From contig MOYA01000003.1 of the NCBI GenBank assembly GCA_001899315.1, positions 620,820 through 684,819 on the forward strand: a DNA stretch of 64,000 bases. Direction: 5' to 3'. Both the position numbers and the translations under genes were made by a program. Under the pieces are notes generated by a model. The model saw only the letters and a list, made by a program, of their open reading frames with translations, had not been told where the DNA came from and did no database searches. The stretch comes from Candidatus Obscuribacter phosphatis (GTDB lineage Bacteria; Cyanobacteriota; Vampirovibrionia; Obscuribacterales; Obscuribacteraceae). Below, in pieces: positions 1 to 64,000 of the stretch. Position 1 is the stretch's first letter; each line of letters begins with the position of its first letter.

Positions 1-704
1 GGGTCTACAGCAGCTTTGATGCCCGACTTAGCAATGGCATCCATGTCAATAACCGAAGCCAACTCTTTGACATAGAGCCCGACATAGTCAAATCTGTGGG
101 TGGTGGAAGCGGTCATGGCTTGCCGGAAGGGCACTCGCTTCACACCCTTCATCCCGGCGGCAATTATTTCATTGGCTTTCTTTTCGACCCAGCCGGTGAT
201 GTTGGTGTCGGCTGGTCCGCCAGAGGGTGGGTTGTATTTGAAACCACCGTCTTGCGGCGGGTTATGAGAGGGGGTGATGACTATACCGTCAGCCAGTCCG
301 CTTTTGCGACCTTTGTTATATTGCAAAATAGCCAGCGAAATAGCAGGAGTTGGGGTGAAGCCAAGGTCTTGGTCAATCATGACATTGACTTCATTGGCTG
401 CCAACACTTCCAGAGCGCTGGCAAAGGCAGGCTCAGACAGAGCATGGGTATCGATACCGAGATAAAGCGGTCCATTGATGCCGTTTTCTTGCCTATAAAG
501 GCAGATAGCCTGGCTAATTGCCAGTATGTGTTCTTCGTTGAAAGCTCGATTGAGAGACGAACCGCGGTGTCCAGAAGTCCCGAAGGCGACTCTTTCAGAA
601 GGCTGAGAGACATCGGGCTTGTCGGTGTAATAGGTGGTGACCAGACGGGGTACATTGACGAGCATTTCGTCGGTGGCCGGTTTACCAGCTAGTGGGCTCA
701 GCAT
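1..704 (-). CDS. pgm: Phosphoglucomutase, N-terminal part (runs off the window edge)
   Basis: Interconverts glucose 1-phosphate and glucose 6-phosphate, linking glycogen and nucleotide-sugar synthesis to glycolysis (family knowledge). The visible 234 codons read without interruption from an ATG preceded by GAGGAG. They closely follow the alpha-D-phosphohexomutase family of E. coli Pgm: FGTSGHRG near residues 41-48, [12 protein letters not shown] near 83-94, and the phosphoserine loop [11 protein letters not shown] with the catalytic Ser at about 146. The full protein should be about 545 residues, so the metal-binding and sugar-binding loops lie outside the window. The next gene on the same strand, a nucleotide-sugar dehydratase-like SDR, lies upstream in transcription, about 65 bp away, so the two may be co-transcribed for sugar-nucleotide metabolism. 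Confidence 0.95.
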
Positions 705-770
705 GAGCTATCTCCTCAGTATGCAAAGCTCATATGATAAATAAAAAGAGACAGCCTGGCAAATCAATAC

Positions 771-1775
771 TTATTTAGCCGCAACCTTGGCAAGATGCGC
801 GCCATACCAGTTTGCCGCCTCAGCCAGCCCTTGCTCTAGGCTATATTCCGGCGCCCAACCTAAGACTTGGCGCATACGTGCCGAGCTGAGATATTGGGCT
901 TGAATCTCGCGACTGGCCTGGTTAAGCACCACAGGCTTCAAGTCTTGGCGCTTGAGAGTTTGCAAGATCGCTTCTACTATCTGCAAGACCGAGACAGGGG
1001 CATCATTACTTATATTGAAAGCCATACCGGCGATAGATTTATCGTGCAAAAGGCGCTCGGCGATAGCTATATTAGCCCGAGCTGCGTCTTTGACAAAAAT
1101 ATAGTCGCGCACAGGCGAGCCATCAGATCTAATCAGCGGCGCCTCGCCAGCCAGCACAGCCTTAATAGTGCCGGGCACGATGCGACTAAAATTAAGATCG
1201 CCGCCGCCATAAAGATTGCCGCAACGTGTGACAGCAATAGGTAGACAATAAGAATGAAAATAAGAGCGGCTAATTAAATCGGCGCAGCTTTTTGAAACAT
1301 CATAAGGAAAGCGACCCTGCATCGGCGCGTCTTCCAAGTAGGGCAGAACTTCTTGGTCACCGTAGGCCTTGTCGGATGAGGCCACAACCACTGCTTCTAT
1401 CTTGGCTCCCTGGTTTTGCAAAAGGCGCACAGATTCCATGAGATTCCAGGTACCCATGATATTGGAAGCAAATGTCGGCACCGGATTTTCGTTGGCGACT
1501 CCGACGATAGCCTGGGCGGCTAAATGAAAAATGACCTCGATGCCTTCATCTTTTATAGTCTTGAAGAGAGCATCGTAGTGTTCGATATCTATATTTACTA
1601 ACTTAAGAGAGGGATAGCGGCGCTGCACTTCATAGATGCGGGAGGCATCCTTGTACTCTCTATCGAGACCGACAACTTGCGCACCTTTCTCAAGCAAAAG
1701 CTCACAAACCCAGGGTCCCAAAAAACCGGCACAGCCGGTTACCAGCACTCTTCTGCCAGCCAGTTTGGTTTCCAT
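771..1775 (-). CDS. NAD-dependent epimerase/dehydratase (extended SDR, CDP-glucose or GDP-mannose 4,6-dehydratase-like)
   Basis: Extended short-chain dehydrogenase. The nucleotide-binding motif TGCAGFLG is at residues 13-20, a SSDKAYG segment near 134-140 supplies the catalytic Ser, and the Y-x3-K pair is PYDVSK (Tyr 158, Lys 162). The HLAAQAIV stretch and the NPVPTFASNIMGTWNLME segment are typical of CDP-glucose 4,6-dehydratase and GDP-mannose dehydratase relatives, so the substrate is probably a nucleotide sugar for surface glycans. I chose the ATG at 1775 because GGAAAGG precedes it and the protein then begins right before the Rossmann strand. An in-frame GTG at 1817 overlaps the stop of the upstream kinase gene (GTGA) and would add 14 residues without family similarity. 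Substrate is not resolvable from the sequence. Confidence 0.85.
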   Translation of the reverse strand: METKLAGRRVLVTGCAGFLGPWVCELLLEKGAQVVGLDREYKDASRIYEVQRRYPSLKLVNIDIEHYDALFKTIKDEGIEVIFHLAAQAIVGVANENPVPTFASNIMGTWNLMESVRLLQNQGAKIEAVVVASSDKAYGDQEVLPYLEDAPMQGRFPYDVSKSCADLISRSYFHSYCLPIAVTRCGNLYGGGDLNFSRIVPGTIKAVLAGEAPLIRSDGSPVRDYIFVKDAARANIAIAERLLHDKSIAGMAFNISNDAPVSVLQIVEAILQTLKRQDLKPVVLNQASREIQAQYLSSARMRQVLGWAPEYSLEQGLAEAANWYGAHLAKVAAK

Positions 1776-1813
1776 ATCGCCTTTCCAATAAACATTAATA
1801 AGATTATGCCACA

Positions 1814-3946
1814 TCACTCGAACTCGGCAGCAAGTCCGTCTTCCAGATCTACCACCCTGGTCTCACGCAAGTTTAGGGCGGGCTTGCCTTTTCGATCCTT
1901 CTTCAGTTTGGCAAAATCGACATAAGTCCAGTAAGCAAAGGGAGCTTCCATGTAGCGCAGTTTCTTGAACTTGGCTATGACCGGCTCGAAAATTGGTCCC
2001 ACTACGCAACCATTCACCCTCAATGTTTGCAATTCAGGCAGCGCAGTCAAAACTGCCAGATCGGCGGCAGTCAAGTCAGGCTCTGTAAACTTGAGCCGTT
2101 GCAGCTTCTTAAACTTAGTCAGAGTCTTCAAATCAGAGGCATTAATCTCAAGACCGTAAATGCTTAGACTCTCAAGATTCTCGGCGCTCTTGATGGCATT
2201 CAACAAACTGGCCGTAGTTGCTGAGGCGCTATAACGCAGCTGCTTGAGCTTGCTCACACCTCGCCATTTGCCCAGGGCTTCAGGCTCGACTCGGCTGCCA
2301 CTTATTGTCAGGTCATCGAGGGCAGGAAGCTGATCGAGGGTCTCAGAAAGGTCATTGCGCACATCAGTGCTTTCCAGCACCAAGCGGCGCAGTTTCTTCA
2401 TATGGGTCAGGTGCGAAAGGGTCTCGCTATTGACCGACAGATTACGTCTAATCTCTACAGCGACAAAGTCATCAGAGCGAAACCGTCTAAAAAGATTCGG
2501 ATAGCGACTGATGCTGGTGAAGGGCACGAAGGTAAGTTCTTCATCGGCGGCATAAATCAAGTCGCCAACGGCATCGGTTGGCATTCCACTGCCATTGATG
2601 ATAAAACCAATCGAATTATCTCTGTCAAAGTTAAAGACGCGACAGAGCCGCCCATCTCTTTTTTCCAGCCGAGAAAAGGGGGCAGTTGAAGACAGATAAG
2701 CATCGAGCTTGGCCATCTCATCACTATTCTTGCGCTGCTCGTCCGGCACAAACTCGCCTGGCTTGACGGCAAGAGTGCTTGGCACGGTGGCTAACTTACC
2801 GGCACCAATTTTGGAGTCTCTGGTGGCATAAAAGATCAAACCAAGACTGAGCCCGGCAATGACTAGAAAGAAGCAGGCAAGAATAGCCCAGGGCATGGTT
2901 CGACCAGGGCTTTGCGAACCGGTATACAACTGCCTAGCTTCAATTTTATTCTGGCTCGCGCGCGGGCTTTTCTTGCTTCTTAAGATGGCGCCCTGATAGC
3001 GAAAAGGATAGAGCTCAAGATAATTCAAATCATCAAGAACTTCACCAGCCATATGATAACGGCGATCGCGCTCTTTCTCCAGACAACCGGCAATCACTTT
3101 TGCCGCCGGCGAATCCTCACCAAACTTCTCCAACAAGATCGGCACCGGGTCTTCGCTTATATGCATGCCCAGGGTGAGCATAGCCGACTCACCTTGAAAA
3201 ATGCGCTGACCGGTAAGCATTTCATAAAGCACCAGACCGCAAGAATAGATGTCGGTGCGCTTGTCTACTTTTTGCCCTACGGCTTGTTCCGGACTCATAT
3301 AGAGGGGACTGCCGAGAACCTCGCCGCTCCTTGTTAGAGAGATGGAATTAGTTGCCTCGCCATAAAAGCTGGCGATGCCGAAATCGACCAGCTTGACCTT
3401 GGCACTGCCGTCGGACTGCCAAACAATCATGATGTTGCCGGGCTTGATGTCTCGATGAATGACACCACGGTTATGCGCATAATCGAGGGCTTCCATCAAC
3501 TGTCCAAATATCTGGAAGGCCAAGGGCGGCGATAGCGAGCCCAGCTTGCTAAGCAGGGTTTCAAGACTCTCGCCCTTAACAAGCTCCATTGAAAAGTAGG
3601 CACACTTTCCATCAGTGGCCACATCATAGACTTTCACTATATTGCGATGAGAGAGGCGCGAAAGCGCCCTCGCCTCTTTGAGGGTACGCTGGAACTCGCT
3701 GTTTGAGACACTTCCGCTTGCAGACTGGAATACCTTGAGAGCCATTGGCTTTTCTAGATACTTGTGTACAACCTCATAGACCCGGCCCATACCGCCGCCG
3801 CCCAAGGCGCGCTTGATCTGATAAACCCCGGCAAACTCTTGCCCACAAGACAGCTCAGAGCCACCAAGCGCGCTTGGAGAATTCTGGTAGGCAATATCAG
3901 GCTCTGGAGGCGAGCCTTGTACCTGAGTCATTCTCAATGCAGACAT
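1814..3946 (-). CDS. Membrane Ser/Thr protein kinase with C-terminal LRR-like sensor domain
   Basis: Hanks-type kinase of about 710 residues. The glycine loop LGGGGMGRVYE is near residues 48-58, the ATP-anchoring Lys in MALKVF near 71, HRDIKPGN near 164-171, DFG near 188-190 and the MSPEQA activation-loop end near 217. One transmembrane helix (about 352-374) separates the cytosolic kinase from an external region whose C-terminal half (about 470-665) shows repeated leucine-spaced LRR-like segments such as LTHMKKLRRLVLEST and LTKFKKLQRLKF. A second protein of the same plan lies at 20844-23012. The start is uncertain: ATG 3946 has no good Shine-Dalgarno. An upstream ATG (4051) would add 35 aromatic-rich residues that overlap the divergent regulatory region, so I rejected it. 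The ligand sensed and the targets are unknown. Confidence 0.9.
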   Translation of the reverse strand: MSALRMTQVQGSPPEPDIAYQNSPSALGGSELSCGQEFAGVYQIKRALGGGGMGRVYEVVHKYLEKPMALKVFQSASGSVSNSEFQRTLKEARALSRLSHRNIVKVYDVATDGKCAYFSMELVKGESLETLLSKLGSLSPPLAFQIFGQLMEALDYAHNRGVIHRDIKPGNIMIVWQSDGSAKVKLVDFGIASFYGEATNSISLTRSGEVLGSPLYMSPEQAVGQKVDKRTDIYSCGLVLYEMLTGQRIFQGESAMLTLGMHISEDPVPILLEKFGEDSPAAKVIAGCLEKERDRRYHMAGEVLDDLNYLELYPFRYQGAILRSKKSPRASQNKIEARQLYTGSQSPGRTMPWAILACFFLVIAGLSLGLIFYATRDSKIGAGKLATVPSTLAVKPGEFVPDEQRKNSDEMAKLDAYLSSTAPFSRLEKRDGRLCRVFNFDRDNSIGFIINGSGMPTDAVGDLIYAADEELTFVPFTSISRYPNLFRRFRSDDFVAVEIRRNLSVNSETLSHLTHMKKLRRLVLESTDVRNDLSETLDQLPALDDLTISGSRVEPEALGKWRGVSKLKQLRYSASATTASLLNAIKSAENLESLSIYGLEINASDLKTLTKFKKLQRLKFTEPDLTAADLAVLTALPELQTLRVNGCVVGPIFEPVIAKFKKLRYMEAPFAYWTYVDFAKLKKDRKGKPALNLRETRVVDLEDGLAAEFE

Positions 3947-4046
3947 CCGTTGGTAAGAAAATAAATAAGGCCATAAATATAGACCTAGATATATAAAAAT
4001 TTCGTGAAAAGCCGACCAGTATTGCAGTCTAATTTCAACTTCGGCA

Positions 4047-4100
4047 GTCACGGTTCGGTCACAGAAGAGTCACCTTTCGGTCGGCTATGCCGCCTATCTT
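4047..4100 (+). promoter_or_regulatory. Promoter with four GTCAC-type boxes in 11-bp phase
   Basis: GTCAC begins at 4047, 4058 and 4069, and a fourth, weaker box (GTCGG) at 4080, so the boxes repeat exactly every 11 bp. A -10-like TATCTT follows at 4095-4100, 15 bp after the start of the last box. The array at 5102 has the same geometry. Direct repeats at one helical turn that replace the -35 are the hallmark of PhoB/OmpR-type winged-helix regulators, and such a regulator is encoded at 5690-6370. The array also lies between this gene and the divergent kinase gene. Confidence 0.7.
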
Positions 4101-4134
4101 TAGAGCATGCAATTTTCTTCGAGGACCCCCGAAC

Positions 4135-4836
4135 ATGGACCGAATTACTAGCAACGATGCACACCCCTATCGCCAACAAACCGAAAACCAAAATATCAAC
4201 CGCGGTGCAGTAAGCGAACGCAGCCTTTATGAAGATACTTACACACCGCAAGAATTCAGCCCCCGCGACCGCGGACGCCTGCAAGACGGTGGACTGAGCG
4301 GCGGACCAGTCTACAATCAGAGCAACATAGAGATCCTCAAAGAGATCTACAGACAGACAGATACAGGCAACAAAAAAGTCGCTCCCGGACAGATCCAACT
4401 TGATGGCTCGATTGTCTTTCATGCCCAGCCTAAAGATATGCAGCCCAGAGCGAGCGCCCAAGAAGCACAGCCAGCCGATAAGCCGCACAACATGCAAACC
4501 CATCCGCGTGCTCACGAAACCCAGCCCGCTGATAAGCCGCGCAATATGCAACCTCATCCACGTGCTCAAGAAAGTCAGCCCGCTGATAAGCCGCGCAACA
4601 TGCAACCTCACCCGCCCTCTCAAGAACGACGACCGGGCGGCTCAGAAGCTATCAAAGATCCAGGCTTCTTGTATCCACTCTATCCAGGTAAAGAATTCTG
4701 CCCACCTGACAGAAGCGAGTTGCCTGTGCCGAAATTGCCGCAACCCAAGCTGCCTCAAGAAAAGCCGGATAGAGACATGAATAAACCGGACATTAGAAAA
4801 GAGATGCCGCTCAGACAAGGCGCACTTAGCTGGTAA
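4135..4836 (+). CDS. Proline/glutamine-rich repeat protein, unknown function
   Basis: Protein of 233 residues without recognised family. The first half is mixed and polar, with a short strand-like segment QLDGSIVFHAQ. It is followed by three imperfect 18-residue repeats built on QPADKPRNMQPHPRA (DNA about 4440-4620, 54-bp period) and a Pro/Lys-rich tail. There is no signal peptide or membrane helix. ATG 4135 has GAGGA nine bases upstream; an ATG at 4087 lies too close to the predicted -10. The gene shares promoter architecture with 5199-5630 and ends in a clear terminator. A long opposite-strand ORF over the same stretch is a by-product of the repeats. Product existence is likely, function unknown. 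Confidence 0.7.
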   Translation: MDRITSNDAHPYRQQTENQNINRGAVSERSLYEDTYTPQEFSPRDRGRLQDGGLSGGPVYNQSNIEILKEIYRQTDTGNKKVAPGQIQLDGSIVFHAQPKDMQPRASAQEAQPADKPHNMQTHPRAHETQPADKPRNMQPHPRAQESQPADKPRNMQPHPPSQERRPGGSEAIKDPGFLYPLYPGKEFCPPDRSELPVPKLPQPKLPQEKPDRDMNKPDIRKEMPLRQGALSW

Positions 4837-4860
4837 AAAGTTTTGCTCGGGGTCAAACAA

Positions 4861-4897
4861 AAGAACTCTGCTTTTCGGCAGGGTTCTTCTGTTTTCT
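4861..4897 (+). terminator. Intrinsic terminator
   Basis: An 11-bp stem (AAGAACTCTGC with GCAGGGTTCTT, one G-T pair) and a six-base loop are followed by a T-rich stretch (CTGTTTTCT). It lies 25 bp after the stop of the Pro/Gln-rich gene. Confidence 0.85.
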
Positions 4898-4933
4898 AGC
4901 CTTATTTGAGGCTGAGCAATTGGCTAGTTCTGC

Positions 4934-5065
4934 GAATTATTCAAGGTCTGAGTCGGTGAGCGATTGTCTAGATTTGAGAGTTATTAAAGACCCGATTCTG
5001 TCGGCGATTACCTAGACTTGAGAGTTATTAAAGACCTGAGTCTGTGAGCATCTGCCTATCTCAGA
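4934..5065 (+). repeat. Three tandem imperfect 44-bp repeats
   Basis: Units start at 4934, 4978 and 5022, each opening with GARTTATT and running through a TCTAGAYTTGAG-like end. Units two and three share GAGTTATTAAAGACC exactly. The tract fills the gap between the upstream terminator and the GTCAC array at 5102. The 44-bp period equals four 11-bp helical turns, so any protein bound to it would sit on one DNA face. No coding potential seen. Confidence 0.75.
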
Positions 5066-5101
5066 AAACCATCGAAATCTAAATATGAAGAGGGTAGAGC
5101 A

Positions 5102-5155
5102 GTCACAGTTTGGTCACAGTAAAGTCACCTCTCGGTCAAAAATTGATACTACATT
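5102..5155 (+). promoter_or_regulatory. Second promoter with four GTCAC-type boxes in 11-bp phase
   Basis: GTCAC starts at 5102, 5113 and 5124, and GTCAA at 5135: four boxes, exact 11-bp period, same order of divergence (the fourth weakest) as at 4047. The bases between boxes are also alike (GGTCACAG, AGTCACCT, TCGGTC). TACATT at 5150-5155 lies 15 bp after the start of the last box, as TATCTT does in the other promoter. Likely binding site of an OmpR/PhoB-family regulator. Confidence 0.7.
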
Positions 5156-5198
5156 AGGTGACATCGAAACACTCTTTTCTTACCAGAGGACAACAAAA

Positions 5199-5630
5199 AT
5201 GAATATTGAAGCTTTGAGCAAACACGCCGCCCCTCAAGAAATTCAGGCTATGAAGCTGCCCCAGGACGACGCCAAAGCCAAAATGATGTCCGAAGTTTTA
5301 GACCGCCTGCAGAGCGGCGATACCAATCTTGCCACCACCGGCGACCGCAACTTAGTGAACAGCAAAAGCGGTGCCAACACACCCGCCCAAACCGACAGCG
5401 AAGCACTAAACAACATGCAGAAGAAACCCAACAGAAGCCCATCACAGCTTCCCGACCTGATTTTGCATTGTTCGGTCACAGGCAAAAGAATCGAGTGCGA
5501 CGGTATCATTCTTAATGGCGGCAAAGACGTCATTAAGCCGATGGAACCGATCAAGCCCATAATGCCTACAGAGCCTAGCGACAAGCCCGGCAAGCCCGAG
5601 CCACATCCGCTCAATCCCAGATACAAATAA
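5199..5630 (+). CDS. Small polar protein with Pro/Lys-rich tail, unknown function
   Basis: Protein of 143 residues, no family recognised. The N-terminal half is charged and probably helical. A central segment LILHCSVTGKRIECDG looks like a short beta hairpin with two cysteines. The end is a KPMEPIKPIMPTEP-type proline-rich tail. No signal peptide or membrane helix. ATG 5199 has AGAGGA nine bases upstream; the longer reading from 5085 would translate through the GTCAC operator, so I rejected it. Shared promoter layout with the gene at 4135 suggests joint regulation, probably by the adjacent two-component system. Confidence 0.65.
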   Translation: MNIEALSKHAAPQEIQAMKLPQDDAKAKMMSEVLDRLQSGDTNLATTGDRNLVNSKSGANTPAQTDSEALNNMQKKPNRSPSQLPDLILHCSVTGKRIECDGIILNGGKDVIKPMEPIKPIMPTEPSDKPGKPEPHPLNPRYK

Positions 5631-5689
5631 ACCAATGCAAATCAAATGCCCAGTGAAGACTGCCTGAAGTTCAACAATCCTGCTTTACT

Positions 5690-6370
5690 TTACACTGCGC
5701 GAAATCTGTAACCCACCCGGGGAATTGTTTCAATTGCCGACTTAGTTTCATCTTCGTGCACATCAATCTTTTTTCTGATGCGCTTGATGGCAGTTCGCAA
5801 TCCCTCGGGTGTGGCGTCAGAATCCGTTGACCAAACTCTAGATATCAAAGCTTCAGCGCTAAAGACTTGATCTTGATGCCTCATAAAAAACTCAAGCAAG
5901 GCAAAGTCTCGCGGCAAAAGATGCACTTCTGCGCCAGACACTGTCACTCTGTGCTTGCTGGCATCAAGCTCAAGGTTGCCACTCTTAAACACAGTGGTCT
6001 GCAATCCCTGCGGGCGCCTCAGCAAGGCTCTAATTCTCGCCGATAGCTCTCTTACGGCAAAAGGCTTGGTCAGATAATCATCGGCACCGGTGCCCAAGCC
6101 CGATTCTTTATCAGCAATTTCAGACTTGCCGGTGAGCATTATTATCGGCGCTAGCCCACCGCCCCTGCGATATTCTTTGAGCACATCGATGCCTGCCATG
6201 CTGGGCAAATCCCAATCGAGCACCACCACATCGAAACCAGACATACGCAAAAGTTCAAGCCCAAGGGCGCCGTCATTGGCCACTTCTACAGTATATTTTT
6301 CACCACTGAGCCAACTTTCCAGCATATCAGCCAGATCGAGGTCATCTTCCACCAAGAGAATTTTCGGCAT
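5690..6370 (-). CDS. OmpR/PhoB-family response regulator
   Basis: Protein of 226 residues with a receiver domain (about 1-115) and a winged-helix DNA-binding domain (about 125-224). The acidic pocket is Glu8-Asp9-Asp10, the phosphoacceptor is Asp52 (VVVLDWDLP), the switch Thr is about 80 and the conserved Lys is 102 (YLTKPF). The C-terminal part has the RDFALLEFFMRH, ISRVWSTDSDAT and RIRKKID elements of OmpR-type wings and recognition helix. It is divergent from a hybrid-free sensor kinase at 6585, the obvious partner. The 11-bp phased GTCAC arrays at 4047 and 5102 are attractive targets (inference). Start ATG 6370 has only a weak Shine-Dalgarno. Confidence 0.95.
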   Translation of the reverse strand: MPKILLVEDDLDLADMLESWLSGEKYTVEVANDGALGLELLRMSGFDVVVLDWDLPSMAGIDVLKEYRRGGGLAPIIMLTGKSEIADKESGLGTGADDYLTKPFAVRELSARIRALLRRPQGLQTTVFKSGNLELDASKHRVTVSGAEVHLLPRDFALLEFFMRHQDQVFSAEALISRVWSTDSDATPEGLRTAIKRIRKKIDVHEDETKSAIETIPRVGYRFRAV

Positions 6371-6499
6371 TCAGTTTCTACCCAAGAATGAATCGTCAAC
6401 GATGCCAGTAAATATACCAGAGACAGACAAAGGCGAAACAACTGCCTCATAACAGCAAATTAGTAACTAATTCTGAGACAAGCAAATTTTGCTGGCTGC

Positions 6500-6555
6500 C
6501 GGCGGGTGATTTTCGGTGATCGCTTTGCGGTGGGTTATCTTCGGTGGGTGATTTA
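6500..6555 (+). repeat. Four tandem 14-bp repeats between regulator and sensor genes
   Basis: Units start at 6500, 6514, 6528 and 6542 and follow CGGYGGGTKATYTT; the second unit is the most diverged (CGGTGATCGCTTTG). The tract lies 30 bp upstream of the sensor kinase start, in the shared regulatory gap. It may be an operator or a recently expanded minisatellite. Confidence 0.7.
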
Positions 6556-6584
6556 AGCTTCCAGCTGCGTGGGATAAACAGGAT

Positions 6585-8435
6585 ATGAAAATCCTCAAGA
6601 GCCTGGGAACCAAGATACTGATACTAATATCAGTCCCCTTGGTGTTCCAGCTGAGCATTCTGGCGGTGGTCGCCAATCTACAAGATCAAGCCGAGGCGGA
6701 AGCTCGGTCAGCAGACAAAGCTCGCCGCTTCTCCGATGAAGTCATGGACCTTATCAGAGACATTCTTGCCCTCAAGTCCAATTTCGGAGAGCACGACTCT
6801 ATTCACCTAAACCCTGAAATGGGCTCGCAATATCTCACGCTCAAAGAAAGTATCGAGGGGCATTTCGCCGCCTTGCGCGAACTAACCAAAGACAATGTAG
6901 ATTTATCGAGACGGGTAAACAAGACCCTTTCTATTGTTCTTACTGCACAACACCAAATGGCTAAAGCCAGAAGAGCATATCGCCGAGCCAAATTAGCCGG
7001 AGAGGAAGCGCCGCTCGACGACTATGTCAAACTGCGCGATACGACCATGAACTTCTCACAAGAGCTGCTCAACCTGCGCGATGCCGGTCGCAACATAGCC
7101 CAAGCCAGCCCGGAAAAACAGAGAATACTACGCACCAAAATTCAGAATTTATTGCTTGCCGGCAGCGTAGCCAACATACTCTTCACACTCGGCTTAGGCT
7201 TTCTTCTCAGTCGCAGCATTGTGCACCGCTTAAATATCATCAACGAAAACAACTTCAGACTGGCGTCTAATCGCCCTCTGCATGAGCCTCTGCGCGGCGA
7301 AGATGAAATCGCAAAAGTAGACCACTTTTTTCATAAAATGGCTGCCGAAATTTCAAGCGCCATCAGCAAAGAAAAAATAATTCTCGAATCAGCTCACGAC
7401 TGTATTGCCGCCTTTGATGAAAACTTCAAATTTCTGCGAGTAAACGCCTCCTCCCAACAAATATTCGACCTCGAAGCCGACGAAGTTCTCTCAAGCCATT
7501 TTGTCGATTTTCTTGCCAGCGAAGAAAAAGAAAAATTCAGCGCGTTCAGACAGCAATTGCGCAACGTCAACACATCCAAACCTGCTTCATTCACTATTGT
7601 TCGCCGTGATGGCAGTCAGAGACAAGTGCTCTTGTCATTGCGTAAACTGCAACAAGACACGGCAGACAGGCAAGAAGCCGCGGGTCAACGCAAGAGCGAC
7701 GAGTTCATAGCAGTCTTCCACGACATCACCGAACGCTATCAAGCCGAACAACTTAAGCAAGAGGTGGTGGCCATGGTCACCCATGACTTACGCTCACCTC
7801 TTATGACTATAGAAACTTTTCTGGAAATGCTCGCCCAAGGCGCATACAATGACGAAAGCGCGACAGAAAAATACACCAGACATCTAGCTGGAGCCAAGCG
7901 CAGCAGCAAGCGCATGCTTGTTCTGATCGGCGACTTGCTTGACATCGAAAAAATCAAATCAGGAATGCTCAACGTCCAGCCCGAGACTTTGCAGGCAAGA
8001 GAGATTCTAGAGGCCGCTATCGAAGAAAGCTCGGGCTTTGCGGCTGAAATGGGCGTTAGCCTAAAACTGCGTCCAGGAAATGCTTCTGTCAAAGCCGACC
8101 CACAAATGCTGCCGAGAATTATCGCCAATCTTTTGTCGAATGCCATCAAATTCAGCCCGCCTGGAGGGACAGTGACACTGCAAGCTCGTACCAGCGGAAA
8201 TTCGATCATCTTCTCGGTTGAAGACCAAGGTCCCGGACTATCGCCAGAAGAGCAAAATCAGATATTTGAACGCTTCCAGCAAGTCGGCAATCAAACGGCA
8301 AGAACCCGCGGCGGCTCAGGGCTCGGACTGACCATTTGCAAAGAGATGGTAGAGATTCATGGCGGCAAAATTTGGGTCGAATCATCCAAAGGAGAGGGCT
8401 CTACCTTTTTGTTCACTATGCCAAGAACAAGTTGA
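6585..8435 (+). CDS. Membrane sensor histidine kinase (HAMP-PAS-HisKA-HATPase)
   Basis: Protein of 616 residues. Transmembrane helices lie near 11-31 and 190-208, with a helical extracytoplasmic sensor region between them. A HAMP-like linker (about 208-260) and a PAS domain (about 265-370) are followed by the dimerisation domain with phospho-acceptor His400 in VTHDLRSP. The catalytic ATPase domain has the N box NLLSNAIKFSPPGG, the G1 box DQGPGLSP and the G2 box GGSGLGLTICKEMV. The start ATG has CAGGAT upstream. It lacks a receiver domain and is divergent from the OmpR-type regulator at 5690-6370, so the two probably form a classical two-component system. The signal is unknown. Confidence 0.93.
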   Translation: MKILKSLGTKILILISVPLVFQLSILAVVANLQDQAEAEARSADKARRFSDEVMDLIRDILALKSNFGEHDSIHLNPEMGSQYLTLKESIEGHFAALRELTKDNVDLSRRVNKTLSIVLTAQHQMAKARRAYRRAKLAGEEAPLDDYVKLRDTTMNFSQELLNLRDAGRNIAQASPEKQRILRTKIQNLLLAGSVANILFTLGLGFLLSRSIVHRLNIINENNFRLASNRPLHEPLRGEDEIAKVDHFFHKMAAEISSAISKEKIILESAHDCIAAFDENFKFLRVNASSQQIFDLEADEVLSSHFVDFLASEEKEKFSAFRQQLRNVNTSKPASFTIVRRDGSQRQVLLSLRKLQQDTADRQEAAGQRKSDEFIAVFHDITERYQAEQLKQEVVAMVTHDLRSPLMTIETFLEMLAQGAYNDESATEKYTRHLAGAKRSSKRMLVLIGDLLDIEKIKSGMLNVQPETLQAREILEAAIEESSGFAAEMGVSLKLRPGNASVKADPQMLPRIIANLLSNAIKFSPPGGTVTLQARTSGNSIIFSVEDQGPGLSPEEQNQIFERFQQVGNQTARTRGGSGLGLTICKEMVEIHGGKIWVESSKGEGSTFLFTMPRTS

Positions 8436-8538
8436 CTTAAAAGCAGACCGGCAGCACCATGCACCGAAAATCGAGACCTTTTCACAGGGCGCAAACCTTG
8501 ACAACAAAGCCAACGTCTATGATTGGGGGCTGCAAATC

Positions 8539-8574
8539 AAATAGCAAGAAATTCTCGAGAATTTCTTGCTATTT
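8539..8574. repeat. Dispersed palindrome, copy 1 (36 bp, perfect)
   Basis: Perfect inverted repeat with arms AATAGCAAGAAATTCT and centre CG, lying between the convergent sensor kinase and membrane protein genes. Member of a five-copy family (see also 38167, 42866, 48542, 57541). Confidence 0.9.
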
Positions 8575-8653
8575 CGACAAAACACAACCAGAGTTAGGCT
8601 TTCATTTAAAAAGCACGGACCCATAGCCAAAAATCAGCCCCAGGCCACTTTTA

Positions 8654-10648
8654 TCAAGACTTTCTTGCAGCAATAAAGGCTGTCTCGTCCTCAAACAAAA
8701 TCTCCCAGCCCTTCGCAGCCTGCGCCTCTTGACGAATAAATTTCGCAAGCGGAGCTTTTGGCTGCAAGATCACCCAATCGACCTTCAATGCCGCGAGCTT
8801 TTGTTGGAACCCATTCTGACACTCGTTTATTGCCCTATAGTTCAAGACATGCTCATCACCGTACATGTCAAACCTGGTATCAATAAAGACCTTCGGTTTT
8901 CCAGGGCTGCGATAAATGAGAACATCACCAATCTGCGGATCATTGAAGACACGCCCCCGAAGCCTTTCATCGGCTGTAGCCAAGGTCATCGCTTTCTGAC
9001 TGGGCACCTGAAAAGCAGCGGAAGAAGCGGGCAGCTCAGGCTTTACAACCCTACTGGCAATGAGCGAAACCCCGGCAAGTGCACAGAAACAAACTATCGC
9101 TAGTTCACCGGCACCGCCGGCTTTCCATATGTCGAGCGTATGGTGGTCAAAATTCCACCAAAAGCCTTTCAGATGATTCTGAGACTTTATAATCGCCTCG
9201 CCTTTCTCATTCCGCTCAATATGCGCTTTAGGCTCTTCTTTCTTGGCGGCAAACAGTCGGCGCAAGCCGCTCAAAGCCGAGACTTCGCCGACAAGCATCA
9301 GTGCAACAAAAACAATCAGTCGACTGGTCTTGAAAGAATTGAAAATACCAATCGAACCGATCAAAAACGAAATCGATAGTTCGGTAAGCAGCCGGCTGCG
9401 AATCTCGGGTGCAATGGTTCCGGCATTGCGACGATACCAGAGTATGCTGCGAACGAAAGTAAAAACGTAGAGCAGTACAAGGGCGAGATATGGCCAATAG
9501 ATAACCTTGCTAGGGTCCAGAGGTGCCAGTTCCACGATGAACTGATTCATGCGGGAAAAGAAAAGCTCAGGAATATAAAGCCAAAGCCCTATGCCATAGG
9601 GATTTACTAAACTTGCAGCAGCCATACCCAATAAAGCAATCGCAAAAAGCGAAAGCAGATTTTTATTGTCGGCTTTAAAGAATAGCGCCCCGCCAATTGA
9701 GCCCAAAAGACAAGCCGCAACCAGACTGAAAGCCGTTGTAAAGCCAGTGTGCATATTTGCCCAAAGCACCATTAGCGGTGCGGCAACCAGCACAATCGGA
9801 AAGAGCTTTTTGGCGCCGACAAGGTAATCAGCCCGACTATGGTGAATCAACTGCAAATAAATTGACAAAAAGACGAAGGAGAAAATTTCCGGTCGGACAA
9901 GCGTATGAAAGCTAGCACTGAGCATGCCAAGCAAAGTTGCGACTATGGCAAGAAGGAAATTCGATTCGCGCTTCACCGCCACGCTTAGAGGCAGAGACAG
10001 ATAGGCTGTGACAATGCAGCAAGCGGTGAGCATCAGAACAGCCAACAAGCCACCATAAGCGGTGACAACATAAAACAACACTTCCGAAAGCCACTGATAG
10101 AGTACGAAATGACGTCCAGGAAGAGCGCCTGAACTATGACCCAGCTCTGCACCAGAAAGAGCCCCGACAGCGGCAGATCCCACCCGACCCAGCTCTGCAA
10201 AAGTATAAGAAAAAGGATCGGTGCTGGGAATGCTTTGCGACTCGAAGATATAGCGACCAAGCGCCATTAACCAACAAGTATCAGGGTCGTGCAAAGCCGT
10301 ACCGGCCACCCAAGCGCCAGCTAGAAATGACCAGAAGAGCAAGAGCCCCAGCAAGATGCGCGAGCAAGTGTGAGCCAACAATTCCTGTCCTGAAATAATC
10401 AGCTTAGGCGAGTCGGGATTGTTGGTTGGTCCAAACTCAAAGCCTTCATCTCTGGCATAATCAAGCCAATGCTTGCCACCTTCTTTCTGCTCTGCAGAGG
10501 CTTCGGGTCGAGCTGGCTGCTTCTCAATCTCTCCTGAGGCGTCGGGTCGAGCTGGCTGCTTCTCAATCTCTCCTGAGGCGTCGGGTCGAGCTGGCTGCTT
10601 CTCAATCTCGCCCGAGCCTTCGCCTTGAGTTTCTTCGGAATTTGCCAT
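8654..10648 (-). CDS. Polytopic membrane protein, GT-C glycosyltransferase-like
   Basis: Protein of 664 residues. The N-terminal ~45 residues hold three near-identical 13-residue repeats (SGEIEKQPARPDA; DNA about 10500-10625). Then come about ten hydrophobic helices. After the first helix the loop has DPDTCWLMALGRYIFE and STDPFSY, an acidic loop of the kind seen in GT-C-fold lipid-linked sugar transferases. RPEIFSF and WANMHTGF follow in later loops. The C-terminal ~120 residues are soluble, with FIDTRFDMYGDE. It lies 6 bp after guaA, so it is probably co-transcribed, but no functional link is known. Assignment as a glycosyltransferase is tentative; membrane topology is well supported. Confidence 0.75.
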   Translation of the reverse strand: MANSEETQGEGSGEIEKQPARPDASGEIEKQPARPDASGEIEKQPARPEASAEQKEGGKHWLDYARDEGFEFGPTNNPDSPKLIISGQELLAHTCSRILLGLLLFWSFLAGAWVAGTALHDPDTCWLMALGRYIFESQSIPSTDPFSYTFAELGRVGSAAVGALSGAELGHSSGALPGRHFVLYQWLSEVLFYVVTAYGGLLAVLMLTACCIVTAYLSLPLSVAVKRESNFLLAIVATLLGMLSASFHTLVRPEIFSFVFLSIYLQLIHHSRADYLVGAKKLFPIVLVAAPLMVLWANMHTGFTTAFSLVAACLLGSIGGALFFKADNKNLLSLFAIALLGMAAASLVNPYGIGLWLYIPELFFSRMNQFIVELAPLDPSKVIYWPYLALVLLYVFTFVRSILWYRRNAGTIAPEIRSRLLTELSISFLIGSIGIFNSFKTSRLIVFVALMLVGEVSALSGLRRLFAAKKEEPKAHIERNEKGEAIIKSQNHLKGFWWNFDHHTLDIWKAGGAGELAIVCFCALAGVSLIASRVVKPELPASSAAFQVPSQKAMTLATADERLRGRVFNDPQIGDVLIYRSPGKPKVFIDTRFDMYGDEHVLNYRAINECQNGFQQKLAALKVDWVILQPKAPLAKFIRQEAQAAKGWEILFEDETAFIAARKS

Positions 10649-10654
10649 TGAGCC

Positions 10655-12262
<1,608 letters not shown>

Positions 12263-12351
12263 AAATTCCCCCTTAGTTGCCCAACCGGCTATAGCCGACT
12301 ATTATCTTGCAGTGAACCGGTCCATTCCAGCGAAACTGAGGCATTTTTACT

Positions 12352-12867
12352 TTGTCCTTCGATTTTAATGAGCAAAGCGAACTGATAGAGCATCTGCCTA
12401 ACTTTCGAGTAGTTAACGAAAAGCTTTCACGGGGCGGACAGCCCAGTCGTGAAGGCTTCTTAAAACTAAAGAGTTTCGGCGTCAAGACAGTGGTCAATTT
12501 GCGTGAAGACAGTCAGCAAGCCCTAGAAGAAGAAAAACTAGTGCAAGTGCTTGGCATGGACTATGAAAGTATCCCCTTAAATCCTTTCTTCAAGCCGAAA
12601 GACAAAGACATAGAACAGTTTCTTAGATTGGCACTCACCCGCACGCCGCTTTTTGTGCACTGCCTGCACGGTCAAGACCGCACTGGTGCCACTGTTTGCA
12701 TCTATCGCATGCTGGTTGACGGCTTAGACTATACAAGCGCGGTGCAAGAGATGCATTCACTGGGCTTTCATCGTGAGTTTGCCCTGTTGACAGAAATAGT
12801 AGAAGAATACAAGCATCGCCGTTTGCAAGATGTGCTCGCTCTGGACCTCTTCAGCAATGGCATCTAA
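12352..12867 (+). CDS. Dual-specificity/tyrosine-type protein phosphatase
   Basis: Protein of 171 residues with the CX5R loop HCLHGQDRTG (nucleophile Cys104, Arg110), preceded by the RGGQPSREGF and VVNLRED motifs that mark bacterial DSP-like phosphatases; the general acid may be an Asp near 86. Removes phosphate from phospho-Tyr/Ser or small phosphorylated molecules. With several Hanks-type kinases in this window it is a candidate counter-enzyme (inference). The only usable start is TTG 12352, with CTGAGG upstream; a stop codon at 12337 excludes a longer form. It overlaps the next gene by 11 bp, so translation is probably coupled. Confidence 0.85.
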   Translation: MSFDFNEQSELIEHLPNFRVVNEKLSRGGQPSREGFLKLKSFGVKTVVNLREDSQQALEEEKLVQVLGMDYESIPLNPFFKPKDKDIEQFLRLALTRTPLFVHCLHGQDRTGATVCIYRMLVDGLDYTSAVQEMHSLGFHREFALLTEIVEEYKHRRLQDVLALDLFSNGI

Positions 12868-13795
12868 ATTTTCAGCTCTGGTAAAAGATAGGCGAAAAGT
12901 AGAGCTCAAAGAGCTTGCCCTGCCGAAACCAGGACCGCAAGAAGTGCTTGTCAGGGTGGCGCTGGCCGGGCTTTGCCGCACCGATATCTATGCAGCCCGG
13001 GGAGAGCTGTCAACCAAAGATGACTTGATCTTGGGACATGAGCTGGCAGGAACGGTCGAAGCGGTTGGCGCCTCCGTAGACGGACTGAAAGTGGGCACCC
13101 GGGTGACAGTCAATCCGGTTCTGCCTTGCAAGCTGTGCAAAGGTTGCCTGACCCGGGGCATTTGTCTGAACACCGGCTTTGTAGGCATAGATGCCGATGG
13201 CGGATTCGCCGAATTCGCCCTGCTTCCACAAGAGTCAATTATGACCCTAGACAACCGGGTCAGTTTTCTAGCCGCTGCCTATAGCGAACCTGTGGCAGCC
13301 TCACTAGCAGTTCTAAAAAGTGGCATTAGGCCAAGCGAAAATGGCGCTATATTTGGCAAAAACCGTTTCTCTGAACTTTTGCAGTCTATTTTGACTATAT
13401 ACGGCTTTCCAGAGTTGCCGGTAATTGACACTTACCTAACTAAAGCAAACCAAACCGTGCCCGAAGGCGAGTTTGACTATGCTATCGAGACTTTTGCTTC
13501 AAGCGAAGTTATTGCCAAAATGTGTCGGGCGATCAGGCCTGGCGGCAAGCTCATTTTGAAAAGTAGGCAGCATGAACCCATACAGTTCAAGTTGGCTGAT
13601 TTTCTCAAGCGCGAGCCGGTGATTTATGTGCTCAACTATGGCGATTTCGACGAAGCCCTCGAATTACTATCGTCTGAAAAACTAAAGATAGAAAATTTAG
13701 TCGAGGGTCTTTATCCTCTCAAAGACTATGCCTCGGTTTTTGAAAAGGCCGGCTTCGCTGAAGCGAAAAAACTCTTTTTCGACCTTAGTCTTTAG
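12857..13795 (+). CDS. Zinc-type medium-chain dehydrogenase with altered cofactor site
   Basis: Medium-chain dehydrogenase/reductase of 312 residues. Catalytic-zinc residues Cys40 and His61-Glu62 (LGHELAG) are present, as are four structural-zinc cysteines (91, 94, 97, 103; C-x2-C-x2-C-x5-C). The GroES-like half is canonical. The Rossmann half is short and its glycine motif, normally GxGxxG, reads AIFGKNRFSEL, so NAD(P) binding is doubtful or changed. Typical members have about 340 residues. Start ATG 12857 lies inside the end of the phosphatase gene (coupled translation); the longer reading from 12830 has no family support. Substrate unknown; sequence is otherwise intact. Confidence 0.82.
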   Translation: MASKFSALVKDRRKVELKELALPKPGPQEVLVRVALAGLCRTDIYAARGELSTKDDLILGHELAGTVEAVGASVDGLKVGTRVTVNPVLPCKLCKGCLTRGICLNTGFVGIDADGGFAEFALLPQESIMTLDNRVSFLAAAYSEPVAASLAVLKSGIRPSENGAIFGKNRFSELLQSILTIYGFPELPVIDTYLTKANQTVPEGEFDYAIETFASSEVIAKMCRAIRPGGKLILKSRQHEPIQFKLADFLKREPVIYVLNYGDFDEALELLSSEKLKIENLVEGLYPLKDYASVFEKAGFAEAKKLFFDLSL

Positions 13796-14198
13796 CAAAA
13801 ATGCTCGGTTAGTAGCCTGAAAGAAGCCTGGCAGACAGAAGTCAAACAGTTTAAGACTGCAAACTACAAAAGAAAGCCAGAAAAACAGAAGCTAGAGCCC
13901 TTTCTAGACCTAGACCTTAGCTTTCACGCTAGCCCAACGAACATAGACTCTTTCAGCTTGCGCTAAATCAGATTGGCGCAGCTAGCATGAGTGTTTACTA
14001 ATAAAAGAGCAAAGTGCCATGCAATCATGACTTGCTCTTAGATTAGAGAGAAAAGTAGGGTCAGATTATCAATCTAACTCTTTAGTCGAGAAAAAAAGTC
14101 AAAAACAGCTAACCAACGCCACCGCTGAACTCTGCCACTGCATCTTTATGCGGTCGGTTTAGTTCGGCATTTTTCTAACCACAAACCGAAAGAAAACT
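13796..14198. other. Intergenic stretch, no gene seen
   Basis: About 400 bp of AT-rich sequence without a plausible ORF, tRNA or terminator with a T-run. CGGTTT (about 14155) and AAACCG (about 14182) form a weak inverted pair shortly before the Shine-Dalgarno-like GAAAGAAAA of the next gene. The base composition changes sharply to GC-rich at 14199. Confidence 0.5.
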
Positions 14199-14753
14199 AT
14201 GAACAAAGAAATGCACCATGCTGAGCAAGGAGGGCTCAGCCAGACACCTGTCATTGTCAAAGCCCAAGCAGTCGAAACCATTCTCGTGGTCATCGACATG
14301 CAGCCGGGCTATCCTGCCGCCTTAGACGCGGTTACCCAGTGGTTCGTCAAACAAGAAATCCAGAAACAGATGGAGCAGAACCTGCCCGTCATTCTGGTCG
14401 AGTTCGACGCGCACGAGATGGGCGAGACCCTCCAACCGCTCCGAGACCTTCTTGCCGGCTACAAGCGCCTCAAGGTCGTCTCCAAAAGCCAAAACGACGG
14501 CTCAAAGGAAGTGATCGCAGCCTGCCGCATCCTCAGCGGAAACAACTCTTTCAGCCTCAGAGTCTGCGGTGTCAACAGCGACGCCTGCGTGCTGGAGACT
14601 GTGCAAGGGTTGAGCGAGAAGCTGCCTCTGACGAGCATCGTCGTTCCGCAGGACGCCTGCAATTGCCTGACCGGCAAAGATAACGACGTTTGGGTGGAAG
14701 ACTTTCCGGCTTTGCCCAATGTCGTGGTCGAACTGCACGCTCGAGGTAGCTGA
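14199..14753 (+). CDS. Isochorismatase-like cysteine hydrolase
   Basis: Protein of 184 residues in the isochorismatase/nicotinamidase fold. The catalytic Asp33 is in VVIDMQPGY, a Lys lies near 96 (VVSKSQNDGS) and the nucleophile Cys130 is in GVNSDACVLETV. The family hydrolyses amides or enol ethers; the VNSDAC motif resembles nicotinamidase-type members, but the metal-binding DxHxxxH of nicotinamidase is not evident, so the substrate is unassigned. The gene has GC-rich codons unlike its flanks and lies about 100 bp upstream of an S41 peptidase of the same composition, probably the same transcript. Confidence 0.85.
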   Translation: MNKEMHHAEQGGLSQTPVIVKAQAVETILVVIDMQPGYPAALDAVTQWFVKQEIQKQMEQNLPVILVEFDAHEMGETLQPLRDLLAGYKRLKVVSKSQNDGSKEVIAACRILSGNNSFSLRVCGVNSDACVLETVQGLSEKLPLTSIVVPQDACNCLTGKDNDVWVEDFPALPNVVVELHARGS

Positions 14754-14856
14754 TGCCGAGAGCACCTTCTTCCTAACCCGCTCGGAATCAGTTGGAAAGA
14801 AATTCTGCCCGAATTACTTTCCAACTGGTTTCGAGCCCTTTTACGCGGAGCAACCT

Positions 14857-15855
14857 ATGAAACAAAAGCAACGAATAAGCGAGAGGCAGCGCGCTCTCGC
14901 TCTCTATCATGCGGTTGTGCAAGCCCTGCGCAGCAACTTCTATGACCGCGATAGGCTCGAAAGGGCGCTTGCGGCTGAGAAGCGACCGCGATTCGGCGAT
15001 GAGACGGGCGCTTTGGCGGCCATCGACCGGCTGCTTGCGGCGCTCGGTGACACCTACACCGAAAGGTTGGTGGAACCGTCCCAGACCTCGGTGAAAGTGC
15101 AGCCGGCGCCACAGTCTGAGGCTCCTCAAAGCCCAGACCAGTCTGAACCGGAGGAGATTCGCGCTGTCATCGGCGGCAACGGCATCGCCTACATGCACAT
15201 CGCCAACTTCGACAAGCCAGGCTTGCGAGATCGTCTCATCGCCAAGGCTTTGAAGATCAAGGACCATCGTGGTCTCATCCTCGACCTGCGCAACAACCGC
15301 GGCGGTCGTATGGACGAAGCCCTGGCGGTGCTGGCTGTCTTCATCGAGAACGGTGTGCTGGGCACGATCAAGAACCGCACCGAACCTGGAGTGATCGAAA
15401 GCCGCAGATTCTGCGTCAACGACACGCAGTTCTTCGCCGAAGTCGAAGTGGAAGGCCCCGGCAAAGCGCCTCGGCATATCTTCTTCGACCGACCGCCCTG
15501 CCTGCTCGGCGGTCGACCGCTGGTCATCTTGATCAACAGTCGCACTGCCAGCGCGGCTGAGATGTTGACCGCTTCACTGGTGGAGAACTCCGAGCCAGGC
15601 AAGGTCACCTTGGTCGGCAGCGACAGCACTCCCGGCAAGGGCATCGGTCAGGTCGACGTCGAGGTCTGCAAGTTTGGCTCTCGGGTCAAGCTGCGCATCA
15701 CCCGCAGTCACTGGTTTACCCCTTCGGGTCAGTGGCTGGGCGACTGCGGGCAGACAGTGCGCGAAAGCATCGAACCGGAAGTCGTCGTCGAAGGCGATAG
15801 CGGTATCGAAGGTCTGACGGCAGCTCGAGCCGCCCTCGACAAACTGCTCAGCTGA
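14857..15855 (+). CDS. S41-family (C-terminal processing) peptidase, no PDZ or signal peptide
   Basis: Protein of 332 residues. The S41 core has DLRNNRGG at 143-150, the nucleophile Ser near 232 (NSRTASAAEM) and Lys261 (GSDSTPGKGIGQ), giving the Ser-Lys dyad of Ctp/Tsp peptidases. Usual members have an export signal and a PDZ domain before the core. Here the N-terminal 100 residues are helical and charged, without either, so the enzyme seems cytosolic and its substrate recognition must differ. ATG 14857 has GGAG six bases upstream; the reading from 14719 overlaps the isochorismatase gene and has no support. A strong GC hairpin follows the stop. Confidence 0.88.
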   Translation: MKQKQRISERQRALALYHAVVQALRSNFYDRDRLERALAAEKRPRFGDETGALAAIDRLLAALGDTYTERLVEPSQTSVKVQPAPQSEAPQSPDQSEPEEIRAVIGGNGIAYMHIANFDKPGLRDRLIAKALKIKDHRGLILDLRNNRGGRMDEALAVLAVFIENGVLGTIKNRTEPGVIESRRFCVNDTQFFAEVEVEGPGKAPRHIFFDRPPCLLGGRPLVILINSRTASAAEMLTASLVENSEPGKVTLVGSDSTPGKGIGQVDVEVCKFGSRVKLRITRSHWFTPSGQWLGDCGQTVRESIEPEVVVEGDSGIEGLTAARAALDKLLS

Positions 15856-15880
15856 GGTTCGCCAAAGCCGGCAGATCTAT

Positions 15881-15924
15881 GGGTCGCCCCGGGAGAGAAA
15901 GCAATTTCCTCCCGGGGTTCACCC
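15881..15924 (+). terminator. GC-rich hairpin, possible terminator
   Basis: Stem CCCCGGGAG (15887-15895) pairs perfectly with CTCCCGGGG (15909-15917), with flanking GGGT/ACCC able to extend it. There is no T-run after it, so factor-independent termination is uncertain. It lies 26 bp after the S41 peptidase stop. Confidence 0.6.
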
Positions 15925-16266
15925 AACCGGACCGTACCAAAAACATATGAAGTAGCCAGTCTCTCTAGATTTTTCTTTTTCGCCCACTTACTACCCCACC
16001 TAGTAAACACAAACACCCAAAGAAGAGCAGGATGGCTGTGCTAGTCTATTTACTGTCATTTTCTACGACATTCTATAGTCTGACTAAATTTAGTACTACA
16101 CTTCTAGCCACACGATCAGAATTCACTTTGCCGAAAAAACTGGTTCAACTTGGATTTAACTCTAGATTTGAGTTTGCTTTCGCGCTCACTTTAAAATCTC
16201 GGTTATGCCAAGCAAAAACAGAGAGCCAAAGCTTGACTGCAGCGTCATTGGCAAAGCAAGCAGCGC
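15925..16266. other. Intergenic stretch, no convincing gene
   Basis: About 340 bp of AT-rich DNA between convergent genes. An 83-codon ORF (16032-16283) overlaps the end of the minus-strand gene, has no Shine-Dalgarno and no recognisable domain; I do not call it. Confidence 0.5.
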
Positions 16267-18414
16267 TTAAGAGTCAGACTTAAGTAGATCGCCGTATTGC
16301 AAATAAATCTTGCCTCGGTTGCGCGCCTCATCCAGAGTCAGCTCGCAAGCGCCCAAAAGCGAATTGAGATTGGTAAAGTCGTCAGGAATGGAAGCAGAAG
16401 CGAAAGTAAGCGAAAGCTTGCGTCCTTCCATACCGGCCAAAGCAGTTTCGGTCAAATATTTAGTGATTTTTTTGACAAAGACTTTGACGCCGGCAGGACC
16501 GGTATCGGGCAACATAATGGCGAAGTCATAGGCTTCATAATGTCCAACCACATCGGTATGCCTTTTCTTGGCGGTAATCCGCCTGGCGGCATCGGCGACC
16601 GCCGCACCGGGCAAGACCCGGCGCTTGACACCACCCTCGGTGACAACTTCGTCGCGCATCTCAAAGAGAACCACCGAGAGCGTGCCGCGACTTCTGTAAA
16701 TGCGGAAGAACTCTTCTTCGAGGAAATATAGAAAAGCGGGATAAATAAAGAGACCGGTATCTTCTCTTCGCAAGCTCATCATCACTGACTGAATGAGAGT
16801 GCCATCTATTTTCTTGGGCACGACGGTGAGTTGTTTCGGGGCAACCGAAGCCGGTGGATTAGAAATATCGACCAACTCGAATGAAACCATGTGATAGATC
16901 GCTTCAACCAATTTTAGTCTAGGCATCTTAGACGACTTGGCCAGGTCGGCTAAGGTCTGCCTGCCGTCCAGCTTGATATAAATACCAGCCATAACCTCAG
17001 GGTCCATCGGCGCTTCCTGAGACGCTATCTGCATGAACTGAGCCTTGGTCAAACTAGCATCGGCTCTCACAAAAGTAGAATTTGCCGACATGCCATAATC
17101 TTGCAATTCCTTGACCAGATGCGCCATCTGACGATGATTAGCAAGCAAAACTTCAGCCGGGGTTTCAACCGTACGCTTCATGCCAACGGTTGATATACCA
17201 GTCGAAAGAGAGAATGAGCCATCGCCCAAGAGTAAAATCTCAGTAAGCGCCTCATCGCCGGTCAATTCTCCAAGCATAGCTTGCAAGACTTCGCCCTGGT
17301 TCAAATAAAGCACCGCCGCCGCGTCTTTAGTATCGACTCGTAGCCTGCCGCTTACTTTGGCACCCTTATATTGCTTGAGCAGCTTGATCAAAGAAATACT
17401 CTTCAAATCACCTTGTTCAGGCACAGCCGGTCTATCTTCGATTGGTCGATCTTGAGAAGAAGCAGGGCGCTGCCCGGTCTGGTTGCCCGGTTGCGCCTGG
17501 GGAGAAGGCTGTGGTCTAGATACGGCATTCTGTGGGGTGACCTGGCGAAAAGCTTCCTGCCCAGGGTTGGGGTTTGGCGATTGAGCCTGATTCGCATTGG
17601 GGACGGCTCCCGCGTTAGAGCCAGGCACAGAGCCAGCGCCGGAACCATAACCAGCATTAGAACTAGAAACAGCTGAACTTTGCGACTCGACTCGCCTTGG
17701 TCTCTCGATTTCCTTGAAATAATTCGGCGGCGGAGTAGTGCCTTCTGACTGGCTCGATTTTGCGGCGGCAGCCTGACCTGACGGTGCAGACGGTATCGGC
17801 GGCGGTGCGGATGCCGGTGTTGGTGTTGGTGTCGGTGTCGGTGTTGAAGTTGGTGCTGAAACTGGTGCTGAAGTCGGCATCGGCTTGGGCGCTGGCGCCG
17901 GTCGAGAAACTGGCTCAGGGTCTGGTATTGGTCTAAACTCAGCTGTAACCGGTCGCTCTACCGAACGAGAAGGTCTGGCAGGCTCAATGGTAACCGGCTT
18001 CTCAGTGTTCTGCGCCGACTGGCTCTGCGCCGACTGGCTCTGCGCCTGCAATTTATCTAAAGCAGTATTGCGCGCCTCTCTGGTCCGGTTCAATCTTGAA
18101 GCATCATCTGGACGCATAGCAGCCGATGAAGCCCCTTGCACAGCATTCAAGACCTGGTTGTAGACCATCAAAATGTCATGCCCGACACATTGGCATAGTT
18201 CTATCTTGCGCCCGGCTTTCTCGCAGTAGAGCTGCCAAATCAGCTTTCGCTCCTTGAGAGTGCTCACTACTTCGAGCGTAATCAGCAAATTATCGGCATT
18301 GCGCCAACTGGCATACTGCTTCTCGCCACCCTTTTGGACAGCCTTTGAAAGCATCTGGTGCAAGACCGGGATATCCGGCGCATTGCGAAGTTGCATGCCG
18401 CCTTTTTTGATCAT
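16267..18414 (-). CDS. DUF4388 (PatA N-terminal-like) protein with degenerate GGDEF domain
   Basis: Protein of 715 residues. The N-terminal ~120 residues are a unique globular region with Cys pairs. A proline/serine-rich disordered linker (about 120-330, including a PTPTPTPTP run) follows. A DUF4388/PATAN-type domain (about 335-480) has DLKSISLIKLLKQYKGAKVSGRL and the LYLNQGEVLQAMLGE signature. The C-terminal ~170 residues have the diguanylate-cyclase fold, but the GGDEF position reads EAYDF, so catalysis is very unlikely; it may bind a nucleotide or serve as a docking domain. PATAN proteins often connect two-component or gliding/motility signalling. ATG 18414 lies 4 bp after the rlpA stop, so rlpA is its operon partner. 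Confidence 0.8.
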   Translation of the reverse strand: MIKKGGMQLRNAPDIPVLHQMLSKAVQKGGEKQYASWRNADNLLITLEVVSTLKERKLIWQLYCEKAGRKIELCQCVGHDILMVYNQVLNAVQGASSAAMRPDDASRLNRTREARNTALDKLQAQSQSAQSQSAQNTEKPVTIEPARPSRSVERPVTAEFRPIPDPEPVSRPAPAPKPMPTSAPVSAPTSTPTPTPTPTPASAPPPIPSAPSGQAAAAKSSQSEGTTPPPNYFKEIERPRRVESQSSAVSSSNAGYGSGAGSVPGSNAGAVPNANQAQSPNPNPGQEAFRQVTPQNAVSRPQPSPQAQPGNQTGQRPASSQDRPIEDRPAVPEQGDLKSISLIKLLKQYKGAKVSGRLRVDTKDAAAVLYLNQGEVLQAMLGELTGDEALTEILLLGDGSFSLSTGISTVGMKRTVETPAEVLLANHRQMAHLVKELQDYGMSANSTFVRADASLTKAQFMQIASQEAPMDPEVMAGIYIKLDGRQTLADLAKSSKMPRLKLVEAIYHMVSFELVDISNPPASVAPKQLTVVPKKIDGTLIQSVMMSLRREDTGLFIYPAFLYFLEEEFFRIYRSRGTLSVVLFEMRDEVVTEGGVKRRVLPGAAVADAARRITAKKRHTDVVGHYEAYDFAIMLPDTGPAGVKVFVKKITKYLTETALAGMEGRKLSLTFASASIPDDFTNLNSLLGACELTLDEARNRGKIYLQYGDLLKSDS

Positions 18415-18418
18415 AGCC

Positions 18419-18997
18419 CTATTCCGACTTTTCTAGAATGGTGCAAGCTACTTGCACTGTGCCCGCCCTCAGCATGCCTAATTGGCTTGCCGCCGCATGC
18501 GATAGGTCGATTACTTTAGATGGGGTAAAGGGTCCCCGGTCATTAATCACTACAACACAACTGGTGCCGTTCACTTTATTGGTCACCTTTACCCTGGTGC
18601 CGAAAGGCAAAGTGCGATGCGCCGCCGTCAATTTCTCCCGGTGCAAAACATGACCAGAGGCGGTTCTTTTGCCGTAAAAGCTATGATGATAATAGTCGGC
18701 CCAGCCTATAAAATGCGGCTTTTCGCAGGCTTTGGCAGCTGACTGACCTTTTGCTGTCGGAAGAGATGTCTTGCTCTCTTTTGCAGCTGCCGACTTCTCC
18801 GAAAGAGCTGATTTAGCAGCAGAGTCCGAAATATCAATGAGATTAATGGCTCCGGCTTCTCTAAACGAGAAATGCTCCGGTCCAATGGCTTCGGCAAACT
18901 CTTCGGCCGTAGCCTCAATCTGCTCAATTTGGGCTTGAGCCGGAGCCGCGAAAGAGAAGCTCAAGCCCAAAAGAACGGCTGAGAGCCCAAGCTGCAT
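18419..18997 (-). CDS. rlpA: RlpA-like septal/envelope lytic transglycosylase
   Basis: Protein of 192 residues with a signal peptide (hydrophobic LSAVLLGLSFSFA, cleavage likely after AQA near residue 21) and a C-terminal double-psi beta-barrel: GWADYYHHSFYGKRTASG, LPFGTRVKVTN, VVINDRGPF and IDLSHAAASQLG. The catalytic Asp of RlpA is in NDRGPF. It cleaves naked glycan strands of peptidoglycan in the periplasm. It lacks a lipobox and a SPOR domain. ATG 18997 was chosen because the signal peptide starts there; the ORF extends 43 codons further without features. It lies directly upstream of the DUF4388 gene. Confidence 0.88.
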   Translation of the reverse strand: MQLGLSAVLLGLSFSFAAPAQAQIEQIEATAEEFAEAIGPEHFSFREAGAINLIDISDSAAKSALSEKSAAAKESKTSLPTAKGQSAAKACEKPHFIGWADYYHHSFYGKRTASGHVLHREKLTAAHRTLPFGTRVKVTNKVNGTSCVVVINDRGPFTPSKVIDLSHAAASQLGMLRAGTVQVACTILEKSE

Positions 18998-19067
18998 ATT
19001 CAAGCTAGGGAAACAAGGTCTTGACAAGACTCCTCCTGCTTTGCTCCCTAATACTACCTCAGATTGG

Positions 19068-19769
19068 TCAGAAGATAGGTCTGAGCATAACTCCGGCAGG
19101 GTTAGATAGAGCCAAGCCAAGCTCAAACTCTTGGGGCTGAAAAAAGTGCCAAAAGTCTACTGGGCTTGGCATTGCCAATGTTTTCCCGGCCAGCCGAGCT
19201 AAAGTCAGGTGCGGAAAGTAATCTTCAGCCTGGGTAAGCGGCTTATAGCCCAACTGTTTGAGCTTCTCAAAGTAAGTCTGCTGTAATTCAAGCAGGGCAG
19301 GGTCAAAGGCGACCGCCAAACCGACTGTAAAGCTAGCCGCGTTAGAGACAGGCGCTTTAGATTCAACCGTTTTACTGACTCTTTCAGCCTTGGCAGGGGC
19401 AGTAAGGGAAGCGTTCCGCCCCGTCCCCGCTCGCAAATAAAAATGGTCAAATTTAAGCTGAATAATTCTTTTCTTGTCTGTCCCCAAAAACTCTGAAAGC
19501 TCACTAGACGGGCAGCCTTCTAGAAACTTTGAAATCGGAGGCCCCTGGAACTGACAGATTGTCACATGAGGCAAACAATTCTCGCCAAGCAAATAGTCAG
19601 TGAAATGGTCGGCAAAGTAATGACCGGCAAACTCAGTCACTAAATCGGCAAAATCAGCCTGGCAGGGAGTAAGCACTAAATTAAAGTGAGACGGTTGCAG
19701 ATCAATCAAGAAAATTGCCTTTGTCTTGAGGTTTTGTAGCTTTTCAGTAACTTCCCTATGGTATTTCAA
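19068..19769 (-). CDS. 2H phosphoesterase superfamily protein (2',5'-RNA ligase-like)
   Basis: About 234 residues with two HxT-type motifs, PHVTIC in the N-terminal half and PHLTLAR in the C-terminal half, the signature of the two-histidine phosphoesterase fold (LigT/cyclic phosphodiesterase family). It probably acts on 2',3'-cyclic or 2',5'-linked nucleotides; the substrate cannot be told from sequence. A stretch between the motifs is expanded with Ala/Lys/Ser. There is no ATG in the similar region: TTG 19769 is my best start, while the ORF stays open to 20348 only because the opposite-strand lipoprotein gene lies there. Divergent from that lipoprotein. Confidence 0.7.
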   Translation of the reverse strand: MKYHREVTEKLQNLKTKAIFLIDLQPSHFNLVLTPCQADFADLVTEFAGHYFADHFTDYLLGENCLPHVTICQFQGPPISKFLEGCPSSELSEFLGTDKKRIIQLKFDHFYLRAGTGRNASLTAPAKAERVSKTVESKAPVSNAASFTVGLAVAFDPALLELQQTYFEKLKQLGYKPLTQAEDYFPHLTLARLAGKTLAMPSPVDFWHFFQPQEFELGLALSNPAGVMLRPIF

Positions 19770-19821
19770 AATAGTGCAATAGAAAATGTGGACACTTCTG
19801 AACTTAACGGCCGAGATTACT

Positions 19822-20805
19822 ATGACCGCAAACACCAAAACCAAGATCTTCAGACTATCAGTCTTTTCACTGGCGGCAGCCTCACTTATCGCTTGCAGCA
19901 AAAGCAACGGCGAAACAAAAGAAGGCCATATATTGAGCGCCAGCGCTCCGGCGCAGGGCGTCCAGAGCAGCGCCGAACCGGACCACAGCGACCCCCAGCC
20001 CAATAGTGGAAATCCCGAGCCCTTTGCGGTAAATCCTGAGCCCGCTGGAATAATGGGCGAACCAGGCTGTTCTACAGGAGCCGAACCCGGGGCGGCAGGT
20101 TCAAGTCCTGGCTGGGCCGGTCCCGATAGCGGCACTCCGCCGCCGATATCGTCTCCGCCTGCTTCTTCTGTGCCCGGTGCAGCAGGCACAGGACCAGATA
20201 CACCTGTTTCATCAGACGGTACTGGTCCATCAGGAGGAACTGTTTCATCAGGAGGAACAGTATCTTCGGGCGATACGGTTGTATCAGTGGAGAATACCGG
20301 TCCCCAGCATGAATGGACAAGAGAAGAAATGCTCTTGGCCAGGCCCATGCCTATGTCGAAAGAAGAGCGAGACTTTGCCTTCAGTCATAAAGCGCCTGAG
20401 ACCATTAGAAGCTGGACCCTCGGAGAGTTTCAAGCCTATACAAAAAATCCGCTTGGAGCCAGAGACATGATCGCAGAAGGCACAAGATGGATTTCACTTA
20501 GACGCTCTCTTGCGGGTCAATTGCAGTTCAGCAAAGAGTTTCTCGGTCGCAAGAAAATCAACCCACCACCTCGCCCCAAACGCATCACCAATGCCGACGG
20601 CTCACAAAGTCCCGACCCTGAGTTTCTTACCGACAACTCAGTCTTTGCACCAGCTCGCAGTGCTGAAACCTTCGAAAAACTGAAAACTTGCCGCCAGGAT
20701 ATCTCTGACTTGTGTAAAGAACTAGACCAGATACAGAACCAGGCCGCTAAGAAAGGACGTTTACAAGCACTTGAAAATGCAATATCAAATATCGAATGGG
20801 AATAA
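19822..20805 (+). CDS. Lipoprotein with Gly/Pro/Ser-rich linker, unknown function
   Basis: Protein of 327 residues. A lipoprotein signal (IFRLSVFSLAAASLIAC, lipobox Cys25) is followed by a long low-complexity linker (about 40-160) rich in Pro, Gly, Glu and Ser, including repeats of the type SGGTVSSGGTV. The C-terminal ~150 residues contain a conserved-looking helical domain (WTREEMLLARPMPMSKEERDF, WTLGEFQAYTKN) and a terminal coiled-coil. No family recognised. The start at 19822 puts the basic n-region right before the hydrophobic segment. It lies 38 bp upstream of the kinase-LRR receptor, so it could be its periplasmic partner (inference). Confidence 0.72.
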   Translation: MTANTKTKIFRLSVFSLAAASLIACSKSNGETKEGHILSASAPAQGVQSSAEPDHSDPQPNSGNPEPFAVNPEPAGIMGEPGCSTGAEPGAAGSSPGWAGPDSGTPPPISSPPASSVPGAAGTGPDTPVSSDGTGPSGGTVSSGGTVSSGDTVVSVENTGPQHEWTREEMLLARPMPMSKEERDFAFSHKAPETIRSWTLGEFQAYTKNPLGARDMIAEGTRWISLRRSLAGQLQFSKEFLGRKKINPPPRPKRITNADGSQSPDPEFLTDNSVFAPARSAETFEKLKTCRQDISDLCKELDQIQNQAAKKGRLQALENAISNIEWE

Positions 20806-20843
20806 TAGATAAGTAATAGCTCGAATAAGGCACACTGATAAAA

Positions 20844-23012
20844 ATGTCTACAGGCTCACAAGAAGCAGCCCGCACCAGCGGCGGACAAGGAGAATTCGGA
20901 CCTGGTGCCTTGATTGGGGGCTCTTACCGCCTGATCAACTTTATCGGTGCCGGCGCCATGGGCGACGTCTACAAAGCTAGACACGAGATGATGCCCCGTG
21001 AATACGCCCTCAAGATTCTCAACGAAAATCAGGTCACCGAAAATGCTTGGCGCCGCTTTCAACTAGAGGCGCAGGCTATCGCCAAACTGAATCACAAGAG
21101 CATAGTATCGATTCACAACTTTGGCATTCACAACGGTAACAAGCCCTTTTATGTGATGGAACTGCTCGAAGGCGAATCGCTTTTCGACAGACTGAACCGC
21201 TGCGAGTTTCTCACAGTGGCAGAGGCTTTGCCAATCTTTATCGAGCTTTGCGATGCCTTCGGCTATGCCCACAAACAAGGCATTATTCACCGCGATATCA
21301 AGCCACAAAACATTATCTTGCTCAACAAGCCAGAACTGGGCAGTGCCATCAGAATAGTAGATTTTGGCATTGCCAAACTAACCCAAACCACCGATCCCCA
21401 AAATCAAAATCTAACCCGCATGGGTGAAGTATTTGGATCGCCTTTCTACATGAGCCCTGAACAGACCATGGGTCAGAGGGTCGATAGTCGTTCCGACATT
21501 TATTCACTTGGCTGCACTCTATACGAAACCCTTGTCTCTATGCCGCCTTTGAGAGGTCGCAATTCAACCGAGACCATGATCTTGCATCAGACCAAGATAC
21601 CGCCCATGCTAAAAGAAGCATCCGACGCCCAAACCTTTTCAGACGGCATCGAATATCTGGTGGCAAAAATGCTAGCCAAGGCCCCTGCTGATCGTTATCA
21701 AACTATGGAAGCAGTGAAGCATGATCTCGAACTTTTGCAGCAGGGCAAAGACCTAAACACTGTCAGTTATTATGCCGCGCCCTCGCCGCGGCGCAGCACT
21801 CAAAAAATAGAAGCACACGTGGAAGAACGCGGTGGCTTGCGCGAAGAACTGAGCGAGTCGAGTCAGTACACTGTGCCGCCGAGTACAAGTAAGAATATTG
21901 CGCCTTTTATCGCTGGTGTAATTTTCATTCTTGTTGTTGGAGGCGGAGCAGGAGTCTTTGTATTTCAAAACAGCAGTAAGGAAAGCAAAACTTTAAGAGC
22001 CGATGTAACTAGACAACCGGAAACCAAAGGCAGTACTGATGCGGGCATCGCAGAAGTTGATGGCAACGGAAAAATTGAAGATGCGTTTGGTTCAGACAAA
22101 GCCGCATTTATCGATACCTCAGATCCTAACTGCTATCTAAATAAACCATATAAGTACTCGAGGCTAAATAAGCTCCCCGGCAAGCCTCCTACCGTCGACT
22201 TTAACTTTCCAAAAGAAATTGAACTGGGAACTATCTACGGCAAGCAACAAAGCCAAGGGGCTGAAGGAGTTATTCCCTATATAGCTAAAGGGAAAGTAAG
22301 TATTCCAAAGGATTCATTTCGATACTTGGCCCCAAGTCCTAGTCTTCTCAAGTACACGGGTTATCTGCAGGGGTTCCAAAAAGGAGATCTAATTGGCATT
22401 TCCCTCATCGACAAGCAAATAGATTCAGAGAGCATAAAAAAGTTATCTGTAGTGCCAGGAATCAAAAATATCTACTTATACGAATATGACGAAATACCTG
22501 GAAACACTCTAAAAAATCTTAGGCATCTGAAAAATCTAGAGGTTATTGATATTTTCCAATCTGCCTTCGATTTCTCAGGATTTGACAAAGCGAGTGTCCC
22601 ACTTAGTTTGCAAGCTATAAGAATTAACTCCATAAGCAGAGAATTCAACATTAATCTGAAAGACCTTCAAGATTATCCAATCACCGAATTAACTTTGAAC
22701 TTTCATACCAGTCCTCAACAGATTGAAGATATACGCTATCTGAAGTCGCTTACGACCTTGCGAATTGGCGGGAAAAGTCGCCCTATTGGAGAAAAAGAGC
22801 TTGATGCGATATGCAGTTTGCAAAAACTCGAAAGACTGGAACTCTGGGACTGCACTCTCCCAGAAGATGCCGAAATGAAACTATTCATGCTAAAGAAACT
22901 GAGGTCCCTAGTTTTGCCCTTCAATAAAGAAGGCAGCCTGACCAAGAAGAGACTAGAAGCTAAAAATTTCAATGCAAGAATTTTTCATCCGCATGACCCA
23001 AAATCAGAGTAA
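20844..23012 (+). CDS. Membrane Ser/Thr protein kinase with C-terminal LRR-like domain (second copy)
   Basis: Protein of 722 residues with the same plan as 1814-3946. Kinase domain about 28-300: IGAGAMGDVYKA at 34-45, ATP Lys57 (YALKIL), HRDIKPQN at 149-156, DFG at 173-175, GSPFYMSPEQ. A single transmembrane helix is near 350-372 (FIAGVIFILVVGGG). The external part ends in leucine-spaced repeats (LKNLRHLKNLEVIDI, LQKLERLELWDC) typical of LRR or related solenoids. All kinase catalytic residues are intact. Codon composition drops in GC in the external region (after about 22000), suggesting a domain of different origin or faster evolution. Follows the lipoprotein gene after 38 bp. Confidence 0.92.
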   Translation: MSTGSQEAARTSGGQGEFGPGALIGGSYRLINFIGAGAMGDVYKARHEMMPREYALKILNENQVTENAWRRFQLEAQAIAKLNHKSIVSIHNFGIHNGNKPFYVMELLEGESLFDRLNRCEFLTVAEALPIFIELCDAFGYAHKQGIIHRDIKPQNIILLNKPELGSAIRIVDFGIAKLTQTTDPQNQNLTRMGEVFGSPFYMSPEQTMGQRVDSRSDIYSLGCTLYETLVSMPPLRGRNSTETMILHQTKIPPMLKEASDAQTFSDGIEYLVAKMLAKAPADRYQTMEAVKHDLELLQQGKDLNTVSYYAAPSPRRSTQKIEAHVEERGGLREELSESSQYTVPPSTSKNIAPFIAGVIFILVVGGGAGVFVFQNSSKESKTLRADVTRQPETKGSTDAGIAEVDGNGKIEDAFGSDKAAFIDTSDPNCYLNKPYKYSRLNKLPGKPPTVDFNFPKEIELGTIYGKQQSQGAEGVIPYIAKGKVSIPKDSFRYLAPSPSLLKYTGYLQGFQKGDLIGISLIDKQIDSESIKKLSVVPGIKNIYLYEYDEIPGNTLKNLRHLKNLEVIDIFQSAFDFSGFDKASVPLSLQAIRINSISREFNINLKDLQDYPITELTLNFHTSPQQIEDIRYLKSLTTLRIGGKSRPIGEKELDAICSLQKLERLELWDCTLPEDAEMKLFMLKKLRSLVLPFNKEGSLTKKRLEAKNFNARIFHPHDPKSE

Positions 23013-23158
23013 CAACGAGGGAGGGAATGATTGCCTCTAAACCAGAAACAAACCTTCAACTCCTCAACCTGACAACCCCAAAACCACACAGACTAATCTA
23101 TGATCTCCTCTCAGCCTGTATTCACACTTTAGAATTTACATCTTAGAGAGGACGCAAC

Positions 23159-23554
23159 ATGGTAACTCTGGAAGACGCCCGCCGCATTATTGCCGCCGCC
23201 GAAAAGAAAGCTGCCGAAATCGGTCAACCAATGAATATCGCCGTGGCTGACTGCGGCGGCAACCTGGTCGCCCATGTGCGCATGGACGGAGCATGGCTTG
23301 GCAGCATCGATATCTCAATTAAGAAAGCCTATACGTCGAGAGCCTTCGACATCTCCACCAAAGATCTAGCTGCCCATAGCCAATCGGGTGGACAATTCTT
23401 TGGCATCAACGCCTCAAATGACGGCAAGATCATGATTTTTGCCGGCGGAGTGCCGCTCAAAAAAGATGGCAAAGTAGTCGGCGCTGTGGGTGTTTCAGGT
23501 GGAAGCGGCGACCAAGACCACGCCGTAGCAGAAGCCGGCGCAGCCGCCTACTAA
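23159..23554 (+). CDS. GlcG/HbpS-family protein
   Basis: Protein of 131 residues covering the whole family: LEDARRIIAAAEKKAAEIG, MNIAVADCGGNLVAHVRMD, GSIDISIKKAYTS and the glycine-rich GGVPLKKDGKVVGAVGVSGG with the terminal DHAVAEAG. Members bind haem or corrinoids, or act as accessory proteins to oxidoreductases; no catalytic role can be assigned here. ATG 23159 has AGAGAGG upstream. It lies 4 bp before the asparagine synthetase gene, so it belongs to the same transcript. Confidence 0.9.
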   Translation: MVTLEDARRIIAAAEKKAAEIGQPMNIAVADCGGNLVAHVRMDGAWLGSIDISIKKAYTSRAFDISTKDLAAHSQSGGQFFGINASNDGKIMIFAGGVPLKKDGKVVGAVGVSGGSGDQDHAVAEAGAAAY

Positions 23555-23558
23555 GCGC

Positions 23559-25508
23559 ATGTGCGGCATATTCGCCGTCATCGATCTCAGTCCCGAACCT
23601 GATATAGGCTCGGCTAGAGCCATACATGGCGCGGAGGTGCTTAGTGCCCTTCGCGCCATGCGCCACAGAGGACCGGATGGTCTGAAATACTGGCTTTCAG
23701 ACGATGGCAAGGTAGCACTCGGTCACGCGCGGCTGGCTATAATTGCCGTAGCAGACGGCGACCAGCCCTTAAGCTCAAGCGATGACTCAATCAAACTTGT
23801 TCTCAACGGCGAACTCTACAATCATAGACAAGAATTAGCCCGGCTGAAAGCTCGCGGACACCGCCCCAAAACCAGCTCTGACAGCGAACTGGCCATCTAT
23901 CACTATGTAGAATCAGGTTTGCACTTTTTCAACGAGCTGAGGGGAGAGTTTGCCGGCTGTCTCTACGACTCAAGCAAAAACAGGCTACTTGCCTTTCGTG
24001 ACCGCTTTGGTATAAAGCCGCTCTGCTACACGGTCTTCAACAATAAGCTCTATATTGCCTCTGAAGCAAAAGCCCTCTTTGCCGCCGGAGTCCCTGCGGC
24101 AATCGATGAAGAGAGCGTCTTCCATACGCTCAACATGCAATATACGCTGCCGAATCGCACAATCTTCGCCAATATCAAGCAATTAGAGCCGGGTTCGGCT
24201 CTCATGGTCGAAAACGGCACAATCAGACACTTTAGCTATTTCGACCTCAACTATCCACCGGCGCAAACACCCAAGGCTTTGACCCCAAAAGAAGAGCAAG
24301 CGCTTATCCAAGAGTTTAAAAACTTACTGGAAGAAGCAGTCAAACTGCGCCTGGAAGCCGAGTTTCCGGTTGTCTGTCATCTTTCAGGTGGTCTTGATTC
24401 GGCATCGGTATTGGCACTGGCAGCCAAACATAGCCAAGAGCCGATGAACGCCTTTACTGTTTCTTTTGCCGAAGAAGGCTATGACGAACTTGCTATAGCC
24501 AAAGAAATGGCGCAGCACTGCGGAGCCGCACTACATACGGTGCCAGTTTCGAACCTCGATCTAATAACCAACCTAGAAGACGCCTGCTACCTATCTGAAG
24601 GACTGGCGATAAATGGACATCTCAGCGCCAAGCACTTGCTCAATAAAGCCATTCACCAGGCTGGTTTTCGCGTCTCGCTCACCGGCGAAGGCTCAGACGA
24701 AGTACTACTAGGCTATCCACATTTGCGCAGCGATTTGCTGCTTAGCAATGAGAACAATCAAGAACAAGAGACAAAAGAAAGACTGGCAAAACTACATGCT
24801 GAAAACCCAATGTCGCAGGGCATTATGCTAGCGCAAGGAGACAGCCTTTCACTTAAGGCAATAGAGCAAGCCCTGGGCTTCCTGCCTGCTTATCTTAAGG
24901 CTAAAGGTACTATGGGTTATAAACTTCTAGCCATGGCCGAACCGACTTTTCTAGAGCAGTTCAATAAAGCAGACGCCTATAGAGACCTGATCGAGCACGT
25001 TCCCCTGGGTCAACTGCGCGGCAAGGCGCCGCTCTATCAATCGCTCTACTTGTGGAGCAAGACCGCACTGGCAGGCTATATTTTGCGCACCCTGGGAGAC
25101 GGCGTCGAGATGGGACAATCACTCGAGGGTCGACTGCCTTTTCTAGACAACAAACTCTTCGACTTTCTGCGCGAAGTGCCCATATCGATGAAAATCAAAG
25201 GTGAAACCGAAAAATTTATTCTCAAAGAAGCCTTGAAAAGTGAGCTTACCGAAACCATCTACAAGCGCCACAAGCATCCCTTTGTCGCCCCGCCGGTGAG
25301 CCGCTTTGCCGATCAAATGACCATGAATTTCATCAAAGAACGCATTTCAGACCATAGCTTCAAATCGTTGAAGTTCTTTGATCAAAAGAAACTATTGCAA
25401 TTGATAGCCAATCTCGACAGCCTCTCAAACGAAGAAAGAGCGGCTCAAGACCCGGTCTTCATGATGGCGCTTTCTTATCAAGCCATCTATTCGAGGTTCA
25501 GTTTATGA
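23559..25508 (+). CDS. asnB: Asparagine synthetase (glutamine-hydrolysing)-like amidotransferase
   Basis: Protein of 649 residues. It begins MCGIFA with the N-terminal catalytic Cys2, followed by RHRGPD and the class II glutaminase domain (about 2-215). The synthetase half has the PPi-loop LSGGLDSAS near 273-281 and a C-terminal QSLEGRLPFLD segment. Classical role: aspartate to asparagine; in secondary-metabolite clusters relatives amidate acids or form beta-lactams. The position, between a GlcG protein and a methyltransferase/adenylation-reductase pair, makes the second role plausible. The stop overlaps the next start (ATGA). No frameshift or missing motif seen. Confidence 0.9.
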   Translation: MCGIFAVIDLSPEPDIGSARAIHGAEVLSALRAMRHRGPDGLKYWLSDDGKVALGHARLAIIAVADGDQPLSSSDDSIKLVLNGELYNHRQELARLKARGHRPKTSSDSELAIYHYVESGLHFFNELRGEFAGCLYDSSKNRLLAFRDRFGIKPLCYTVFNNKLYIASEAKALFAAGVPAAIDEESVFHTLNMQYTLPNRTIFANIKQLEPGSALMVENGTIRHFSYFDLNYPPAQTPKALTPKEEQALIQEFKNLLEEAVKLRLEAEFPVVCHLSGGLDSASVLALAAKHSQEPMNAFTVSFAEEGYDELAIAKEMAQHCGAALHTVPVSNLDLITNLEDACYLSEGLAINGHLSAKHLLNKAIHQAGFRVSLTGEGSDEVLLGYPHLRSDLLLSNENNQEQETKERLAKLHAENPMSQGIMLAQGDSLSLKAIEQALGFLPAYLKAKGTMGYKLLAMAEPTFLEQFNKADAYRDLIEHVPLGQLRGKAPLYQSLYLWSKTALAGYILRTLGDGVEMGQSLEGRLPFLDNKLFDFLREVPISMKIKGETEKFILKEALKSELTETIYKRHKHPFVAPPVSRFADQMTMNFIKERISDHSFKSLKFFDQKKLLQLIANLDSLSNEERAAQDPVFMMALSYQAIYSRFSL

Positions 25509-26314
25509 AAAACCCGAAGGCTAACTCCGACGCCTCGAATTCTTCTGATAAATGGTGGCTTTCTTTCTACCAAGACACCCCATTTATCACTTATCTTGAC
25601 ACCACCCATGGTGAAGACCAAGAAGACATTCTAAATTTCCTTTACAATCATTGTTTGCTGGATCGCGGCAAAAAACAGTCAATTAGTATATTTGATCAGT
25701 GCTGCGGAATAGCTTCCATTAGCTTGCCGCTTGCCAAAGAAGGCTTCAAAGTCTACGGCGCCGATATCTGCCCCCAGTTCATTCAAGAAGCAGAAAGACG
25801 AGCCGAGAAGCTTAAACTGAAAGACAATCTGAGCCTTCAATTAGCCGACGCTACAGTTTATCTTCCGCCCGAGAAAGTAGATTTGACCTTAAATCTCTAT
25901 ACCAGCTTCGGCTATGCAGACCATCAAACCAATTTGAAGATGCTGGAAAAAGCCCATCAATCGCTGAAATCAGAGGGCATTTTCCTTCTAGACTTCCCTA
26001 ATTTCCATTTAGTTCTGTCGCACTTCAGAAAGCATATTGTCAGAGAGATTGGGCCAAGTGATGCGCCGATCACTGTTATAAGAGAGGCGCAATTGTCGCC
26101 CTTAGAAGGCAGGCTCAAACAAACCTGGACCTTTATCGAAAGTGACGGCAAACGCACAAGACAAGAAAGCAGCCTGGCTATCTATCTACCCGACAGACTA
26201 CTGGCAATGCTCAAAGAAGTGGGCTTCAAAGAATTCACCGTATTTGGTGACTTCAAAACAGCCGCCGCCTACCAAACTGATTCTCCCCGCTTGATTATTC
26301 AAGCAAGGGCATAA
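25505..26314 (+). CDS. Class I SAM-dependent methyltransferase
   Basis: Protein of 269 residues. The SAM-binding motif I reads IFDQCCGIASISLPLA near 58-73 (the usual DxGxGxG is relaxed to DQCCGIA), followed by an acidic motif II (VYGADICPQF) and LADA before the ELxxNLYTSFGYAD segment. It transfers a methyl group to an unknown small molecule or protein. The 4-bp overlap with the synthetase gene and a 1-bp gap to the adenylation-reductase gene show an operon and suggest action on the same pathway intermediate. Confidence 0.88.
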   Translation: MKNPKANSDASNSSDKWWLSFYQDTPFITYLDTTHGEDQEDILNFLYNHCLLDRGKKQSISIFDQCCGIASISLPLAKEGFKVYGADICPQFIQEAERRAEKLKLKDNLSLQLADATVYLPPEKVDLTLNLYTSFGYADHQTNLKMLEKAHQSLKSEGIFLLDFPNFHLVLSHFRKHIVREIGPSDAPITVIREAQLSPLEGRLKQTWTFIESDGKRTRQESSLAIYLPDRLLAMLKEVGFKEFTVFGDFKTAAAYQTDSPRLIIQARA

Positions 26315-26315
26315 A

Positions 26316-29300
26316 ATGCAGTTCAAAAGCTTTATCGAAGAGTACAAGAAAATCGCTGAACAGTTCGGTGAAAGAGCAGCGGTCATCGAAGAAAGCAGCG
26401 CGATAAGCCATGCCACTCTCTATAACGAGGCTATGGCTTTAGCCACTGCCGCAAAGCCGATAGGCGGCAAACTAGTAGTACTGGCTCTGCCCAAATCATA
26501 CGACTATATTAAGGCTCTGCTTGCAGTCTGGATGGCAGGCAAAGCCTTTACCCCCCTTGATGTGAATATGCCAGAGACTCGCATGAAAGCCATACTCAGC
26601 GAGGTAGAGCAGTTCAACGGTGAGCAGACTCTTGTAATTACAACAAAAGAAAATTTAGCCAAACTAGAAAATTGTGCGAACCAATGCCTCTTTCTAACAG
26701 ATTTAGACCGAATTGAGACCGACAGCCAATTGGTTGGCCCTTCTACAATCGATGCCGAAGACCTTGCCTATGTAATATTCACCTCAGGCTCAACCGGCAC
26801 TCCCAAAGGCGTTCTGGTCGAACACAAAGGTTTAGTCAATCTCTTGCGGGAACAAATAAATGCCTTCCGCCTCAATCATCTCAGTCGTTCGCTCTTCTAT
26901 CTTTCAATTAGCTTTGACGCCTCAATATCTGATTTAGGCACAGCCCTGCTTGCCGGAGCGGCGCTGGTAATCTTACCGCCTCAAAAACTCAGCCCCGAAA
27001 AGCTAAACGAAACTTTCACCAACTATGGTATCACCTACATAGACATTCCGCCCAGTGTGCTAAAACTGCTTAACCCGCAAGAAAAGCCTGACTGCCTGCA
27101 ATCTATGGTGATCGGAGGCGAGGTCTGCCCGAGCGACATTGTGCGACAGTGGGCTCGGGCTCTTCACCTTGTTTGTGTCTACGGACCCACCGAAGCAACC
27201 ATCTGCACAAGCTATACTGTCTGCGATGAAAATTGGGACAAGCCGCTGATAGGCAAGCCCATAGCCAATATCAAATATCATTTGCGAGACCCGAATGATC
27301 AAAGCAAAGAAATAACCTTAGAAACGAACGAAAAGCAAGAAGCCGAGCTCTATATCAGTGGTCTTGGACTAGCCCGCGGCTATCTATTTAGAGAGAAACT
27401 GACCGCCGAGCGCTTTATTATTGATTCAACCGGCGAGCGTCTCTATGCCACAAGAGATAGAGTAATTGCCCTAAAAGACGGCAACTTCGTCTTTTGCGGT
27501 CGCATAGACAGACAGTTCAAATTGAAGGGCCTGCTTATTGAGCCGGAAGAAATCGAAGCGGCGCTAATGGAAAACAGCCTGGTAAAGAGAGCAGCGGTGG
27601 GCAAACGGCGGCTTGAAACTAGAGACAGCGAGATTCTGGTTGCCTATGTAGAACCAACTAAAGACGCCGGTGATTGCGCGCATTCGCTGCGTCAATTTCT
27701 ATCGCAACGCCTGCCCAAGTGGATGCTACCCCATCGTTTTCTCTTTGTAGAAAAGATGCCTCAGACAGCCTCAGGTAAAGTTGATCTGGCTGCGCTGGAA
27801 AAGCTTGCAATCAATAACCGCGCTCAAGAAAATAACCGCGCCCAAGAACAAGAGCAGCTAGAGCCAAAGCAAGAGAAGAGTGCCAAGAGAACTGCCAAGC
27901 AAACTGCCAAGAAAATTGGACTGACCGAGCTGGTCAAGGACTGCGCCATAGAAATATTAGGTTGTGACTGCTTTGGCGATGATGAAAACTTCTTCGAAAT
28001 GGGTCTAGATTCGCTAAGTACAGTCGAATTGGCGGCGGCTGTATGTCGAGTCGGCTTGGCTGTCTCGCCTGAGACTCTATTCAAAAATCCTAGCGTCAAT
28101 CAACTAGTGCGGCATTTGCAGCACAGCCCCCAAGCAGGCGCCAAAGACAATCAAGCAAACGGCGAGAGCACCAAAGTCTTGCGCGCTCTCCTTGAGCAAG
28201 AACCGCTGCGGTCGCAGATTGCCTCCATAGAGAGTCTTTTGAATTCCTCTTTGGGCGAAAGAGGCGGCGAGCGCTCAGAAAGGGGTTACAAAACCCTTAT
28301 CACCGGCGCCGCGGGCTTCCTTGGCACATACTTACTGGCAGAGTTACTCCTTGAAAGCGATGCAAAATTTATCGCCTTGATTAGAGCCAAAAACAAAGCA
28401 GAAGCATTAGACAAGCTGCTGCGCAATGCCGAGCGCTACTCATCTCAATATCGCCAACTATTTGCCGACGCTAACGAAACTGGCAAGTTGGAGATTTTGC
28501 TAGGAGACATCAAGGATGAGAGACTGGGTCTCGATACATCCACGTACAGCGCCCTCTCTCAAAATATCGGCCGCGTCATTCATTTAGCGGCACAGGTAAA
28601 TATGGCTGCATCGCGCCAAGAACTTATGGATACAAATGTAATCGGCACCCTCAATATAGCCCGCTTAGCTGCCACCACCCCAAGCAAAGAACTGCACTAT
28701 TGTTCAACTTTGTCGGTTTTTGTGGCAACTGATAGAAACAAGGGCAGTCTTCTCGAAAGCGACGATTTAAGCAGTGAAACCACAGTCTATGGAGGCTATG
28801 CCCAGACAAAATGGCTGGCGGAAGTAATTTTGCGCAGGCTGGGCAACTGCCGATTGCCAAAGGCAAGTACAGGGCAAGAGCCAATCGGTGATACAAAAAC
28901 GCCCAAGGGTCAGCTAGACCTGACAGTCTATCGCCTCGGGCTAATCACCGGCGACCAAAACAATGCCATGGCACCGGCAAATGACTTTCTCGGTCTTTTT
29001 ATCAAAGGACTGCACAATGCCGGTATCGACGAAGCGCACACCGGACAGGCGGCAGCCGCCATATCTATGGACATAAGCCCGGTTGACTATGTGGCCAAAA
29101 CCATGGCTGAACTCATTAACTGGCGCAATAAAGATCCGCAAGCAGAAAGGAAAGCTGACTTTGGCGCGAAAAGGAAGCCAGCCTTGCCTCTTCATCTCCA
29201 ACCCAAAACAACCAAAACTTTCCATATTGCTAACAACACTTCATTAAGCTTGCAGAGACTTGCCCTTTTGATTGCCGAGGCGAGGGCAGGCAAGCACTGC

Positions 29301-29561
29301 AATAGTAAAAACGGTCAAGAGAAAGCAACCGGTGTGCCGAGGGCAGATCTAGACTTCAAGGCTATTGCCGCAGCCAAGCTAGCGATTTGCCGACTTTATT
29401 CGCCTGAAGAATTCCAAATGCTGCGCACGATGGATCTCTTTCAAGCCACCGGTGTAGAGTTCGACATGCACAACACGCGGCAAGCCTTACCCCACCTAAG
29501 CATTCCCAAAATATCTGACCGCTTGCTGAAAAAATACATTGCGGCGGCACTAGGCGGGTAA
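26316..29561 (+). CDS. Adenylation - carrier - thioester reductase protein (NRPS-like / carboxylic acid reductase type)
   Basis: Protein of 1081 residues. The adenylation domain (about 1-500) has VIFTSGSTGTPKG near 152-165, YGPTEATIC and a GRIDRQFKLKGLLIEPEEIE stretch. A carrier domain (about 540-600) has the phosphopantetheine Ser566 in MGLDSLS. The terminal reductase is an extended SDR (about 655-1080) with TLITGAAGFLG and Y828-x3-K832 (GYAQTKW). There is no condensation domain. It should activate one carboxylic or amino acid, load it, and release an aldehyde or alcohol by NAD(P)H reduction. Specificity residues cannot be read reliably by eye. Neighbouring synthetase and methyltransferase genes probably modify the same product. 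Confidence 0.92.
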   Translation: MQFKSFIEEYKKIAEQFGERAAVIEESSAISHATLYNEAMALATAAKPIGGKLVVLALPKSYDYIKALLAVWMAGKAFTPLDVNMPETRMKAILSEVEQFNGEQTLVITTKENLAKLENCANQCLFLTDLDRIETDSQLVGPSTIDAEDLAYVIFTSGSTGTPKGVLVEHKGLVNLLREQINAFRLNHLSRSLFYLSISFDASISDLGTALLAGAALVILPPQKLSPEKLNETFTNYGITYIDIPPSVLKLLNPQEKPDCLQSMVIGGEVCPSDIVRQWARALHLVCVYGPTEATICTSYTVCDENWDKPLIGKPIANIKYHLRDPNDQSKEITLETNEKQEAELYISGLGLARGYLFREKLTAERFIIDSTGERLYATRDRVIALKDGNFVFCGRIDRQFKLKGLLIEPEEIEAALMENSLVKRAAVGKRRLETRDSEILVAYVEPTKDAGDCAHSLRQFLSQRLPKWMLPHRFLFVEKMPQTASGKVDLAALEKLAINNRAQENNRAQEQEQLEPKQEKSAKRTAKQTAKKIGLTELVKDCAIEILGCDCFGDDENFFEMGLDSLSTVELAAAVCRVGLAVSPETLFKNPSVNQLVRHLQHSPQAGAKDNQANGESTKVLRALLEQEPLRSQIASIESLLNSSLGERGGERSERGYKTLITGAAGFLGTYLLAELLLESDAKFIALIRAKNKAEALDKLLRNAERYSSQYRQLFADANETGKLEILLGDIKDERLGLDTSTYSALSQNIGRVIHLAAQVNMAASRQELMDTNVIGTLNIARLAATTPSKELHYCSTLSVFVATDRNKGSLLESDDLSSETTVYGGYAQTKWLAEVILRRLGNCRLPKASTGQEPIGDTKTPKGQLDLTVYRLGLITGDQNNAMAPANDFLGLFIKGLHNAGIDEAHTGQAAAAISMDISPVDYVAKTMAELINWRNKDPQAERKADFGAKRKPALPLHLQPKTTKTFHIANNTSLSLQRLALLIAEARAGKHCNSKNGQEKATGVPRADLDFKAIAAAKLAICRLYSPEEFQMLRTMDLFQATGVEFDMHNTRQALPHLSIPKISDRLLKKYIAAALGG

Positions 29562-29591
29562 ATAGAGCTTGGGTCGAGGCGAAAGTGATGC

Positions 29592-31118
29592 GTGGCGATT
29601 ATGCGCAATGAACTTACTACTGAGAACAGGCAAGAAGCTGAGAAAGCGCTCTTCACTCTTTCATATGGCACGGTGCCAACCAGCACAAAACTTGCTTTGG
29701 GTTGCTTGGTTCCTTTCTTTCTTATTCCTGTAGCCGTTGCCATTTACAAGACAGTTATTGCCGGCAGCAATCCCAAGTTAGTGCTCTTCTTTATTCTAAG
29801 CACCTTACCCTACTTAGCTTTTGTCCTTTTTATCTTGCTGAAAACATCCAAAGCAAAGATTGCCTGCAAAGAAAATGCCATAAGCTTCTCGCCGCAATGG
29901 AAAGCCAGCTTGCTTGGTCGCTTGGAGAGAGACTGGCATGATGTTCATTCAGTGCAAATCGTGGCGGACTCTAGCAATATAAAAAGCCTGCTCGCCCAGC
30001 TAAAGGGCGAACCAGGCTTACTAGCAAAGCTAAAAGTTGGACTCAGTCCAGATTCCAGCGCACAGCTTTGCATCGACTTCAAGTCTGGCGGCAGCGCCTT
30101 TGTCAGACTTTGCTTGCTCACCAAACAAGAACTGGAAGATCTCATCTTTCAATTAGACAAGCATGTAGACCCTTCGCGCTTCTCACAAGATTATATTCGC
30201 CTGCAAAAAGCACTCTACCTAGAAGACGCAGGCGCCCAACACCTCTCTTCAATCTGGGACGAGGACCTCAATCTGCGCTATATCTCGACCAACTATGTGC
30301 CACTGCAGGCGGGGGCACAACTGGCAAACTATACAGTCTTGATGGCTTTAGCCACAGGCGGCATGTCGGCAGTCTATTTAGCAAAAGACAAGCAGCGCAA
30401 AGTAGTGCTGAAAGAGCTGGTGCTCAGCCATTTAACTAGCGAAGAACAGGCGAAAGCCAAAGAGCTTTTTGACCGCGAGGCAAGTTTATTGCTCAAAATC
30501 AAGCATGACCAGATAGCCACAGTCCTAGACAAAATCACAGAGAACGGCAGACACTATCTAGTTTTGGAATACATTTCAGGACTAACCCTGCGCCAACACA
30601 TAAAACAAAATGGCAAAGAAAAACCAAGTGCTGCAGTCAAATTCGGGCTGCAGATGGCTAATATTCTTCAGTATCTGCACTCGCAAGTGCCTCCTATTTT
30701 GCATAGAGACTTCACCCCCGACAATCTAATCATCAAAGATGACGGCTCCCTTTGCCTCATCGACTTTGGCGCCGCCAACGAATACGTAGGCAGAGTCACC
30801 GGCACGATGATAGGCAAACAATGTTACATCGCCCCCGAACAGCTGCAAGGCAAAGCCAGCCCGGCAAGCGATGTCTATGCCATGGGCGCCACTCTCTTCT
30901 TTGTCTTGAGTGGTGAAGACCCCCTTCCACTTAGTGCTTCCAAGCCCGAACTAGATACACCCGAACAAGATACACCCGAACAAGATACACCCGAACAAGA
31001 TGCAAAAAAACAGCAACTTGCCGAACTGATAGAAAGACTAACTGCCTTTGCAGAAGAAGAGCGGGTACAGACCAGCAATGAAGCTTTCGAAGCACTGAGA
31101 GACCTGAGGTCGCTATAG
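29592..31118 (+). CDS. Membrane-anchored Ser/Thr kinase with PH-like N-terminal domain and HRDFTPDN loop
   Basis: About 508 residues. Two helices (about 34-52 and 62-83) are followed by a PH-like beta-rich domain (about 85-195) and a kinase domain (about 245-440). The glycine loop is ATGGMSAVYLA, the ATP Lys is near 274 (VVLKEL), the catalytic loop reads HRDFTPDN (371-378, Thr in place of the usual Lys) and DFG is intact (391-393), with APEQ after it. A DTPEQ triplet repeat lies in the C-terminal lobe (DNA about 30955-31005). The start may be GTG 29592 or ATG 29601; neither has a strong Shine-Dalgarno. It follows the reductase gene after 30 bp and precedes its paralogue by 4 bp. Confidence 0.85.
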   Translation: MAIMRNELTTENRQEAEKALFTLSYGTVPTSTKLALGCLVPFFLIPVAVAIYKTVIAGSNPKLVLFFILSTLPYLAFVLFILLKTSKAKIACKENAISFSPQWKASLLGRLERDWHDVHSVQIVADSSNIKSLLAQLKGEPGLLAKLKVGLSPDSSAQLCIDFKSGGSAFVRLCLLTKQELEDLIFQLDKHVDPSRFSQDYIRLQKALYLEDAGAQHLSSIWDEDLNLRYISTNYVPLQAGAQLANYTVLMALATGGMSAVYLAKDKQRKVVLKELVLSHLTSEEQAKAKELFDREASLLLKIKHDQIATVLDKITENGRHYLVLEYISGLTLRQHIKQNGKEKPSAAVKFGLQMANILQYLHSQVPPILHRDFTPDNLIIKDDGSLCLIDFGAANEYVGRVTGTMIGKQCYIAPEQLQGKASPASDVYAMGATLFFVLSGEDPLPLSASKPELDTPEQDTPEQDTPEQDAKKQQLAELIERLTAFAEEERVQTSNEAFEALRDLRSL

Positions 31119-31122
31119 ATAG

Positions 31123-32826
31123 ATGTTCAAGAAGAATGATGATGCCACCAATAAGCTAGCGCTGCCCGCCAAACCAGATGGTGCGAATGAACTATACATA
31201 CCGTATAGCACCACCAGAGCCATGATTCGCGACAGGCTGGATGGAAGCAAAAATCAAATCACTCTCAAGAGAGGGCTTATCTTTCTAGCCATGCTACTTT
31301 GCTATGTGGCCTTGAGCCAAGCCCCAAGAATACTTCCGCACGCCCTTGCTCTCAAGGTGATCCCCCTTCTTTATATATTTCTCTACGCTATTCTTTTCTT
31401 CGTCACTATGCCGATAATTCTTGCCCCCACCAATCTGCAAATTGGCAGACAGGGGCTGCGGCTGCATTGGCTAAGCACCCTTGGATGCTATTCCAGCCCC
31501 TGGATTAAGCTGGACTGCATTAAATATGTGGATTGCTCGAATATGTCTCGCGGCTTATACAGCTCAAAAGCACTCGATATTTATCTTGACCTGAGCGATT
31601 TAGCTAAGTCGGAACAGCTGAAAGCTCGGTTCTTCACTCTGCCGATCACGAGCCTGCACCACTTCAAAGAATTGAAGTTGCGCCTTGACCTGCAAGCCAT
31701 CACCTACGAAGAAGACGTGAAGAGCCTGGTCAACGCGATGGTTCAACTCTTGCCTGCCGATAAGCTCGATGAAAGAGCCCTCAGTCTCACAGAAAATTTC
31801 GAAGATAGCACTTTTACCAAACTCTGGCTTGAGAACTTTGACAGTAAGAACAGCGCCGGCGAAAACTGCCTGCAAGAAGGTGACCTAGCGGCAGAAAGAT
31901 ACAGAGTGATCGAGCGCCTACAAGGGGGAGGGCAGGCGGCGGTCTATCTGGCTAATGACACCGCCGACGGTGAAGGCAAGCAGGTCGTGTTGAAAGAATT
32001 TGTCTTGCCGGCTAAAGGCGGCATCGAAATCAGGCGCCGCGCCCTAGAAAATGTCGAACACGAAGCCAAAATATTGAAGAAGCTAGAAGCACCAAACATA
32101 GTCAAACTGCTAGATTGCTTTGCCACTGCCCAGAGAGCTTATCTAGTTCTTGAGCATATCAAAGGCGCTTCCTTAAGAGCAATAGTCAAACGAGAAGGAC
32201 CTTTGACCGTTGAAGAAGTGTCTATCTTGGCCGATAAGATGTGCGACATTCTCAATTATCTCCACAACCAGACACCACCAGTAGTGCATCGCGATTTCAC
32301 TCCCGACAACTTAATGTTCTCAGGGGAAGGGCAGCTTTACCTTATCGACTTTAACGTGGCCGAAACACTAGAGTCTAACCTCACTCGCACCATGGTCGGC
32401 AAACACAGCTATGTCCCCCCGGAGCAGTTTAGAGGCAAAGCCACCACTCAAAGTGACATCTATTCTATGGGTGCGACACTCTACTTTCTTTTGACCGGCA
32501 GAGATCCTCAACCGATATCGGTATCTAATCCGTTTGCCGAAGAGAAAAAATCAAAACAAATTGATGAAGTGGCAAGCCACATCCAAGTTACGCCCATAAG
32601 TAGCAATTCGCAAGCCAGCGAAGGCGAAACCGAACTCACAAGCACTAAAGGGCAGGGGCGCGAAGCAAACGAGACAGCCAATACAAACGAGACAGCCAAA
32701 GCAAACGAGACAGCCAAGCAAGCCTTGGGACAGATAATTGCTAAAGCCACAGCCCTAGAAACCAAGCAGCGATATCAAGACTGCCATCAACTAAAGAAAG
32801 ATCTAGCGCCGCTCATCGGCGCCTGA
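31123..32826 (+). CDS. Membrane-anchored Ser/Thr kinase-like protein, paralogue with DFN in place of DFG
   Basis: Protein of 567 residues with the same plan as the preceding gene: helices near 50-66 and 78-102, PH-like domain about 105-210, kinase about 255-480. The glycine loop is LQGGGQAAVYLA, ATP Lys near 291 (VVLKEF), the catalytic loop HRDFTPDN at 389-396, and the metal loop reads DFN (409-411) instead of DFG. Asp residues are kept, so activity is possible but altered. The C-terminal tail has an acidic/Thr-rich insert with ANETAK repeats. It is the last gene of the 23.2-32.8 kb run; no clear terminator follows. Confidence 0.83.
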   Translation: MFKKNDDATNKLALPAKPDGANELYIPYSTTRAMIRDRLDGSKNQITLKRGLIFLAMLLCYVALSQAPRILPHALALKVIPLLYIFLYAILFFVTMPIILAPTNLQIGRQGLRLHWLSTLGCYSSPWIKLDCIKYVDCSNMSRGLYSSKALDIYLDLSDLAKSEQLKARFFTLPITSLHHFKELKLRLDLQAITYEEDVKSLVNAMVQLLPADKLDERALSLTENFEDSTFTKLWLENFDSKNSAGENCLQEGDLAAERYRVIERLQGGGQAAVYLANDTADGEGKQVVLKEFVLPAKGGIEIRRRALENVEHEAKILKKLEAPNIVKLLDCFATAQRAYLVLEHIKGASLRAIVKREGPLTVEEVSILADKMCDILNYLHNQTPPVVHRDFTPDNLMFSGEGQLYLIDFNVAETLESNLTRTMVGKHSYVPPEQFRGKATTQSDIYSMGATLYFLLTGRDPQPISVSNPFAEEKKSKQIDEVASHIQVTPISSNSQASEGETELTSTKGQGREANETANTNETAKANETAKQALGQIIAKATALETKQRYQDCHQLKKDLAPLIGA

Positions 32827-32900
32827 AGCCGAGGGCAAAAGACTAAGTACAGACAGCTTTGATTCTGACTTAAGCAAAAAAAACAAAGCAGAGACGCGAC

Positions 32901-34409
32901 CTAAGCCGGCATGCGGGAAAGGTCTTGCAGCGCCTGCACCAATTGATCGACATCATCCTTTGTATTGAAAGAGCTGAAGCTAACACGAGCCAGTCCGGTT
33001 TTCTCGCTGTTGAGAACTTTGTGTGCCGAAACAGCGCAGTGCAAGCCCGCCCGAATAGCGATACCGTACCCGGTATCAAGCCAATCAGCCACTCGGTCAG
33101 CGGTGAGACCTCGATAACTGAAGACCACGACAGGAAGGTATTGGGGCTCGCGGCTCATTTCAGAAGTCATTCTACGTTTTTGCAAAGAAGAAGAAGAAGA
33201 AGAAGAAAATTTATCTACCGCAGCTGAGCTATTGGCTGCCGCCGCTGCAGTTAAACCAGTAGCTGGCGAGGCTGAGGTCGGCGAGGCGCTGGATTGACTA
33301 AATTGACTAAATTGACCAGATTGAACGGATTGGCTGGATTGACCGGACAGCTTAGCAGCCAGAGAAGCACCAGAAAGAGCCGAACCAGAAATAGCTGAAC
33401 CGGCTTGCGCTTCACCCGGCATAAGACCAGCTGCGGTGAGACTGGCAACCAATCTATCGCGATCGACCCGACGCCCCTTAATTTCAATGGCATCTATGTC
33501 AATTGTCTTGAACAAGAAATAGTCGACCAAAGATCTAGCCCTAGCCAGCATGGACTCTGGACCGTGGTCGAGCACATAACGGACGCCTTCAGCAAGACCA
33601 GCGGCAAGTTGTACGCCATGGGTGCCGGGTTCGAGCCGGTCCGGCAGGAAAGTCGGCATGGCAAGACTGTCTGACCGAGAGCCAGTGCCACCACAATAGG
33701 GAGGGTCAAGCTCAAAATGCTGACTACGCACATATAGAATGCCGATACCTGGCGGTCCGTAGAGACCCTTGTGCCCTGATGCCGCATAATAGGTCACTCC
33801 AGTCAAATGGCTCAAGTCATCGCGCACAAAGCCAGCACTCTGAGCGGCATCAACCAGCAAGGGTATATCAGCATCTTCAAGCATGCGCGAAACAGTCTCT
33901 AGATCGAGAAGCGCCCCAGTGACATTGCTAGCGCGAGTGAAGACAGCCAGAGCCGGCTTCGGACTTTCCGAACTGATGCGCCGCAGGGCTGCGAGATCGA
34001 CCAAGTTGCCGTCGGGTCCAGCCGGCACCTGTACCACCTCGATACCGTCGCGGCTTTCATGATAAGCAAGACTGCGCATAACGGCATTGTGCTCAAAGCT
34101 TGTGACCAGCACCCGATCACCGGCACGCAGCTTTTGAGCGCCAATCAGACCGGCTAGAACCAAGTTTATACTCTGCGTGCAGCCGGCAGTAAAAACCAGG
34201 CGATGTCCGTCAGCCACACCCAAGAAATCAGCCAGGCATTCGCGCGCTTCAAATATCTGACGCGAAGAGTTATAAGCAAGGCGATGGGCGCCGCGACCGG
34301 GGTTTCCAGCACTTCTCAGTACCGAGTCGCATACTTTATAGACCGATTCAGGCTTGGGGAAAGTGGTAGAGGCGTTGTCAAAGTAAATGATTTTTTCGGA
34401 CATTGTCAT
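32901..34409 (-). CDS. Cysteine-desulfurase-like PLP protein with Ser/Gln-rich insertion
   Basis: Aminotransferase class V fold of about 502 residues, of the type annotated as cysteine desulfurase family proteins. FDNASTTFPKP starts the fold, TAGCTQSINLV, SFEHNAVMR and the PLP Lys in AASGHKGLYGP follow. The catalytic Cys is in GIAIRAGLHCAVSAHK. Between the large-domain core and this Cys region lies a low-complexity insertion of about 100 residues (Ser, Gln, Ala; DNA about 33170-33420) absent from ordinary members (about 380 residues). The insertion sits where the small domain turns and may be a disordered loop. The start is unclear: MTMSEK (34409) fits the family; TTG 34469 is the longest option. 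Divergent from the transglycosylase gene. Confidence 0.8.
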   Translation of the reverse strand: MTMSEKIIYFDNASTTFPKPESVYKVCDSVLRSAGNPGRGAHRLAYNSSRQIFEARECLADFLGVADGHRLVFTAGCTQSINLVLAGLIGAQKLRAGDRVLVTSFEHNAVMRSLAYHESRDGIEVVQVPAGPDGNLVDLAALRRISSESPKPALAVFTRASNVTGALLDLETVSRMLEDADIPLLVDAAQSAGFVRDDLSHLTGVTYYAASGHKGLYGPPGIGILYVRSQHFELDPPYCGGTGSRSDSLAMPTFLPDRLEPGTHGVQLAAGLAEGVRYVLDHGPESMLARARSLVDYFLFKTIDIDAIEIKGRRVDRDRLVASLTAAGLMPGEAQAGSAISGSALSGASLAAKLSGQSSQSVQSGQFSQFSQSSASPTSASPATGLTAAAAANSSAAVDKFSSSSSSSLQKRRMTSEMSREPQYLPVVVFSYRGLTADRVADWLDTGYGIAIRAGLHCAVSAHKVLNSEKTGLARVSFSSFNTKDDVDQLVQALQDLSRMPA

Positions 34410-34490
34410 AGATCTGTGAATGTGGGCAGCTGCGCTTTTAGCCATGCTAGCATTCTTTAGTGTCGGCAATACAAAGATATTTGGCGAAAA

Positions 34491-37205
34491 ATGTTCAAAA
34501 AAGCAGAAAGAGCCCCCTTGTCCCAGCGCTACCTGTCAGCCAAGCAATTCAATCGAGTCAGCGACCGCGCCCAAAAGACTCTGGCTCTGAGCCTTCTACT
34601 TTCATTTTGGACTTTGCTTGAACCGACTCTCCCCAGCTGCGAGGGAAAAGGCAATTTCGGCAGCCAAGCTTTTGCACAACGAAATCAGCAGCTTCAAAAC
34701 TCTCAACAACCGCAGCCTGCGTTCAAAGTAAGCCCAGAATATAGCCAGGTATGGAAACAACCAAGTAAAGCTTTTCAGGAGGCTATGTCCGCACCTTCCC
34801 TTGACAGGCTGCGGACTTTAGCCAGTCAGAATTTTCCAGGGTTCACAAGCACTGAAAGAAAATTTGCCGCCTACGCGCTGGCATGCCAGCTTCAGAAAAG
34901 CCAATCCAAAGAAAACGCCAGAAAAGCTCTAGAGATTTTCAGCGAGCTAGCAAACGAATCTCAACTCAAGACCCTCTGCCTCTGGCGATGCGCCTCTCTG
35001 TCGGCTTTGCTGGGTGACGAGGCACAATTGCGCAATGTGCTTACCTCAATTGTCAAAGCACATGAATCAGAGAGCCAAGACATTGCCAGAGCTTCCTACG
35101 AATTGGCGCAGTCTTACATTCGAGAACAAGAAATAGAGCGAGCTCTGCCCTTACTCAATTCACTCAGACAGCGTTTCGCCAACAGCGAATACGCCAAAGG
35201 CGCCCTCTATTATCTGGGACAAATCGACCTGAACAGAGCTATTCAAGTAACGTCGATAGCGGCTCCCGCATCAAACGCAGCCGGCGGTGCCGCCTCAAGC
35301 GCGACGGGCGACCGTCAGCTCAATCCAGATTCAGCCGCCGTTTCAGGAAACGGTGCAAGCGCTACCGGAAACTCTATTAATGGAAGCTCCATTAATGGAA
35401 GCTCTATTAATGGAAGCTCCATTAACGGAGGCTCTCCCAGTGGAAGCGCTGCCAGCGCAAACAATGGTCGAATTTCAGTCACAGATCAAGAGGCACTCGC
35501 CAGCGCCCTTGCCGCTTTCCGCGAGTATATCAAATCGACCCCGACCGGTCGCTTTGCCGGCGAAATCGCAGAAAAACTACTGAACCTAAATCAGAACTGC
35601 GCAGCTGTAACCCTGTCTTCCTCAGATTTTGAGAACATCGGCATGGTCTACTACCGAAAAGGTGACTACGGCAAAGCTCTCAAATACTTAGATAAAGCCG
35701 GCACAAACGAAAGGCTTTTCCAGAAAGCTCAATGCCTGGCAAAGACCGGGCAAGGTGAAGCAGCCCTGGAAGTGCTCTATCGCGCCATCGAAAAAGATCC
35801 GACAAGCACAAATTATGACGAAATAACCGATGCCATTACCGGTCCAATGAGCAGACAAAAGACCTTAGAGGTCTGGAAGAAAATCATCACTCTCAAACCA
35901 AAACATCTAGACCATGCACTCTGGAATGTAGCCGTGCGAAGCCAGGACGAAGACGCCATCAAAATACTAGAGAGACTTCTGGCAGAATATCCGACTTCTG
36001 AACATGCTCCCGAATCTCTCTGGTGGATATTTTGGCACCAAACCAAATCGATATTCCCCGACAAACTGACAGCCAACAAAGTCAAAGCGCTTTCACTCGC
36101 CAAGTTAGCGGAAAGCGGTCTGCTTAGATATCCCAAGCATCGCAGTGCGGCACGCTTTAGCTTCTGGGCTGGAAGAATCTACGAAAAGCTAGGACAAGCT
36201 CAACAAGCCAGGTTGGCATACGAAACAGCAGCCCAGAAGTATCCAACCAATTATTATGGCGGAAGAGCACGGCATCGCCTAGAGGCGCTGGCCAAGCAGG
36301 TTCCAGGCAAACCTCTGCAGGACCGCGCCTGGAGCACAAGTTCAGCCAGACGAGGTCCCGAAACTTGGAACTGGCCTGGGCCGGGCGCTCTCTTTGACTA
36401 CGATAGAGTCGCCAATCAAATTGGCGCCGTGCCGGTACTGCTCTCGCTTGTTGGTCAAACAGAAGAAGCCATGGAAATCGCTAACGACAGACTCAACAAA
36501 GCAGGCGAAAACCTTTCAAATAAAGATCAAATTACCGGCTTCAAAACCCACCTTTATCTAAAACTCAAACAAGAAATAGAAGCGATTCGCACAGCCGGCC
36601 GCGACCTCGGCGAAATTCCATCCAAATCACCAAGATGGCAGATGCTCTATCCGTGGGCTTACGCCAAGCAAATCGCCGATGCTGCTAAAGCTTACGGGGT
36701 GGATCCCTACCTCGTACACGCTCTAATCAGAGAAGAATCGCGCTACTACGCAAGGGCTCTGAGCCGCTCTAAAGCCATCGGACTGATGCAATTACTACCC
36801 AGCACCGCCCGCGGTGTAGCAAAGACCCTCGGAATTCCAGTTGCAAGCGACGAGGACGTGTTCATTCCCGACAACAATATCAAACTCGGCACAAAGTACT
36901 TGTCTTCAGTATTGAGCCGCAAGAACAACCACGCTATGCTGGCAGTAGCAAGCTATAACGGCGGACCAAACGCCGTCACAAAATGGTTGAATCAACACCT
37001 CGCAGCCGGCGGCACAGACCTTGATGTTTTTGTAGAAAACATCCCCTATAGAGAAACACGAGATTACGTAAGAAAAGTATTCGGAAGTTATTGGACATAC
37101 GAACTCATGTATCCGCCCAAGTTGGCAGCGACAAGAGAGACTATTAATGGCACGGGAGAGCCCGGTGACGCAGACAAAAATGACGCCGCCGATTACAGCC
37201 ATTAG
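34491..37205 (+). CDS. Soluble lytic transglycosylase (Slt70-like) with helical solenoid
   Basis: Protein of 904 residues. A hydrophobic segment near 32-45 after a basic N-terminus looks like a signal peptide. A long alpha-helical, TPR-like region (about 90-640) forms a solenoid as in Slt70. The C-terminal SLT domain (about 715-870) has ALIREESRYYARALSRS with catalytic Glu749, GLMQLLPSTAR and ASYNGGPNAV. It cleaves the peptidoglycan glycan in the periplasm, releasing anhydromuropeptides. An NGSSI repeat tract interrupts the solenoid at about residue 295-315. ATG 34491 has a weak Shine-Dalgarno (GGCGAAAA). Confidence 0.9.
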   Translation: MFKKAERAPLSQRYLSAKQFNRVSDRAQKTLALSLLLSFWTLLEPTLPSCEGKGNFGSQAFAQRNQQLQNSQQPQPAFKVSPEYSQVWKQPSKAFQEAMSAPSLDRLRTLASQNFPGFTSTERKFAAYALACQLQKSQSKENARKALEIFSELANESQLKTLCLWRCASLSALLGDEAQLRNVLTSIVKAHESESQDIARASYELAQSYIREQEIERALPLLNSLRQRFANSEYAKGALYYLGQIDLNRAIQVTSIAAPASNAAGGAASSATGDRQLNPDSAAVSGNGASATGNSINGSSINGSSINGSSINGGSPSGSAASANNGRISVTDQEALASALAAFREYIKSTPTGRFAGEIAEKLLNLNQNCAAVTLSSSDFENIGMVYYRKGDYGKALKYLDKAGTNERLFQKAQCLAKTGQGEAALEVLYRAIEKDPTSTNYDEITDAITGPMSRQKTLEVWKKIITLKPKHLDHALWNVAVRSQDEDAIKILERLLAEYPTSEHAPESLWWIFWHQTKSIFPDKLTANKVKALSLAKLAESGLLRYPKHRSAARFSFWAGRIYEKLGQAQQARLAYETAAQKYPTNYYGGRARHRLEALAKQVPGKPLQDRAWSTSSARRGPETWNWPGPGALFDYDRVANQIGAVPVLLSLVGQTEEAMEIANDRLNKAGENLSNKDQITGFKTHLYLKLKQEIEAIRTAGRDLGEIPSKSPRWQMLYPWAYAKQIADAAKAYGVDPYLVHALIREESRYYARALSRSKAIGLMQLLPSTARGVAKTLGIPVASDEDVFIPDNNIKLGTKYLSSVLSRKNNHAMLAVASYNGGPNAVTKWLNQHLAAGGTDLDVFVENIPYRETRDYVRKVFGSYWTYELMYPPKLAATRETINGTGEPGDADKNDAADYSH
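35373..35432 (+). repeat. Four tandem 15-bp repeats inside the transglycosylase gene
   Basis: Units TCYATTAATGGAAGC at 35373, 35388, 35403 and 35418 (the last diverged) encode (S)INGS repeats in a flexible linker. In-frame copy-number change would not disrupt the protein. Confidence 0.85.
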
Positions 37206-37258
37206 TTCTCTCTGGCACCAGAAAAGCCATCGGAGTGACGGCGACGCTGACTAGCGCT

Positions 37259-38149
37259 CTAGACAAGCTGTCGACTACCGGGCTTCCTATACAAATCCCG
37301 CTTGCCGTCTTTCTGCAACGCTATCCTTTTGCACAACAAATTCAAAGATTCAGGCGCTGCAGCCGGCAACATCTCACTGAGCCACTGCGGCAAGTATTGA
37401 CGCAAAGCCGGCACCAACAGCTTCTCTCGCCTATCCAGTGTCTTCCAGACAGCCATAACATCTTCAGGTGAGCAATCCCGTACCCTTCGTTCCGAATGCT
37501 TCGAGTTTCCATTTCTCGCGCCACTTAGAAGCAAAGCTTGATCATCACTTTTGGCGACTTTCTTCCTGCGCATACCCTTAAGCCATAGACCTAGCAAAGC
37601 TCTCCCTACTGCAGTCTCACCCAACAAGATCTTGCGATTTCCCAATGGACGCGACTTGATTCTACCCTTCCTTAAACGCCATCCGCTGCGCCTAGCAGTT
37701 GGACCTAATATCTGCTCGAACTCAAAGCTAGACTGACTGGCGCCGGTAATCAAATCAACGCCCCTTTCATTGAGAAGTTCGTCTCCGAGCGAGAAAGCGA
37801 CGCTCTCAGCCTTGCATTGTTGTCGAGAAGAATCTGTAGTTCTAACTGGCGCCGCGAAAGCGTTGCGCTTAACACCGGCTAGACGTTCTTCAGTAATTGG
37901 CTGATTCCGAAGCCTACGAACTCGAAATACTCCATAAGTAAGGCGCTCGAACCTACCGCAGTTCACTGACCGAGATAAAAAAGAATCGAGTGTATTCCTA
38001 TACTGCACAAGTGGCAGCAGTTCTCTTGTTGTAAAAATAGCTTCTTCAGGCAATGTCGACAAGTAGCGCCTGACATAGGCTAGGGCAATTGAGTTACGAC
38101 TGCTGGATTTCCTGAAACCTTTGGAACCCGGTTTTCCTGATGCTTTCAT
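37259..38149 (-). CDS. Winged-helix protein resembling AbiEi/DUF6088 antitoxin N-termini
   Basis: Protein of 296 residues. The N-terminal ~90 residues resemble the winged helix of AbiEi-type antitoxins and DUF6088: a FTTRELLPLVQYRNTLDSFLSR segment, then CGRFERLTYGVFRVR, where the wing normally reads 'G..L.R..RGVY'. The remainder is basic with no clear domain. AbiEi relatives bind their own promoter and neutralise a nucleotidyltransferase toxin. No AbiEii-like gene is next to it, so it would be an orphan. ATG 38149 follows GGAGG; a palindrome of the dispersed family sits about 18 bp upstream of the start. The family call is by pattern only. Confidence 0.6.
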   Translation of the reverse strand: MKASGKPGSKGFRKSSSRNSIALAYVRRYLSTLPEEAIFTTRELLPLVQYRNTLDSFLSRSVNCGRFERLTYGVFRVRRLRNQPITEERLAGVKRNAFAAPVRTTDSSRQQCKAESVAFSLGDELLNERGVDLITGASQSSFEFEQILGPTARRSGWRLRKGRIKSRPLGNRKILLGETAVGRALLGLWLKGMRRKKVAKSDDQALLLSGARNGNSKHSERRVRDCSPEDVMAVWKTLDRREKLLVPALRQYLPQWLSEMLPAAAPESLNLLCKRIALQKDGKRDLYRKPGSRQLV

Positions 38150-38166
38150 AGAGTAACCTCCACAAG

Positions 38167-38198
38167 ATAGCAAGAAATTCTCGCGAATTTCTTGCTAT
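38167..38198. repeat. Dispersed palindrome, copy 2 (32 bp, one mismatch)
   Basis: Arms ATAGCAAGAAATTC around TCGC; one non-pairing position next to the centre. It lies just upstream of the winged-helix gene (start 38149), so it would be in its 5' untranslated region or promoter. Confidence 0.88.
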
Positions 38199-38380
38199 TC
38201 AAACCAACCGAGTTATATACGTAAATTCAAGCAAAAAAGTTCAATTCACTTCAATCAGCGCAAACCCTTGCCCAGCAAGCAATCCAAAACAAATCACAAG
38301 AAATATCCCCAAAATTTCCAGCGAACTTTAATCTTTCGAGCGACACAAGACACAAAAATGCGAATCCAAAGAAATTCAAG

Positions 38381-39076
38381 CTACTTGGCAGACTCAGAGG
38401 TGATTTCTTTGTATTGGTCGACCATTGCATTAAATGTGGCTTGCACTTGAATCCAATCACTTACCAATAAAGACTTCTCTAACTGGCTGCACCAACCAGC
38501 CAATTCATCATATCCAACAGAAAGACATAGTCCCTTCATTTCATGAACTGCCGACTGAACATCGCTAGTTTCCTGCTTGTGAACAGAGAGAAACAAGCGA
38601 TTCATAAGTCCGGACATAGATTTGGTAAATGCTTGATGCAGTTGAGGATCCTTGACTGCATTGAGGTCATCAAAAGTCTGTTGAGAACTCTGAGAGACTT
38701 TAATAGGCAGCCATCGGGAAAGAACTTCCTGAAGGTCCAAAAGACTAAATGGTCTAACTAGAATCTCGTCCATTCCAGCCTCAAAAGCTTTTTTCCGCTC
38801 TTGAGGCATTGAGGTTGCAGTAACACCGACAATAATACTTCTAGTCTGTCGTCCCTTTTCGGATTGACGAATCAATTTGGTAGCTTCGATACCGCCAACT
38901 TTCTCCATCTGGAGGTTCATCAAGATAACGGCGAAATGCTTTTTAGATGCTGCATCAGCCGCTGTCTCTCCATCACTAACAGATTCGACTTCACAACCGA
39001 TGGAAGCAAGCTGCTTGCAAAGCACTTCTCTGTTAACGTCGTTGTCCTCTGCTACCAAAACTTTTGAGATAGACAT
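38381..39076 (-). CDS. Degenerate receiver domain fused to an HPt phosphotransfer domain
   Basis: Protein of 231 residues. The receiver fold (about 1-120) keeps the acidic pocket (Glu10-Asp11), the switch Thr (VGVTATS) and the hydrophobic core. The phosphoacceptor position is Asn54 (ILMNLQM, codon AAC) and the conserved Lys is Arg108 (VRPF), so it cannot be phosphorylated in the usual way. The C-terminal HPt domain (about 140-231) has the active His178 in VHEMKGLCLSVGY and LAGWCSQLE. It could act as a phosphorelay shuttle tuned by a non-phosphorylated pseudo-receiver. No cognate sensor is adjacent. ATG 39076 has a weak Shine-Dalgarno. Confidence 0.88.
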   Translation of the reverse strand: MSISKVLVAEDNDVNREVLCKQLASIGCEVESVSDGETAADAASKKHFAVILMNLQMEKVGGIEATKLIRQSEKGRQTRSIIVGVTATSMPQERKKAFEAGMDEILVRPFSLLDLQEVLSRWLPIKVSQSSQQTFDDLNAVKDPQLHQAFTKSMSGLMNRLFLSVHKQETSDVQSAVHEMKGLCLSVGYDELAGWCSQLEKSLLVSDWIQVQATFNAMVDQYKEITSESAK

Positions 39077-39281
39077 TCGTTGTTTTCTCTTGCCTTCTAG
39101 AATTGTTGAGTACTAATTCTACAACTTCAGAAATACCCAAATTAGTGAAGAAAACCCAAAACCCAAGCTGGAGCTTTGGTTCGCCCATAGCTGAATTCAG
39201 TCCAAATCAAAGGAACTGGGACTGATAGACTTATATAGAAGTTTATCTCGCAAGCAAAAGCAAGGAAGTCAGGAAGTAGAA

Positions 39282-40343
39282 GTGAATAACAGGTCTAAAG
39301 CAATAGGAAATGAGATTAATGAGCTCGAGGATGCGCTGACAAACAAGAGATTCACGTTTGAATCCTTCAATCTTAGAACCTTCCTTCAAAAGTCCCGGGG
39401 TCTTCGAAAGACCTTAGGACTGGTGGCGCTGCTTTCAATAATGAGCTTCTGTAGCCCCAATGCGGCGCACAGCCAAGGAGCTGTCTTTAAACAAATTCAA
39501 GCCGGTCAGTTCAAAGCAGCGTATCCGCAAATCAAAGCAATGGCGCAAGCCAATCCTAGAGAAATGTCTTATCAATATTATCTAGGAATCTGCGCCAAAG
39601 GTGCTGGAGACAAAGCTACGGCAGAACTAGCTCTGACAAAAGTAGTAGCCGGCACTGTCGCAAGTTCTCCTTATTCAGCTAACGCAGTTCAAGCACTCAA
39701 CCAGTTAAACCCTGCACTAAAGCCATATTCTTGCGCGCCGGATGGAAAAACCCGCCGTTGGTCGCCAAAGGCAATGCCGCTCAAAGTCTTCATTGCAGAT
39801 GGGGTGGGTCTAAATACAAATCTTGCAGGAAGAGACCTAGCCTCGACAGAAATGGTTCAAGTAATCAACTTCTTGAACTCTAACTCGCTTAAGCAAATAC
39901 CGGGTTATCGACCGCACTTTAAGCGCGCTATAGCAGACGCCATGCAGGTTTTTGATTGGGCAATCAAGTCAAAGCTGGTAAACTTCGCGTTGGTCGGAAA
40001 CGCAAGAAGTGCTGACGCTGTAGTGCTGTTTTGCGAACAGACCCAGGAAGGAGTGAACGGCGTTACCGTTTATCCGCTTGAGAGAGGACAACCGTGCCTA
40101 ATTCAAATTGCACTATCACCAGTGAACGGATTGCCTGACGCCGAGGCATTTCGATTGGTGAAACAAGCTGCGGCTGTGCAGATAGGGCACCTGCTCGGAC
40201 TTGGCAGATCACAGAACCAAAGTGATCTGATGTTCGAAAGCACTCAGCTACCCGGCGGAAGAGGCGCAGAGAAACCTAGCCCTAACGACCTAGCCATGCT
40301 GAGAGCGCTCTATTCAATGCCCTGCGATATCGTGATCAAATAG
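39282..40343 (+). CDS. Exported metzincin-like protein with lost zinc ligands
   Basis: Protein of 353 residues. After a charged N-terminus of ~40 residues there is a hydrophobic export segment (LGLVALLSIMSFC) with AHS near residue 64 as a possible cleavage site. A short helical, TPR-like region follows, then a domain opening with MPLKVFIADG. It ends in VQIGHLLGLGRSQNQSDLM (from about 299), which aligns with the metzincin HExxHxxGxxH pattern, but the first His-Glu is Val-Gln and the third His is Arg. It is therefore probably a pseudoprotease. GTG 39282 has AGGAAG upstream. No family label can be proven by eye. Confidence 0.68.
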   Translation: MNNRSKAIGNEINELEDALTNKRFTFESFNLRTFLQKSRGLRKTLGLVALLSIMSFCSPNAAHSQGAVFKQIQAGQFKAAYPQIKAMAQANPREMSYQYYLGICAKGAGDKATAELALTKVVAGTVASSPYSANAVQALNQLNPALKPYSCAPDGKTRRWSPKAMPLKVFIADGVGLNTNLAGRDLASTEMVQVINFLNSNSLKQIPGYRPHFKRAIADAMQVFDWAIKSKLVNFALVGNARSADAVVLFCEQTQEGVNGVTVYPLERGQPCLIQIALSPVNGLPDAEAFRLVKQAAAVQIGHLLGLGRSQNQSDLMFESTQLPGGRGAEKPSPNDLAMLRALYSMPCDIVIK

Positions 40344-40813
40344 AGTAGCTCGATGCTGAACTATTAGAGCAGAACCTTTTGTTGCGCTTCAACACCTAGA
40401 GGTAGCGAACCGCCTTTCTCATGAGTCTAAAAAAGCAGACAACATATAAGCATATAAGTGTTGGAAGCAAAGTTTGTGGCATTCTCGTGACACGGGCTAC
40501 AGTGAAGCTTTTCGAGGGCTTGTGACATTTTTGTGGCATAGAATGACACCACCAGCAGTTACTGATTCGATGAATTAATCATCCAAGCAAGAGAGATTTC
40601 CAACAGTACAAAATCGCCTAATACCAGCTCACAGAGCTGTTTCCCAGCAGCTTAAAGACCAAAAACAAAAATGGCATTTTTGTGACCACGTAAATTCCCT
40701 CATTGCAACCACTCGATGATTATGGTTTGCTAATAGTCACCTCCCCCGAGCGACCCAATTAATCACCAAACCCCGGGTAGACCGGAACATCCTCTTAAAA
40801 GGAGTGCTTTGCT
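40344..40813. other. Intergenic region with repeated GTGAC-type half sites
   Basis: About 470 bp without a gene. It holds three box pairs, each two five-base boxes starting 11 bp apart, with several AT-rich stretches between them (separate entry), and a strong AAGGAG Shine-Dalgarno at its end. Confidence 0.6.
40476..40686 (-). promoter_or_regulatory. Three 11-bp spaced GTGRC box pairs (reverse of the GTCAC boxes)
   Basis: Pairs start at 40476/40487 (GTGGC, GTGAC), 40522/40533 (GTGAC, GTGGC) and 40671/40682 (ATGGC, GTGAC). Read on the other strand these are GTCAC/GCCAC boxes in 11-bp phase, like the arrays at 4047 and 5102 but weaker and opposite in orientation to the downstream gene at 40814. 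A third, 10-bp shifted box (ATGAC) follows the second pair. Confidence 0.45.
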
Positions 40814-41506
40814 ATGTCATGTGATAGACAACAACCCTGCAGACCGAGCCTGGACGAACAAATCAGAGGAGAAGGGCAAGAAATCGCCAAACTGCTCGAC
40901 AGTCGCGATCCCCTTGCTGCAGCAAAGTATCTTAGCCATGACGCATACAACATGCCGGCTGGACAATTCAACGCTGTTGTTCGCGAAGTAATGAAGAATG
41001 ATCGCAAAAACAGCGGCGCGGATCTCTACATAGACACCGACGGTTCCTTAGTTATAGACACACGAAACAAAACAAACGACCAGCTTGTGGTCAAGCAACC
41101 TCACCAATTTGACAGGGGCGGACGCATTGCCCGAGTTGGAGACGAGCCCGTCTACAGACCCGTTCCCGAACGCCAAGACCCCCGCTATAGCGACAGACAA
41201 GACCCCCGTCATCAGGGCAGGAACACCGCTGCTGATGCCGCAGTAGACATGGCCTTTGGTGCCCTGGCCGGTGCCGCAGTGAACGGACGCAAAGGAGCTG
41301 TGGCCGGAGGTCTGGGCGCTGGAGCAGCAAAAGTAATCGACAGCCAACTTGGAGACCAGAGCGATACAGTCAATGGCACAGCAGCCAAGGTACTTATCCC
41401 TGCCGCCATTGGTGGTCTAATCAGTGGTAAGGACGGAGCCAAGGCAGCTGGCGCAGGAGCGGCAGTGCAGGCTGCAACTGACTGGTTCAGAAAGAAAGAA
41501 AGATAA
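40814..41506 (+). CDS. Glycine-zipper protein, unknown function
   Basis: Protein of 230 residues. The N-terminal half is polar and charged with a DGSLVIDTRNK segment; the middle is Arg/Asp/Pro-rich (VPERQDPRYSDRQDPRHQ). The C-terminal 95 residues are small-residue rich (AFGALAGAAVNGRKGAVAGGLGAGA, then AAIGGLISGKDGAKAAGAGAA). Glycine-zipper stretches of this type insert into or associate with membranes, as in outer-membrane or channel-like proteins. There is no signal peptide. AAGGAG lies 13 bp upstream of ATG. The DGSxV segment resembles one in the protein at 4135, which also has 11-bp phased boxes upstream (suggestive only). Confidence 0.8.
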   Translation: MSCDRQQPCRPSLDEQIRGEGQEIAKLLDSRDPLAAAKYLSHDAYNMPAGQFNAVVREVMKNDRKNSGADLYIDTDGSLVIDTRNKTNDQLVVKQPHQFDRGGRIARVGDEPVYRPVPERQDPRYSDRQDPRHQGRNTAADAAVDMAFGALAGAAVNGRKGAVAGGLGAGAAKVIDSQLGDQSDTVNGTAAKVLIPAAIGGLISGKDGAKAAGAGAAVQAATDWFRKKER

Positions 41507-41526
41507 GTTTCATCGAAAAGCAAAGC

Positions 41527-41572
41527 AAGAAGAAAGCCATCGAAGCGAGAGCCTTGGTGGCTTTCTTCTTAA
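41527..41572 (+). terminator. Intrinsic terminator-like hairpin
   Basis: A 13-bp stem (AAGAAGAAAGCCA at 41527-41539 with TGGCTTTCTTCTT at 41558-41570) ends in a T-rich 3' arm, 20 bp after the glycine-zipper gene stop. Confidence 0.8.
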
Positions 41573-41609
41573 GACTGAAAAGCGCCCAAACTAAATCGGA
41601 CTATCTTTT

Positions 41610-41693
41610 GCGACTCAAATTGGCACTCAAATTGCAACTCAAATTGCAACTCAAATTGCGACTCAAATTGGTACTCAAAGTAGCACTCAAATT
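41610..41693 (+). repeat. Seven tandem 12-bp repeats (RNNACTCAAATT)
   Basis: Units start every 12 bp from 41610; all keep ACTCAAA and six of seven end in TT. The tract lies between the terminator and the convergent zinc-ribbon gene, with one further ACTCAAA just beyond. Not coding. Confidence 0.85.
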
Positions 41694-41768
41694 AGAGCGA
41701 AACTAAATTCACTCAAATTTGATAGAGTTGACTGAATATTGACAAGCCGCACAGGAAGCGCAGAAATA

Positions 41769-41984
41769 TTAGCCCAAGGCGTGATTTTCTTGGCTCTGGT
41801 CTTTCGTTTTATTTGAACCATTCAAACCGAGCAAACGAGCAAAAGGATTGGTAAGACTCTTAGTCTCCTTACCTTTATCGCCCTCAGCGCTCGATACTGT
41901 TGGAATTTTCATACCGCAAGTCTGGCAAATATGCTTATTTGCCGGCATCTTAAATTGACATCTCGGACAAAGAATGTACTGCAT
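41769..41984 (-). CDS. Small zinc-ribbon protein
   Basis: Protein of 71 residues. Two Cys pairs (CPRC and CQTC, 15 residues apart) form a zinc ribbon in the first 30 residues, followed by a polar, charged tail. ATG 41984 is preceded by GAGGGG. Zinc ribbons of this type occur in small regulators and in proteins that contact nucleic acids or other proteins; no specific function can be given. It lies alone, convergent to the glycine-zipper gene and divergent from the NadR-like gene. Confidence 0.75.
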   Translation of the reverse strand: MQYILCPRCQFKMPANKHICQTCGMKIPTVSSAEGDKGKETKSLTNPFARLLGLNGSNKTKDQSQENHALG

Positions 41985-42090
41985 AGCCCCTCGCTTTCTA
42001 ATTCGCAGTATAACACCAGGAAATCAAGTGCGGTAGCCAATCTGTGGACCTTGTAAGGATTTACCCAATTTTTTACGTGCTCCTAACCTG

Positions 42091-43638
42091 ATGAAGCTAT
42101 CAACTGGGCGAACTTCCAAATTAGTGGCTTTTCCGGGTTATTATTTGCTGGTTCAAATAACCTCTTTACAAACCACTCTGCCACGGATTCCATTCTTGCG
42201 CATCATCATCACCTTTGAGTCGTTACAGCAAGTTCTCAAGGCTGAAAAGCTGCTTAGAGAAAGCGATAACTTCAAATGTAGGACTACGCCAACGCCGCCG
42301 GGACTTTCATCAGACATTTGCGGCATGTCCATAGAACTATACGATCCCAAATCACAAGATAACGCATTAGCCCATCTCCAAAAGCATGGATTGGTTCCAA
42401 GTGGAGTTCACTGCTTGAGCAACAAATCAAGCGAAACAACTGGCTCGAAAAGACCGACAGCATCAGTTGGAGCGACAACAAAAGCAGGCTCTGCAAACAG
42501 GGCGGAATCGACCGACTCGCCGGGCGCAGAAAATTCGCCAAGCTCAGAAAATTCACCGAGCGCAGAAAATTCACCGAGCGCAGAAAACTCGCCGGGCTCG
42601 ACAAAGCCGGAACAGACCCTGTTGATTTTGGCCGACTTCCAAGCCCTAGATGCAAAGACCCGCTACATCTTGAATTTTGCGTTGGGCATGGCTGAACGTG
42701 TCTCGCTTTTGCTTCAAGAGTCGGCGGACAAAGAATTTCTAGAGGATCTCGGTACCTACAGCCCAAGGTTGCAATGTGCCCTTTTGAAGGACGAATTCGG
42801 GCCACTGGCATTTGACAAAACCGATCAAGATTCTGGGAAGCCTGAACAGGTGACGGCTTTGGAGGAAATAGCAAGAAAATCTCGAGAATTTCTTGCTATT
42901 TCATTTTCGACCAACCCAGAAAACATAGGTCTGTTTATTGGTCCAGCCTGGCTGAAAAGAATCTTGCCGGAAGCTACAAGCATACTGGCTGATGATGAAG
43001 GACAGCTTTCGGCTCAGGCACTGGCAAACCGCCTAAAGATCCTTGGACAAAGCAAGAATGCTCAAGAAATAGAAGCATTCGCCTCTTTTGCACTCCTCTC
43101 CATGCCTGAAAGACGCAGATTGCTCAAAAGGGTTTGTATCTTTGGACCGGAATCAACCGGCAAAACAACCATGTCTAAAAATCTAGCCAAGCATTTTCAC
43201 ACTTTATACTGCCCCGAATATGCCAGAACCCTAATGGAAAGCAGAAATAACGAGCTTTTTGAATCAGACATGATTCACTTTGCAAAAGGCATGATTGCCT
43301 CAGAAGAAGCTTTGGTTGGCTTTGCAAATAGGGCGCTGTTCTCTGATACCGATGCACTGACCACCTGCATTTGGTATCAGTTTCTCTACAAAAGAGTGCC
43401 AGTTGAACTGCGTGAACTCGCTGCCCGCCAAAGACATCACCTCTATTTGCTTCTAGATGTTGACGTGCCGTGGGTTTACGACCCCCAACGCTATCTGCCG
43501 AACGAAAGGCAGAGCTTTCTTGATCTCTGTCGAGAGTATTTGGAAAACGCCGGCAGACCTTACAAGCTGGTAAGCGGTACATTCGAAGAGCGCACAGAGT
43601 TAGCCATCGGTGCAGTGGAAGAGCTTCTCAGTTCATGA
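42091..43638 (+). CDS. DUF3343 - degenerate NMN adenylyltransferase - nicotinamide riboside kinase-like fusion
   Basis: Protein of 515 residues in three parts. The first ~110 residues, from RIIITFESLQQVLKAEKLL to LSSDICGMSI, resemble DUF3343. A Glu/Ser/Pro linker with SAENSPS repeats follows. The middle (about 168-340) aligns with the NMN adenylyltransferase half of NadR, but the GKFxPLHxGH site reads LADFQALDAKT, so it is probably inactive. The C-terminal ~165 residues match the NadR nicotinamide riboside kinase: P-loop GPESTGKTT near 352-360, then LYCPEYAR and WYQFLYKR. A palindrome of the dispersed family is read in frame at residues 259-271. Start uncertain (no clear Shine-Dalgarno at ATG 42091). 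Confidence 0.78.
   Translation: MKLSTGRTSKLVAFPGYYLLVQITSLQTTLPRIPFLRIIITFESLQQVLKAEKLLRESDNFKCRTTPTPPGLSSDICGMSIELYDPKSQDNALAHLQKHGLVPSGVHCLSNKSSETTGSKRPTASVGATTKAGSANRAESTDSPGAENSPSSENSPSAENSPSAENSPGSTKPEQTLLILADFQALDAKTRYILNFALGMAERVSLLLQESADKEFLEDLGTYSPRLQCALLKDEFGPLAFDKTDQDSGKPEQVTALEEIARKSREFLAISFSTNPENIGLFIGPAWLKRILPEATSILADDEGQLSAQALANRLKILGQSKNAQEIEAFASFALLSMPERRRLLKRVCIFGPESTGKTTMSKNLAKHFHTLYCPEYARTLMESRNNELFESDMIHFAKGMIASEEALVGFANRALFSDTDALTTCIWYQFLYKRVPVELRELAARQRHHLYLLLDVDVPWVYDPQRYLPNERQSFLDLCREYLENAGRPYKLVSGTFEERTELAIGAVEELLSS
42866..42901. repeat. Dispersed palindrome, copy 3, inside a coding region
   Basis: A 36-bp inverted repeat with one mismatch (AAGAAAATC against GAATTTCTT) around TCGA. 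It lies within the NadR-like gene and is translated in frame as EIARKSREFLAIS-type residues 259-271, keeping the reading frame open. Confidence 0.88.
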
Positions 43639-44232
43639 GTTTTGAAAGCCACGGTAAAGAGACAATAGACTCTGACGCAATCTAATCAAAGACAATAGCT
43701 TGGTGGGCGAGCTGGTCCTCCGCTAGCTTCGCTGAGCAGGAGGTTGCCAAGATGAGCATACTTAAATGAAATGGCTTAGCCTTCAAGAAAGCCAAGAAAA
43801 GTCTAAACCAATTTAAACTCCCGCAAGCCTCTCAGCCCGTGAGACCAAACAGAGGGACCCTGAGTATATGAGTTTAGTTGTGAGATGTTGTCAAAGCCCA
43901 GAGAACTATTAGCACTTCATTTCAATTCTTGCTACTACGTCCTTAAGAGTTTTAGGTTTAAAGCCTTAACTAAGCTACCAAAAACTATCAAAGAACCAAA
44001 TTTTTCCCCGAACTCCAAGAAAACCACAACAGACCGTTTTAGAAACAGAAGCTTAGGCTTTAGTTCTAAGACCGTTCACACCGAGCAACCGCCCGAACTG
44101 GCTGCAGCACACCGTAGCTGTCAGAGCCTGGCAGGTGACTCTGTCGTATCTATCAACGACCTATCTTCTAACCAAGGTTCAGCTATAATCCCGCAATCCG
44201 GCGAGATTCTGGCGCAACCTCCGGAGGTAACC
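43639..44232. other. Intergenic region, possible imperfect hairpin
   Basis: About 590 bp, AT-rich compared with the genes on its right. CCTCC (43717-43721) and GGAGG (43739-43743) frame an imperfect stem. An ORF extends upstream from the NadD gene through this stretch to 43885, but it has low-GC codons, no domain similarity and no Shine-Dalgarno, so I treat it as non-coding leader. No known riboswitch fold recognised. Confidence 0.5.
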
Positions 44233-45822
44233 ATGAAAGCTATGTCTGCAAAATCCCCGGCTCGCACCGCCAAGAAGGCGCGAATCGGTCTCTATGACGG
44301 CACATTCAGCCCCATTCACTATGGGCACCTGATCTGTGCCGAGCGCACTCGGCAGGTCAAAAACCTCGACCGCGTGCTCTTCCTGACTTGCGGCAATCCG
44401 CCCAACAAATCGGGAGTTCTCGACGCCGAAGTGCGTCACGAGATGGTCGTTGCCACTGTCTCGGACAATCCGCATTTCGAAGCATCTCGCATCAGCATCA
44501 ACCAGAAGGGCGTCGGCTACACGCTCATGGCTGTGGAACGGGTCAAGGAAGAGTACGAGAGCCGCGGCGAGGAAGTGGAACTCTTCTATCTCACCAGCTC
44601 TGAATACCTCGACCCCAAGCACAAGTGGTTCATGGGCAAATGGACCGGCGGCAAAGAGCTGTTCAAGCTTGTCACCATCCTCGTCTTCCCTCGCAACAAG
44701 GAAGAAGTGGACAAGATTCGCGAATGGGCGGGTCTCATTCCCGAAGCCCGCATCGAAGCGATCGAAGTTCCGAGTCCCGAACTTTCCAGCACGATGATCC
44801 GCGAAAGCGTCTCACGTGGACGCTCCATCTGGTATCGCCTGCCTTGGGTGACGCAGCAGATGATCGCGAAATACGGCATCTACCGCGACTCTCAGACGCC
44901 GGCGGTGGCACCGGTGCGCGCCCTCGAGCTGGACAACATCAAGCACGTCGGCATCTACGGCGGACAGTTCGACCCGATTCACTACGGGCATCTGCTCTTG
45001 GCTGAGTGGGCGCGCGAAGAATACGGCATGGATGTCGTCGAGTTCGTCACATCGGCCACGCCGCCGCACAACAAGCAAGCTTCGGTTTCGGCCGAAGCTC
45101 GCCATGAGATGGTGGTGGCAGCCACGGCCGACAATCCGAACTTCCGCACGTCCCGTGTCGACCTCGACAGAGGCACTACCAGCTACGCTCTGCTCACGGC
45201 CAACGACATGCGCCTCAAGTACGGCGAAGGCGTCGAACTCTCGATGTTCATCGCCGCCGACTACCTCGATCCCAAGTTCGAGTGGCGCCTCACCGAATGG
45301 ATGGGCTTCCCCGAACTGGCGAGCAAGGTGCGATTCCTGGTCTTCCCCACCGGTGAGACCAGTTACGCACAGGCAGTGAAATGGGCCAAGCAGATGGTTC
45401 GCAAGGCACCTGGCGCGCGCATCGAAGTCATGGACGCACCCCGTCCGAACGTCTCGAGCGGCATGATCCGGCAATGGATCTCGAGAGGGGAGTCAGCTCA
45501 ATACACCACGCCCTGGGTGGTACAGCAGATCATCGGCAAGCGCGGGCTCTACCGCCAAGCCGAGGCAAGCGCGACGGCAGGAAAGACCGGGGTTTCCCCG
45601 CGACCCGCCCGCGGCGCTGCCGGCAGAACCAATACTGCCACCACTGGTGAGACCGGCACTGGCAACCCCAAAGCTGGCAGCCCCAAAGCTGGCAGTCCCA
45701 AAGCTGGCAGCCCGAAATCCGGCAACAAGAAAGCTGGCAACCCAAAAGCCAGTCAAAAGAAAGCCGGCAGCAAGGCAGCCACGGACAAGACCGGCGCTTC
45801 CAAAGTTTCCGGTAAGCGCTAA
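44233..45822 (+). CDS. Tandem nicotinate-nucleotide adenylyltransferase-like fusion with Lys-rich tail
   Basis: Protein of 529 residues with two complete nucleotidyltransferase domains. Domain one starts GLYDGTFSPIHYGH (about 19-32) and domain two GIYGGQFDPIHYGH (about 239-252), both with the HxGH site and the ISSTMIR-like motif (SSTMIRESV, SSGMIRQWI). NadD makes nicotinate adenine dinucleotide from NaMN and ATP; a fused pair is unusual. The last ~75 residues are Lys/Gly/Ala repeats. ATG 44233 follows GGAGG, and GC content jumps from here on, supporting the short form. Possible partner genes: NAD kinase (45965) and the NadR-like gene (42091). Confidence 0.9.
   Translation: MKAMSAKSPARTAKKARIGLYDGTFSPIHYGHLICAERTRQVKNLDRVLFLTCGNPPNKSGVLDAEVRHEMVVATVSDNPHFEASRISINQKGVGYTLMAVERVKEEYESRGEEVELFYLTSSEYLDPKHKWFMGKWTGGKELFKLVTILVFPRNKEEVDKIREWAGLIPEARIEAIEVPSPELSSTMIRESVSRGRSIWYRLPWVTQQMIAKYGIYRDSQTPAVAPVRALELDNIKHVGIYGGQFDPIHYGHLLLAEWAREEYGMDVVEFVTSATPPHNKQASVSAEARHEMVVAATADNPNFRTSRVDLDRGTTSYALLTANDMRLKYGEGVELSMFIAADYLDPKFEWRLTEWMGFPELASKVRFLVFPTGETSYAQAVKWAKQMVRKAPGARIEVMDAPRPNVSSGMIRQWISRGESAQYTTPWVVQQIIGKRGLYRQAEASATAGKTGVSPRPARGAAGRTNTATTGETGTGNPKAGSPKAGSPKAGSPKSGNKKAGNPKASQKKAGSKAATDKTGASKVSGKR
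45661..45750 (+). repeat. Six tandem 15-bp repeats in the Lys-rich tail
   Basis: Units of GGCARCCCCAAAGCT type begin every 15 bp (45661 to 45736) and encode G(N/S)PKA repeats in the tail of the NadD fusion. Basic low-complexity tails of this kind could bind nucleic acid or membranes. Confidence 0.85.
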
Positions 45823-45900
45823 GTCGCGTCGCCAAAGCGACTAAACTGCGAGTAGCTACACCTGAATCAAGCAGGTTCAGGCGTTGGCAACACTGACTAA

Positions 45901-45935
45901 GAGGGCTCCAGATTGCTCTGGAGCCCTCACTTTTC
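45901..45935 (+). terminator. Intrinsic terminator
   Basis: Perfect 11-bp stem GAGGGCTCCAG / CTGGAGCCCTC with a six-base loop (45901-45928), followed by ACTTTTC. It lies between the NadD fusion and the NAD kinase gene, only 30 bp before the latter's start. Confidence 0.8.
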
Positions 45936-45964
45936 ATGTAAACAACGACAGACGTGAGGTACTC

Positions 45965-47044
45965 ATGGTCTTGAACACATTAGCTGGTAAGACGCCAGCA
46001 AAAGCAGCCGCGCATGCTCCCCATGCCCGGCAGGTGAAGAGTCTCAGGCGAGTCCTCGTCATGGTCAAGGAGACCTACTTCGAACAGGTTTCGAAGCGAG
46101 GAGACAAAGCCCAATTGGCTGAAATCGCCAATCAAGCCCCCGGGGTTCAGAATGTTGCCCGTTCTCACGAGCAGCATCTGCAGACCCTCAAGGTCGTGAA
46201 GGACGCACTGTCCAAACGGGGTATCCAATTCGAAGAAGTTCGCGAGATCGCAGACTTCACCGGCAACCTCGATGAAATCGACTTGATTGTGTCCGTTGGC
46301 GGCGACGGCACCTTCTTGCGAGTTTCGCATGAAGTCATCGGTACGACGCCGGTCCTTGGTGTCAATTCAGCTCCGATAACGAGCTTCGGACACTTCTGCC
46401 GCACCGACTGCAATGGTTTTCCCAAGACACTCGATGCCATCATCGACGGCACTATCACGCCGATTCGCTTGCTGCGCCTCGAGTTGACCCTGAACGGAGT
46501 GCCGCTGCCCGAGCTAGTCCTGAACGAAGTTCTGGTCGCCCACTCACATCCAGCCGGCACCAGTCGCTATCAAATCGCAGTGAACGGCGAGCAAGCCGAG
46601 CACAAGGGTTCGGGCTTACTGATTGCCGCACCATCCGGCAGCACCGGCTTTCTTCGTTCAGAAGGCGGCGCGGTATTGCCCATCACGGCGAGAGCTTTCT
46701 CTTATCTGAAGCGCGCCCCCTTCCTCGGCTTGTTCGAGCGGGGACGACTGCTCAGAGGCTCGGTGGCCGAAGGCGGAAGAATCGCCATCACGTCCAACAT
46801 GCAAGCCGGCAAACTGTTTGTAGACGGTGAACACATCGAATACGACTTTCCCCGGGGCGCTCGCCTTGAGGTTCGCGTTGCCGGCGCCGACCTCGTCGCC
46901 TATGTCCATCCCGGCTGTCACAGCCCGTACCAAATGGAAGCAACTCTGCTTCGCCTGCCGCTGCCGCGCTTTATCAGCGCGCCATTGGCTGCCGTCTTTA
47001 CCCGTATCAGCAAACAGCTTTCCTGCATCGGAGAAAACAGATGA
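45965..47044 (+). CDS. nadK: NAD kinase
   Basis: Protein of 359 residues phosphorylating NAD to NADP in the cytosol. The GGDGTFLR motif is near 111-118, preceded by a longer N-terminal region than in E. coli NadK. The catalytic/substrate segments VNSAPITSFGHF and LNEVLVAH follow, then SGLLIAAPSGSTGF, the conserved NAD-kinase glycine-rich stretch (PSGSTGF). ATG 45965 has GAGGT upstream; the reading from 45884 starts inside the hairpin. It overlaps the radical SAM gene by 4 bp (ATGA), so the two are translationally coupled. GC-rich codons. Confidence 0.92.
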   Translation: MVLNTLAGKTPAKAAAHAPHARQVKSLRRVLVMVKETYFEQVSKRGDKAQLAEIANQAPGVQNVARSHEQHLQTLKVVKDALSKRGIQFEEVREIADFTGNLDEIDLIVSVGGDGTFLRVSHEVIGTTPVLGVNSAPITSFGHFCRTDCNGFPKTLDAIIDGTITPIRLLRLELTLNGVPLPELVLNEVLVAHSHPAGTSRYQIAVNGEQAEHKGSGLLIAAPSGSTGFLRSEGGAVLPITARAFSYLKRAPFLGLFERGRLLRGSVAEGGRIAITSNMQAGKLFVDGEHIEYDFPRGARLEVRVAGADLVAYVHPGCHSPYQMEATLLRLPLPRFISAPLAAVFTRISKQLSCIGENR

Positions 47045-47928
47045 AAGTACGCACCTTCTCTATCGTTGCCGGCTCCATGGCCTGCAACGCGAAATGTCCA
47101 TTCTGTGTCGCGCACATGACGCCAGCCAACGGTATCTCCTCAAAGGAGCCGGTCGTGAACTGGCGCAACTTCCGCAAAGCCTGCCAGTTCGCGCGGGACG
47201 GAGGCTGCGTCACGGCGATGATCACCTCGAAAGGTGAACCCACCATCTTTCCCGACCAGGTCACCCGCTTCCTCAAGGAACTGTCGAACTTCAATTTCCC
47301 AGTTCTGGAACTGCAGACCAACGGCATCCTCATCGCCGACGGTGAGACCAAAAAGGTCAGCGACGAGCACCTGCAAGCCTGGTACGACGCCGGGCTGAAC
47401 ATGGTAGCCATCTCGGTCTGCCACTGGGAGCGCGAGATGAACAAGCGCATCTACATGGGCGGTGAGAGCAAGCGTGACTACATCGACCTGCCGGCGCTCA
47501 TCGATAAGCTGCACCGCTTCGGCTTCTCGGTGCGCCTGGCCGTGGTCATGCTCAAGGGCTACATCGACAGCCCCGAAGCTGTGGACAAGATGATCGAGTT
47601 CGCTCGCACCCACAAGGTCGAACAGCTCACCTTCCGCCCTGTCTCCAAGCCGGACAAGAGCGAAAACGAGAAAGTCTTCCAGTGGACGAGCAGCAACCAC
47701 GTGCCCGCCACGCTGGAAGCGGAGGTGAACCAACACCTGGCTTCTCGCGGCGCCGTGCTGAACAATCTCACCCACGGAGCCACTGTCTACGACGTCGACG
47801 GGCAGAACGTCTGCATGACCAACTGCCTGACCGTGCAGCCCGACAACGAAGAGATGCGTCAGATCATCTTCTTCCCTGACGGTCACCTGCGCTACGCTTG
47901 GCAGCACGCCGGCGCCATCATCTTCTAA
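47041..47928 (+). CDS. Radical SAM protein, unknown substrate
   Basis: Protein of 295 residues with the iron-sulfur cluster motif C-x3-C-x2-C (Cys15, Cys19, Cys22) in MACNAKCPFC. The SAM-binding region follows with TSKGEPT (a variant of GGEP) and LELQTNG. The core barrel spans the protein; no SPASM or cobalamin domain is evident. Substrate unknown. Close coupling to nadK (4-bp overlap) suggests a linked function, for example in nucleotide or cofactor modification, but this is inference. A hairpin terminator follows. Confidence 0.88.
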   Translation: MKVRTFSIVAGSMACNAKCPFCVAHMTPANGISSKEPVVNWRNFRKACQFARDGGCVTAMITSKGEPTIFPDQVTRFLKELSNFNFPVLELQTNGILIADGETKKVSDEHLQAWYDAGLNMVAISVCHWEREMNKRIYMGGESKRDYIDLPALIDKLHRFGFSVRLAVVMLKGYIDSPEAVDKMIEFARTHKVEQLTFRPVSKPDKSENEKVFQWTSSNHVPATLEAEVNQHLASRGAVLNNLTHGATVYDVDGQNVCMTNCLTVQPDNEEMRQIIFFPDGHLRYAWQHAGAIIF

Positions 47929-47940
47929 ACGCATGCAACA

Positions 47941-47980
47941 GGCGGGTTCTCGTCACAGAAAACGGGAACCCGCCTCTGCT
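47941..47980 (+). terminator. GC-rich hairpin, probable terminator
   Basis: Stem GGCGGGTTC (47941-47949) pairs with GAACCCGCC (47966-47974), followed by a weak T-containing stretch. It closes the nadK-radical SAM unit. Confidence 0.7.
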
Positions 47981-47997
47981 CAATTTGAGGAAGTCCT

Positions 47998-48321
47998 ATG
48001 ACACCAAGCATTCTGCTCTTAACCGTCGCCCTTGTGGTGACGGTATCTTCCGCGAGTGGAGCTTTCTTTCTGATTCACAACCTCACCCTGAGCTACTTCG
48101 CCAGCAAGAAACGTTTTCTGGGCAAGCGACCGCAGGGTGCCAAGGAAAAGCTCGCCTACGCACTGACTCTCAGCGGCGCCTTAGTTGCGGTTCTGGGAAT
48201 CTCTTTCATGATCGCCTCATACGCCATCAGCACCTGGGGTCGCACTCTAGGTCTCGCGGTGACTATCGGCATTTCCATCGGTATCGTGTTGAGCTATCTT
48301 GCTGATGCCAAAAGAATCTAA
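47998..48321 (+). CDS. Small three-helix membrane protein, unknown function
   Basis: Protein of 107 residues with hydrophobic segments near 4-27, 53-73 and 80-100 and a positively charged loop (SKKRFLGKRPQGAKEK) between the first two. GAGGAAG lies 8 bp before ATG 47998. No family recognised. GC-rich codons as in nadK, and its own terminator at 48357. Confidence 0.8.
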   Translation: MTPSILLLTVALVVTVSSASGAFFLIHNLTLSYFASKKRFLGKRPQGAKEKLAYALTLSGALVAVLGISFMIASYAISTWGRTLGLAVTIGISIGIVLSYLADAKRI

Positions 48322-48356
48322 CTGCAAATCGGCCAGTCGATATCAAGAGTCTCCAA

Positions 48357-48410
48357 TGAATCGAGTCCAGATTGTTTTGTCTGGACTCGATTCACTTTCT
48401 CATTTCTCTT
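48357..48410 (+). terminator. Intrinsic terminator
   Basis: A 15-bp perfect stem, TGAATCGAGTCCAGA with TCTGGACTCGATTCA (48357-48394), is followed by a pyrimidine-rich CTTTCTCATTTCTCTT. Confidence 0.85.
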
Positions 48411-48541
48411 AAAAAACCGCTGCTTTACTATTGCGTTTAGTTGCATAACGCCAATTCGTAACTTAAACTTCGCGCCCCTTTACAATCAAACGAGAGCAAA
48501 ATTGCCAAGAAACTCAATTCCGCCTCTAAAAACCGCAGTAT

Positions 48542-48581
48542 GAAAATAGCAAGAAATTCGCGCGAATTTCTTGCTATTTTC
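48542..48581. repeat. Dispersed palindrome, copy 4 (40 bp, perfect)
   Basis: Perfect inverted repeat with arms GAAAATAGCAAGAAATTCGC, the longest perfect form together with copy 5. It overlaps the last codons and stop of the small minus-strand gene at 48574. Confidence 0.9.
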
Positions 48582-48813
48582 GCGGAGAACCTGAACCCAA
48601 AAGGACTGTGCACAGCCACGCCATCTTGGCATCATCCATTCTGAAAAACTTCTTCTCCGGCAAAGCAGGCAAAAAGAGATATACAAAAGCCATAACGAGA
48701 CAAGAAAAAGCTGCCAAATGAACGATCAACCAAGTCCTTGCCAAGCGCCTAGTTAATGCTCCGGTGCTTTTTCTTGATTGTCTTATAGTCGCTCGATCTG
48801 CTAGGAGAACCAT
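48574..48813 (-). CDS. Possible small membrane protein, stop codon supplied by a palindrome
   Basis: A 79-codon ORF: basic N-terminus, one hydrophobic helix (LIVHLAAFSCLVMAFVYLFL), then a polar tail. The TAG stop lies in the palindrome at 48542-48581. Shine-Dalgarno is weak (AAGAAAAGAAG). No family recognised; a true gene is possible but not proven. Confidence 0.4.
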   Translation of the reverse strand: MVLLADRATIRQSRKSTGALTRRLARTWLIVHLAAFSCLVMAFVYLFLPALPEKKFFRMDDAKMAWLCTVLLGSGSPRK

Positions 48814-48923
48814 ACTTACTTCTTTTCTTAGCTGAGCAAAACTCCTCCAATAACCTTCAGCACCCTCCTACCAACACTCATTTCGACGAAGACTTTTGAC
48901 ACGGTCTTTGTCAGGAGAAATAC

Positions 48924-49343
48924 ATGCTTTTGAACATTGCCCTGGCGCTTCTGGCGCTGGTAGTGCTGTTTGCCCTCTTCGCCCGCCAACGCCAATCGCG
49001 CGCCGGCGAAAAGTCCGGAGTTTCCGCAGGAACCGTGGAAGCCAAGAAAAACACCCTGCGCGGCGAGATTCATTCGCTTGACCTCGGCATTCGCCAGGTG
49101 CAGGGCTATATCGACCAACTCAAGGGCGAAGAACAGGAAATCAAGGAAGCCCGCAGCGCGGCCACGGCCGAGCTCTTGAAGGCTTCCGAGTTGAAGGGCT
49201 CCATCGAAGCGGCCGTCGAAACTGCATCCACTGACGCCCAAGTCGATGGTCTGGCTCTCGGTCTCGAACAGGCTCGCAGTCATGTGCGCAAAGCGCGCAG
49301 CTTGTCATTGCACGAGACACAAGAAGAAGACGAAGACAACTAA
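48924..49343 (+). CDS. Membrane-anchored coiled-coil protein (first of a four-gene unit)
   Basis: Protein of 139 residues: one N-terminal helix (about 3-20, LLNIALALLALVVLFALFA), then a long charged amphipathic helix (about 40-120) predicted to form a coiled coil. No catalytic motif. AGGAG lies 8 bp before ATG 48924. Genes 48924, 49360, 49987 and 50791 are separated by only 12-57 bp and share GC-rich codons; a terminator follows the fourth. The unit probably builds an envelope-associated complex (inference). Confidence 0.75.
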   Translation: MLLNIALALLALVVLFALFARQRQSRAGEKSGVSAGTVEAKKNTLRGEIHSLDLGIRQVQGYIDQLKGEEQEIKEARSAATAELLKASELKGSIEAAVETASTDAQVDGLALGLEQARSHVRKARSLSLHETQEEDEDN

Positions 49344-49359
49344 CTCTAAGGGAGTAACT

Positions 49360-49974
49360 ATGAAGACTCTAATATTGCTGGCGGCTTTTATCGCTTTCTT
49401 GTATTTGCTTCGTAAACGCTCCGCATCGCAGACCAACAGCGGCGACGAAGAGACCGCAGCAGGCTCTGGCGAAAAGTCTCAACAGAAGGCGCTGCCGAGT
49501 GCTGAATCGAGTGCTCAACCGAATGCTCAACCGAATGCTCAGCCAGCCGCTCAACAAGTCGAGCAACAGGCTGTAGAAGCGGCGGCGTCCAGCATGGAAC
49601 CGAGGTCAAGCAGCGTACTTCCTCAGCCGGTGCCGCCTCAGCAGATGCCGCCTCAGCTCTCTGCCCACTTGATGGATGAGATTGCCCAGGGTCTTTTGGA
49701 CGAGCCGCTTGTGAAAGTGGTCCTGCTGGCTCGCCGCATCGAACGGTCTCGCTCCAAGCTTGAAAGTCTGACGAAGTTGGACAAAGCCGAGAATGCGGCG
49801 GAGCTTCGGATTATCAAAGAGCAGCTGCGATGCGCCGCCTTCGAGAAGGACCTCTTGCTTTCGGTTTTCACCGGACATCATCCCAATCAAAGCGCCATCG
49901 ACACCGACTGGTGCTTCACCGCAGCCGAGCTCTATCTCAAGTTTGCAGATGAGCGGCTCGAGACATTGAACTGA
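49360..49974 (+). CDS. Membrane-anchored protein with Gln/Pro-rich linker and helical C-terminal domain
   Basis: Protein of 204 residues. N-terminal helix (about 3-18), then a low-complexity region with QPNAQPNAQPAAQ and PPQQMPPQ, then a helical domain (about 100-204) containing LARRIERSRSKLESLTKL and IDTDWCFTAAELYLKFADERLE. No family recognised. AAGGGAG precedes ATG 49360; the longer reading from 49246 overlaps the previous gene. Same transcript as its neighbours. Confidence 0.75.
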   Translation: MKTLILLAAFIAFLYLLRKRSASQTNSGDEETAAGSGEKSQQKALPSAESSAQPNAQPNAQPAAQQVEQQAVEAAASSMEPRSSSVLPQPVPPQQMPPQLSAHLMDEIAQGLLDEPLVKVVLLARRIERSRSKLESLTKLDKAENAAELRIIKEQLRCAAFEKDLLLSVFTGHHPNQSAIDTDWCFTAAELYLKFADERLETLN

Positions 49975-49986
49975 CACGGAATAATC

Positions 49987-50733
49987 ATGAAGACGCTGAT
50001 GAGACTCGCATGGACGGGTCTGTTGAGCTTCCTCCTGTGCATGGTCATTTCTCTCTGGAACATCAACTCCGACCCGAGCCTGAGCGGTCTCTTCTTGGGT
50101 CTGGCTTTGCCCTCGGCAGCACTCTTCTTTGGAGGAATGCTGGGGGCGCATTATCACATCGAAGAGACCGACGGTGAAAGAGCCGCACGCTGCCTTCACA
50201 CCGCTCGCTGGCTGAACCGCAAGTTGCAGGACCACATGCTGGAAGGCGAAAAGCTGCAGGCAGAAGTGGACAATCTCAGCGGTAAGCTTGCTTCTAAATC
50301 GCTCGATATCGCACTTGCTCTCAAGAGCGAGCAGGATACCGAAGGTCTCAATCGCCTGCGCCTTGAATTCGCCGAAACAGCCGAGTCGATTCTCAGCTCG
50401 GCGAAAGAAGCCTACTATCTGCAAAAGCGCCTCAATGCCTATGCGGCAGAGACGGCTCGATTGAAGGAGATGGCTGATCAGGCGGAAGCAAAAATCCGCA
50501 TGGCCCATGTGCTCTCGAAAGGGCGCACCTGGATAGGCGGACCACCGGTCGCCGGGCAGTACATACTGGTCGGCGAGATCGAGCCGCAGAGGCTTTTGAT
50601 CATCACGCATCAAGTCTTCAAGACAAAACTCAAGCTCGCAGAGGAAGCCGGAGCCCTCCTGGCTCACAGCTCCAAGCAGGCTTCAGCCTATCTTGATGCC
50701 TTGTCGCGCACTCTCACCTCCGCAAAGATTTGA
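49987..50733 (+). CDS. Two-helix membrane protein with coiled-coil cytoplasmic region
   Basis: Protein of 248 residues. Two hydrophobic helices (about 8-27 and 34-56) are followed by a long helical region (about 65-170) with heptad-like spacing and a C-terminal globular or helical part. It ends with QASAYLDALSRTL. No enzyme motif. It starts 12 bp after the preceding stop; the Shine-Dalgarno is weak (ACGGAAT), suggesting coupled translation. Third member of the four-gene unit. Confidence 0.75.
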   Translation: MKTLMRLAWTGLLSFLLCMVISLWNINSDPSLSGLFLGLALPSAALFFGGMLGAHYHIEETDGERAARCLHTARWLNRKLQDHMLEGEKLQAEVDNLSGKLASKSLDIALALKSEQDTEGLNRLRLEFAETAESILSSAKEAYYLQKRLNAYAAETARLKEMADQAEAKIRMAHVLSKGRTWIGGPPVAGQYILVGEIEPQRLLIITHQVFKTKLKLAEEAGALLAHSSKQASAYLDALSRTLTSAKI

Positions 50734-50790
50734 GAGCGCGCATTTAATCCAGATACCCAACCAAGCACTCTCTCCTAAAAGGAAACCATC

Positions 50791-50982
50791 ATGAACACCA
50801 ACGACAAGAAAAGCGGCGGCTGCGGCTGCGGCGGTAAGGGCAAGGGCAACTGCGGCAAGCCCGACTGCAAGGGCAAGAAGAAGGACGCCCAGCCCGGACA
50901 GACGCCTGCCACCACCACGCCCGGCGACACCACCGGCGGCGGCAAGAAGAAGCTCGATTGCGGCTGCGGCGGCAAGAAGTAA
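50791..50982 (+). CDS. Cys-Gly-Lys-rich mini-protein
   Basis: Protein of 63 residues with six cysteines: a GCGCGGK motif at residues 10-16, isolated Cys in the NCG and PDC segments, and a DCGCGGK motif at the end (about 56-62), separated by a Thr/Pro-rich linker. AAAGGA lies upstream of ATG 50791. The paired CGCGG motifs look like a metal-binding (metallothionein-like) or redox peptide. No similar domain recognised. It is the last gene before a strong terminator. Confidence 0.75.
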   Translation: MNTNDKKSGGCGCGGKGKGNCGKPDCKGKKKDAQPGQTPATTTPGDTTGGGKKKLDCGCGGKK

Positions 50983-51046
50983 GAGCAGTTACCGCTGAAT
51001 TGCCAGAAATTCCAGAAATTAACATTCAGCGGTTGTAAGCACAGCG

Positions 51047-51082
51047 CCACCGGTCAGACCCAAAATCTGACCGGTGGTTTTT
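51047..51082 (+). terminator. Intrinsic terminator
   Basis: Perfect 12-bp stem CCACCGGTCAGA / TCTGACCGGTGG (51047-51077) followed by TTTTT. It closes the four-gene coiled-coil unit. Confidence 0.9.
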
Positions 51083-51198
51083 CTGCCAGCTTTCAAGACT
51101 CGGCTACTGGTAAGCCCCAGCAGCAATTAGTCAGTTGAGCCATAGCCCGAATTTTTCATTTTTGCGCCAACTTTACTATTTACTATAATATACCACCG

Positions 51199-51238
51199 GT
51201 CAAAAAAATCATGAGATTTTGACTGTTCATTGACAGTC
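51199..51238 (-). terminator. Possible terminator of the minus-strand phosphatase gene
   Basis: On the minus strand a GACTG/CAGTC hairpin (51221-51238) is followed by AAAATC-TCAT-GATTTTTTT. The T-run suggests factor-independent termination about 125 bp after the stop at 51363. Weak evidence. Confidence 0.4.
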
Positions 51239-51362
51239 ATCCGCCCCAGCAGAAAAAAGAAAATCTGTTCAGTCGTGTGTTTAGAAGTGCCGAAGCGAAG
51301 AAGAGAAGAAGCAAAGTCGCCGTTTTTAGCGGGACCTTGCTTCTCTCCAGATAGCGTCTGCA

Positions 51363-51920
51363 TCACTGCCCGAGCTTGTTTGAGCTTCGCCAGTAGCGCT
51401 TTTCGATGGCGCGAAAGTTCGGCTGGCTAGCCAAAGTCTTCAGGTAAGAGGCGAGAGACTTCAGTTCTGAGTCTTCGCTGCAGCCTTCGAAAGCACGAAC
51501 ATAGACGGCATTGCCAAAGTTGCGCTCGCAGTTGCGCTCCAAGTCTTCGACGATGAGCACGCGCCGCAAATCAAAGCCCTTCTTCTTCACCTTGCGCAGG
51601 TCTTTGATGTAATAGACATCATGCACTTCATGGTCGAAGCGGCGTGTGCAACGACGCGAACTCCAGACGAAGAGAGGTGCATTTAGACCGGCGAAGAGCT
51701 TCTCAACAGTCGGTTCGACATAGTCGCTGCTGCCGGCAGACCAGACAGCCAGGTCGAAGACTTCCTGCATGGCAACGAGAAACTCGCGCAAATGCGGACG
51801 CAGATAAACATGAAAGCCGCACACTTGCAGGTCTGCAGGTCGATTAAGCGGCTTCTCCAGGGTGTGAACCAGGGTCTCGTCCAGATCAAGGACGAGCAAG
51901 GGTTTGGGATTCCCATTCAT
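51363..51920 (-). CDS. HAD-family phosphatase of the FCP1/NIF (SCP-like) type
   Basis: Protein of 185 residues. The HAD motif I is LDLDETLVH (Asp12, Asp14), with DxDxT as in the eukaryotic-type FCP1/SCP phosphatases. YLRPHLREFLVAM, VWSAGSSDYV, IVEDLERN and the conserved acidic segment are in order. Enzymes of this subfamily dephosphorylate proteins or small phosphorylated metabolites. I chose ATG 51920 with AAAGG upstream; a longer reading to 51986 has no support. It faces the tldD gene across a 700-bp gap. Confidence 0.85.
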   Translation of the reverse strand: MNGNPKPLLVLDLDETLVHTLEKPLNRPADLQVCGFHVYLRPHLREFLVAMQEVFDLAVWSAGSSDYVEPTVEKLFAGLNAPLFVWSSRRCTRRFDHEVHDVYYIKDLRKVKKKGFDLRRVLIVEDLERNCERNFGNAVYVRAFEGCSEDSELKSLASYLKTLASQPNFRAIEKRYWRSSNKLGQ

Positions 51921-52636
51921 GACCGGACCTTTCATCAGGTTAGCGTTAGGTGACAAGCCTCTTCTCTTGCAAGCGCTGCCTGGCAACGTTGAAGAGAAGT
52001 CATAGGCTCATGTGGCTTAGGCTGGTTAGGCTAGAAGTTCTGAAAATCCAAAGAGAAAAGATGTTTACAAGAGACGATAGCCAACCCTAGACCATAGGGC
52101 TCTAAGCAGTCAACCAGAACGGTCCTGCTAGTCTCCAATAGCGACATAAAGCTTACGATAGCTGATTGATAGCGCTAACTTCGCAATCCAGCATGAAGCA
52201 ACGACAGCTTTCAAAAATAAGCTACGCGAACCTGCGCCACAGCCTTAACAAAACACCAATCACTCACCAGTTGTCAATAGCTTTGCAACAAAGACAACGC
52301 AAGACAAAGTCCACGTTGCCAAGATGAAATTGAATTAGCTTATTTAGCTCATCCACCCATGTGTATGTTTTAGTCATCTCTTTCATTCCATATCGGTCTT
52401 GTCTCTCGACTAAATCAATCCAGAAACACAAGCTCAGCTCTTACTCGTACCGATTTTCGGTGCTGGTTCCAGACTGACTGTGTTTCTGCAGCCAGCCATG
52501 CTGGTTGTCGGTTAGCAGAGACAGGCGCGGCAAAAGACTTTCGTCGGTTCAAGCAAGTTCGCTTCGCTTCGAACCTACCGCCCGGACTGGGGAAGAAGAG
52601 CAACCCTCACGTGAACTCAAACATCAGGAGTTATCT
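51921..52636. other. Intergenic region between divergent genes, no gene seen
   Basis: About 715 bp, AT-rich to 50% GC. The ORF that continues upstream of tldD to 52505 is not supported by domain similarity. No hairpin with T-run, repeat or tRNA recognised. Confidence 0.5.
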
Positions 52637-54082
52637 ATGAAACTGAACAGCAACGGATCCGCAGTTCTGGAAAGGCTCTTCGGCATCACTGTCGGACAGC
52701 TCCAGGCAGTCATCGACTTGGCCGTCGAAGGTCATCCGGCCGCCTACTGCGACATCTACCTGCAGTCTGGCTCTTCCGAATCCCTCGGCTTCGACGAAGG
52801 CATCCTCAAGAGCACCAGCAAGTCGCTCATGAAGGGCGCCGGCGTCTACGTGGTCATGGGTGACAAGGTCGGCTACAGCTATGTCGACAACGTCAACGTC
52901 ACCAACCTGAAGAAGGCGGCCAAGGTGGCTCGCGCCATCATCGCCTACAACAGCGGCAACACCGTCGTGCAGGCCGACTCGCCCGAGAAGACCCCGCACA
53001 ACCTGTACCCCATCGACGTCTCGCCGGTGAGCGTGCCTCGCGCCGACAAGGTGGCGATGCTGCGCATGGCCGACGAAGAAGCCCGCAAGTTCGATCCCCG
53101 CATCAAGAAGGTGAGCGTCTCGCTTGCCACCGCGGACGAGACCGTGATCATCGCCAACTCCTTCGGCGACTTCGTGGTCGACCATCGTCCGATGGTGCGC
53201 TTCAACGTCTCGTGCCTGGCCGAAGAAGGTGACCGTCGCGAGTCGGCCAACGCCGGCGGCGGTGGTCGTCACGAGTTCGGTCTGCTGAAAGACAACGGCA
53301 GCTTCCTGGAATTCACCCGCACTGCCGCTGCCGATGCCGTCGGTCTGCTTCGCGCCGAACCGGCTCCCGCCGGCGAGATGACCGTCGTGCTCGGCTCCGG
53401 CTGGCCCGGCGTGCTCATCCACGAGGCGGTCGGTCACGGTCTGGAAGGCGACTTCAACCGCAAGGGCATCTCGGCCTTCTCGGGCAAGATCGGCGAAAAG
53501 GTCGCCTCCGACCTCTGCACGGTCATCGACGACGGCACCATGGCTGGTCGCCGTGGCTCGCTCAACGTCGACGACGAGGGCACGCCCACCCGGCGCAACG
53601 TTCTCATCGAGAACGGCGTGCTCAAGGGCTACATGCAGGACCGCCTCAACGCCACGCTCATGGGCGTGCCGCTCACCGGCAACGGCCGCCGCGAGAACTA
53701 CCGCTGCCAGCCGATGCCGCGCATGACCAACACCTTCCTCGACAACGGCGCGCACGATCCTCAGGAGATCATCGCTTCGGTCAAGCGGGGGCTGTACGCC
53801 ACCACCTTCGGTGGCGGACAGGTGGACATCACCAGCGGCAGCTTCACCTTCTCCGCCACGGGTGCCTTCCTCATCGAGGACGGCAAGATCACCCGCCAGG
53901 TGAAGGGTGCAACCCTGATCGGCAACGGGCCCAAGGCTCTGCACAAGGTGACCATGGTCGGCAACGACATGGCACTGGACCGCGGCGTCGGCTCCTGCGG
54001 CAAGTCGGGTCAGAACGTGCCGGCCGGCGTCGGTCAGCCCACCATTCGTATCGAAGAAGTCGTCGTCGGCGGCTCGAAGTAA
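52637..54082 (+). CDS. tldD: Metalloprotease TldD
   Basis: Protein of 481 residues. The metalloprotease site HEAVGHGLEGDFNRKG lies at 262-277, the same position as in E. coli TldD. The TldD/PmbA fold follows: VIDDGT, DDEGTPTRRN, GYMQDRLNA, MPRMTNTFL. TldD acts with TldE as a heterodimer that degrades or matures peptides; the TldD subunit carries the zinc. ATG 52637 has AGGAG upstream; the reading from 52505 lacks support. It is 24 bp from tldE (see 54107). Strongly GC-rich codons. Confidence 0.95.
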   Translation: MKLNSNGSAVLERLFGITVGQLQAVIDLAVEGHPAAYCDIYLQSGSSESLGFDEGILKSTSKSLMKGAGVYVVMGDKVGYSYVDNVNVTNLKKAAKVARAIIAYNSGNTVVQADSPEKTPHNLYPIDVSPVSVPRADKVAMLRMADEEARKFDPRIKKVSVSLATADETVIIANSFGDFVVDHRPMVRFNVSCLAEEGDRRESANAGGGGRHEFGLLKDNGSFLEFTRTAAADAVGLLRAEPAPAGEMTVVLGSGWPGVLIHEAVGHGLEGDFNRKGISAFSGKIGEKVASDLCTVIDDGTMAGRRGSLNVDDEGTPTRRNVLIENGVLKGYMQDRLNATLMGVPLTGNGRRENYRCQPMPRMTNTFLDNGAHDPQEIIASVKRGLYATTFGGGQVDITSGSFTFSATGAFLIEDGKITRQVKGATLIGNGPKALHKVTMVGNDMALDRGVGSCGKSGQNVPAGVGQPTIRIEEVVVGGSK

Positions 54083-54106
54083 TCAACGGGTAAAGGAGAA
54101 CTGAAT

Positions 54107-55447
54107 ATGAAAACGTCTCAGATCAACAAGCTCAAAGATACCGCCCGCTTCGTCATCGCCGAAGCGGCTCGGCTCGGTGCCAGCCAGGCCGAAGTCTTCG
54201 TCTCCGTCGGCGACGCGGTCGAAGTGGAAGTGCGCGAAGGACAGGTGGAGAAGCTGGAGGGCGCACAGAGCGGCTCCATCTCGTTCACCGCCTTCGTCGG
54301 CAAGCGCAAGGCCAGCATGGGCAGCACCGACTTCCGCCGGCGCCCGCTCACCAAGCTGGTGCGCGAGACCATCGCCATGGCTCGCGATGCTCAGGAAGAC
54401 GACTGCGCCGGGCTGCCCGACCCCAAGTACCTGGCCAAGAACGTGCAGCCCATCGCCGGCATGATGGACGAGAGCCTGGCGGCCACGCCCACCGAACGCA
54501 AGATCGAACTGGCCATCGCCCTCGAAAAGGCGGCGCTGGCAACCGATCCCCGCATCGGTGTCGGCCGCTCCACCGGCTTCTCGGACAGCGTCTCCTACCG
54601 GGTCTACGCCAACAGCCATGGCTTCCTGGAAGGCTATGGCAGCTCGTCGTGCTACATGTCCACCCAGGTGGTGGCTCGCGACGAGAACGGCATGCAGACC
54701 GGTGGCTGGGCCTCTTCGAGCCGCAGCCTGGCCGGGCTGGAAAGCCCCGAGAAGGTCGGACGCATCGCCGCCCAGCGCGCTCTGCGTCAGCTCTCGCCGC
54801 GCTCGGTGCCTTCGCAGGAAGTGCCGGTGGTCTTCGACCAGTCGATGGCTGCGCGCCTCATCTCGCAGTTCATCGGCGCCACCTCCGGCGACGCCGTCTA
54901 CCAGAAGCGCTCCTTCCTGATCGGCAAGGTCGGCGAGAAGGTGGCGGCGAGCGGCATCACCATCATCGATGACGGCACCATCCCCGGCGCTCCCGGCTCC
55001 CGTCCTTTCGACGGCGAAGGGCTGCCGGTCGGCAAGCGCATCCTGGTGGAAGACGGCAAGCTCAACACCTACATCGTCTCGGTCTACGCCGCCCGCAAGC
55101 TGGGCTGCGAGCCGAACGGCGGCGGCGTGAGCAACCTCTACCTGCAAGCCGGCGAACACAGCCCCGAGGCGATCATCGCTTCGGTCCAGAACGGTCTCTA
55201 CCTGACCTCGGTTTCGGGACAGGGCTTCAACCCGGTCACCGGCGACTACTCGGTCGGCGCCACCGGCATCTGGATCAAGGACGGCAAGCTCGACCACGCC
55301 GTCGAGGAAATCACCGTCGCAGGCAACATCCTGCAGATGTTCGCGAACATCGAGATGGTCGGCAACGATCTGGAGTTCCGCTCCTCGATCAACGCACCCA
55401 CCATCAAGATCTCGCGCATGATGGTGGCCGGTAAGGGCAAGAACTAA
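54107..55447 (+). CDS. tldE: TldE/PmbA, partner of TldD
   Basis: Protein of 446 residues of the PmbA/TldE family, second subunit of the TldD-TldE peptidase. It lacks the HExxxH site, as expected for the non-catalytic partner. Conserved segments are IDDGTIPGAPGSRPFDGEG, the central KRILVEDGKLNTY region and the C-terminal NDLEFRSSINAPTIKI. AAAGGAG lies 11 bp before ATG 54107. It follows tldD by 24 bp and is closed by a good terminator, so the two form a bicistronic operon. No missing segment seen. Same GC-rich composition as tldD. Confidence 0.94.
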   Translation: MKTSQINKLKDTARFVIAEAARLGASQAEVFVSVGDAVEVEVREGQVEKLEGAQSGSISFTAFVGKRKASMGSTDFRRRPLTKLVRETIAMARDAQEDDCAGLPDPKYLAKNVQPIAGMMDESLAATPTERKIELAIALEKAALATDPRIGVGRSTGFSDSVSYRVYANSHGFLEGYGSSSCYMSTQVVARDENGMQTGGWASSSRSLAGLESPEKVGRIAAQRALRQLSPRSVPSQEVPVVFDQSMAARLISQFIGATSGDAVYQKRSFLIGKVGEKVAASGITIIDDGTIPGAPGSRPFDGEGLPVGKRILVEDGKLNTYIVSVYAARKLGCEPNGGGVSNLYLQAGEHSPEAIIASVQNGLYLTSVSGQGFNPVTGDYSVGATGIWIKDGKLDHAVEEITVAGNILQMFANIEMVGNDLEFRSSINAPTIKISRMMVAGKGKN

Positions 55448-55459
55448 CTTGCCTGGCTG

Positions 55460-55496
55460 AAGACCGCTCCGGCGAAAGTCGGAGCGGTCTTTCTTT
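55460..55496 (+). terminator. Intrinsic terminator of the tldD-tldE operon
   Basis: A 12-bp stem AAGACCGCTCCG / CGGAGCGGTCTT with GCGAAAGT loop, followed by TCTTTC. Confidence 0.9.
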
Positions 55497-55521
55497 CACA
55501 ATCTTCTTTGAGGAGATGATT

Positions 55522-55920
55522 ATGGCAAATAACTTCGGCGCCTTTCTGGCGCTCATCATGACCATCGTCATGGTGCCAGCCCTGCTCTGGTTGCTCATTC
55601 AAAGCCTGCGCGCCAGCCATTACAACAAGCCGGTGCGCGAGGGCATGAACCGAGCCTATCAAGGCATCCAGAACCTGAAGCTGAACGGCAGCACCACCGG
55701 CAACACCGGTCGCATGCATCTGGCCAACGCCCAGGAGCATTTCGACATGGCTCGCACAGCCATTCAGAACAGCCGCTACAAAGAGGCGCTCACTCATGTG
55801 CAGCTCGCCGAGCTGAACATCAAGGAAGCTTCTCGTTACTACAAGATCACCGGCAATCATCCGATTCCGCCCAGCGGACGGCTGATTACCGAAGGGTCCG
55901 GTCTGGTCTGGCTCGGCTGA
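55522..55920 (+). CDS. Membrane-anchored helical protein, unknown function
   Basis: Protein of 132 residues. One N-terminal membrane helix (about 5-25, LALIMTIVMVPALLWLL) is followed by a TPR-like amphipathic region (LANAQEHFDMARTAIQNSRYKEALTHVQLAELNIKEASRYY). GAGGAG lies 6 bp before ATG 55522; the ATG at 55516 abuts it and is less likely. It lies between two terminators, so it is a monocistronic unit. No family recognised. Confidence 0.75.
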   Translation: MANNFGAFLALIMTIVMVPALLWLLIQSLRASHYNKPVREGMNRAYQGIQNLKLNGSTTGNTGRMHLANAQEHFDMARTAIQNSRYKEALTHVQLAELNIKEASRYYKITGNHPIPPSGRLITEGSGLVWLG

Positions 55921-55942
55921 GTCAGATGCGGCAGACAACTGA

Positions 55943-55985
55943 GAGGAAGCAGGGTGTTGAATCCCTGCTTCCTCTTCTTTTTTTG
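55943..55985 (+). terminator. Intrinsic terminator
   Basis: Perfect 12-bp stem GAGGAAGCAGGG / CCCTGCTTCCTC followed by TTCTTTTTTTG. Confidence 0.92.
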
Positions 55986-56136
55986 TTTAGAAGAAACAAT
56001 CGCACCAGCCAAGATTACGTATTTTTTTGGAGTTTTATAGTTGACCGGTCTATTTTTCTTTCTTTGAAGAAAAAACCTCTACGCAGAAAGCCTTGCTCAC
56101 TTGTTGATCTGGCTCGCTCGAAAATGAGCTACCCTG

Positions 56137-56171
56137 AACAAACAAACAAATAAATAAACAAATAAACAAAC
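56137..56171. repeat. AT-rich tetranucleotide tract (AACA/AATA)
   Basis: About nine units of AACA or AATA just after the minus-strand HAD gene stop. A short simple-sequence repeat, likely variable in length. Confidence 0.8.
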
Positions 56172-56183
56172 GAAAGATCTGCC

Positions 56184-57116
56184 CTAAACGAAATTCAAAA
56201 TCTCGTCATAGCGAGCAGCAACTGCTTCAATCAGCTCAGTAGGCAACTTTTTGCCTTCGGGCTTTCCACCTTTCTCAATATCAGGCTTGAGATAATGGTA
56301 AGCGATTTCTTCATACTCAGCAGACAAGCTACTGCCATAGTGAGCCCAGACAAAGCGAATTCCCCTAGAGGCTGCGACAATCCCGTCTTTGGCTAGACTA
56401 TCTCCAACAAAAAGACACTCTTGCGGATAGACTTCAAAGTCTGCCAGAACTCTATCCAAGCCATGAGGGCAAGGTTTCTCCCAGTCAACCGGCAAGGTGA
56501 CCAGCCGGGTCTGCAAATCACTTGTGGACTCTTGCAAAGCCTTCACTCTCTCTCTGCCATGAGCCAAGGTGATCGGTCTGTACATATCATCTTTCGGCGG
56601 TTCAACAGTCTCAAGAGAATACACCGCATCCAATAAACCATCGAAGATCTGCTTATTCCGCACACGTGCCATATAGTCCGGAGCATCGCTCAAAGCGACT
56701 ATCTTAACCCCTCTCTCTTTCAGTTCTTGCAAGGTTTCCAAAACGCGAGGAAACGGTCGCAAATAGCGAGAGCGGTTATCGTCTACAGCTTTCCAGAAGG
56801 GTTTTACGAACTCTTCCAAAAACTCCTCTGGTTGATTCTTATAATGAGCCCAGGCAAATCCTGTCTCTTCGAGCAACCAAGGATACTCATGGGTACCACG
56901 ACGCTCAATCACATGACCAATATCACGAGACAACTCCAAAGCAGGCTTGTTAGTTCTCGTGCTGACATCTTTAATAAAATCGCGAATCGCCGGCACAAAG
57001 TAATCCCAAAACGAAGCTAGAGTGCCGTCCACATCTGTAACAACCAGCTTAGTTCTAGCTTTTCCTTCAAGCTGTATTGCTTTGATAGATTGTGTGCTAA
57101 GTTTCAATTCTTGCAT
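56184..57116 (-). CDS. HAD-superfamily hydrolase
   Basis: Protein of 310 residues. HAD motif I VVTDVDGTL (Asp28, Asp30) near residue 28, motif II ALSDAPDY, and motif IV LFVGDSLAKDGIVAA. Between them is a helical cap of about 90 residues (EEFLEEFVKPFWK), longer than in typical phosphoglycolate-phosphatase members. Substrate unknown. ATG 57116 has no strong Shine-Dalgarno. The gene stands alone between the TldE-linked genes and an AT-rich gap. Confidence 0.88.
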   Translation of the reverse strand: MQELKLSTQSIKAIQLEGKARTKLVVTDVDGTLASFWDYFVPAIRDFIKDVSTRTNKPALELSRDIGHVIERRGTHEYPWLLEETGFAWAHYKNQPEEFLEEFVKPFWKAVDDNRSRYLRPFPRVLETLQELKERGVKIVALSDAPDYMARVRNKQIFDGLLDAVYSLETVEPPKDDMYRPITLAHGRERVKALQESTSDLQTRLVTLPVDWEKPCPHGLDRVLADFEVYPQECLFVGDSLAKDGIVAASRGIRFVWAHYGSSLSAEYEEIAYHYLKPDIEKGGKPEGKKLPTELIEAVAARYDEILNFV

Positions 57117-57272
57117 AAATTCCTCACTACAGGCTCATCGGAGTGAGCCACCAAGCACCACTGGCGATACCTTATAGCGGTGCCGAATCTTTCGACTCAT
57201 CATTCCAGGCTAGCGGCAACAGAGCGAAAAGGCAATTAAATCGCCATTTTAGCGTTACATAAACCTTTGAAA

Positions 57273-57551
57273 CTAAACAAAACTTTGTTTTCGATTCATT
57301 TCGGGAACAACTTTCTTAACCAATTCTTTACCGGACCAAATGCAGACTGCAAGCACAAAATTTGGATAGCAACTTCTATCAAAAACCAGAGCACAAAAGC
57401 TTAGCTTGATGGAGTTGGTACCGCCGCGAGTATCATCAATCAGCATCGACAAAATAAATGTTACTGCCAGTAGTAGCGCCCCTCCTGGCAACCACAGAAT
57501 ACAGACAACGAAAAACAATGTCACTAATTTGCTAAAGATTTTAAATAGCAA
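57273..57551 (-). CDS. Possible small hydrophobic protein near palindrome copy 5
   Basis: A 92-codon ORF with two hydrophobic stretches (VTLFFVVCILWL and GALLLAVTFILSML) and a polar C-terminus. The only starts are TTG 57551, inside the palindrome, or an internal GTG. No family recognised, no Shine-Dalgarno. Existence uncertain. Confidence 0.35.
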   Translation of the reverse strand: MLFKIFSKLVTLFFVVCILWLPGGALLLAVTFILSMLIDDTRGGTNSIKLSFCALVFDRSCYPNFVLAVCIWSGKELVKKVVPEMNRKQSFV

Positions 57552-57580
57552 GATATTCGCGCGAATATCTTGCTATTTAA
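57541..57580. repeat. Dispersed palindrome, copy 5 (40 bp, perfect, with compensating changes)
   Basis: Perfect inverted repeat TTAAATAGCAAGATATTCGC and its complement. Relative to the other copies, AAGAAATTC became AAGATATTC in one arm and GAATTTCTT became GAATATCTT in the other, so base pairing was preserved by a paired change. Confidence 0.92.
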
Positions 57581-57720
57581 GAATCCAGAACGCCTTAACT
57601 GTCAATGCAAAGCCAGAAAGAATAGAGACGACCGGTCTACGACTACATAGTCTATAATATAACGGGCGAAATAACATTTCTTGCCGTTCCAACGAATCTT
57701 GAGGTTAAAAGACTGAGTAA

Positions 57721-58746
57721 ATGGAATATCGAATTTTTGGTAACTGCGGCCTAAAAGTTCCCGTTTTGAGCTTTGGAGCCGGCACCTTTGGCGGTGGCAC
57801 TGAATTCTTCAAAGCCTGGGGAGCCACCGACGTAAACGAAGCAACCATGCTAATTGATACCTGCATGGAAGCGGGAGTAAACTTTTTTGACACTGCCAAC
57901 ATTTACTCTCTAGGCATGGCAGAAGAGATCTTAGGTGAAGCACTGAAAGGCAAAAGAGATAAAGCCTTGATCTCAACCAAGGCAACCTTTTCGATGTCCG
58001 ACGAACCTAATGATGTGGGCTCATCCAGGCACAATTTAATTAGGGCATGCGAAGCAAGTCTAAGGCGACTAAAGACCGATTATATTGACGTCTATTTCAT
58101 GCATGGGTTTGACGCACTGACGCCTATTGAAGAGGTTTTGAGCACGCTTGATTCTCTAGTCAAAAGCGGCAAAGTCAGATACATCGGCTGCTCGAATTTT
58201 TCTGGATGGCACTTGATGAAATCACTGGCTATCTCAAAAGAGTACGGACTGAGCCCTTATGTTAGTCACCAAGCGTATTACAGCCTCATTGGTAGAGAAT
58301 ACGAATGGGAGCTTATGCCGCTGGCGAAAGATCAAAACATTGGCACTATGGTTTGGAGCCCACTCGGTTGGGGTCGATTGACCGGTAAATTGGGGCGCGG
58401 AAAGACTTTACCCGAAGTAAGCCGGTTGCACAAAACTGCAGATAAGGGGCCTCAAGTCGAGGAGGATTATCTTTTCAAGGTCACCGACGCCTTGGAAATA
58501 GTAGCCGGCGAAACAGGAAAGACAGTGCCACAGGTAGCACTAAACTGGCTCACGCAGAGACCGACTGTAAGCAATGTGGTTATCGGAGCCCGTAATGCAG
58601 AGCAGCTCAAGCAAAACCTTGGTTCTGTAGGCTGGAACCTCAGTCCCGAACATATGGAACTGCTGAACAAAGCCAGCGAAGTGCCACCGATCTACCCATA
58701 TTGGCACCAGAGACAGTTCCAGAATAGAAATCCTCTACCAGTCTAG
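57721..58746 (+). CDS. Aldo/keto reductase
   Basis: Protein of 341 residues with the AKR tetrad Asp57 (FFDTANIY), Tyr62, Lys87 (ISTKAT) and His128 (YFMHGFD). The cofactor-binding segments VVIGARNAEQL and the Trp/Gly-rich loop SPLGWGRLTGKL are present. NADP(H)-dependent reduction of carbonyls; the substrate is not evident. ATG 57721 has a weak Shine-Dalgarno (ACTGAG). Lower GC than its TPM neighbour, no operon partner in sight. Confidence 0.93.
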   Translation: MEYRIFGNCGLKVPVLSFGAGTFGGGTEFFKAWGATDVNEATMLIDTCMEAGVNFFDTANIYSLGMAEEILGEALKGKRDKALISTKATFSMSDEPNDVGSSRHNLIRACEASLRRLKTDYIDVYFMHGFDALTPIEEVLSTLDSLVKSGKVRYIGCSNFSGWHLMKSLAISKEYGLSPYVSHQAYYSLIGREYEWELMPLAKDQNIGTMVWSPLGWGRLTGKLGRGKTLPEVSRLHKTADKGPQVEEDYLFKVTDALEIVAGETGKTVPQVALNWLTQRPTVSNVVIGARNAEQLKQNLGSVGWNLSPEHMELLNKASEVPPIYPYWHQRQFQNRNPLPV

Positions 58747-58892
58747 CCTGCACGCCTCTTTCTCATTGATGGCGAAAGACAACCAAAGAGGCAAAGCGAC
58801 CTTAAGCAGCTAATCTGAATAACTTGCCTGCCTAAAGCTCAGGTTCCGAGTTGGATGCCGGGTTTTACTATTTCGCATAGTATTCAAACAGG

Positions 58893-58968
58893 CAAAAAAA
58901 AATAGAAAAGAAACAGGAGGCGGCGGTACAGAAAAACTCCCGAAGGAATCTTCCACAGTACCGCCGCC
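58893..58968 (-). terminator. Terminator of the minus-strand M17 N-domain gene
   Basis: Perfect 11-bp stem GGCGGCGGTAC / GTACCGCCGCC (58919-58968). On the minus strand it is followed by a long T-rich run (complement of the A-rich 58893-58914), typical of an intrinsic terminator. Confidence 0.85.
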
Positions 58969-59019
58969 CTGTTCAAAACGTGCCTATTGGGCACGAAACT
59001 CTGACTGGTGAGCTTCGCC

Positions 59020-59583
59020 TCAGTCTTCCGAATACGAACATTCGCCCTTGTCGTTCATGCGCTTGCACGCAAGACCGCGGACGAGATGAACCTTGGCCTG
59101 AGGCGAGCAGAGAAACTCGACTTCGAGCGCCCCTTCTGCCTTCAGGTCCTTCAGCTTCTGTTCGACGGCTTCACGGATGATATAGGCCTGTCCGCGAAGA
59201 TTGAGCTTTCCCTGAGTCTGCCGGTTGGGCAGAATGGGGATGGTCAGCTTGTTGCAGCCGAGCTTGACGGCTCGCGCAACAGCAATCTTAATCGCTCTGG
59301 TGATGGCTTTTCGGTCGAACTTCTCGGGGGAGCCCAGACCGAGAACCAGGATGTTCTGGGGAATACCAGGCCGCTCGAGTTCGACCGTGAAATACTTCCC
59401 GAGTTCCCCCTGGAAGCCACGTTCTTGAATCTCGGCAGAGATGATACCGCCCAAATCACCGTCCAATTCTGCGATCTGAGAACCGAGACCCATGCCCGAC
59501 AAAGTGCCGAGCACAAGCATCGGGGTCTCCCGCAAGCCCAAAACCGGTTTTCCGCTGCCAGTCGTTATTGTGAAAGTGGTCAT
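59020..59583 (-). CDS. Stand-alone M17 leucyl-aminopeptidase N-terminal (macro-like) domain
   Basis: Protein of 187 residues. The N-terminal segment, with LVLGTLSGMGLGSQIAELD and EIQERGFQGELGKYFTVEL, and VLGLGSPEKFDRKAITRAIKIA resemble the N-terminal regulatory/nucleotide-binding domain of cytosol aminopeptidases. No catalytic C-terminal M17 domain follows (usual length about 490), and the ORF ends normally with its own terminator. GAGGT lies 7 bp before ATG 59583. It is probably a stand-alone binding module. The family call is based on pattern only. Confidence 0.65.
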   Translation of the reverse strand: MTTFTITTGSGKPVLGLRETPMLVLGTLSGMGLGSQIAELDGDLGGIISAEIQERGFQGELGKYFTVELERPGIPQNILVLGLGSPEKFDRKAITRAIKIAVARAVKLGCNKLTIPILPNRQTQGKLNLRGQAYIIREAVEQKLKDLKAEGALEVEFLCSPQAKVHLVRGLACKRMNDKGECSYSED

Positions 59584-60524
59584 GATTTACCTCACAGACA
59601 CCTGCTCTAGATCCGCTATGCAGGTGCAACGACAGTTGACATTTGCTCTGCCTTTCCAACCCCGGTGCGGATCACCGAAGCCTTCCAGACAAAGCATTCC
59701 GCTTTTGCTCCTCAAAAACCACGCATCGCCTTCAACAACCCATTCAAGCCGTCCTTCTGCTCTTGCATGCACTCAAGCCACACCTCTTTTCAGAAGCGGG
59801 CGAGTTAGATAAATGCTGAGCACTGGCTATTTCTGAGTTACTGAATCCATGCCATGGGAAAAGAGAAGACACTACAACCTAGAGATTGCTCTACCGCGTA
59901 AACAAGGCATGTCTCTTTAATTAGGGGTAATCTTGCGGGCTGATGGTAGTCAATGCTGCTATCGAAGCTATACCGCCCAAGAGTCGAGAATGGCACAAGA
60001 ACTGGCAAAAGCCTCCAGCAATAAGGCTTTCACCCACTTACCACCGAGCAATTGCAGGTGCAAACTGATCAAAAACTGGAAACCTCGCCCCGCTTGAAAA
60101 CTCGCGCTAGCTAGTGTCAGTCTCAAGAATTCGCAACAAATCAGCCCGAATTAGTTTACCTGTTCACCCTTGCTAGTGCCCAAAGCGAGACTGAACCGGC
60201 ACAGACCGTTGCTTCTGGATAGAATCCAGACAACTGCGCGAAGCTTTCCTAACCAATATCGGCAAGAGCTCATGAGAGGCTCTTTAGTTGAAAAGAGATA
60301 CTAAAAATCCATAGGTTGAGTTATTCACGGCTCTACCTCCAAATCTCTCCCGAAGCAAAACCAAAACAAATCTGATTTTCAAAGCAACCCCAGAGCTACC
60401 AGGCTCATCTGCTTTGGGCCAGATTTGTCGAGCCAGTGAAGAGTTCTCACTCTCCCTACGTCAAGCCGCTCTCTCGGACGGCTCAAGCGGGGAGTCACTC
60501 AACATCCAAACCGAGGTCATGTCT
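59584..60524. other. Intergenic region, no gene seen
   Basis: About 940 bp of mixed composition between divergent genes. The ORF from 60414 into the TPM gene is excluded by its start and composition. No tRNA, repeat or strong terminator recognised. Confidence 0.5.
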
Positions 60525-63500
60525 ATGATCAAACGCCTACAGCGTACTATTCTGCTGCCGCTCATCATGCTCGTCATGCTGGTCGGCTTCGCACCGGCGA
60601 GTTTCGCCGCGTCGACCTATATGCCCAAGTTCCAACCAGGGCAGAACGTCTACCTCGACCCGCTGCTCGACGGCGCCAGCCCCGGCGTCAACCTCGACGG
60701 ACTCGAGCAGAAGCTCGACGACGCCGGACGCAAGCACAACATCGACTTCTACTTCGTCATGGCGCTCAAGGGCTCCGAGGCCAAGACGAATCAGCCGTTC
60801 TCGCAGGACCGTCTCGACGAACTCTACGGGAAGTGGTCGGGCGCCAAAGGCTTCAACGTCTCGCGGTCGGTGATCATCTATGTGGTGAGACTGGATACCG
60901 ACTGGACCAAGAGCTCTTACGCCGTCAACGTCTCACCGGGTTTGGCCCAAGAAGGTCTCACCGGCGACTCGGCCTTCTCCATTCTGGACAAGTACGGCAA
61001 GAACCCCAACGGCAGCAACCCGAACGCGCTTCTGCCGCGGGCACCCCGCGACTTCGGCGCCACGATCGCCGCAGAGTCGAATGCTCTTGTCGATGCCTTC
61101 GCCGCCCGCAAGGTACGCGAAGCGGAACTGGCAAAGCAAGAAGCTGAGCGTCAGCGCCTTGCCGAAATCCAGCGTCAGAAGGATGAGGAAGCAGCCCGCC
61201 TGCGTCGCATCGAAGAAGAGAAGGCGGCTGCCGAACGCAACGCGGCCATTGCCTCTTTCGTCAAGGTCTTCGGCGGCCCCATCCTCATCATCGTCATCCT
61301 GCTCTTCATGTTCGTCCGCTTCCGCAGCGCTCAGACGAAAGCCCGAGCCATCATCAAGGAACGGAAGAGCAAGCTCGAGCCGGCCTTCAACAACTACCTG
61401 CAGCTGGAAGCCGACTACCTGAGCTTCCTGCAGAGCCTGAGCGGTAACTTCGTCGGGCGCTCCCGGCAATCCATCGACCAGGCCAAGACTGCCTACGGCA
61501 CACTCAGCGCTCGCGTCCGCAAGGTCGTCGAGACCGTGGAAGGCGCCGAGAAGGAGATCGAAGCCGCCAACATGTTCTCGGTTGGTCGAATCCACGCCGC
61601 CGTGGCCAAGGTGACGACTGCGAAGCTCACGGTCACGGGCGATGACGTTCCCCTCGCTCAGCGCGACCTCTTCTCGGGCGTGGTCAGTGAATCGACCATG
61701 ACCCTGGAAGAGATCTTCGCCGAGATGCAGGCACTCTTCGACACCGCCAAGAGCAACTGCGCCGACTTCATGCAGGCCTTCAAGGGTGCGGAACAGAACA
61801 AGAAGGACATCGAAGCCCTGGTGGGCAAGGTGGAAGCGCTCAAGACCGAACTGGTCAAGCGCAGCCTTGTCTTCGACCCGTTCCAACCTCGTTACGCCGA
61901 CGTCTCACGCGGCCGCGACGAGTTCATGGCCCTCATGGTCAGCGACCCGCTCACGGCCTACACCAAGTCGGAGACCGTGGAACGCGCCGTCGAAGCCATC
62001 GAAGCCGACATGCGCCGCGCCATCGAGCTCAAGGACAGCCTGGTCGAAACCGAGCGCAAAATCATCGCTGCGCAAGGCAAGATCGACCAAGCCAGGGGCA
62101 AAGATGCCGACTACACCTATGTCGACGGCATCGACACCGCCGGTCGTCCGAGCAAGAACTTGCTCAACGAGAAGGGCGGCAATCCCGACGTTCCGCTGGG
62201 CGCCAGCCGCGAGAAGCTGAACACCTGCCTGCAACTGCTGCTGGAAGGCAAGCTGAGCGAAGCCCTCAAGGCCAAGCAAGGCGCCGAAGCCAGTGCAGAC
62301 GAAGCCGTCAGGCTGATCGACACCGTCCTCACCGCCCGCGCCTTCGTGCAGAAGGAAGTGGTCTCGGTGATCGAACGGCTGCGTAAGCTGCGCGACGAAC
62401 TGCCGGCGTCCGACAACGCTCTGGCGGCTCTGCGCGGCGAATTCCTCGAAAAGAACTTCGAGGGCGAACCGGCCAAGGTCACTTTCGCGCACCGGGTGGC
62501 TGACACCACCGATGGTGAGCTGGCCAAGGTCAAACAAGCCTTCGCCGAGCAGCGCTATCTCGCCGCACGTGCCGAACTGGAAGAATCGGGCAGCGAACTC
62601 GACATGGCCCGCAACGGCCTGGTCGAAGTGGCAAGCCGACTGGCTAAGCTGCAAGAGCTGCGCTCTCATGCTCGCGACACCGTCAAGGCGGCGGAGCAGC
62701 GTGCCAACGCACTTTCGCGCAAGATCCGCGAGAACAGCTTCACCACCAGCCAGGCCACCGACGAAGCCTTCAGCGCCATCCTGCCCCGCGTAAGCGAGCA
62801 GCGCTCGGATGTCGGCCGCGACGTCACCGACTGGGTGGCGGCGGCGGCTCAGTCCGACCGTCTCACTGCCGACCTCAAGGGTCTGGACACCGCCATCGAC
62901 ACCCAGCGCCAGGCCTACGACAACGCCAAGCGCCGTGCCGGTGAGGTGGTCAGCAAGGTCAACTCGGCCGCATCCACCTTCAAGCAGCAGTACGTACGCG
63001 ACGCGGCCGAGCGCAGCTACGCGCAAGTGGTCGAGCGTGCCGGGCAGCTGGACGGCGCCCTCAAGGTGCAAAAGTCTGACTGGAACGCGCTGGCCGGCAA
63101 GGTGGAAAACATCGAAGCCAGCCTGCGGGAAGCGGTTCGTCAAGCCAATGCTGACCAGGCTGCAGGCGAAAGGGCTCGAGCCGACATCGAGTCTGCCGGC
63201 GGCACGGTGCGGAGCATCGACAACAAGAGCTACTACAAGAGCGCCAGCCACCGCGGTCGCAGCAACAGCTTCGGCTCCGGTGTGTCCGCCAACGTCTCTT
63301 CGGCGCGCAGCTCGCTCAGCCGTGCCGAGGCGGAGTTCCGCAACGGCAACTACGAGAACGCCAGCCGCGAAGCAGCCCGCGCTGCCGAAGCGGCTCGTGA
63401 TGCCGACCGCATTGCCATTGCGGCAGTGGCAGCGGCAATCAGCTCCTGGGAAAGCTCGGTCAACTCCGAAATCAGGCGTGCCGAAGAAGCTGCCGAAGCA

Positions 63501-63629
63501 GCTGAACGCAGCCGGCGCAGCAGCGAAAGCAGCAGCAGCAGCTATGGCGGCGGTTTCAGCGGCGGCGGCGGTTCGGTCGGCAGCGACTTCAGCGGCGGCG
63601 GCGGTTCGAAGGGGGGCGGCGACTTCTAA
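60525..63629 (+). CDS. Large TPM-domain-like membrane protein with long coiled coil and Gly-rich tail
   Basis: Protein of 1034 residues. A signal peptide (about 1-25, cleavage after ASFA) is followed by a TPM-like extracytoplasmic domain (about 40-200; NIDFYFVMALKGSEA, VSRSVIIYVVRLD, YAVNVSPGL), one transmembrane helix (about 243-265), then about 650 residues of charged, mostly helical coiled coil with several repeated-helix stretches, and a Ser/Gly-rich C-terminus (GGGFSGGGGS, SDFSGGGGSKGGG). TPM proteins (e.g. YgcG-like) are usually about 250-300 residues with a similar Gly-rich tail, so this is a large expanded form. ATG 60525 fits GAGGTC seven bases upstream; 60519 is too close. Confidence 0.75.
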   Translation: MIKRLQRTILLPLIMLVMLVGFAPASFAASTYMPKFQPGQNVYLDPLLDGASPGVNLDGLEQKLDDAGRKHNIDFYFVMALKGSEAKTNQPFSQDRLDELYGKWSGAKGFNVSRSVIIYVVRLDTDWTKSSYAVNVSPGLAQEGLTGDSAFSILDKYGKNPNGSNPNALLPRAPRDFGATIAAESNALVDAFAARKVREAELAKQEAERQRLAEIQRQKDEEAARLRRIEEEKAAAERNAAIASFVKVFGGPILIIVILLFMFVRFRSAQTKARAIIKERKSKLEPAFNNYLQLEADYLSFLQSLSGNFVGRSRQSIDQAKTAYGTLSARVRKVVETVEGAEKEIEAANMFSVGRIHAAVAKVTTAKLTVTGDDVPLAQRDLFSGVVSESTMTLEEIFAEMQALFDTAKSNCADFMQAFKGAEQNKKDIEALVGKVEALKTELVKRSLVFDPFQPRYADVSRGRDEFMALMVSDPLTAYTKSETVERAVEAIEADMRRAIELKDSLVETERKIIAAQGKIDQARGKDADYTYVDGIDTAGRPSKNLLNEKGGNPDVPLGASREKLNTCLQLLLEGKLSEALKAKQGAEASADEAVRLIDTVLTARAFVQKEVVSVIERLRKLRDELPASDNALAALRGEFLEKNFEGEPAKVTFAHRVADTTDGELAKVKQAFAEQRYLAARAELEESGSELDMARNGLVEVASRLAKLQELRSHARDTVKAAEQRANALSRKIRENSFTTSQATDEAFSAILPRVSEQRSDVGRDVTDWVAAAAQSDRLTADLKGLDTAIDTQRQAYDNAKRRAGEVVSKVNSAASTFKQQYVRDAAERSYAQVVERAGQLDGALKVQKSDWNALAGKVENIEASLREAVRQANADQAAGERARADIESAGGTVRSIDNKSYYKSASHRGRSNSFGSGVSANVSSARSSLSRAEAEFRNGNYENASREAARAAEAARDADRIAIAAVAAAISSWESSVNSEIRRAEEAAEAAERSRRSSESSSSSYGGGFSGGGGSVGSDFSGGGGSKGGGDF

Positions 63630-63664
63630 GTCGACCCGTCTTCTCAGTCGACCGTCTTCCGAAA

Positions 63665-63696
63665 GGGGCTCCGGCTGTAAAGCCAGCTGGAGCTCC
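63665..63696 (+). terminator. GC-rich hairpin after the TPM gene
   Basis: A 13-bp stem (GGGGCTCCGGCTG with CAGCTGGAGCTCC, two G-T pairs) with a six-base loop. There is no T-run after it, so it may be a processing or attenuation site instead. Confidence 0.5.
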
Positions 63697-63851
63697 TAGC
63701 ACAGGCGCAAGTCAGCGCCACCCCATCCATACCCACCATTACTCACCAGAGTAGTCAACCAAAACCTGTGGGGTAGGAAGCAACCTGCTTCACACAACGG
63801 CTCTCTGAGCCATTCAACAACTCTCAACAACCCTCAACGAGGTAAATGAAC

Positions 63852-64000
63852 ATGATCACTCTCAATCTCACGGTCATCATCGTCATCGCGATCGCGGCGC
63901 TGGTGGTCCTCTATTTCGCCTGGCCGGCGTTCCGCCAGATGGTGCAGATCATCATGGGCAAGAAGGTGGCCGGCGCGACGTCGACGAGCGACAAGCTGCG
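63852..64000 (+). CDS. Partial gene: N-terminal membrane helix protein
   Basis: The first 49 codons are visible. After MITLNLTV there is a strong hydrophobic stretch (VIIVIAIAALVVLYFAW), then a basic amphipathic segment. GAGG lies 9 bp before ATG 63852; ATG 63846 is closer and less likely. GC-rich codons as in the TPM gene, so the two may be co-expressed. Function unknown; continues beyond the window. Confidence 0.7.
   Translation, partial: MITLNLTVIIVIAIAALVVLYFAWPAFRQMVQIIMGKKVAGATSTSDKL

What the first reader, a model, noticed from the sequence alone, without database searches (positions are those of the whole stretch)
8539..57580. Family of five near-perfect 32-40 bp palindromes with a paired compensating change
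Copies at 8539-8574, 38167-38198, 42866-42901, 48542-48581 and 57541-57580 share the arm ATAGCAAGAAATTC. Three are perfect over 36-40 bp and two have one mismatch. Copy 5 differs from the rest by a paired change in both arms (AAATTC to ATATTC and its complement), so selection or copying maintains the pairing, not just the sequence. They occur in intergenic DNA, at gene ends, in a leader and in a gene. This is a dispersed mobile or structural repeat, in the manner of REP/MITE or Rickettsia palindromic elements, which I do not recognise from known families.
Basis: partly seen in the sequence, partly recalled or inferred. Interest (0 to 1): 0.85.

Follow-up and report, generated by a model that had tools for sequence, protein, structure and literature searches.

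The report
Local palindromes of an AbiEi-like regulator
Seven copies of one long mirror-image DNA word lie within 60 kilobases of a gene for an AbiEi-like protein that is predicted to bind them, and five sister genes elsewhere in the same bacterial genome each have a different such word just upstream, which likely makes this a family of neighbourhood-acting DNA-binding proteins.

Summary
The five palindromes are real. The whole 5.49-Mb genome (relatives are named Candidatus Obscuribacterales) holds seven copies, all within 89 kb. A related species has the same seven at the same places, so active mobility is not supported. The 36-bp cores differ by 6% between the species, the flanks by 24%, and 12 of 15 core changes form six compensating pairs. 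Copy 2 ends 17 bp before the start codon of a gene (37259-38149, minus strand) for a 296-residue protein of AbiEi/DUF6088 winged-helix type. I found five paralogs in about 1.5 Mb of own DNA. All six genes have a palindrome upstream (five pass a strict cut), each with its own sequence, and four have further copies, found only near their own gene. The single match in another genus sits 116 bp upstream of what looks like a broken relative of the gene. Best reading: the palindromes are cognate sites of orphan AbiEi-like proteins, one likely for self-repression, the others marking the neighbourhood. Binding and regional function are inferred, not tested.

The parts
8539..8574 (.). palindrome copy 1, 36 bp, perfect; between convergent gene ends
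   Evidence: orthologous copy in G031
38167..38198 (.). palindrome copy 2, 32 bp, one mismatched pair at the tip; in the leader of the AbiEi-like gene, 17 bp before its ATG
   Evidence: orthologous copy in G031
37259..38149 (-). gene for a 296-aa orphan AbiEi/DUF6088-type winged-helix protein, proposed binder of the palindromes
   Evidence: G031 ortholog P0007 matches a PADLOC AbiEi model at 1.1e-4; model of P0007; substitutions against G031 by codon position 38/26/105
38234..38244 (-). TTGAACTTTTT element upstream of the gene, shared by 5 of 6 paralogs; promoter-like by eye
42866..42901 (.). palindrome copy 3, 36 bp, one mismatched pair; in frame inside gene 42091-43638, 36 of 36 bases unchanged in G031
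48542..48581 (.). palindrome copy 4, 40 bp, perfect; intergenic between genes of one direction
57541..57580 (.). palindrome copy 5, 40 bp, perfect, arm variant ATATTC in both arms; between divergent genes

Best explanation
The palindromes are likely the binding sites of the AbiEi/DUF6088-type winged-helix protein encoded at 37259-38149 on the minus strand, whose own leader holds copy 2, while the other six copies lie 4.7 to 59 kb from that gene at the same places in two species. Two monomers would bind the two arms of each palindrome and bend the DNA, as published for AbiEi of Streptococcus agalactiae. At copy 2 this would repress the gene itself; at the six other sites, five of them between genes, it would mark and shape the surrounding stretch of chromosome rather than switch a promoter. 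The genome holds at least six such genes, each with its own palindrome upstream, and I infer that protein and palindrome diverged together so that each pair acts on its own neighbourhood. Shown here: the sites, their restriction to one region, their conservation, and the gene-palindrome association in paralogs. Inferred: binding, self-repression, and any effect of the remote sites.
For: Seven copies in the whole genome, all within 89 kb around the gene, from -29.6 to +59.0 kb of its start; uniform-scatter probability 1.2e-10. 7 of 7 shared with G031; core 15/252 against flank 643/2705 differences (p 3.5e-13). Copy 2 is 17 bp before the ATG. Proteins closely related to the window's: only its own cluster, the G031 ortholog and one fragment; the next is 35% identical. 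Six genes of the family in the own DNA held, all six with a palindrome upstream, five by a cut of arms of 13 or more with at most one mismatch; background one per 28,099 bp, 5 of 6 within 300 bp has p 8e-10. Further copies near the own gene for four of six palindromes. G027, another genus: the one match, found by DNA pattern alone, is 116 bp before a probable broken relative of the gene. In G031 the C4:60k gene and its palindrome are missing together. AbiEi models match 19 of 19 family members in PADLOC. Published AbiEi proteins bind inverted repeats in their own promoter and, in one case, a further site (PMC7319586, PMC11062541, passages).
Against: No binding was measured. The window protein and P0007 match no Pfam or NCBIfam family; P0007's PADLOC match is weak (1.1e-4). 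No Foldseek match at 0.001 or better, and the AbiEi rows in the second look do not stand out. The arm lengths and the 300-bp limit in the association test were chosen after seeing the data; the sixth palindrome is imperfect. The shared half-site motif in strict form is found for only two of the six palindromes. Copy number is one for two of the six, and only the window palindrome was searched genome-wide. Remote copies of the C4:14.7k palindrome are kept in G031 but not better than their surroundings. Only one piece of the broken G027 gene is significant. Paired changes are not required by two monomers binding two arms.
Confidence: 0.62

Rival explanations
1. A REP/RAYT-like selfish pair: the AbiEi-like protein, or an enzyme that it recruits, once copied its palindrome into nearby extragenic DNA, and the copies persist without a job.
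For: Protein family with its own palindromes; at C3:198k palindromes lie on both sides of the gene; gene and palindrome of C4:60k are absent together in G031; clusters lie near the source gene.
Against: 7 of 7 sites shared and no copy gained or lost between the two species; cores much better kept than flanks; few copies; the protein matches no transposase family in the searches made; no GTAG or CGTC tag within 12 bp of any of 7 copies.
Confidence: 0.15
2. A centromere- or macrodomain-type site cluster (like parS or matS) read by an unrelated, unidentified protein; the AbiEi-like gene is beside the point.
For: One cluster in one chromosomal region regardless of gene context; ParB_N has no match in the own genome and in 46 of 50 family genomes.
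Against: The paralogs have palindromes and local copies of their own at five other places; absent from 47 of 50 family genomes; distance to the origin is not settled, since dnaA and the skew change are on another contig.
Confidence: 0.08
3. A paired-strand element: hairpins in RNA, or cruciforms in DNA, are what is selected, and the protein link is indirect.
For: 12 of 15 changes form six compensating pairs; covariation score above all 500 shuffles, a control that relatedness weakens; two full pairs among 4 or 5 random changes have probability 2.9e-4 and 1.4e-3.
Against: Three of the six paired changes are at the tip (TCGA against GCGC), where a hairpin has its loop; copies lie in convergent, divergent, tandem and coding positions; an RNA role gives no reason for one 89-kb cluster.
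Confidence: 0.12

Closest known systems
AbiEi antitoxins of type IV AbiE systems (S. agalactiae AbiEi, M. tuberculosis Rv2827c, S. suis ICE AbiEi)
   Same: Winged-helix protein with a second domain; inverted repeats at its own promoter (PMC7319586, passages); AbiEi of a S. suis ICE also binds a similar sequence at oriT (PMC11062541, passages)
   Different: No toxin gene follows any of the six genes; many paralogs in one genome, each with a palindrome of its own; several sites spread over tens of kilobases
REP elements with REP-associated tyrosine transposases (RAYT)
   Same: A protein family tied to its own palindromes, apparently changing together (PMC2817692, abstract)
   Different: The partner is AbiEi-like; 1 to 7 copies found instead of more than 100; a gene with palindromes on both sides in only 1 of 6 cases; sites fixed between species
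ParB/parS and matS site clusters (features recalled)
   Same: Palindromic sites confined to one chromosomal region
   Different: No ParB_N match in the own genome; palindrome of 32-44 bp; paralogous proteins with private clusters elsewhere
Rickettsia palindromic elements (features recalled)
   Same: One copy lies in frame inside a gene
   Different: 1 of 7 copies only; no sign of movement between the two species

Membership tests
AbiEi protein family | match to AbiEi sequence models | tested here: met
   PADLOC AbiEi PDLC02226: 19 of 19 aligned members at E up to 0.01, best 6.8e-29, P0007 1.1e-4; Pfam AbiEi_4 12 of 19 and DUF6088 5 of 19 at E up to 0.1; NCBIfam TAA_AbiEi 4 of 6, best 4.7e-4. 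The window protein and P0007 themselves match neither Pfam nor NCBIfam.
AbiEi protein family | two-domain fold | tested here: inconclusive
AbiEi protein family | inverted repeats at the own promoter | tested here: met
   6 of 6 genes have a palindrome 17 to about 245 bp before the start, 5 of 6 by the strict cut; binding not tested.
AbiE type IV toxin-antitoxin system | AbiEii toxin gene in the same operon | tested here: not met
   Next gene downstream is convergent in 5 of 6; in the sixth it is 770 bp away and reads like a ZIP-type metal transporter by eye (frames of 110 aa or more only; no AbiEii profile was run).
REP/RAYT | associated tyrosine (HUH) transposase | tested here: not met
   The associated protein matches AbiEi, no transposase. 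Whether a RAYT exists elsewhere in the genome was not searched.
REP/RAYT | high copy number, usually over 100 (PMC2817692, abstract) | tested here: not met
   7 copies in the whole genome.
REP/RAYT | gene flanked by two palindromes | tested here: not met
   Only C3:198k of six genes.
REP/RAYT | GTAG or CGTC tag beside the palindrome (title of PMC3733652, search listing) | tested here: not met
   0 of 7 copies within 12 bp, both strands.
Mobile palindromic element (MITE, RPE) | insertion sites that differ between relatives | tested here: not met
   7 of 7 sites shared between G000 and G031, none extra in either. An empty site in a third species could not be aligned.
ParB/parS | ParB protein in the genome | tested here: not met
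   PF02195: 0 matches in the own genome at 95% completeness; controls ring in 10 of 14.
ParB/parS | sites near the replication origin | tested here: inconclusive
   dnaA and a skew change are on contig C4; C3's 752-kb end faces the origin by skew, but contig order is unknown.

The most novel reading that the evidence does not exclude
A private-territory system: a family of toxin-free AbiEi-like proteins in Obscuribacterales, each paired with its own long palindrome sown over the kilobases to tens of kilobases around its gene, so that parts of the chromosome are held as neighbourhoods by different paralogs, a protein-palindrome partnership of its own beside RAYT/REP and ParB/parS.
Probability: 0.3. 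Interest if true: 0.9.

Novelty: new variant of a known kind. Interest (0 to 1): 0.72.

Why it matters
AbiEi proteins are known as antitoxins that repress their own toxin operon. Here toxin-free relatives have multiplied in one genome, each with its own palindrome, and four of six with extra copies found only in their surroundings. If binding is confirmed, this gives a natural set of paralogous protein-site pairs for studying how binding specificity splits after gene duplication, and a test case for DNA-binding proteins that act on one chromosomal neighbourhood. It also shows how the partner of an orphan palindrome can be found: take the copy in a leader and compare paralogs.

Tried and rejected
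Mobile palindrome: not supported, 7 of 7 sites shared. Prophage or island: no phage or integrase domain among the 40 window frames, the 20 frames of C3:684-734 kb, or the 10 window frames scanned at a laxer limit. Operators of a local regulon: copies 1 and 7 lie between convergent gene ends and copy 3 inside a gene. Terminator: copy 7 lies beyond an apparent T-run terminator of the upstream gene (by eye), and copies 2, 3 and 5 are not at gene ends. Centromere: kept as a rival. I first took the skew change at C3:750 kb for the origin; dnaA and the steadier change on C4 replaced that. The XRE regulator near copy 7 (C3:719.3 kb) was considered as binder and dropped when the leader gene of copy 2 proved to have paralogs with palindromes. 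My first reading of the G027 match as orthologous to copy 7 was not borne out; it lies before a probable broken relative of the AbiEi-like gene.

Failures and empty results: the class-wide search (382 genomes) used a pattern with a wrong centre spacing, so it missed even the own copies and says nothing. No match of the palindrome in plasmids, phages or viral contigs (the last an exact pattern). No relative of the protein in viral contigs. At the ppa locus next to copy 7, 20 loci were scanned: the palindrome is there in the own genome and G031 and in none of the 18 others. Rfam: no match in the window at gathering scores. No solved structure matches the protein profile by sequence. No AbiEi-type structure by Foldseek at 0.001 or better.

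Literature: Obscuribacter with palindrom gave 2 papers and Melainabacteria with ParB 2, none on this by title and abstract; the arm sequence is in none. AbiEi with palindrom gave 39 papers, 8 listed; two or more of AbiEi, orphan, Melainabacteria gave 52, 8 listed; DUF6088 gave 2. I saw listings only, except passages of PMC7319586 and PMC11062541 and the abstract and outline of PMC2817692. The lists were capped and most subscription papers are not held, so absence from print is not established.
Full report
Observation. The window is contig C3:620820-684819 of a 5,494,645-base genome in 8 contigs. A pattern search with up to 3 mismatches finds 7 copies in the whole genome, all at C3:629362-717981. 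A weight-matrix scan of C3:480001-752330, 14 other own stretches and contig C94 of G030 gives the seven copies at 54-67 bits and one further hit, at 9.9 bits: no half-decayed copies there.

Where else. In a collection of 84,980 species genomes, exact matches to the core occur only in a metagenome-assembled genome named Candidatus Obscuribacterales bacterium (JAIETF01; genomes very near the window's may be left out of that search). Of 50 genomes of the family, 3 have a match: the own genome (7), the same-genus genome G031 (7; its contig lengths equal those of JAIETF01) and G027 of another genus (1, with 3 mismatches); the third same-genus genome, G030, has none. No match in plasmids, phages or viral contigs.

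Fixed and constrained. G000 and G031 align in one order here at 79-90% identity, and 7 of 7 copies are at orthologous places. In the 36-bp cores 15 of 252 bases differ; in 200 bp on either side 643 of 2705 differ, odds ratio 0.20, p 3.5e-13. Copy 3, inside a coding sequence whose 200-bp flanks differ by 30% and 21%, is unchanged at 36 of 36 bases. Twelve of the 15 changes form six symmetric, compensating pairs, two each in copies 4, 5 and 6; the other three are single, in copies 1, 2 and 6 (pairs counted from its output). Over the 14 copies (9 distinct rows) four pair columns change on both sides and the covariation score exceeds all 500 shuffles; relatedness of the rows weakens that control. 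Three of the six pairs are at the tip (TCGA against GCGC), which a hairpin would leave in its loop. This favours symmetry of double-stranded DNA, or copying of one arm from the other; I do not resolve which.

Context. Copies 1 and 7 lie between convergent gene ends, 2 and 4 between genes of one direction, 5 between divergent genes, 3 inside a gene, 6 in intergenic DNA whose left side is broken by a contig end in G031. Seven uniform points would fall within so short a span with probability 1.2e-10. The genes around are ordinary chromosomal ones.

Each paralog has a palindrome. Upstream of the six genes lie ATAGCAAGAAATTC... (window, 17 bp before the start), a 34-bp palindrome (C3:522k, 158 bp), a 52-bp one (C3:198k, 150 bp), a 32-bp one (C2:481k, 121 bp before the ATG of P0010), a 26-bp one (C4:14.7k, about 245 bp) and an imperfect 26-bp one (C4:60k, 78 bp before the first ATG). 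Palindromes with arms of 13 or more and at most one mismatch occur once per 28,099 bp of own DNA (52 in 1,461,198 bp); five of six within 300 bp upstream has binomial probability 8e-10, with arm length and distance chosen after seeing the data. The genes were found by protein similarity, not by palindromes, and none found was left out; the four stretches fetched last were not scanned for further paralogs. AAGAWWTTC-N4-GAAWWTCTT occurs 8 times in 1.46 Mb of own DNA, at 6 of the 7 window-type copies and at both copies of the C2 palindrome; the other four palindromes do not match this strict form. TTGAACTTTTT precedes five of the six genes.

Local copies. In 1,541,198 bp of own DNA (28% of the genome, chosen around the genes and sampled elsewhere) the palindromes of the window, C3:522k, C3:198k, C2:481k, C4:14.7k and C4:60k have 7, 1, 2, 2, 3 and 1 copies, all on the stretch around their own gene. 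Only the window palindrome was searched genome-wide. The four non-leader copies of the paralogs lie between genes or overlap a gene end. In G031 both remote copies of the C4:14.7k palindrome are at orthologous sites, with 2 and, by hand count, 4 of 26 bases changed, no better kept than their surroundings. At C4:60k, G031 has no gene of the family and no such palindrome; about 2 kb of own DNA is replaced by about 7 kb.

Another genus. The only match outside the genus, in G027, lies 116 bp before an ATG followed, in separate frames, by pieces of the family's conserved segments (E 4.4e-5, 0.062 and 1.4 at a search size of 1,000; E 4.6e-4 among 11,245 frames). I take it for a broken relative. The match was found by DNA pattern alone, so the coincidence is independent support.

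Mechanism. From passages of papers: AbiEi of S. agalactiae binds two 23-bp inverted repeats 3 bp apart in its own promoter as two monomers, represses itself and bends DNA (PMC7319586); AbiEi of a S. suis ICE binds promoter palindromes and a similar sequence at oriT (PMC11062541). By analogy I infer that the window protein binds both arms of each palindrome, represses itself at copy 2 and acts at the six other sites. Since those are not placed like promoters, I take DNA bending or bridging within the neighbourhood as the likeliest role, with decoy sites as the dull alternative. None of this was measured. That regulators may favour sites near their own gene is recalled, not looked up.

Compared with known systems. 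It is not an AbiE toxin-antitoxin system as defined, since no toxin-like gene follows in six of six cases (no AbiEii profile was run). It works somewhat like RAYT/REP, a protein family with its own palindromes (PMC2817692, abstract), but the partner is not a transposase, copies are few, and sites are fixed. A parS-like reading is weakened by the private clusters of the paralogs. I call it a new variant of a known kind: orphan AbiEi-like proteins with private, regionally repeated palindromes.

Noticed in passing
window 32511; L030:13815; L031:17647-17782; L032:3939 and 6305; genome-wide: A second, shorter palindrome, ACCGATATCGGT: 78 copies in the own genome, 0 for the reversed control. AACCGATATCGGTT: 50 copies in the own genome, 49 in G031, present in 25 of 50 family genomes and 14 of 24 genera. 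Some copies form tandem arrays at 40-bp spacing. One lies about 140 bp from palindrome copy 7, with a counterpart in G031.
   Followed up: partly
L032:4981-6198 (C3:748981-750198, minus): A 405-aa protein with a DprA_WH match and, by eye, a transposase-like zinc ribbon and HTH; a copy of the ACCGATATCGGT palindrome lies about 100 bp upstream in both the own genome and G031.
   Followed up: no
window 14789-14827: Another long inverted repeat (17-bp arms, 5-bp centre) with AAGAAATTC-like inner halves; present in G031 with 12 of 39 bases changed.
   Followed up: partly
own genome and family: No ParB_N match in the own genome and in 46 of 50 family genomes.
   Followed up: partly
L070:8521-8574 (contig C7): A 54-bp palindrome with 27-bp arms and at most one mismatch; the paralog profile gave no hit on that stretch.
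   Followed up: no
C3:718-737 kb against G030 contig C94: About 19 kb with an FtsH, an XRE regulator and other genes is absent between the orthologous neighbours in G030; palindrome copy 7 lies near its left edge.
   Followed up: partly
window 42091-43638: A fused gene, a Se/S-carrier-like domain plus a NadR-like AAA domain (Pfam PF11823, PF13521); near full length only in the own genome and G031 among the 33 of 50 family genomes with a match.
   Followed up: partly
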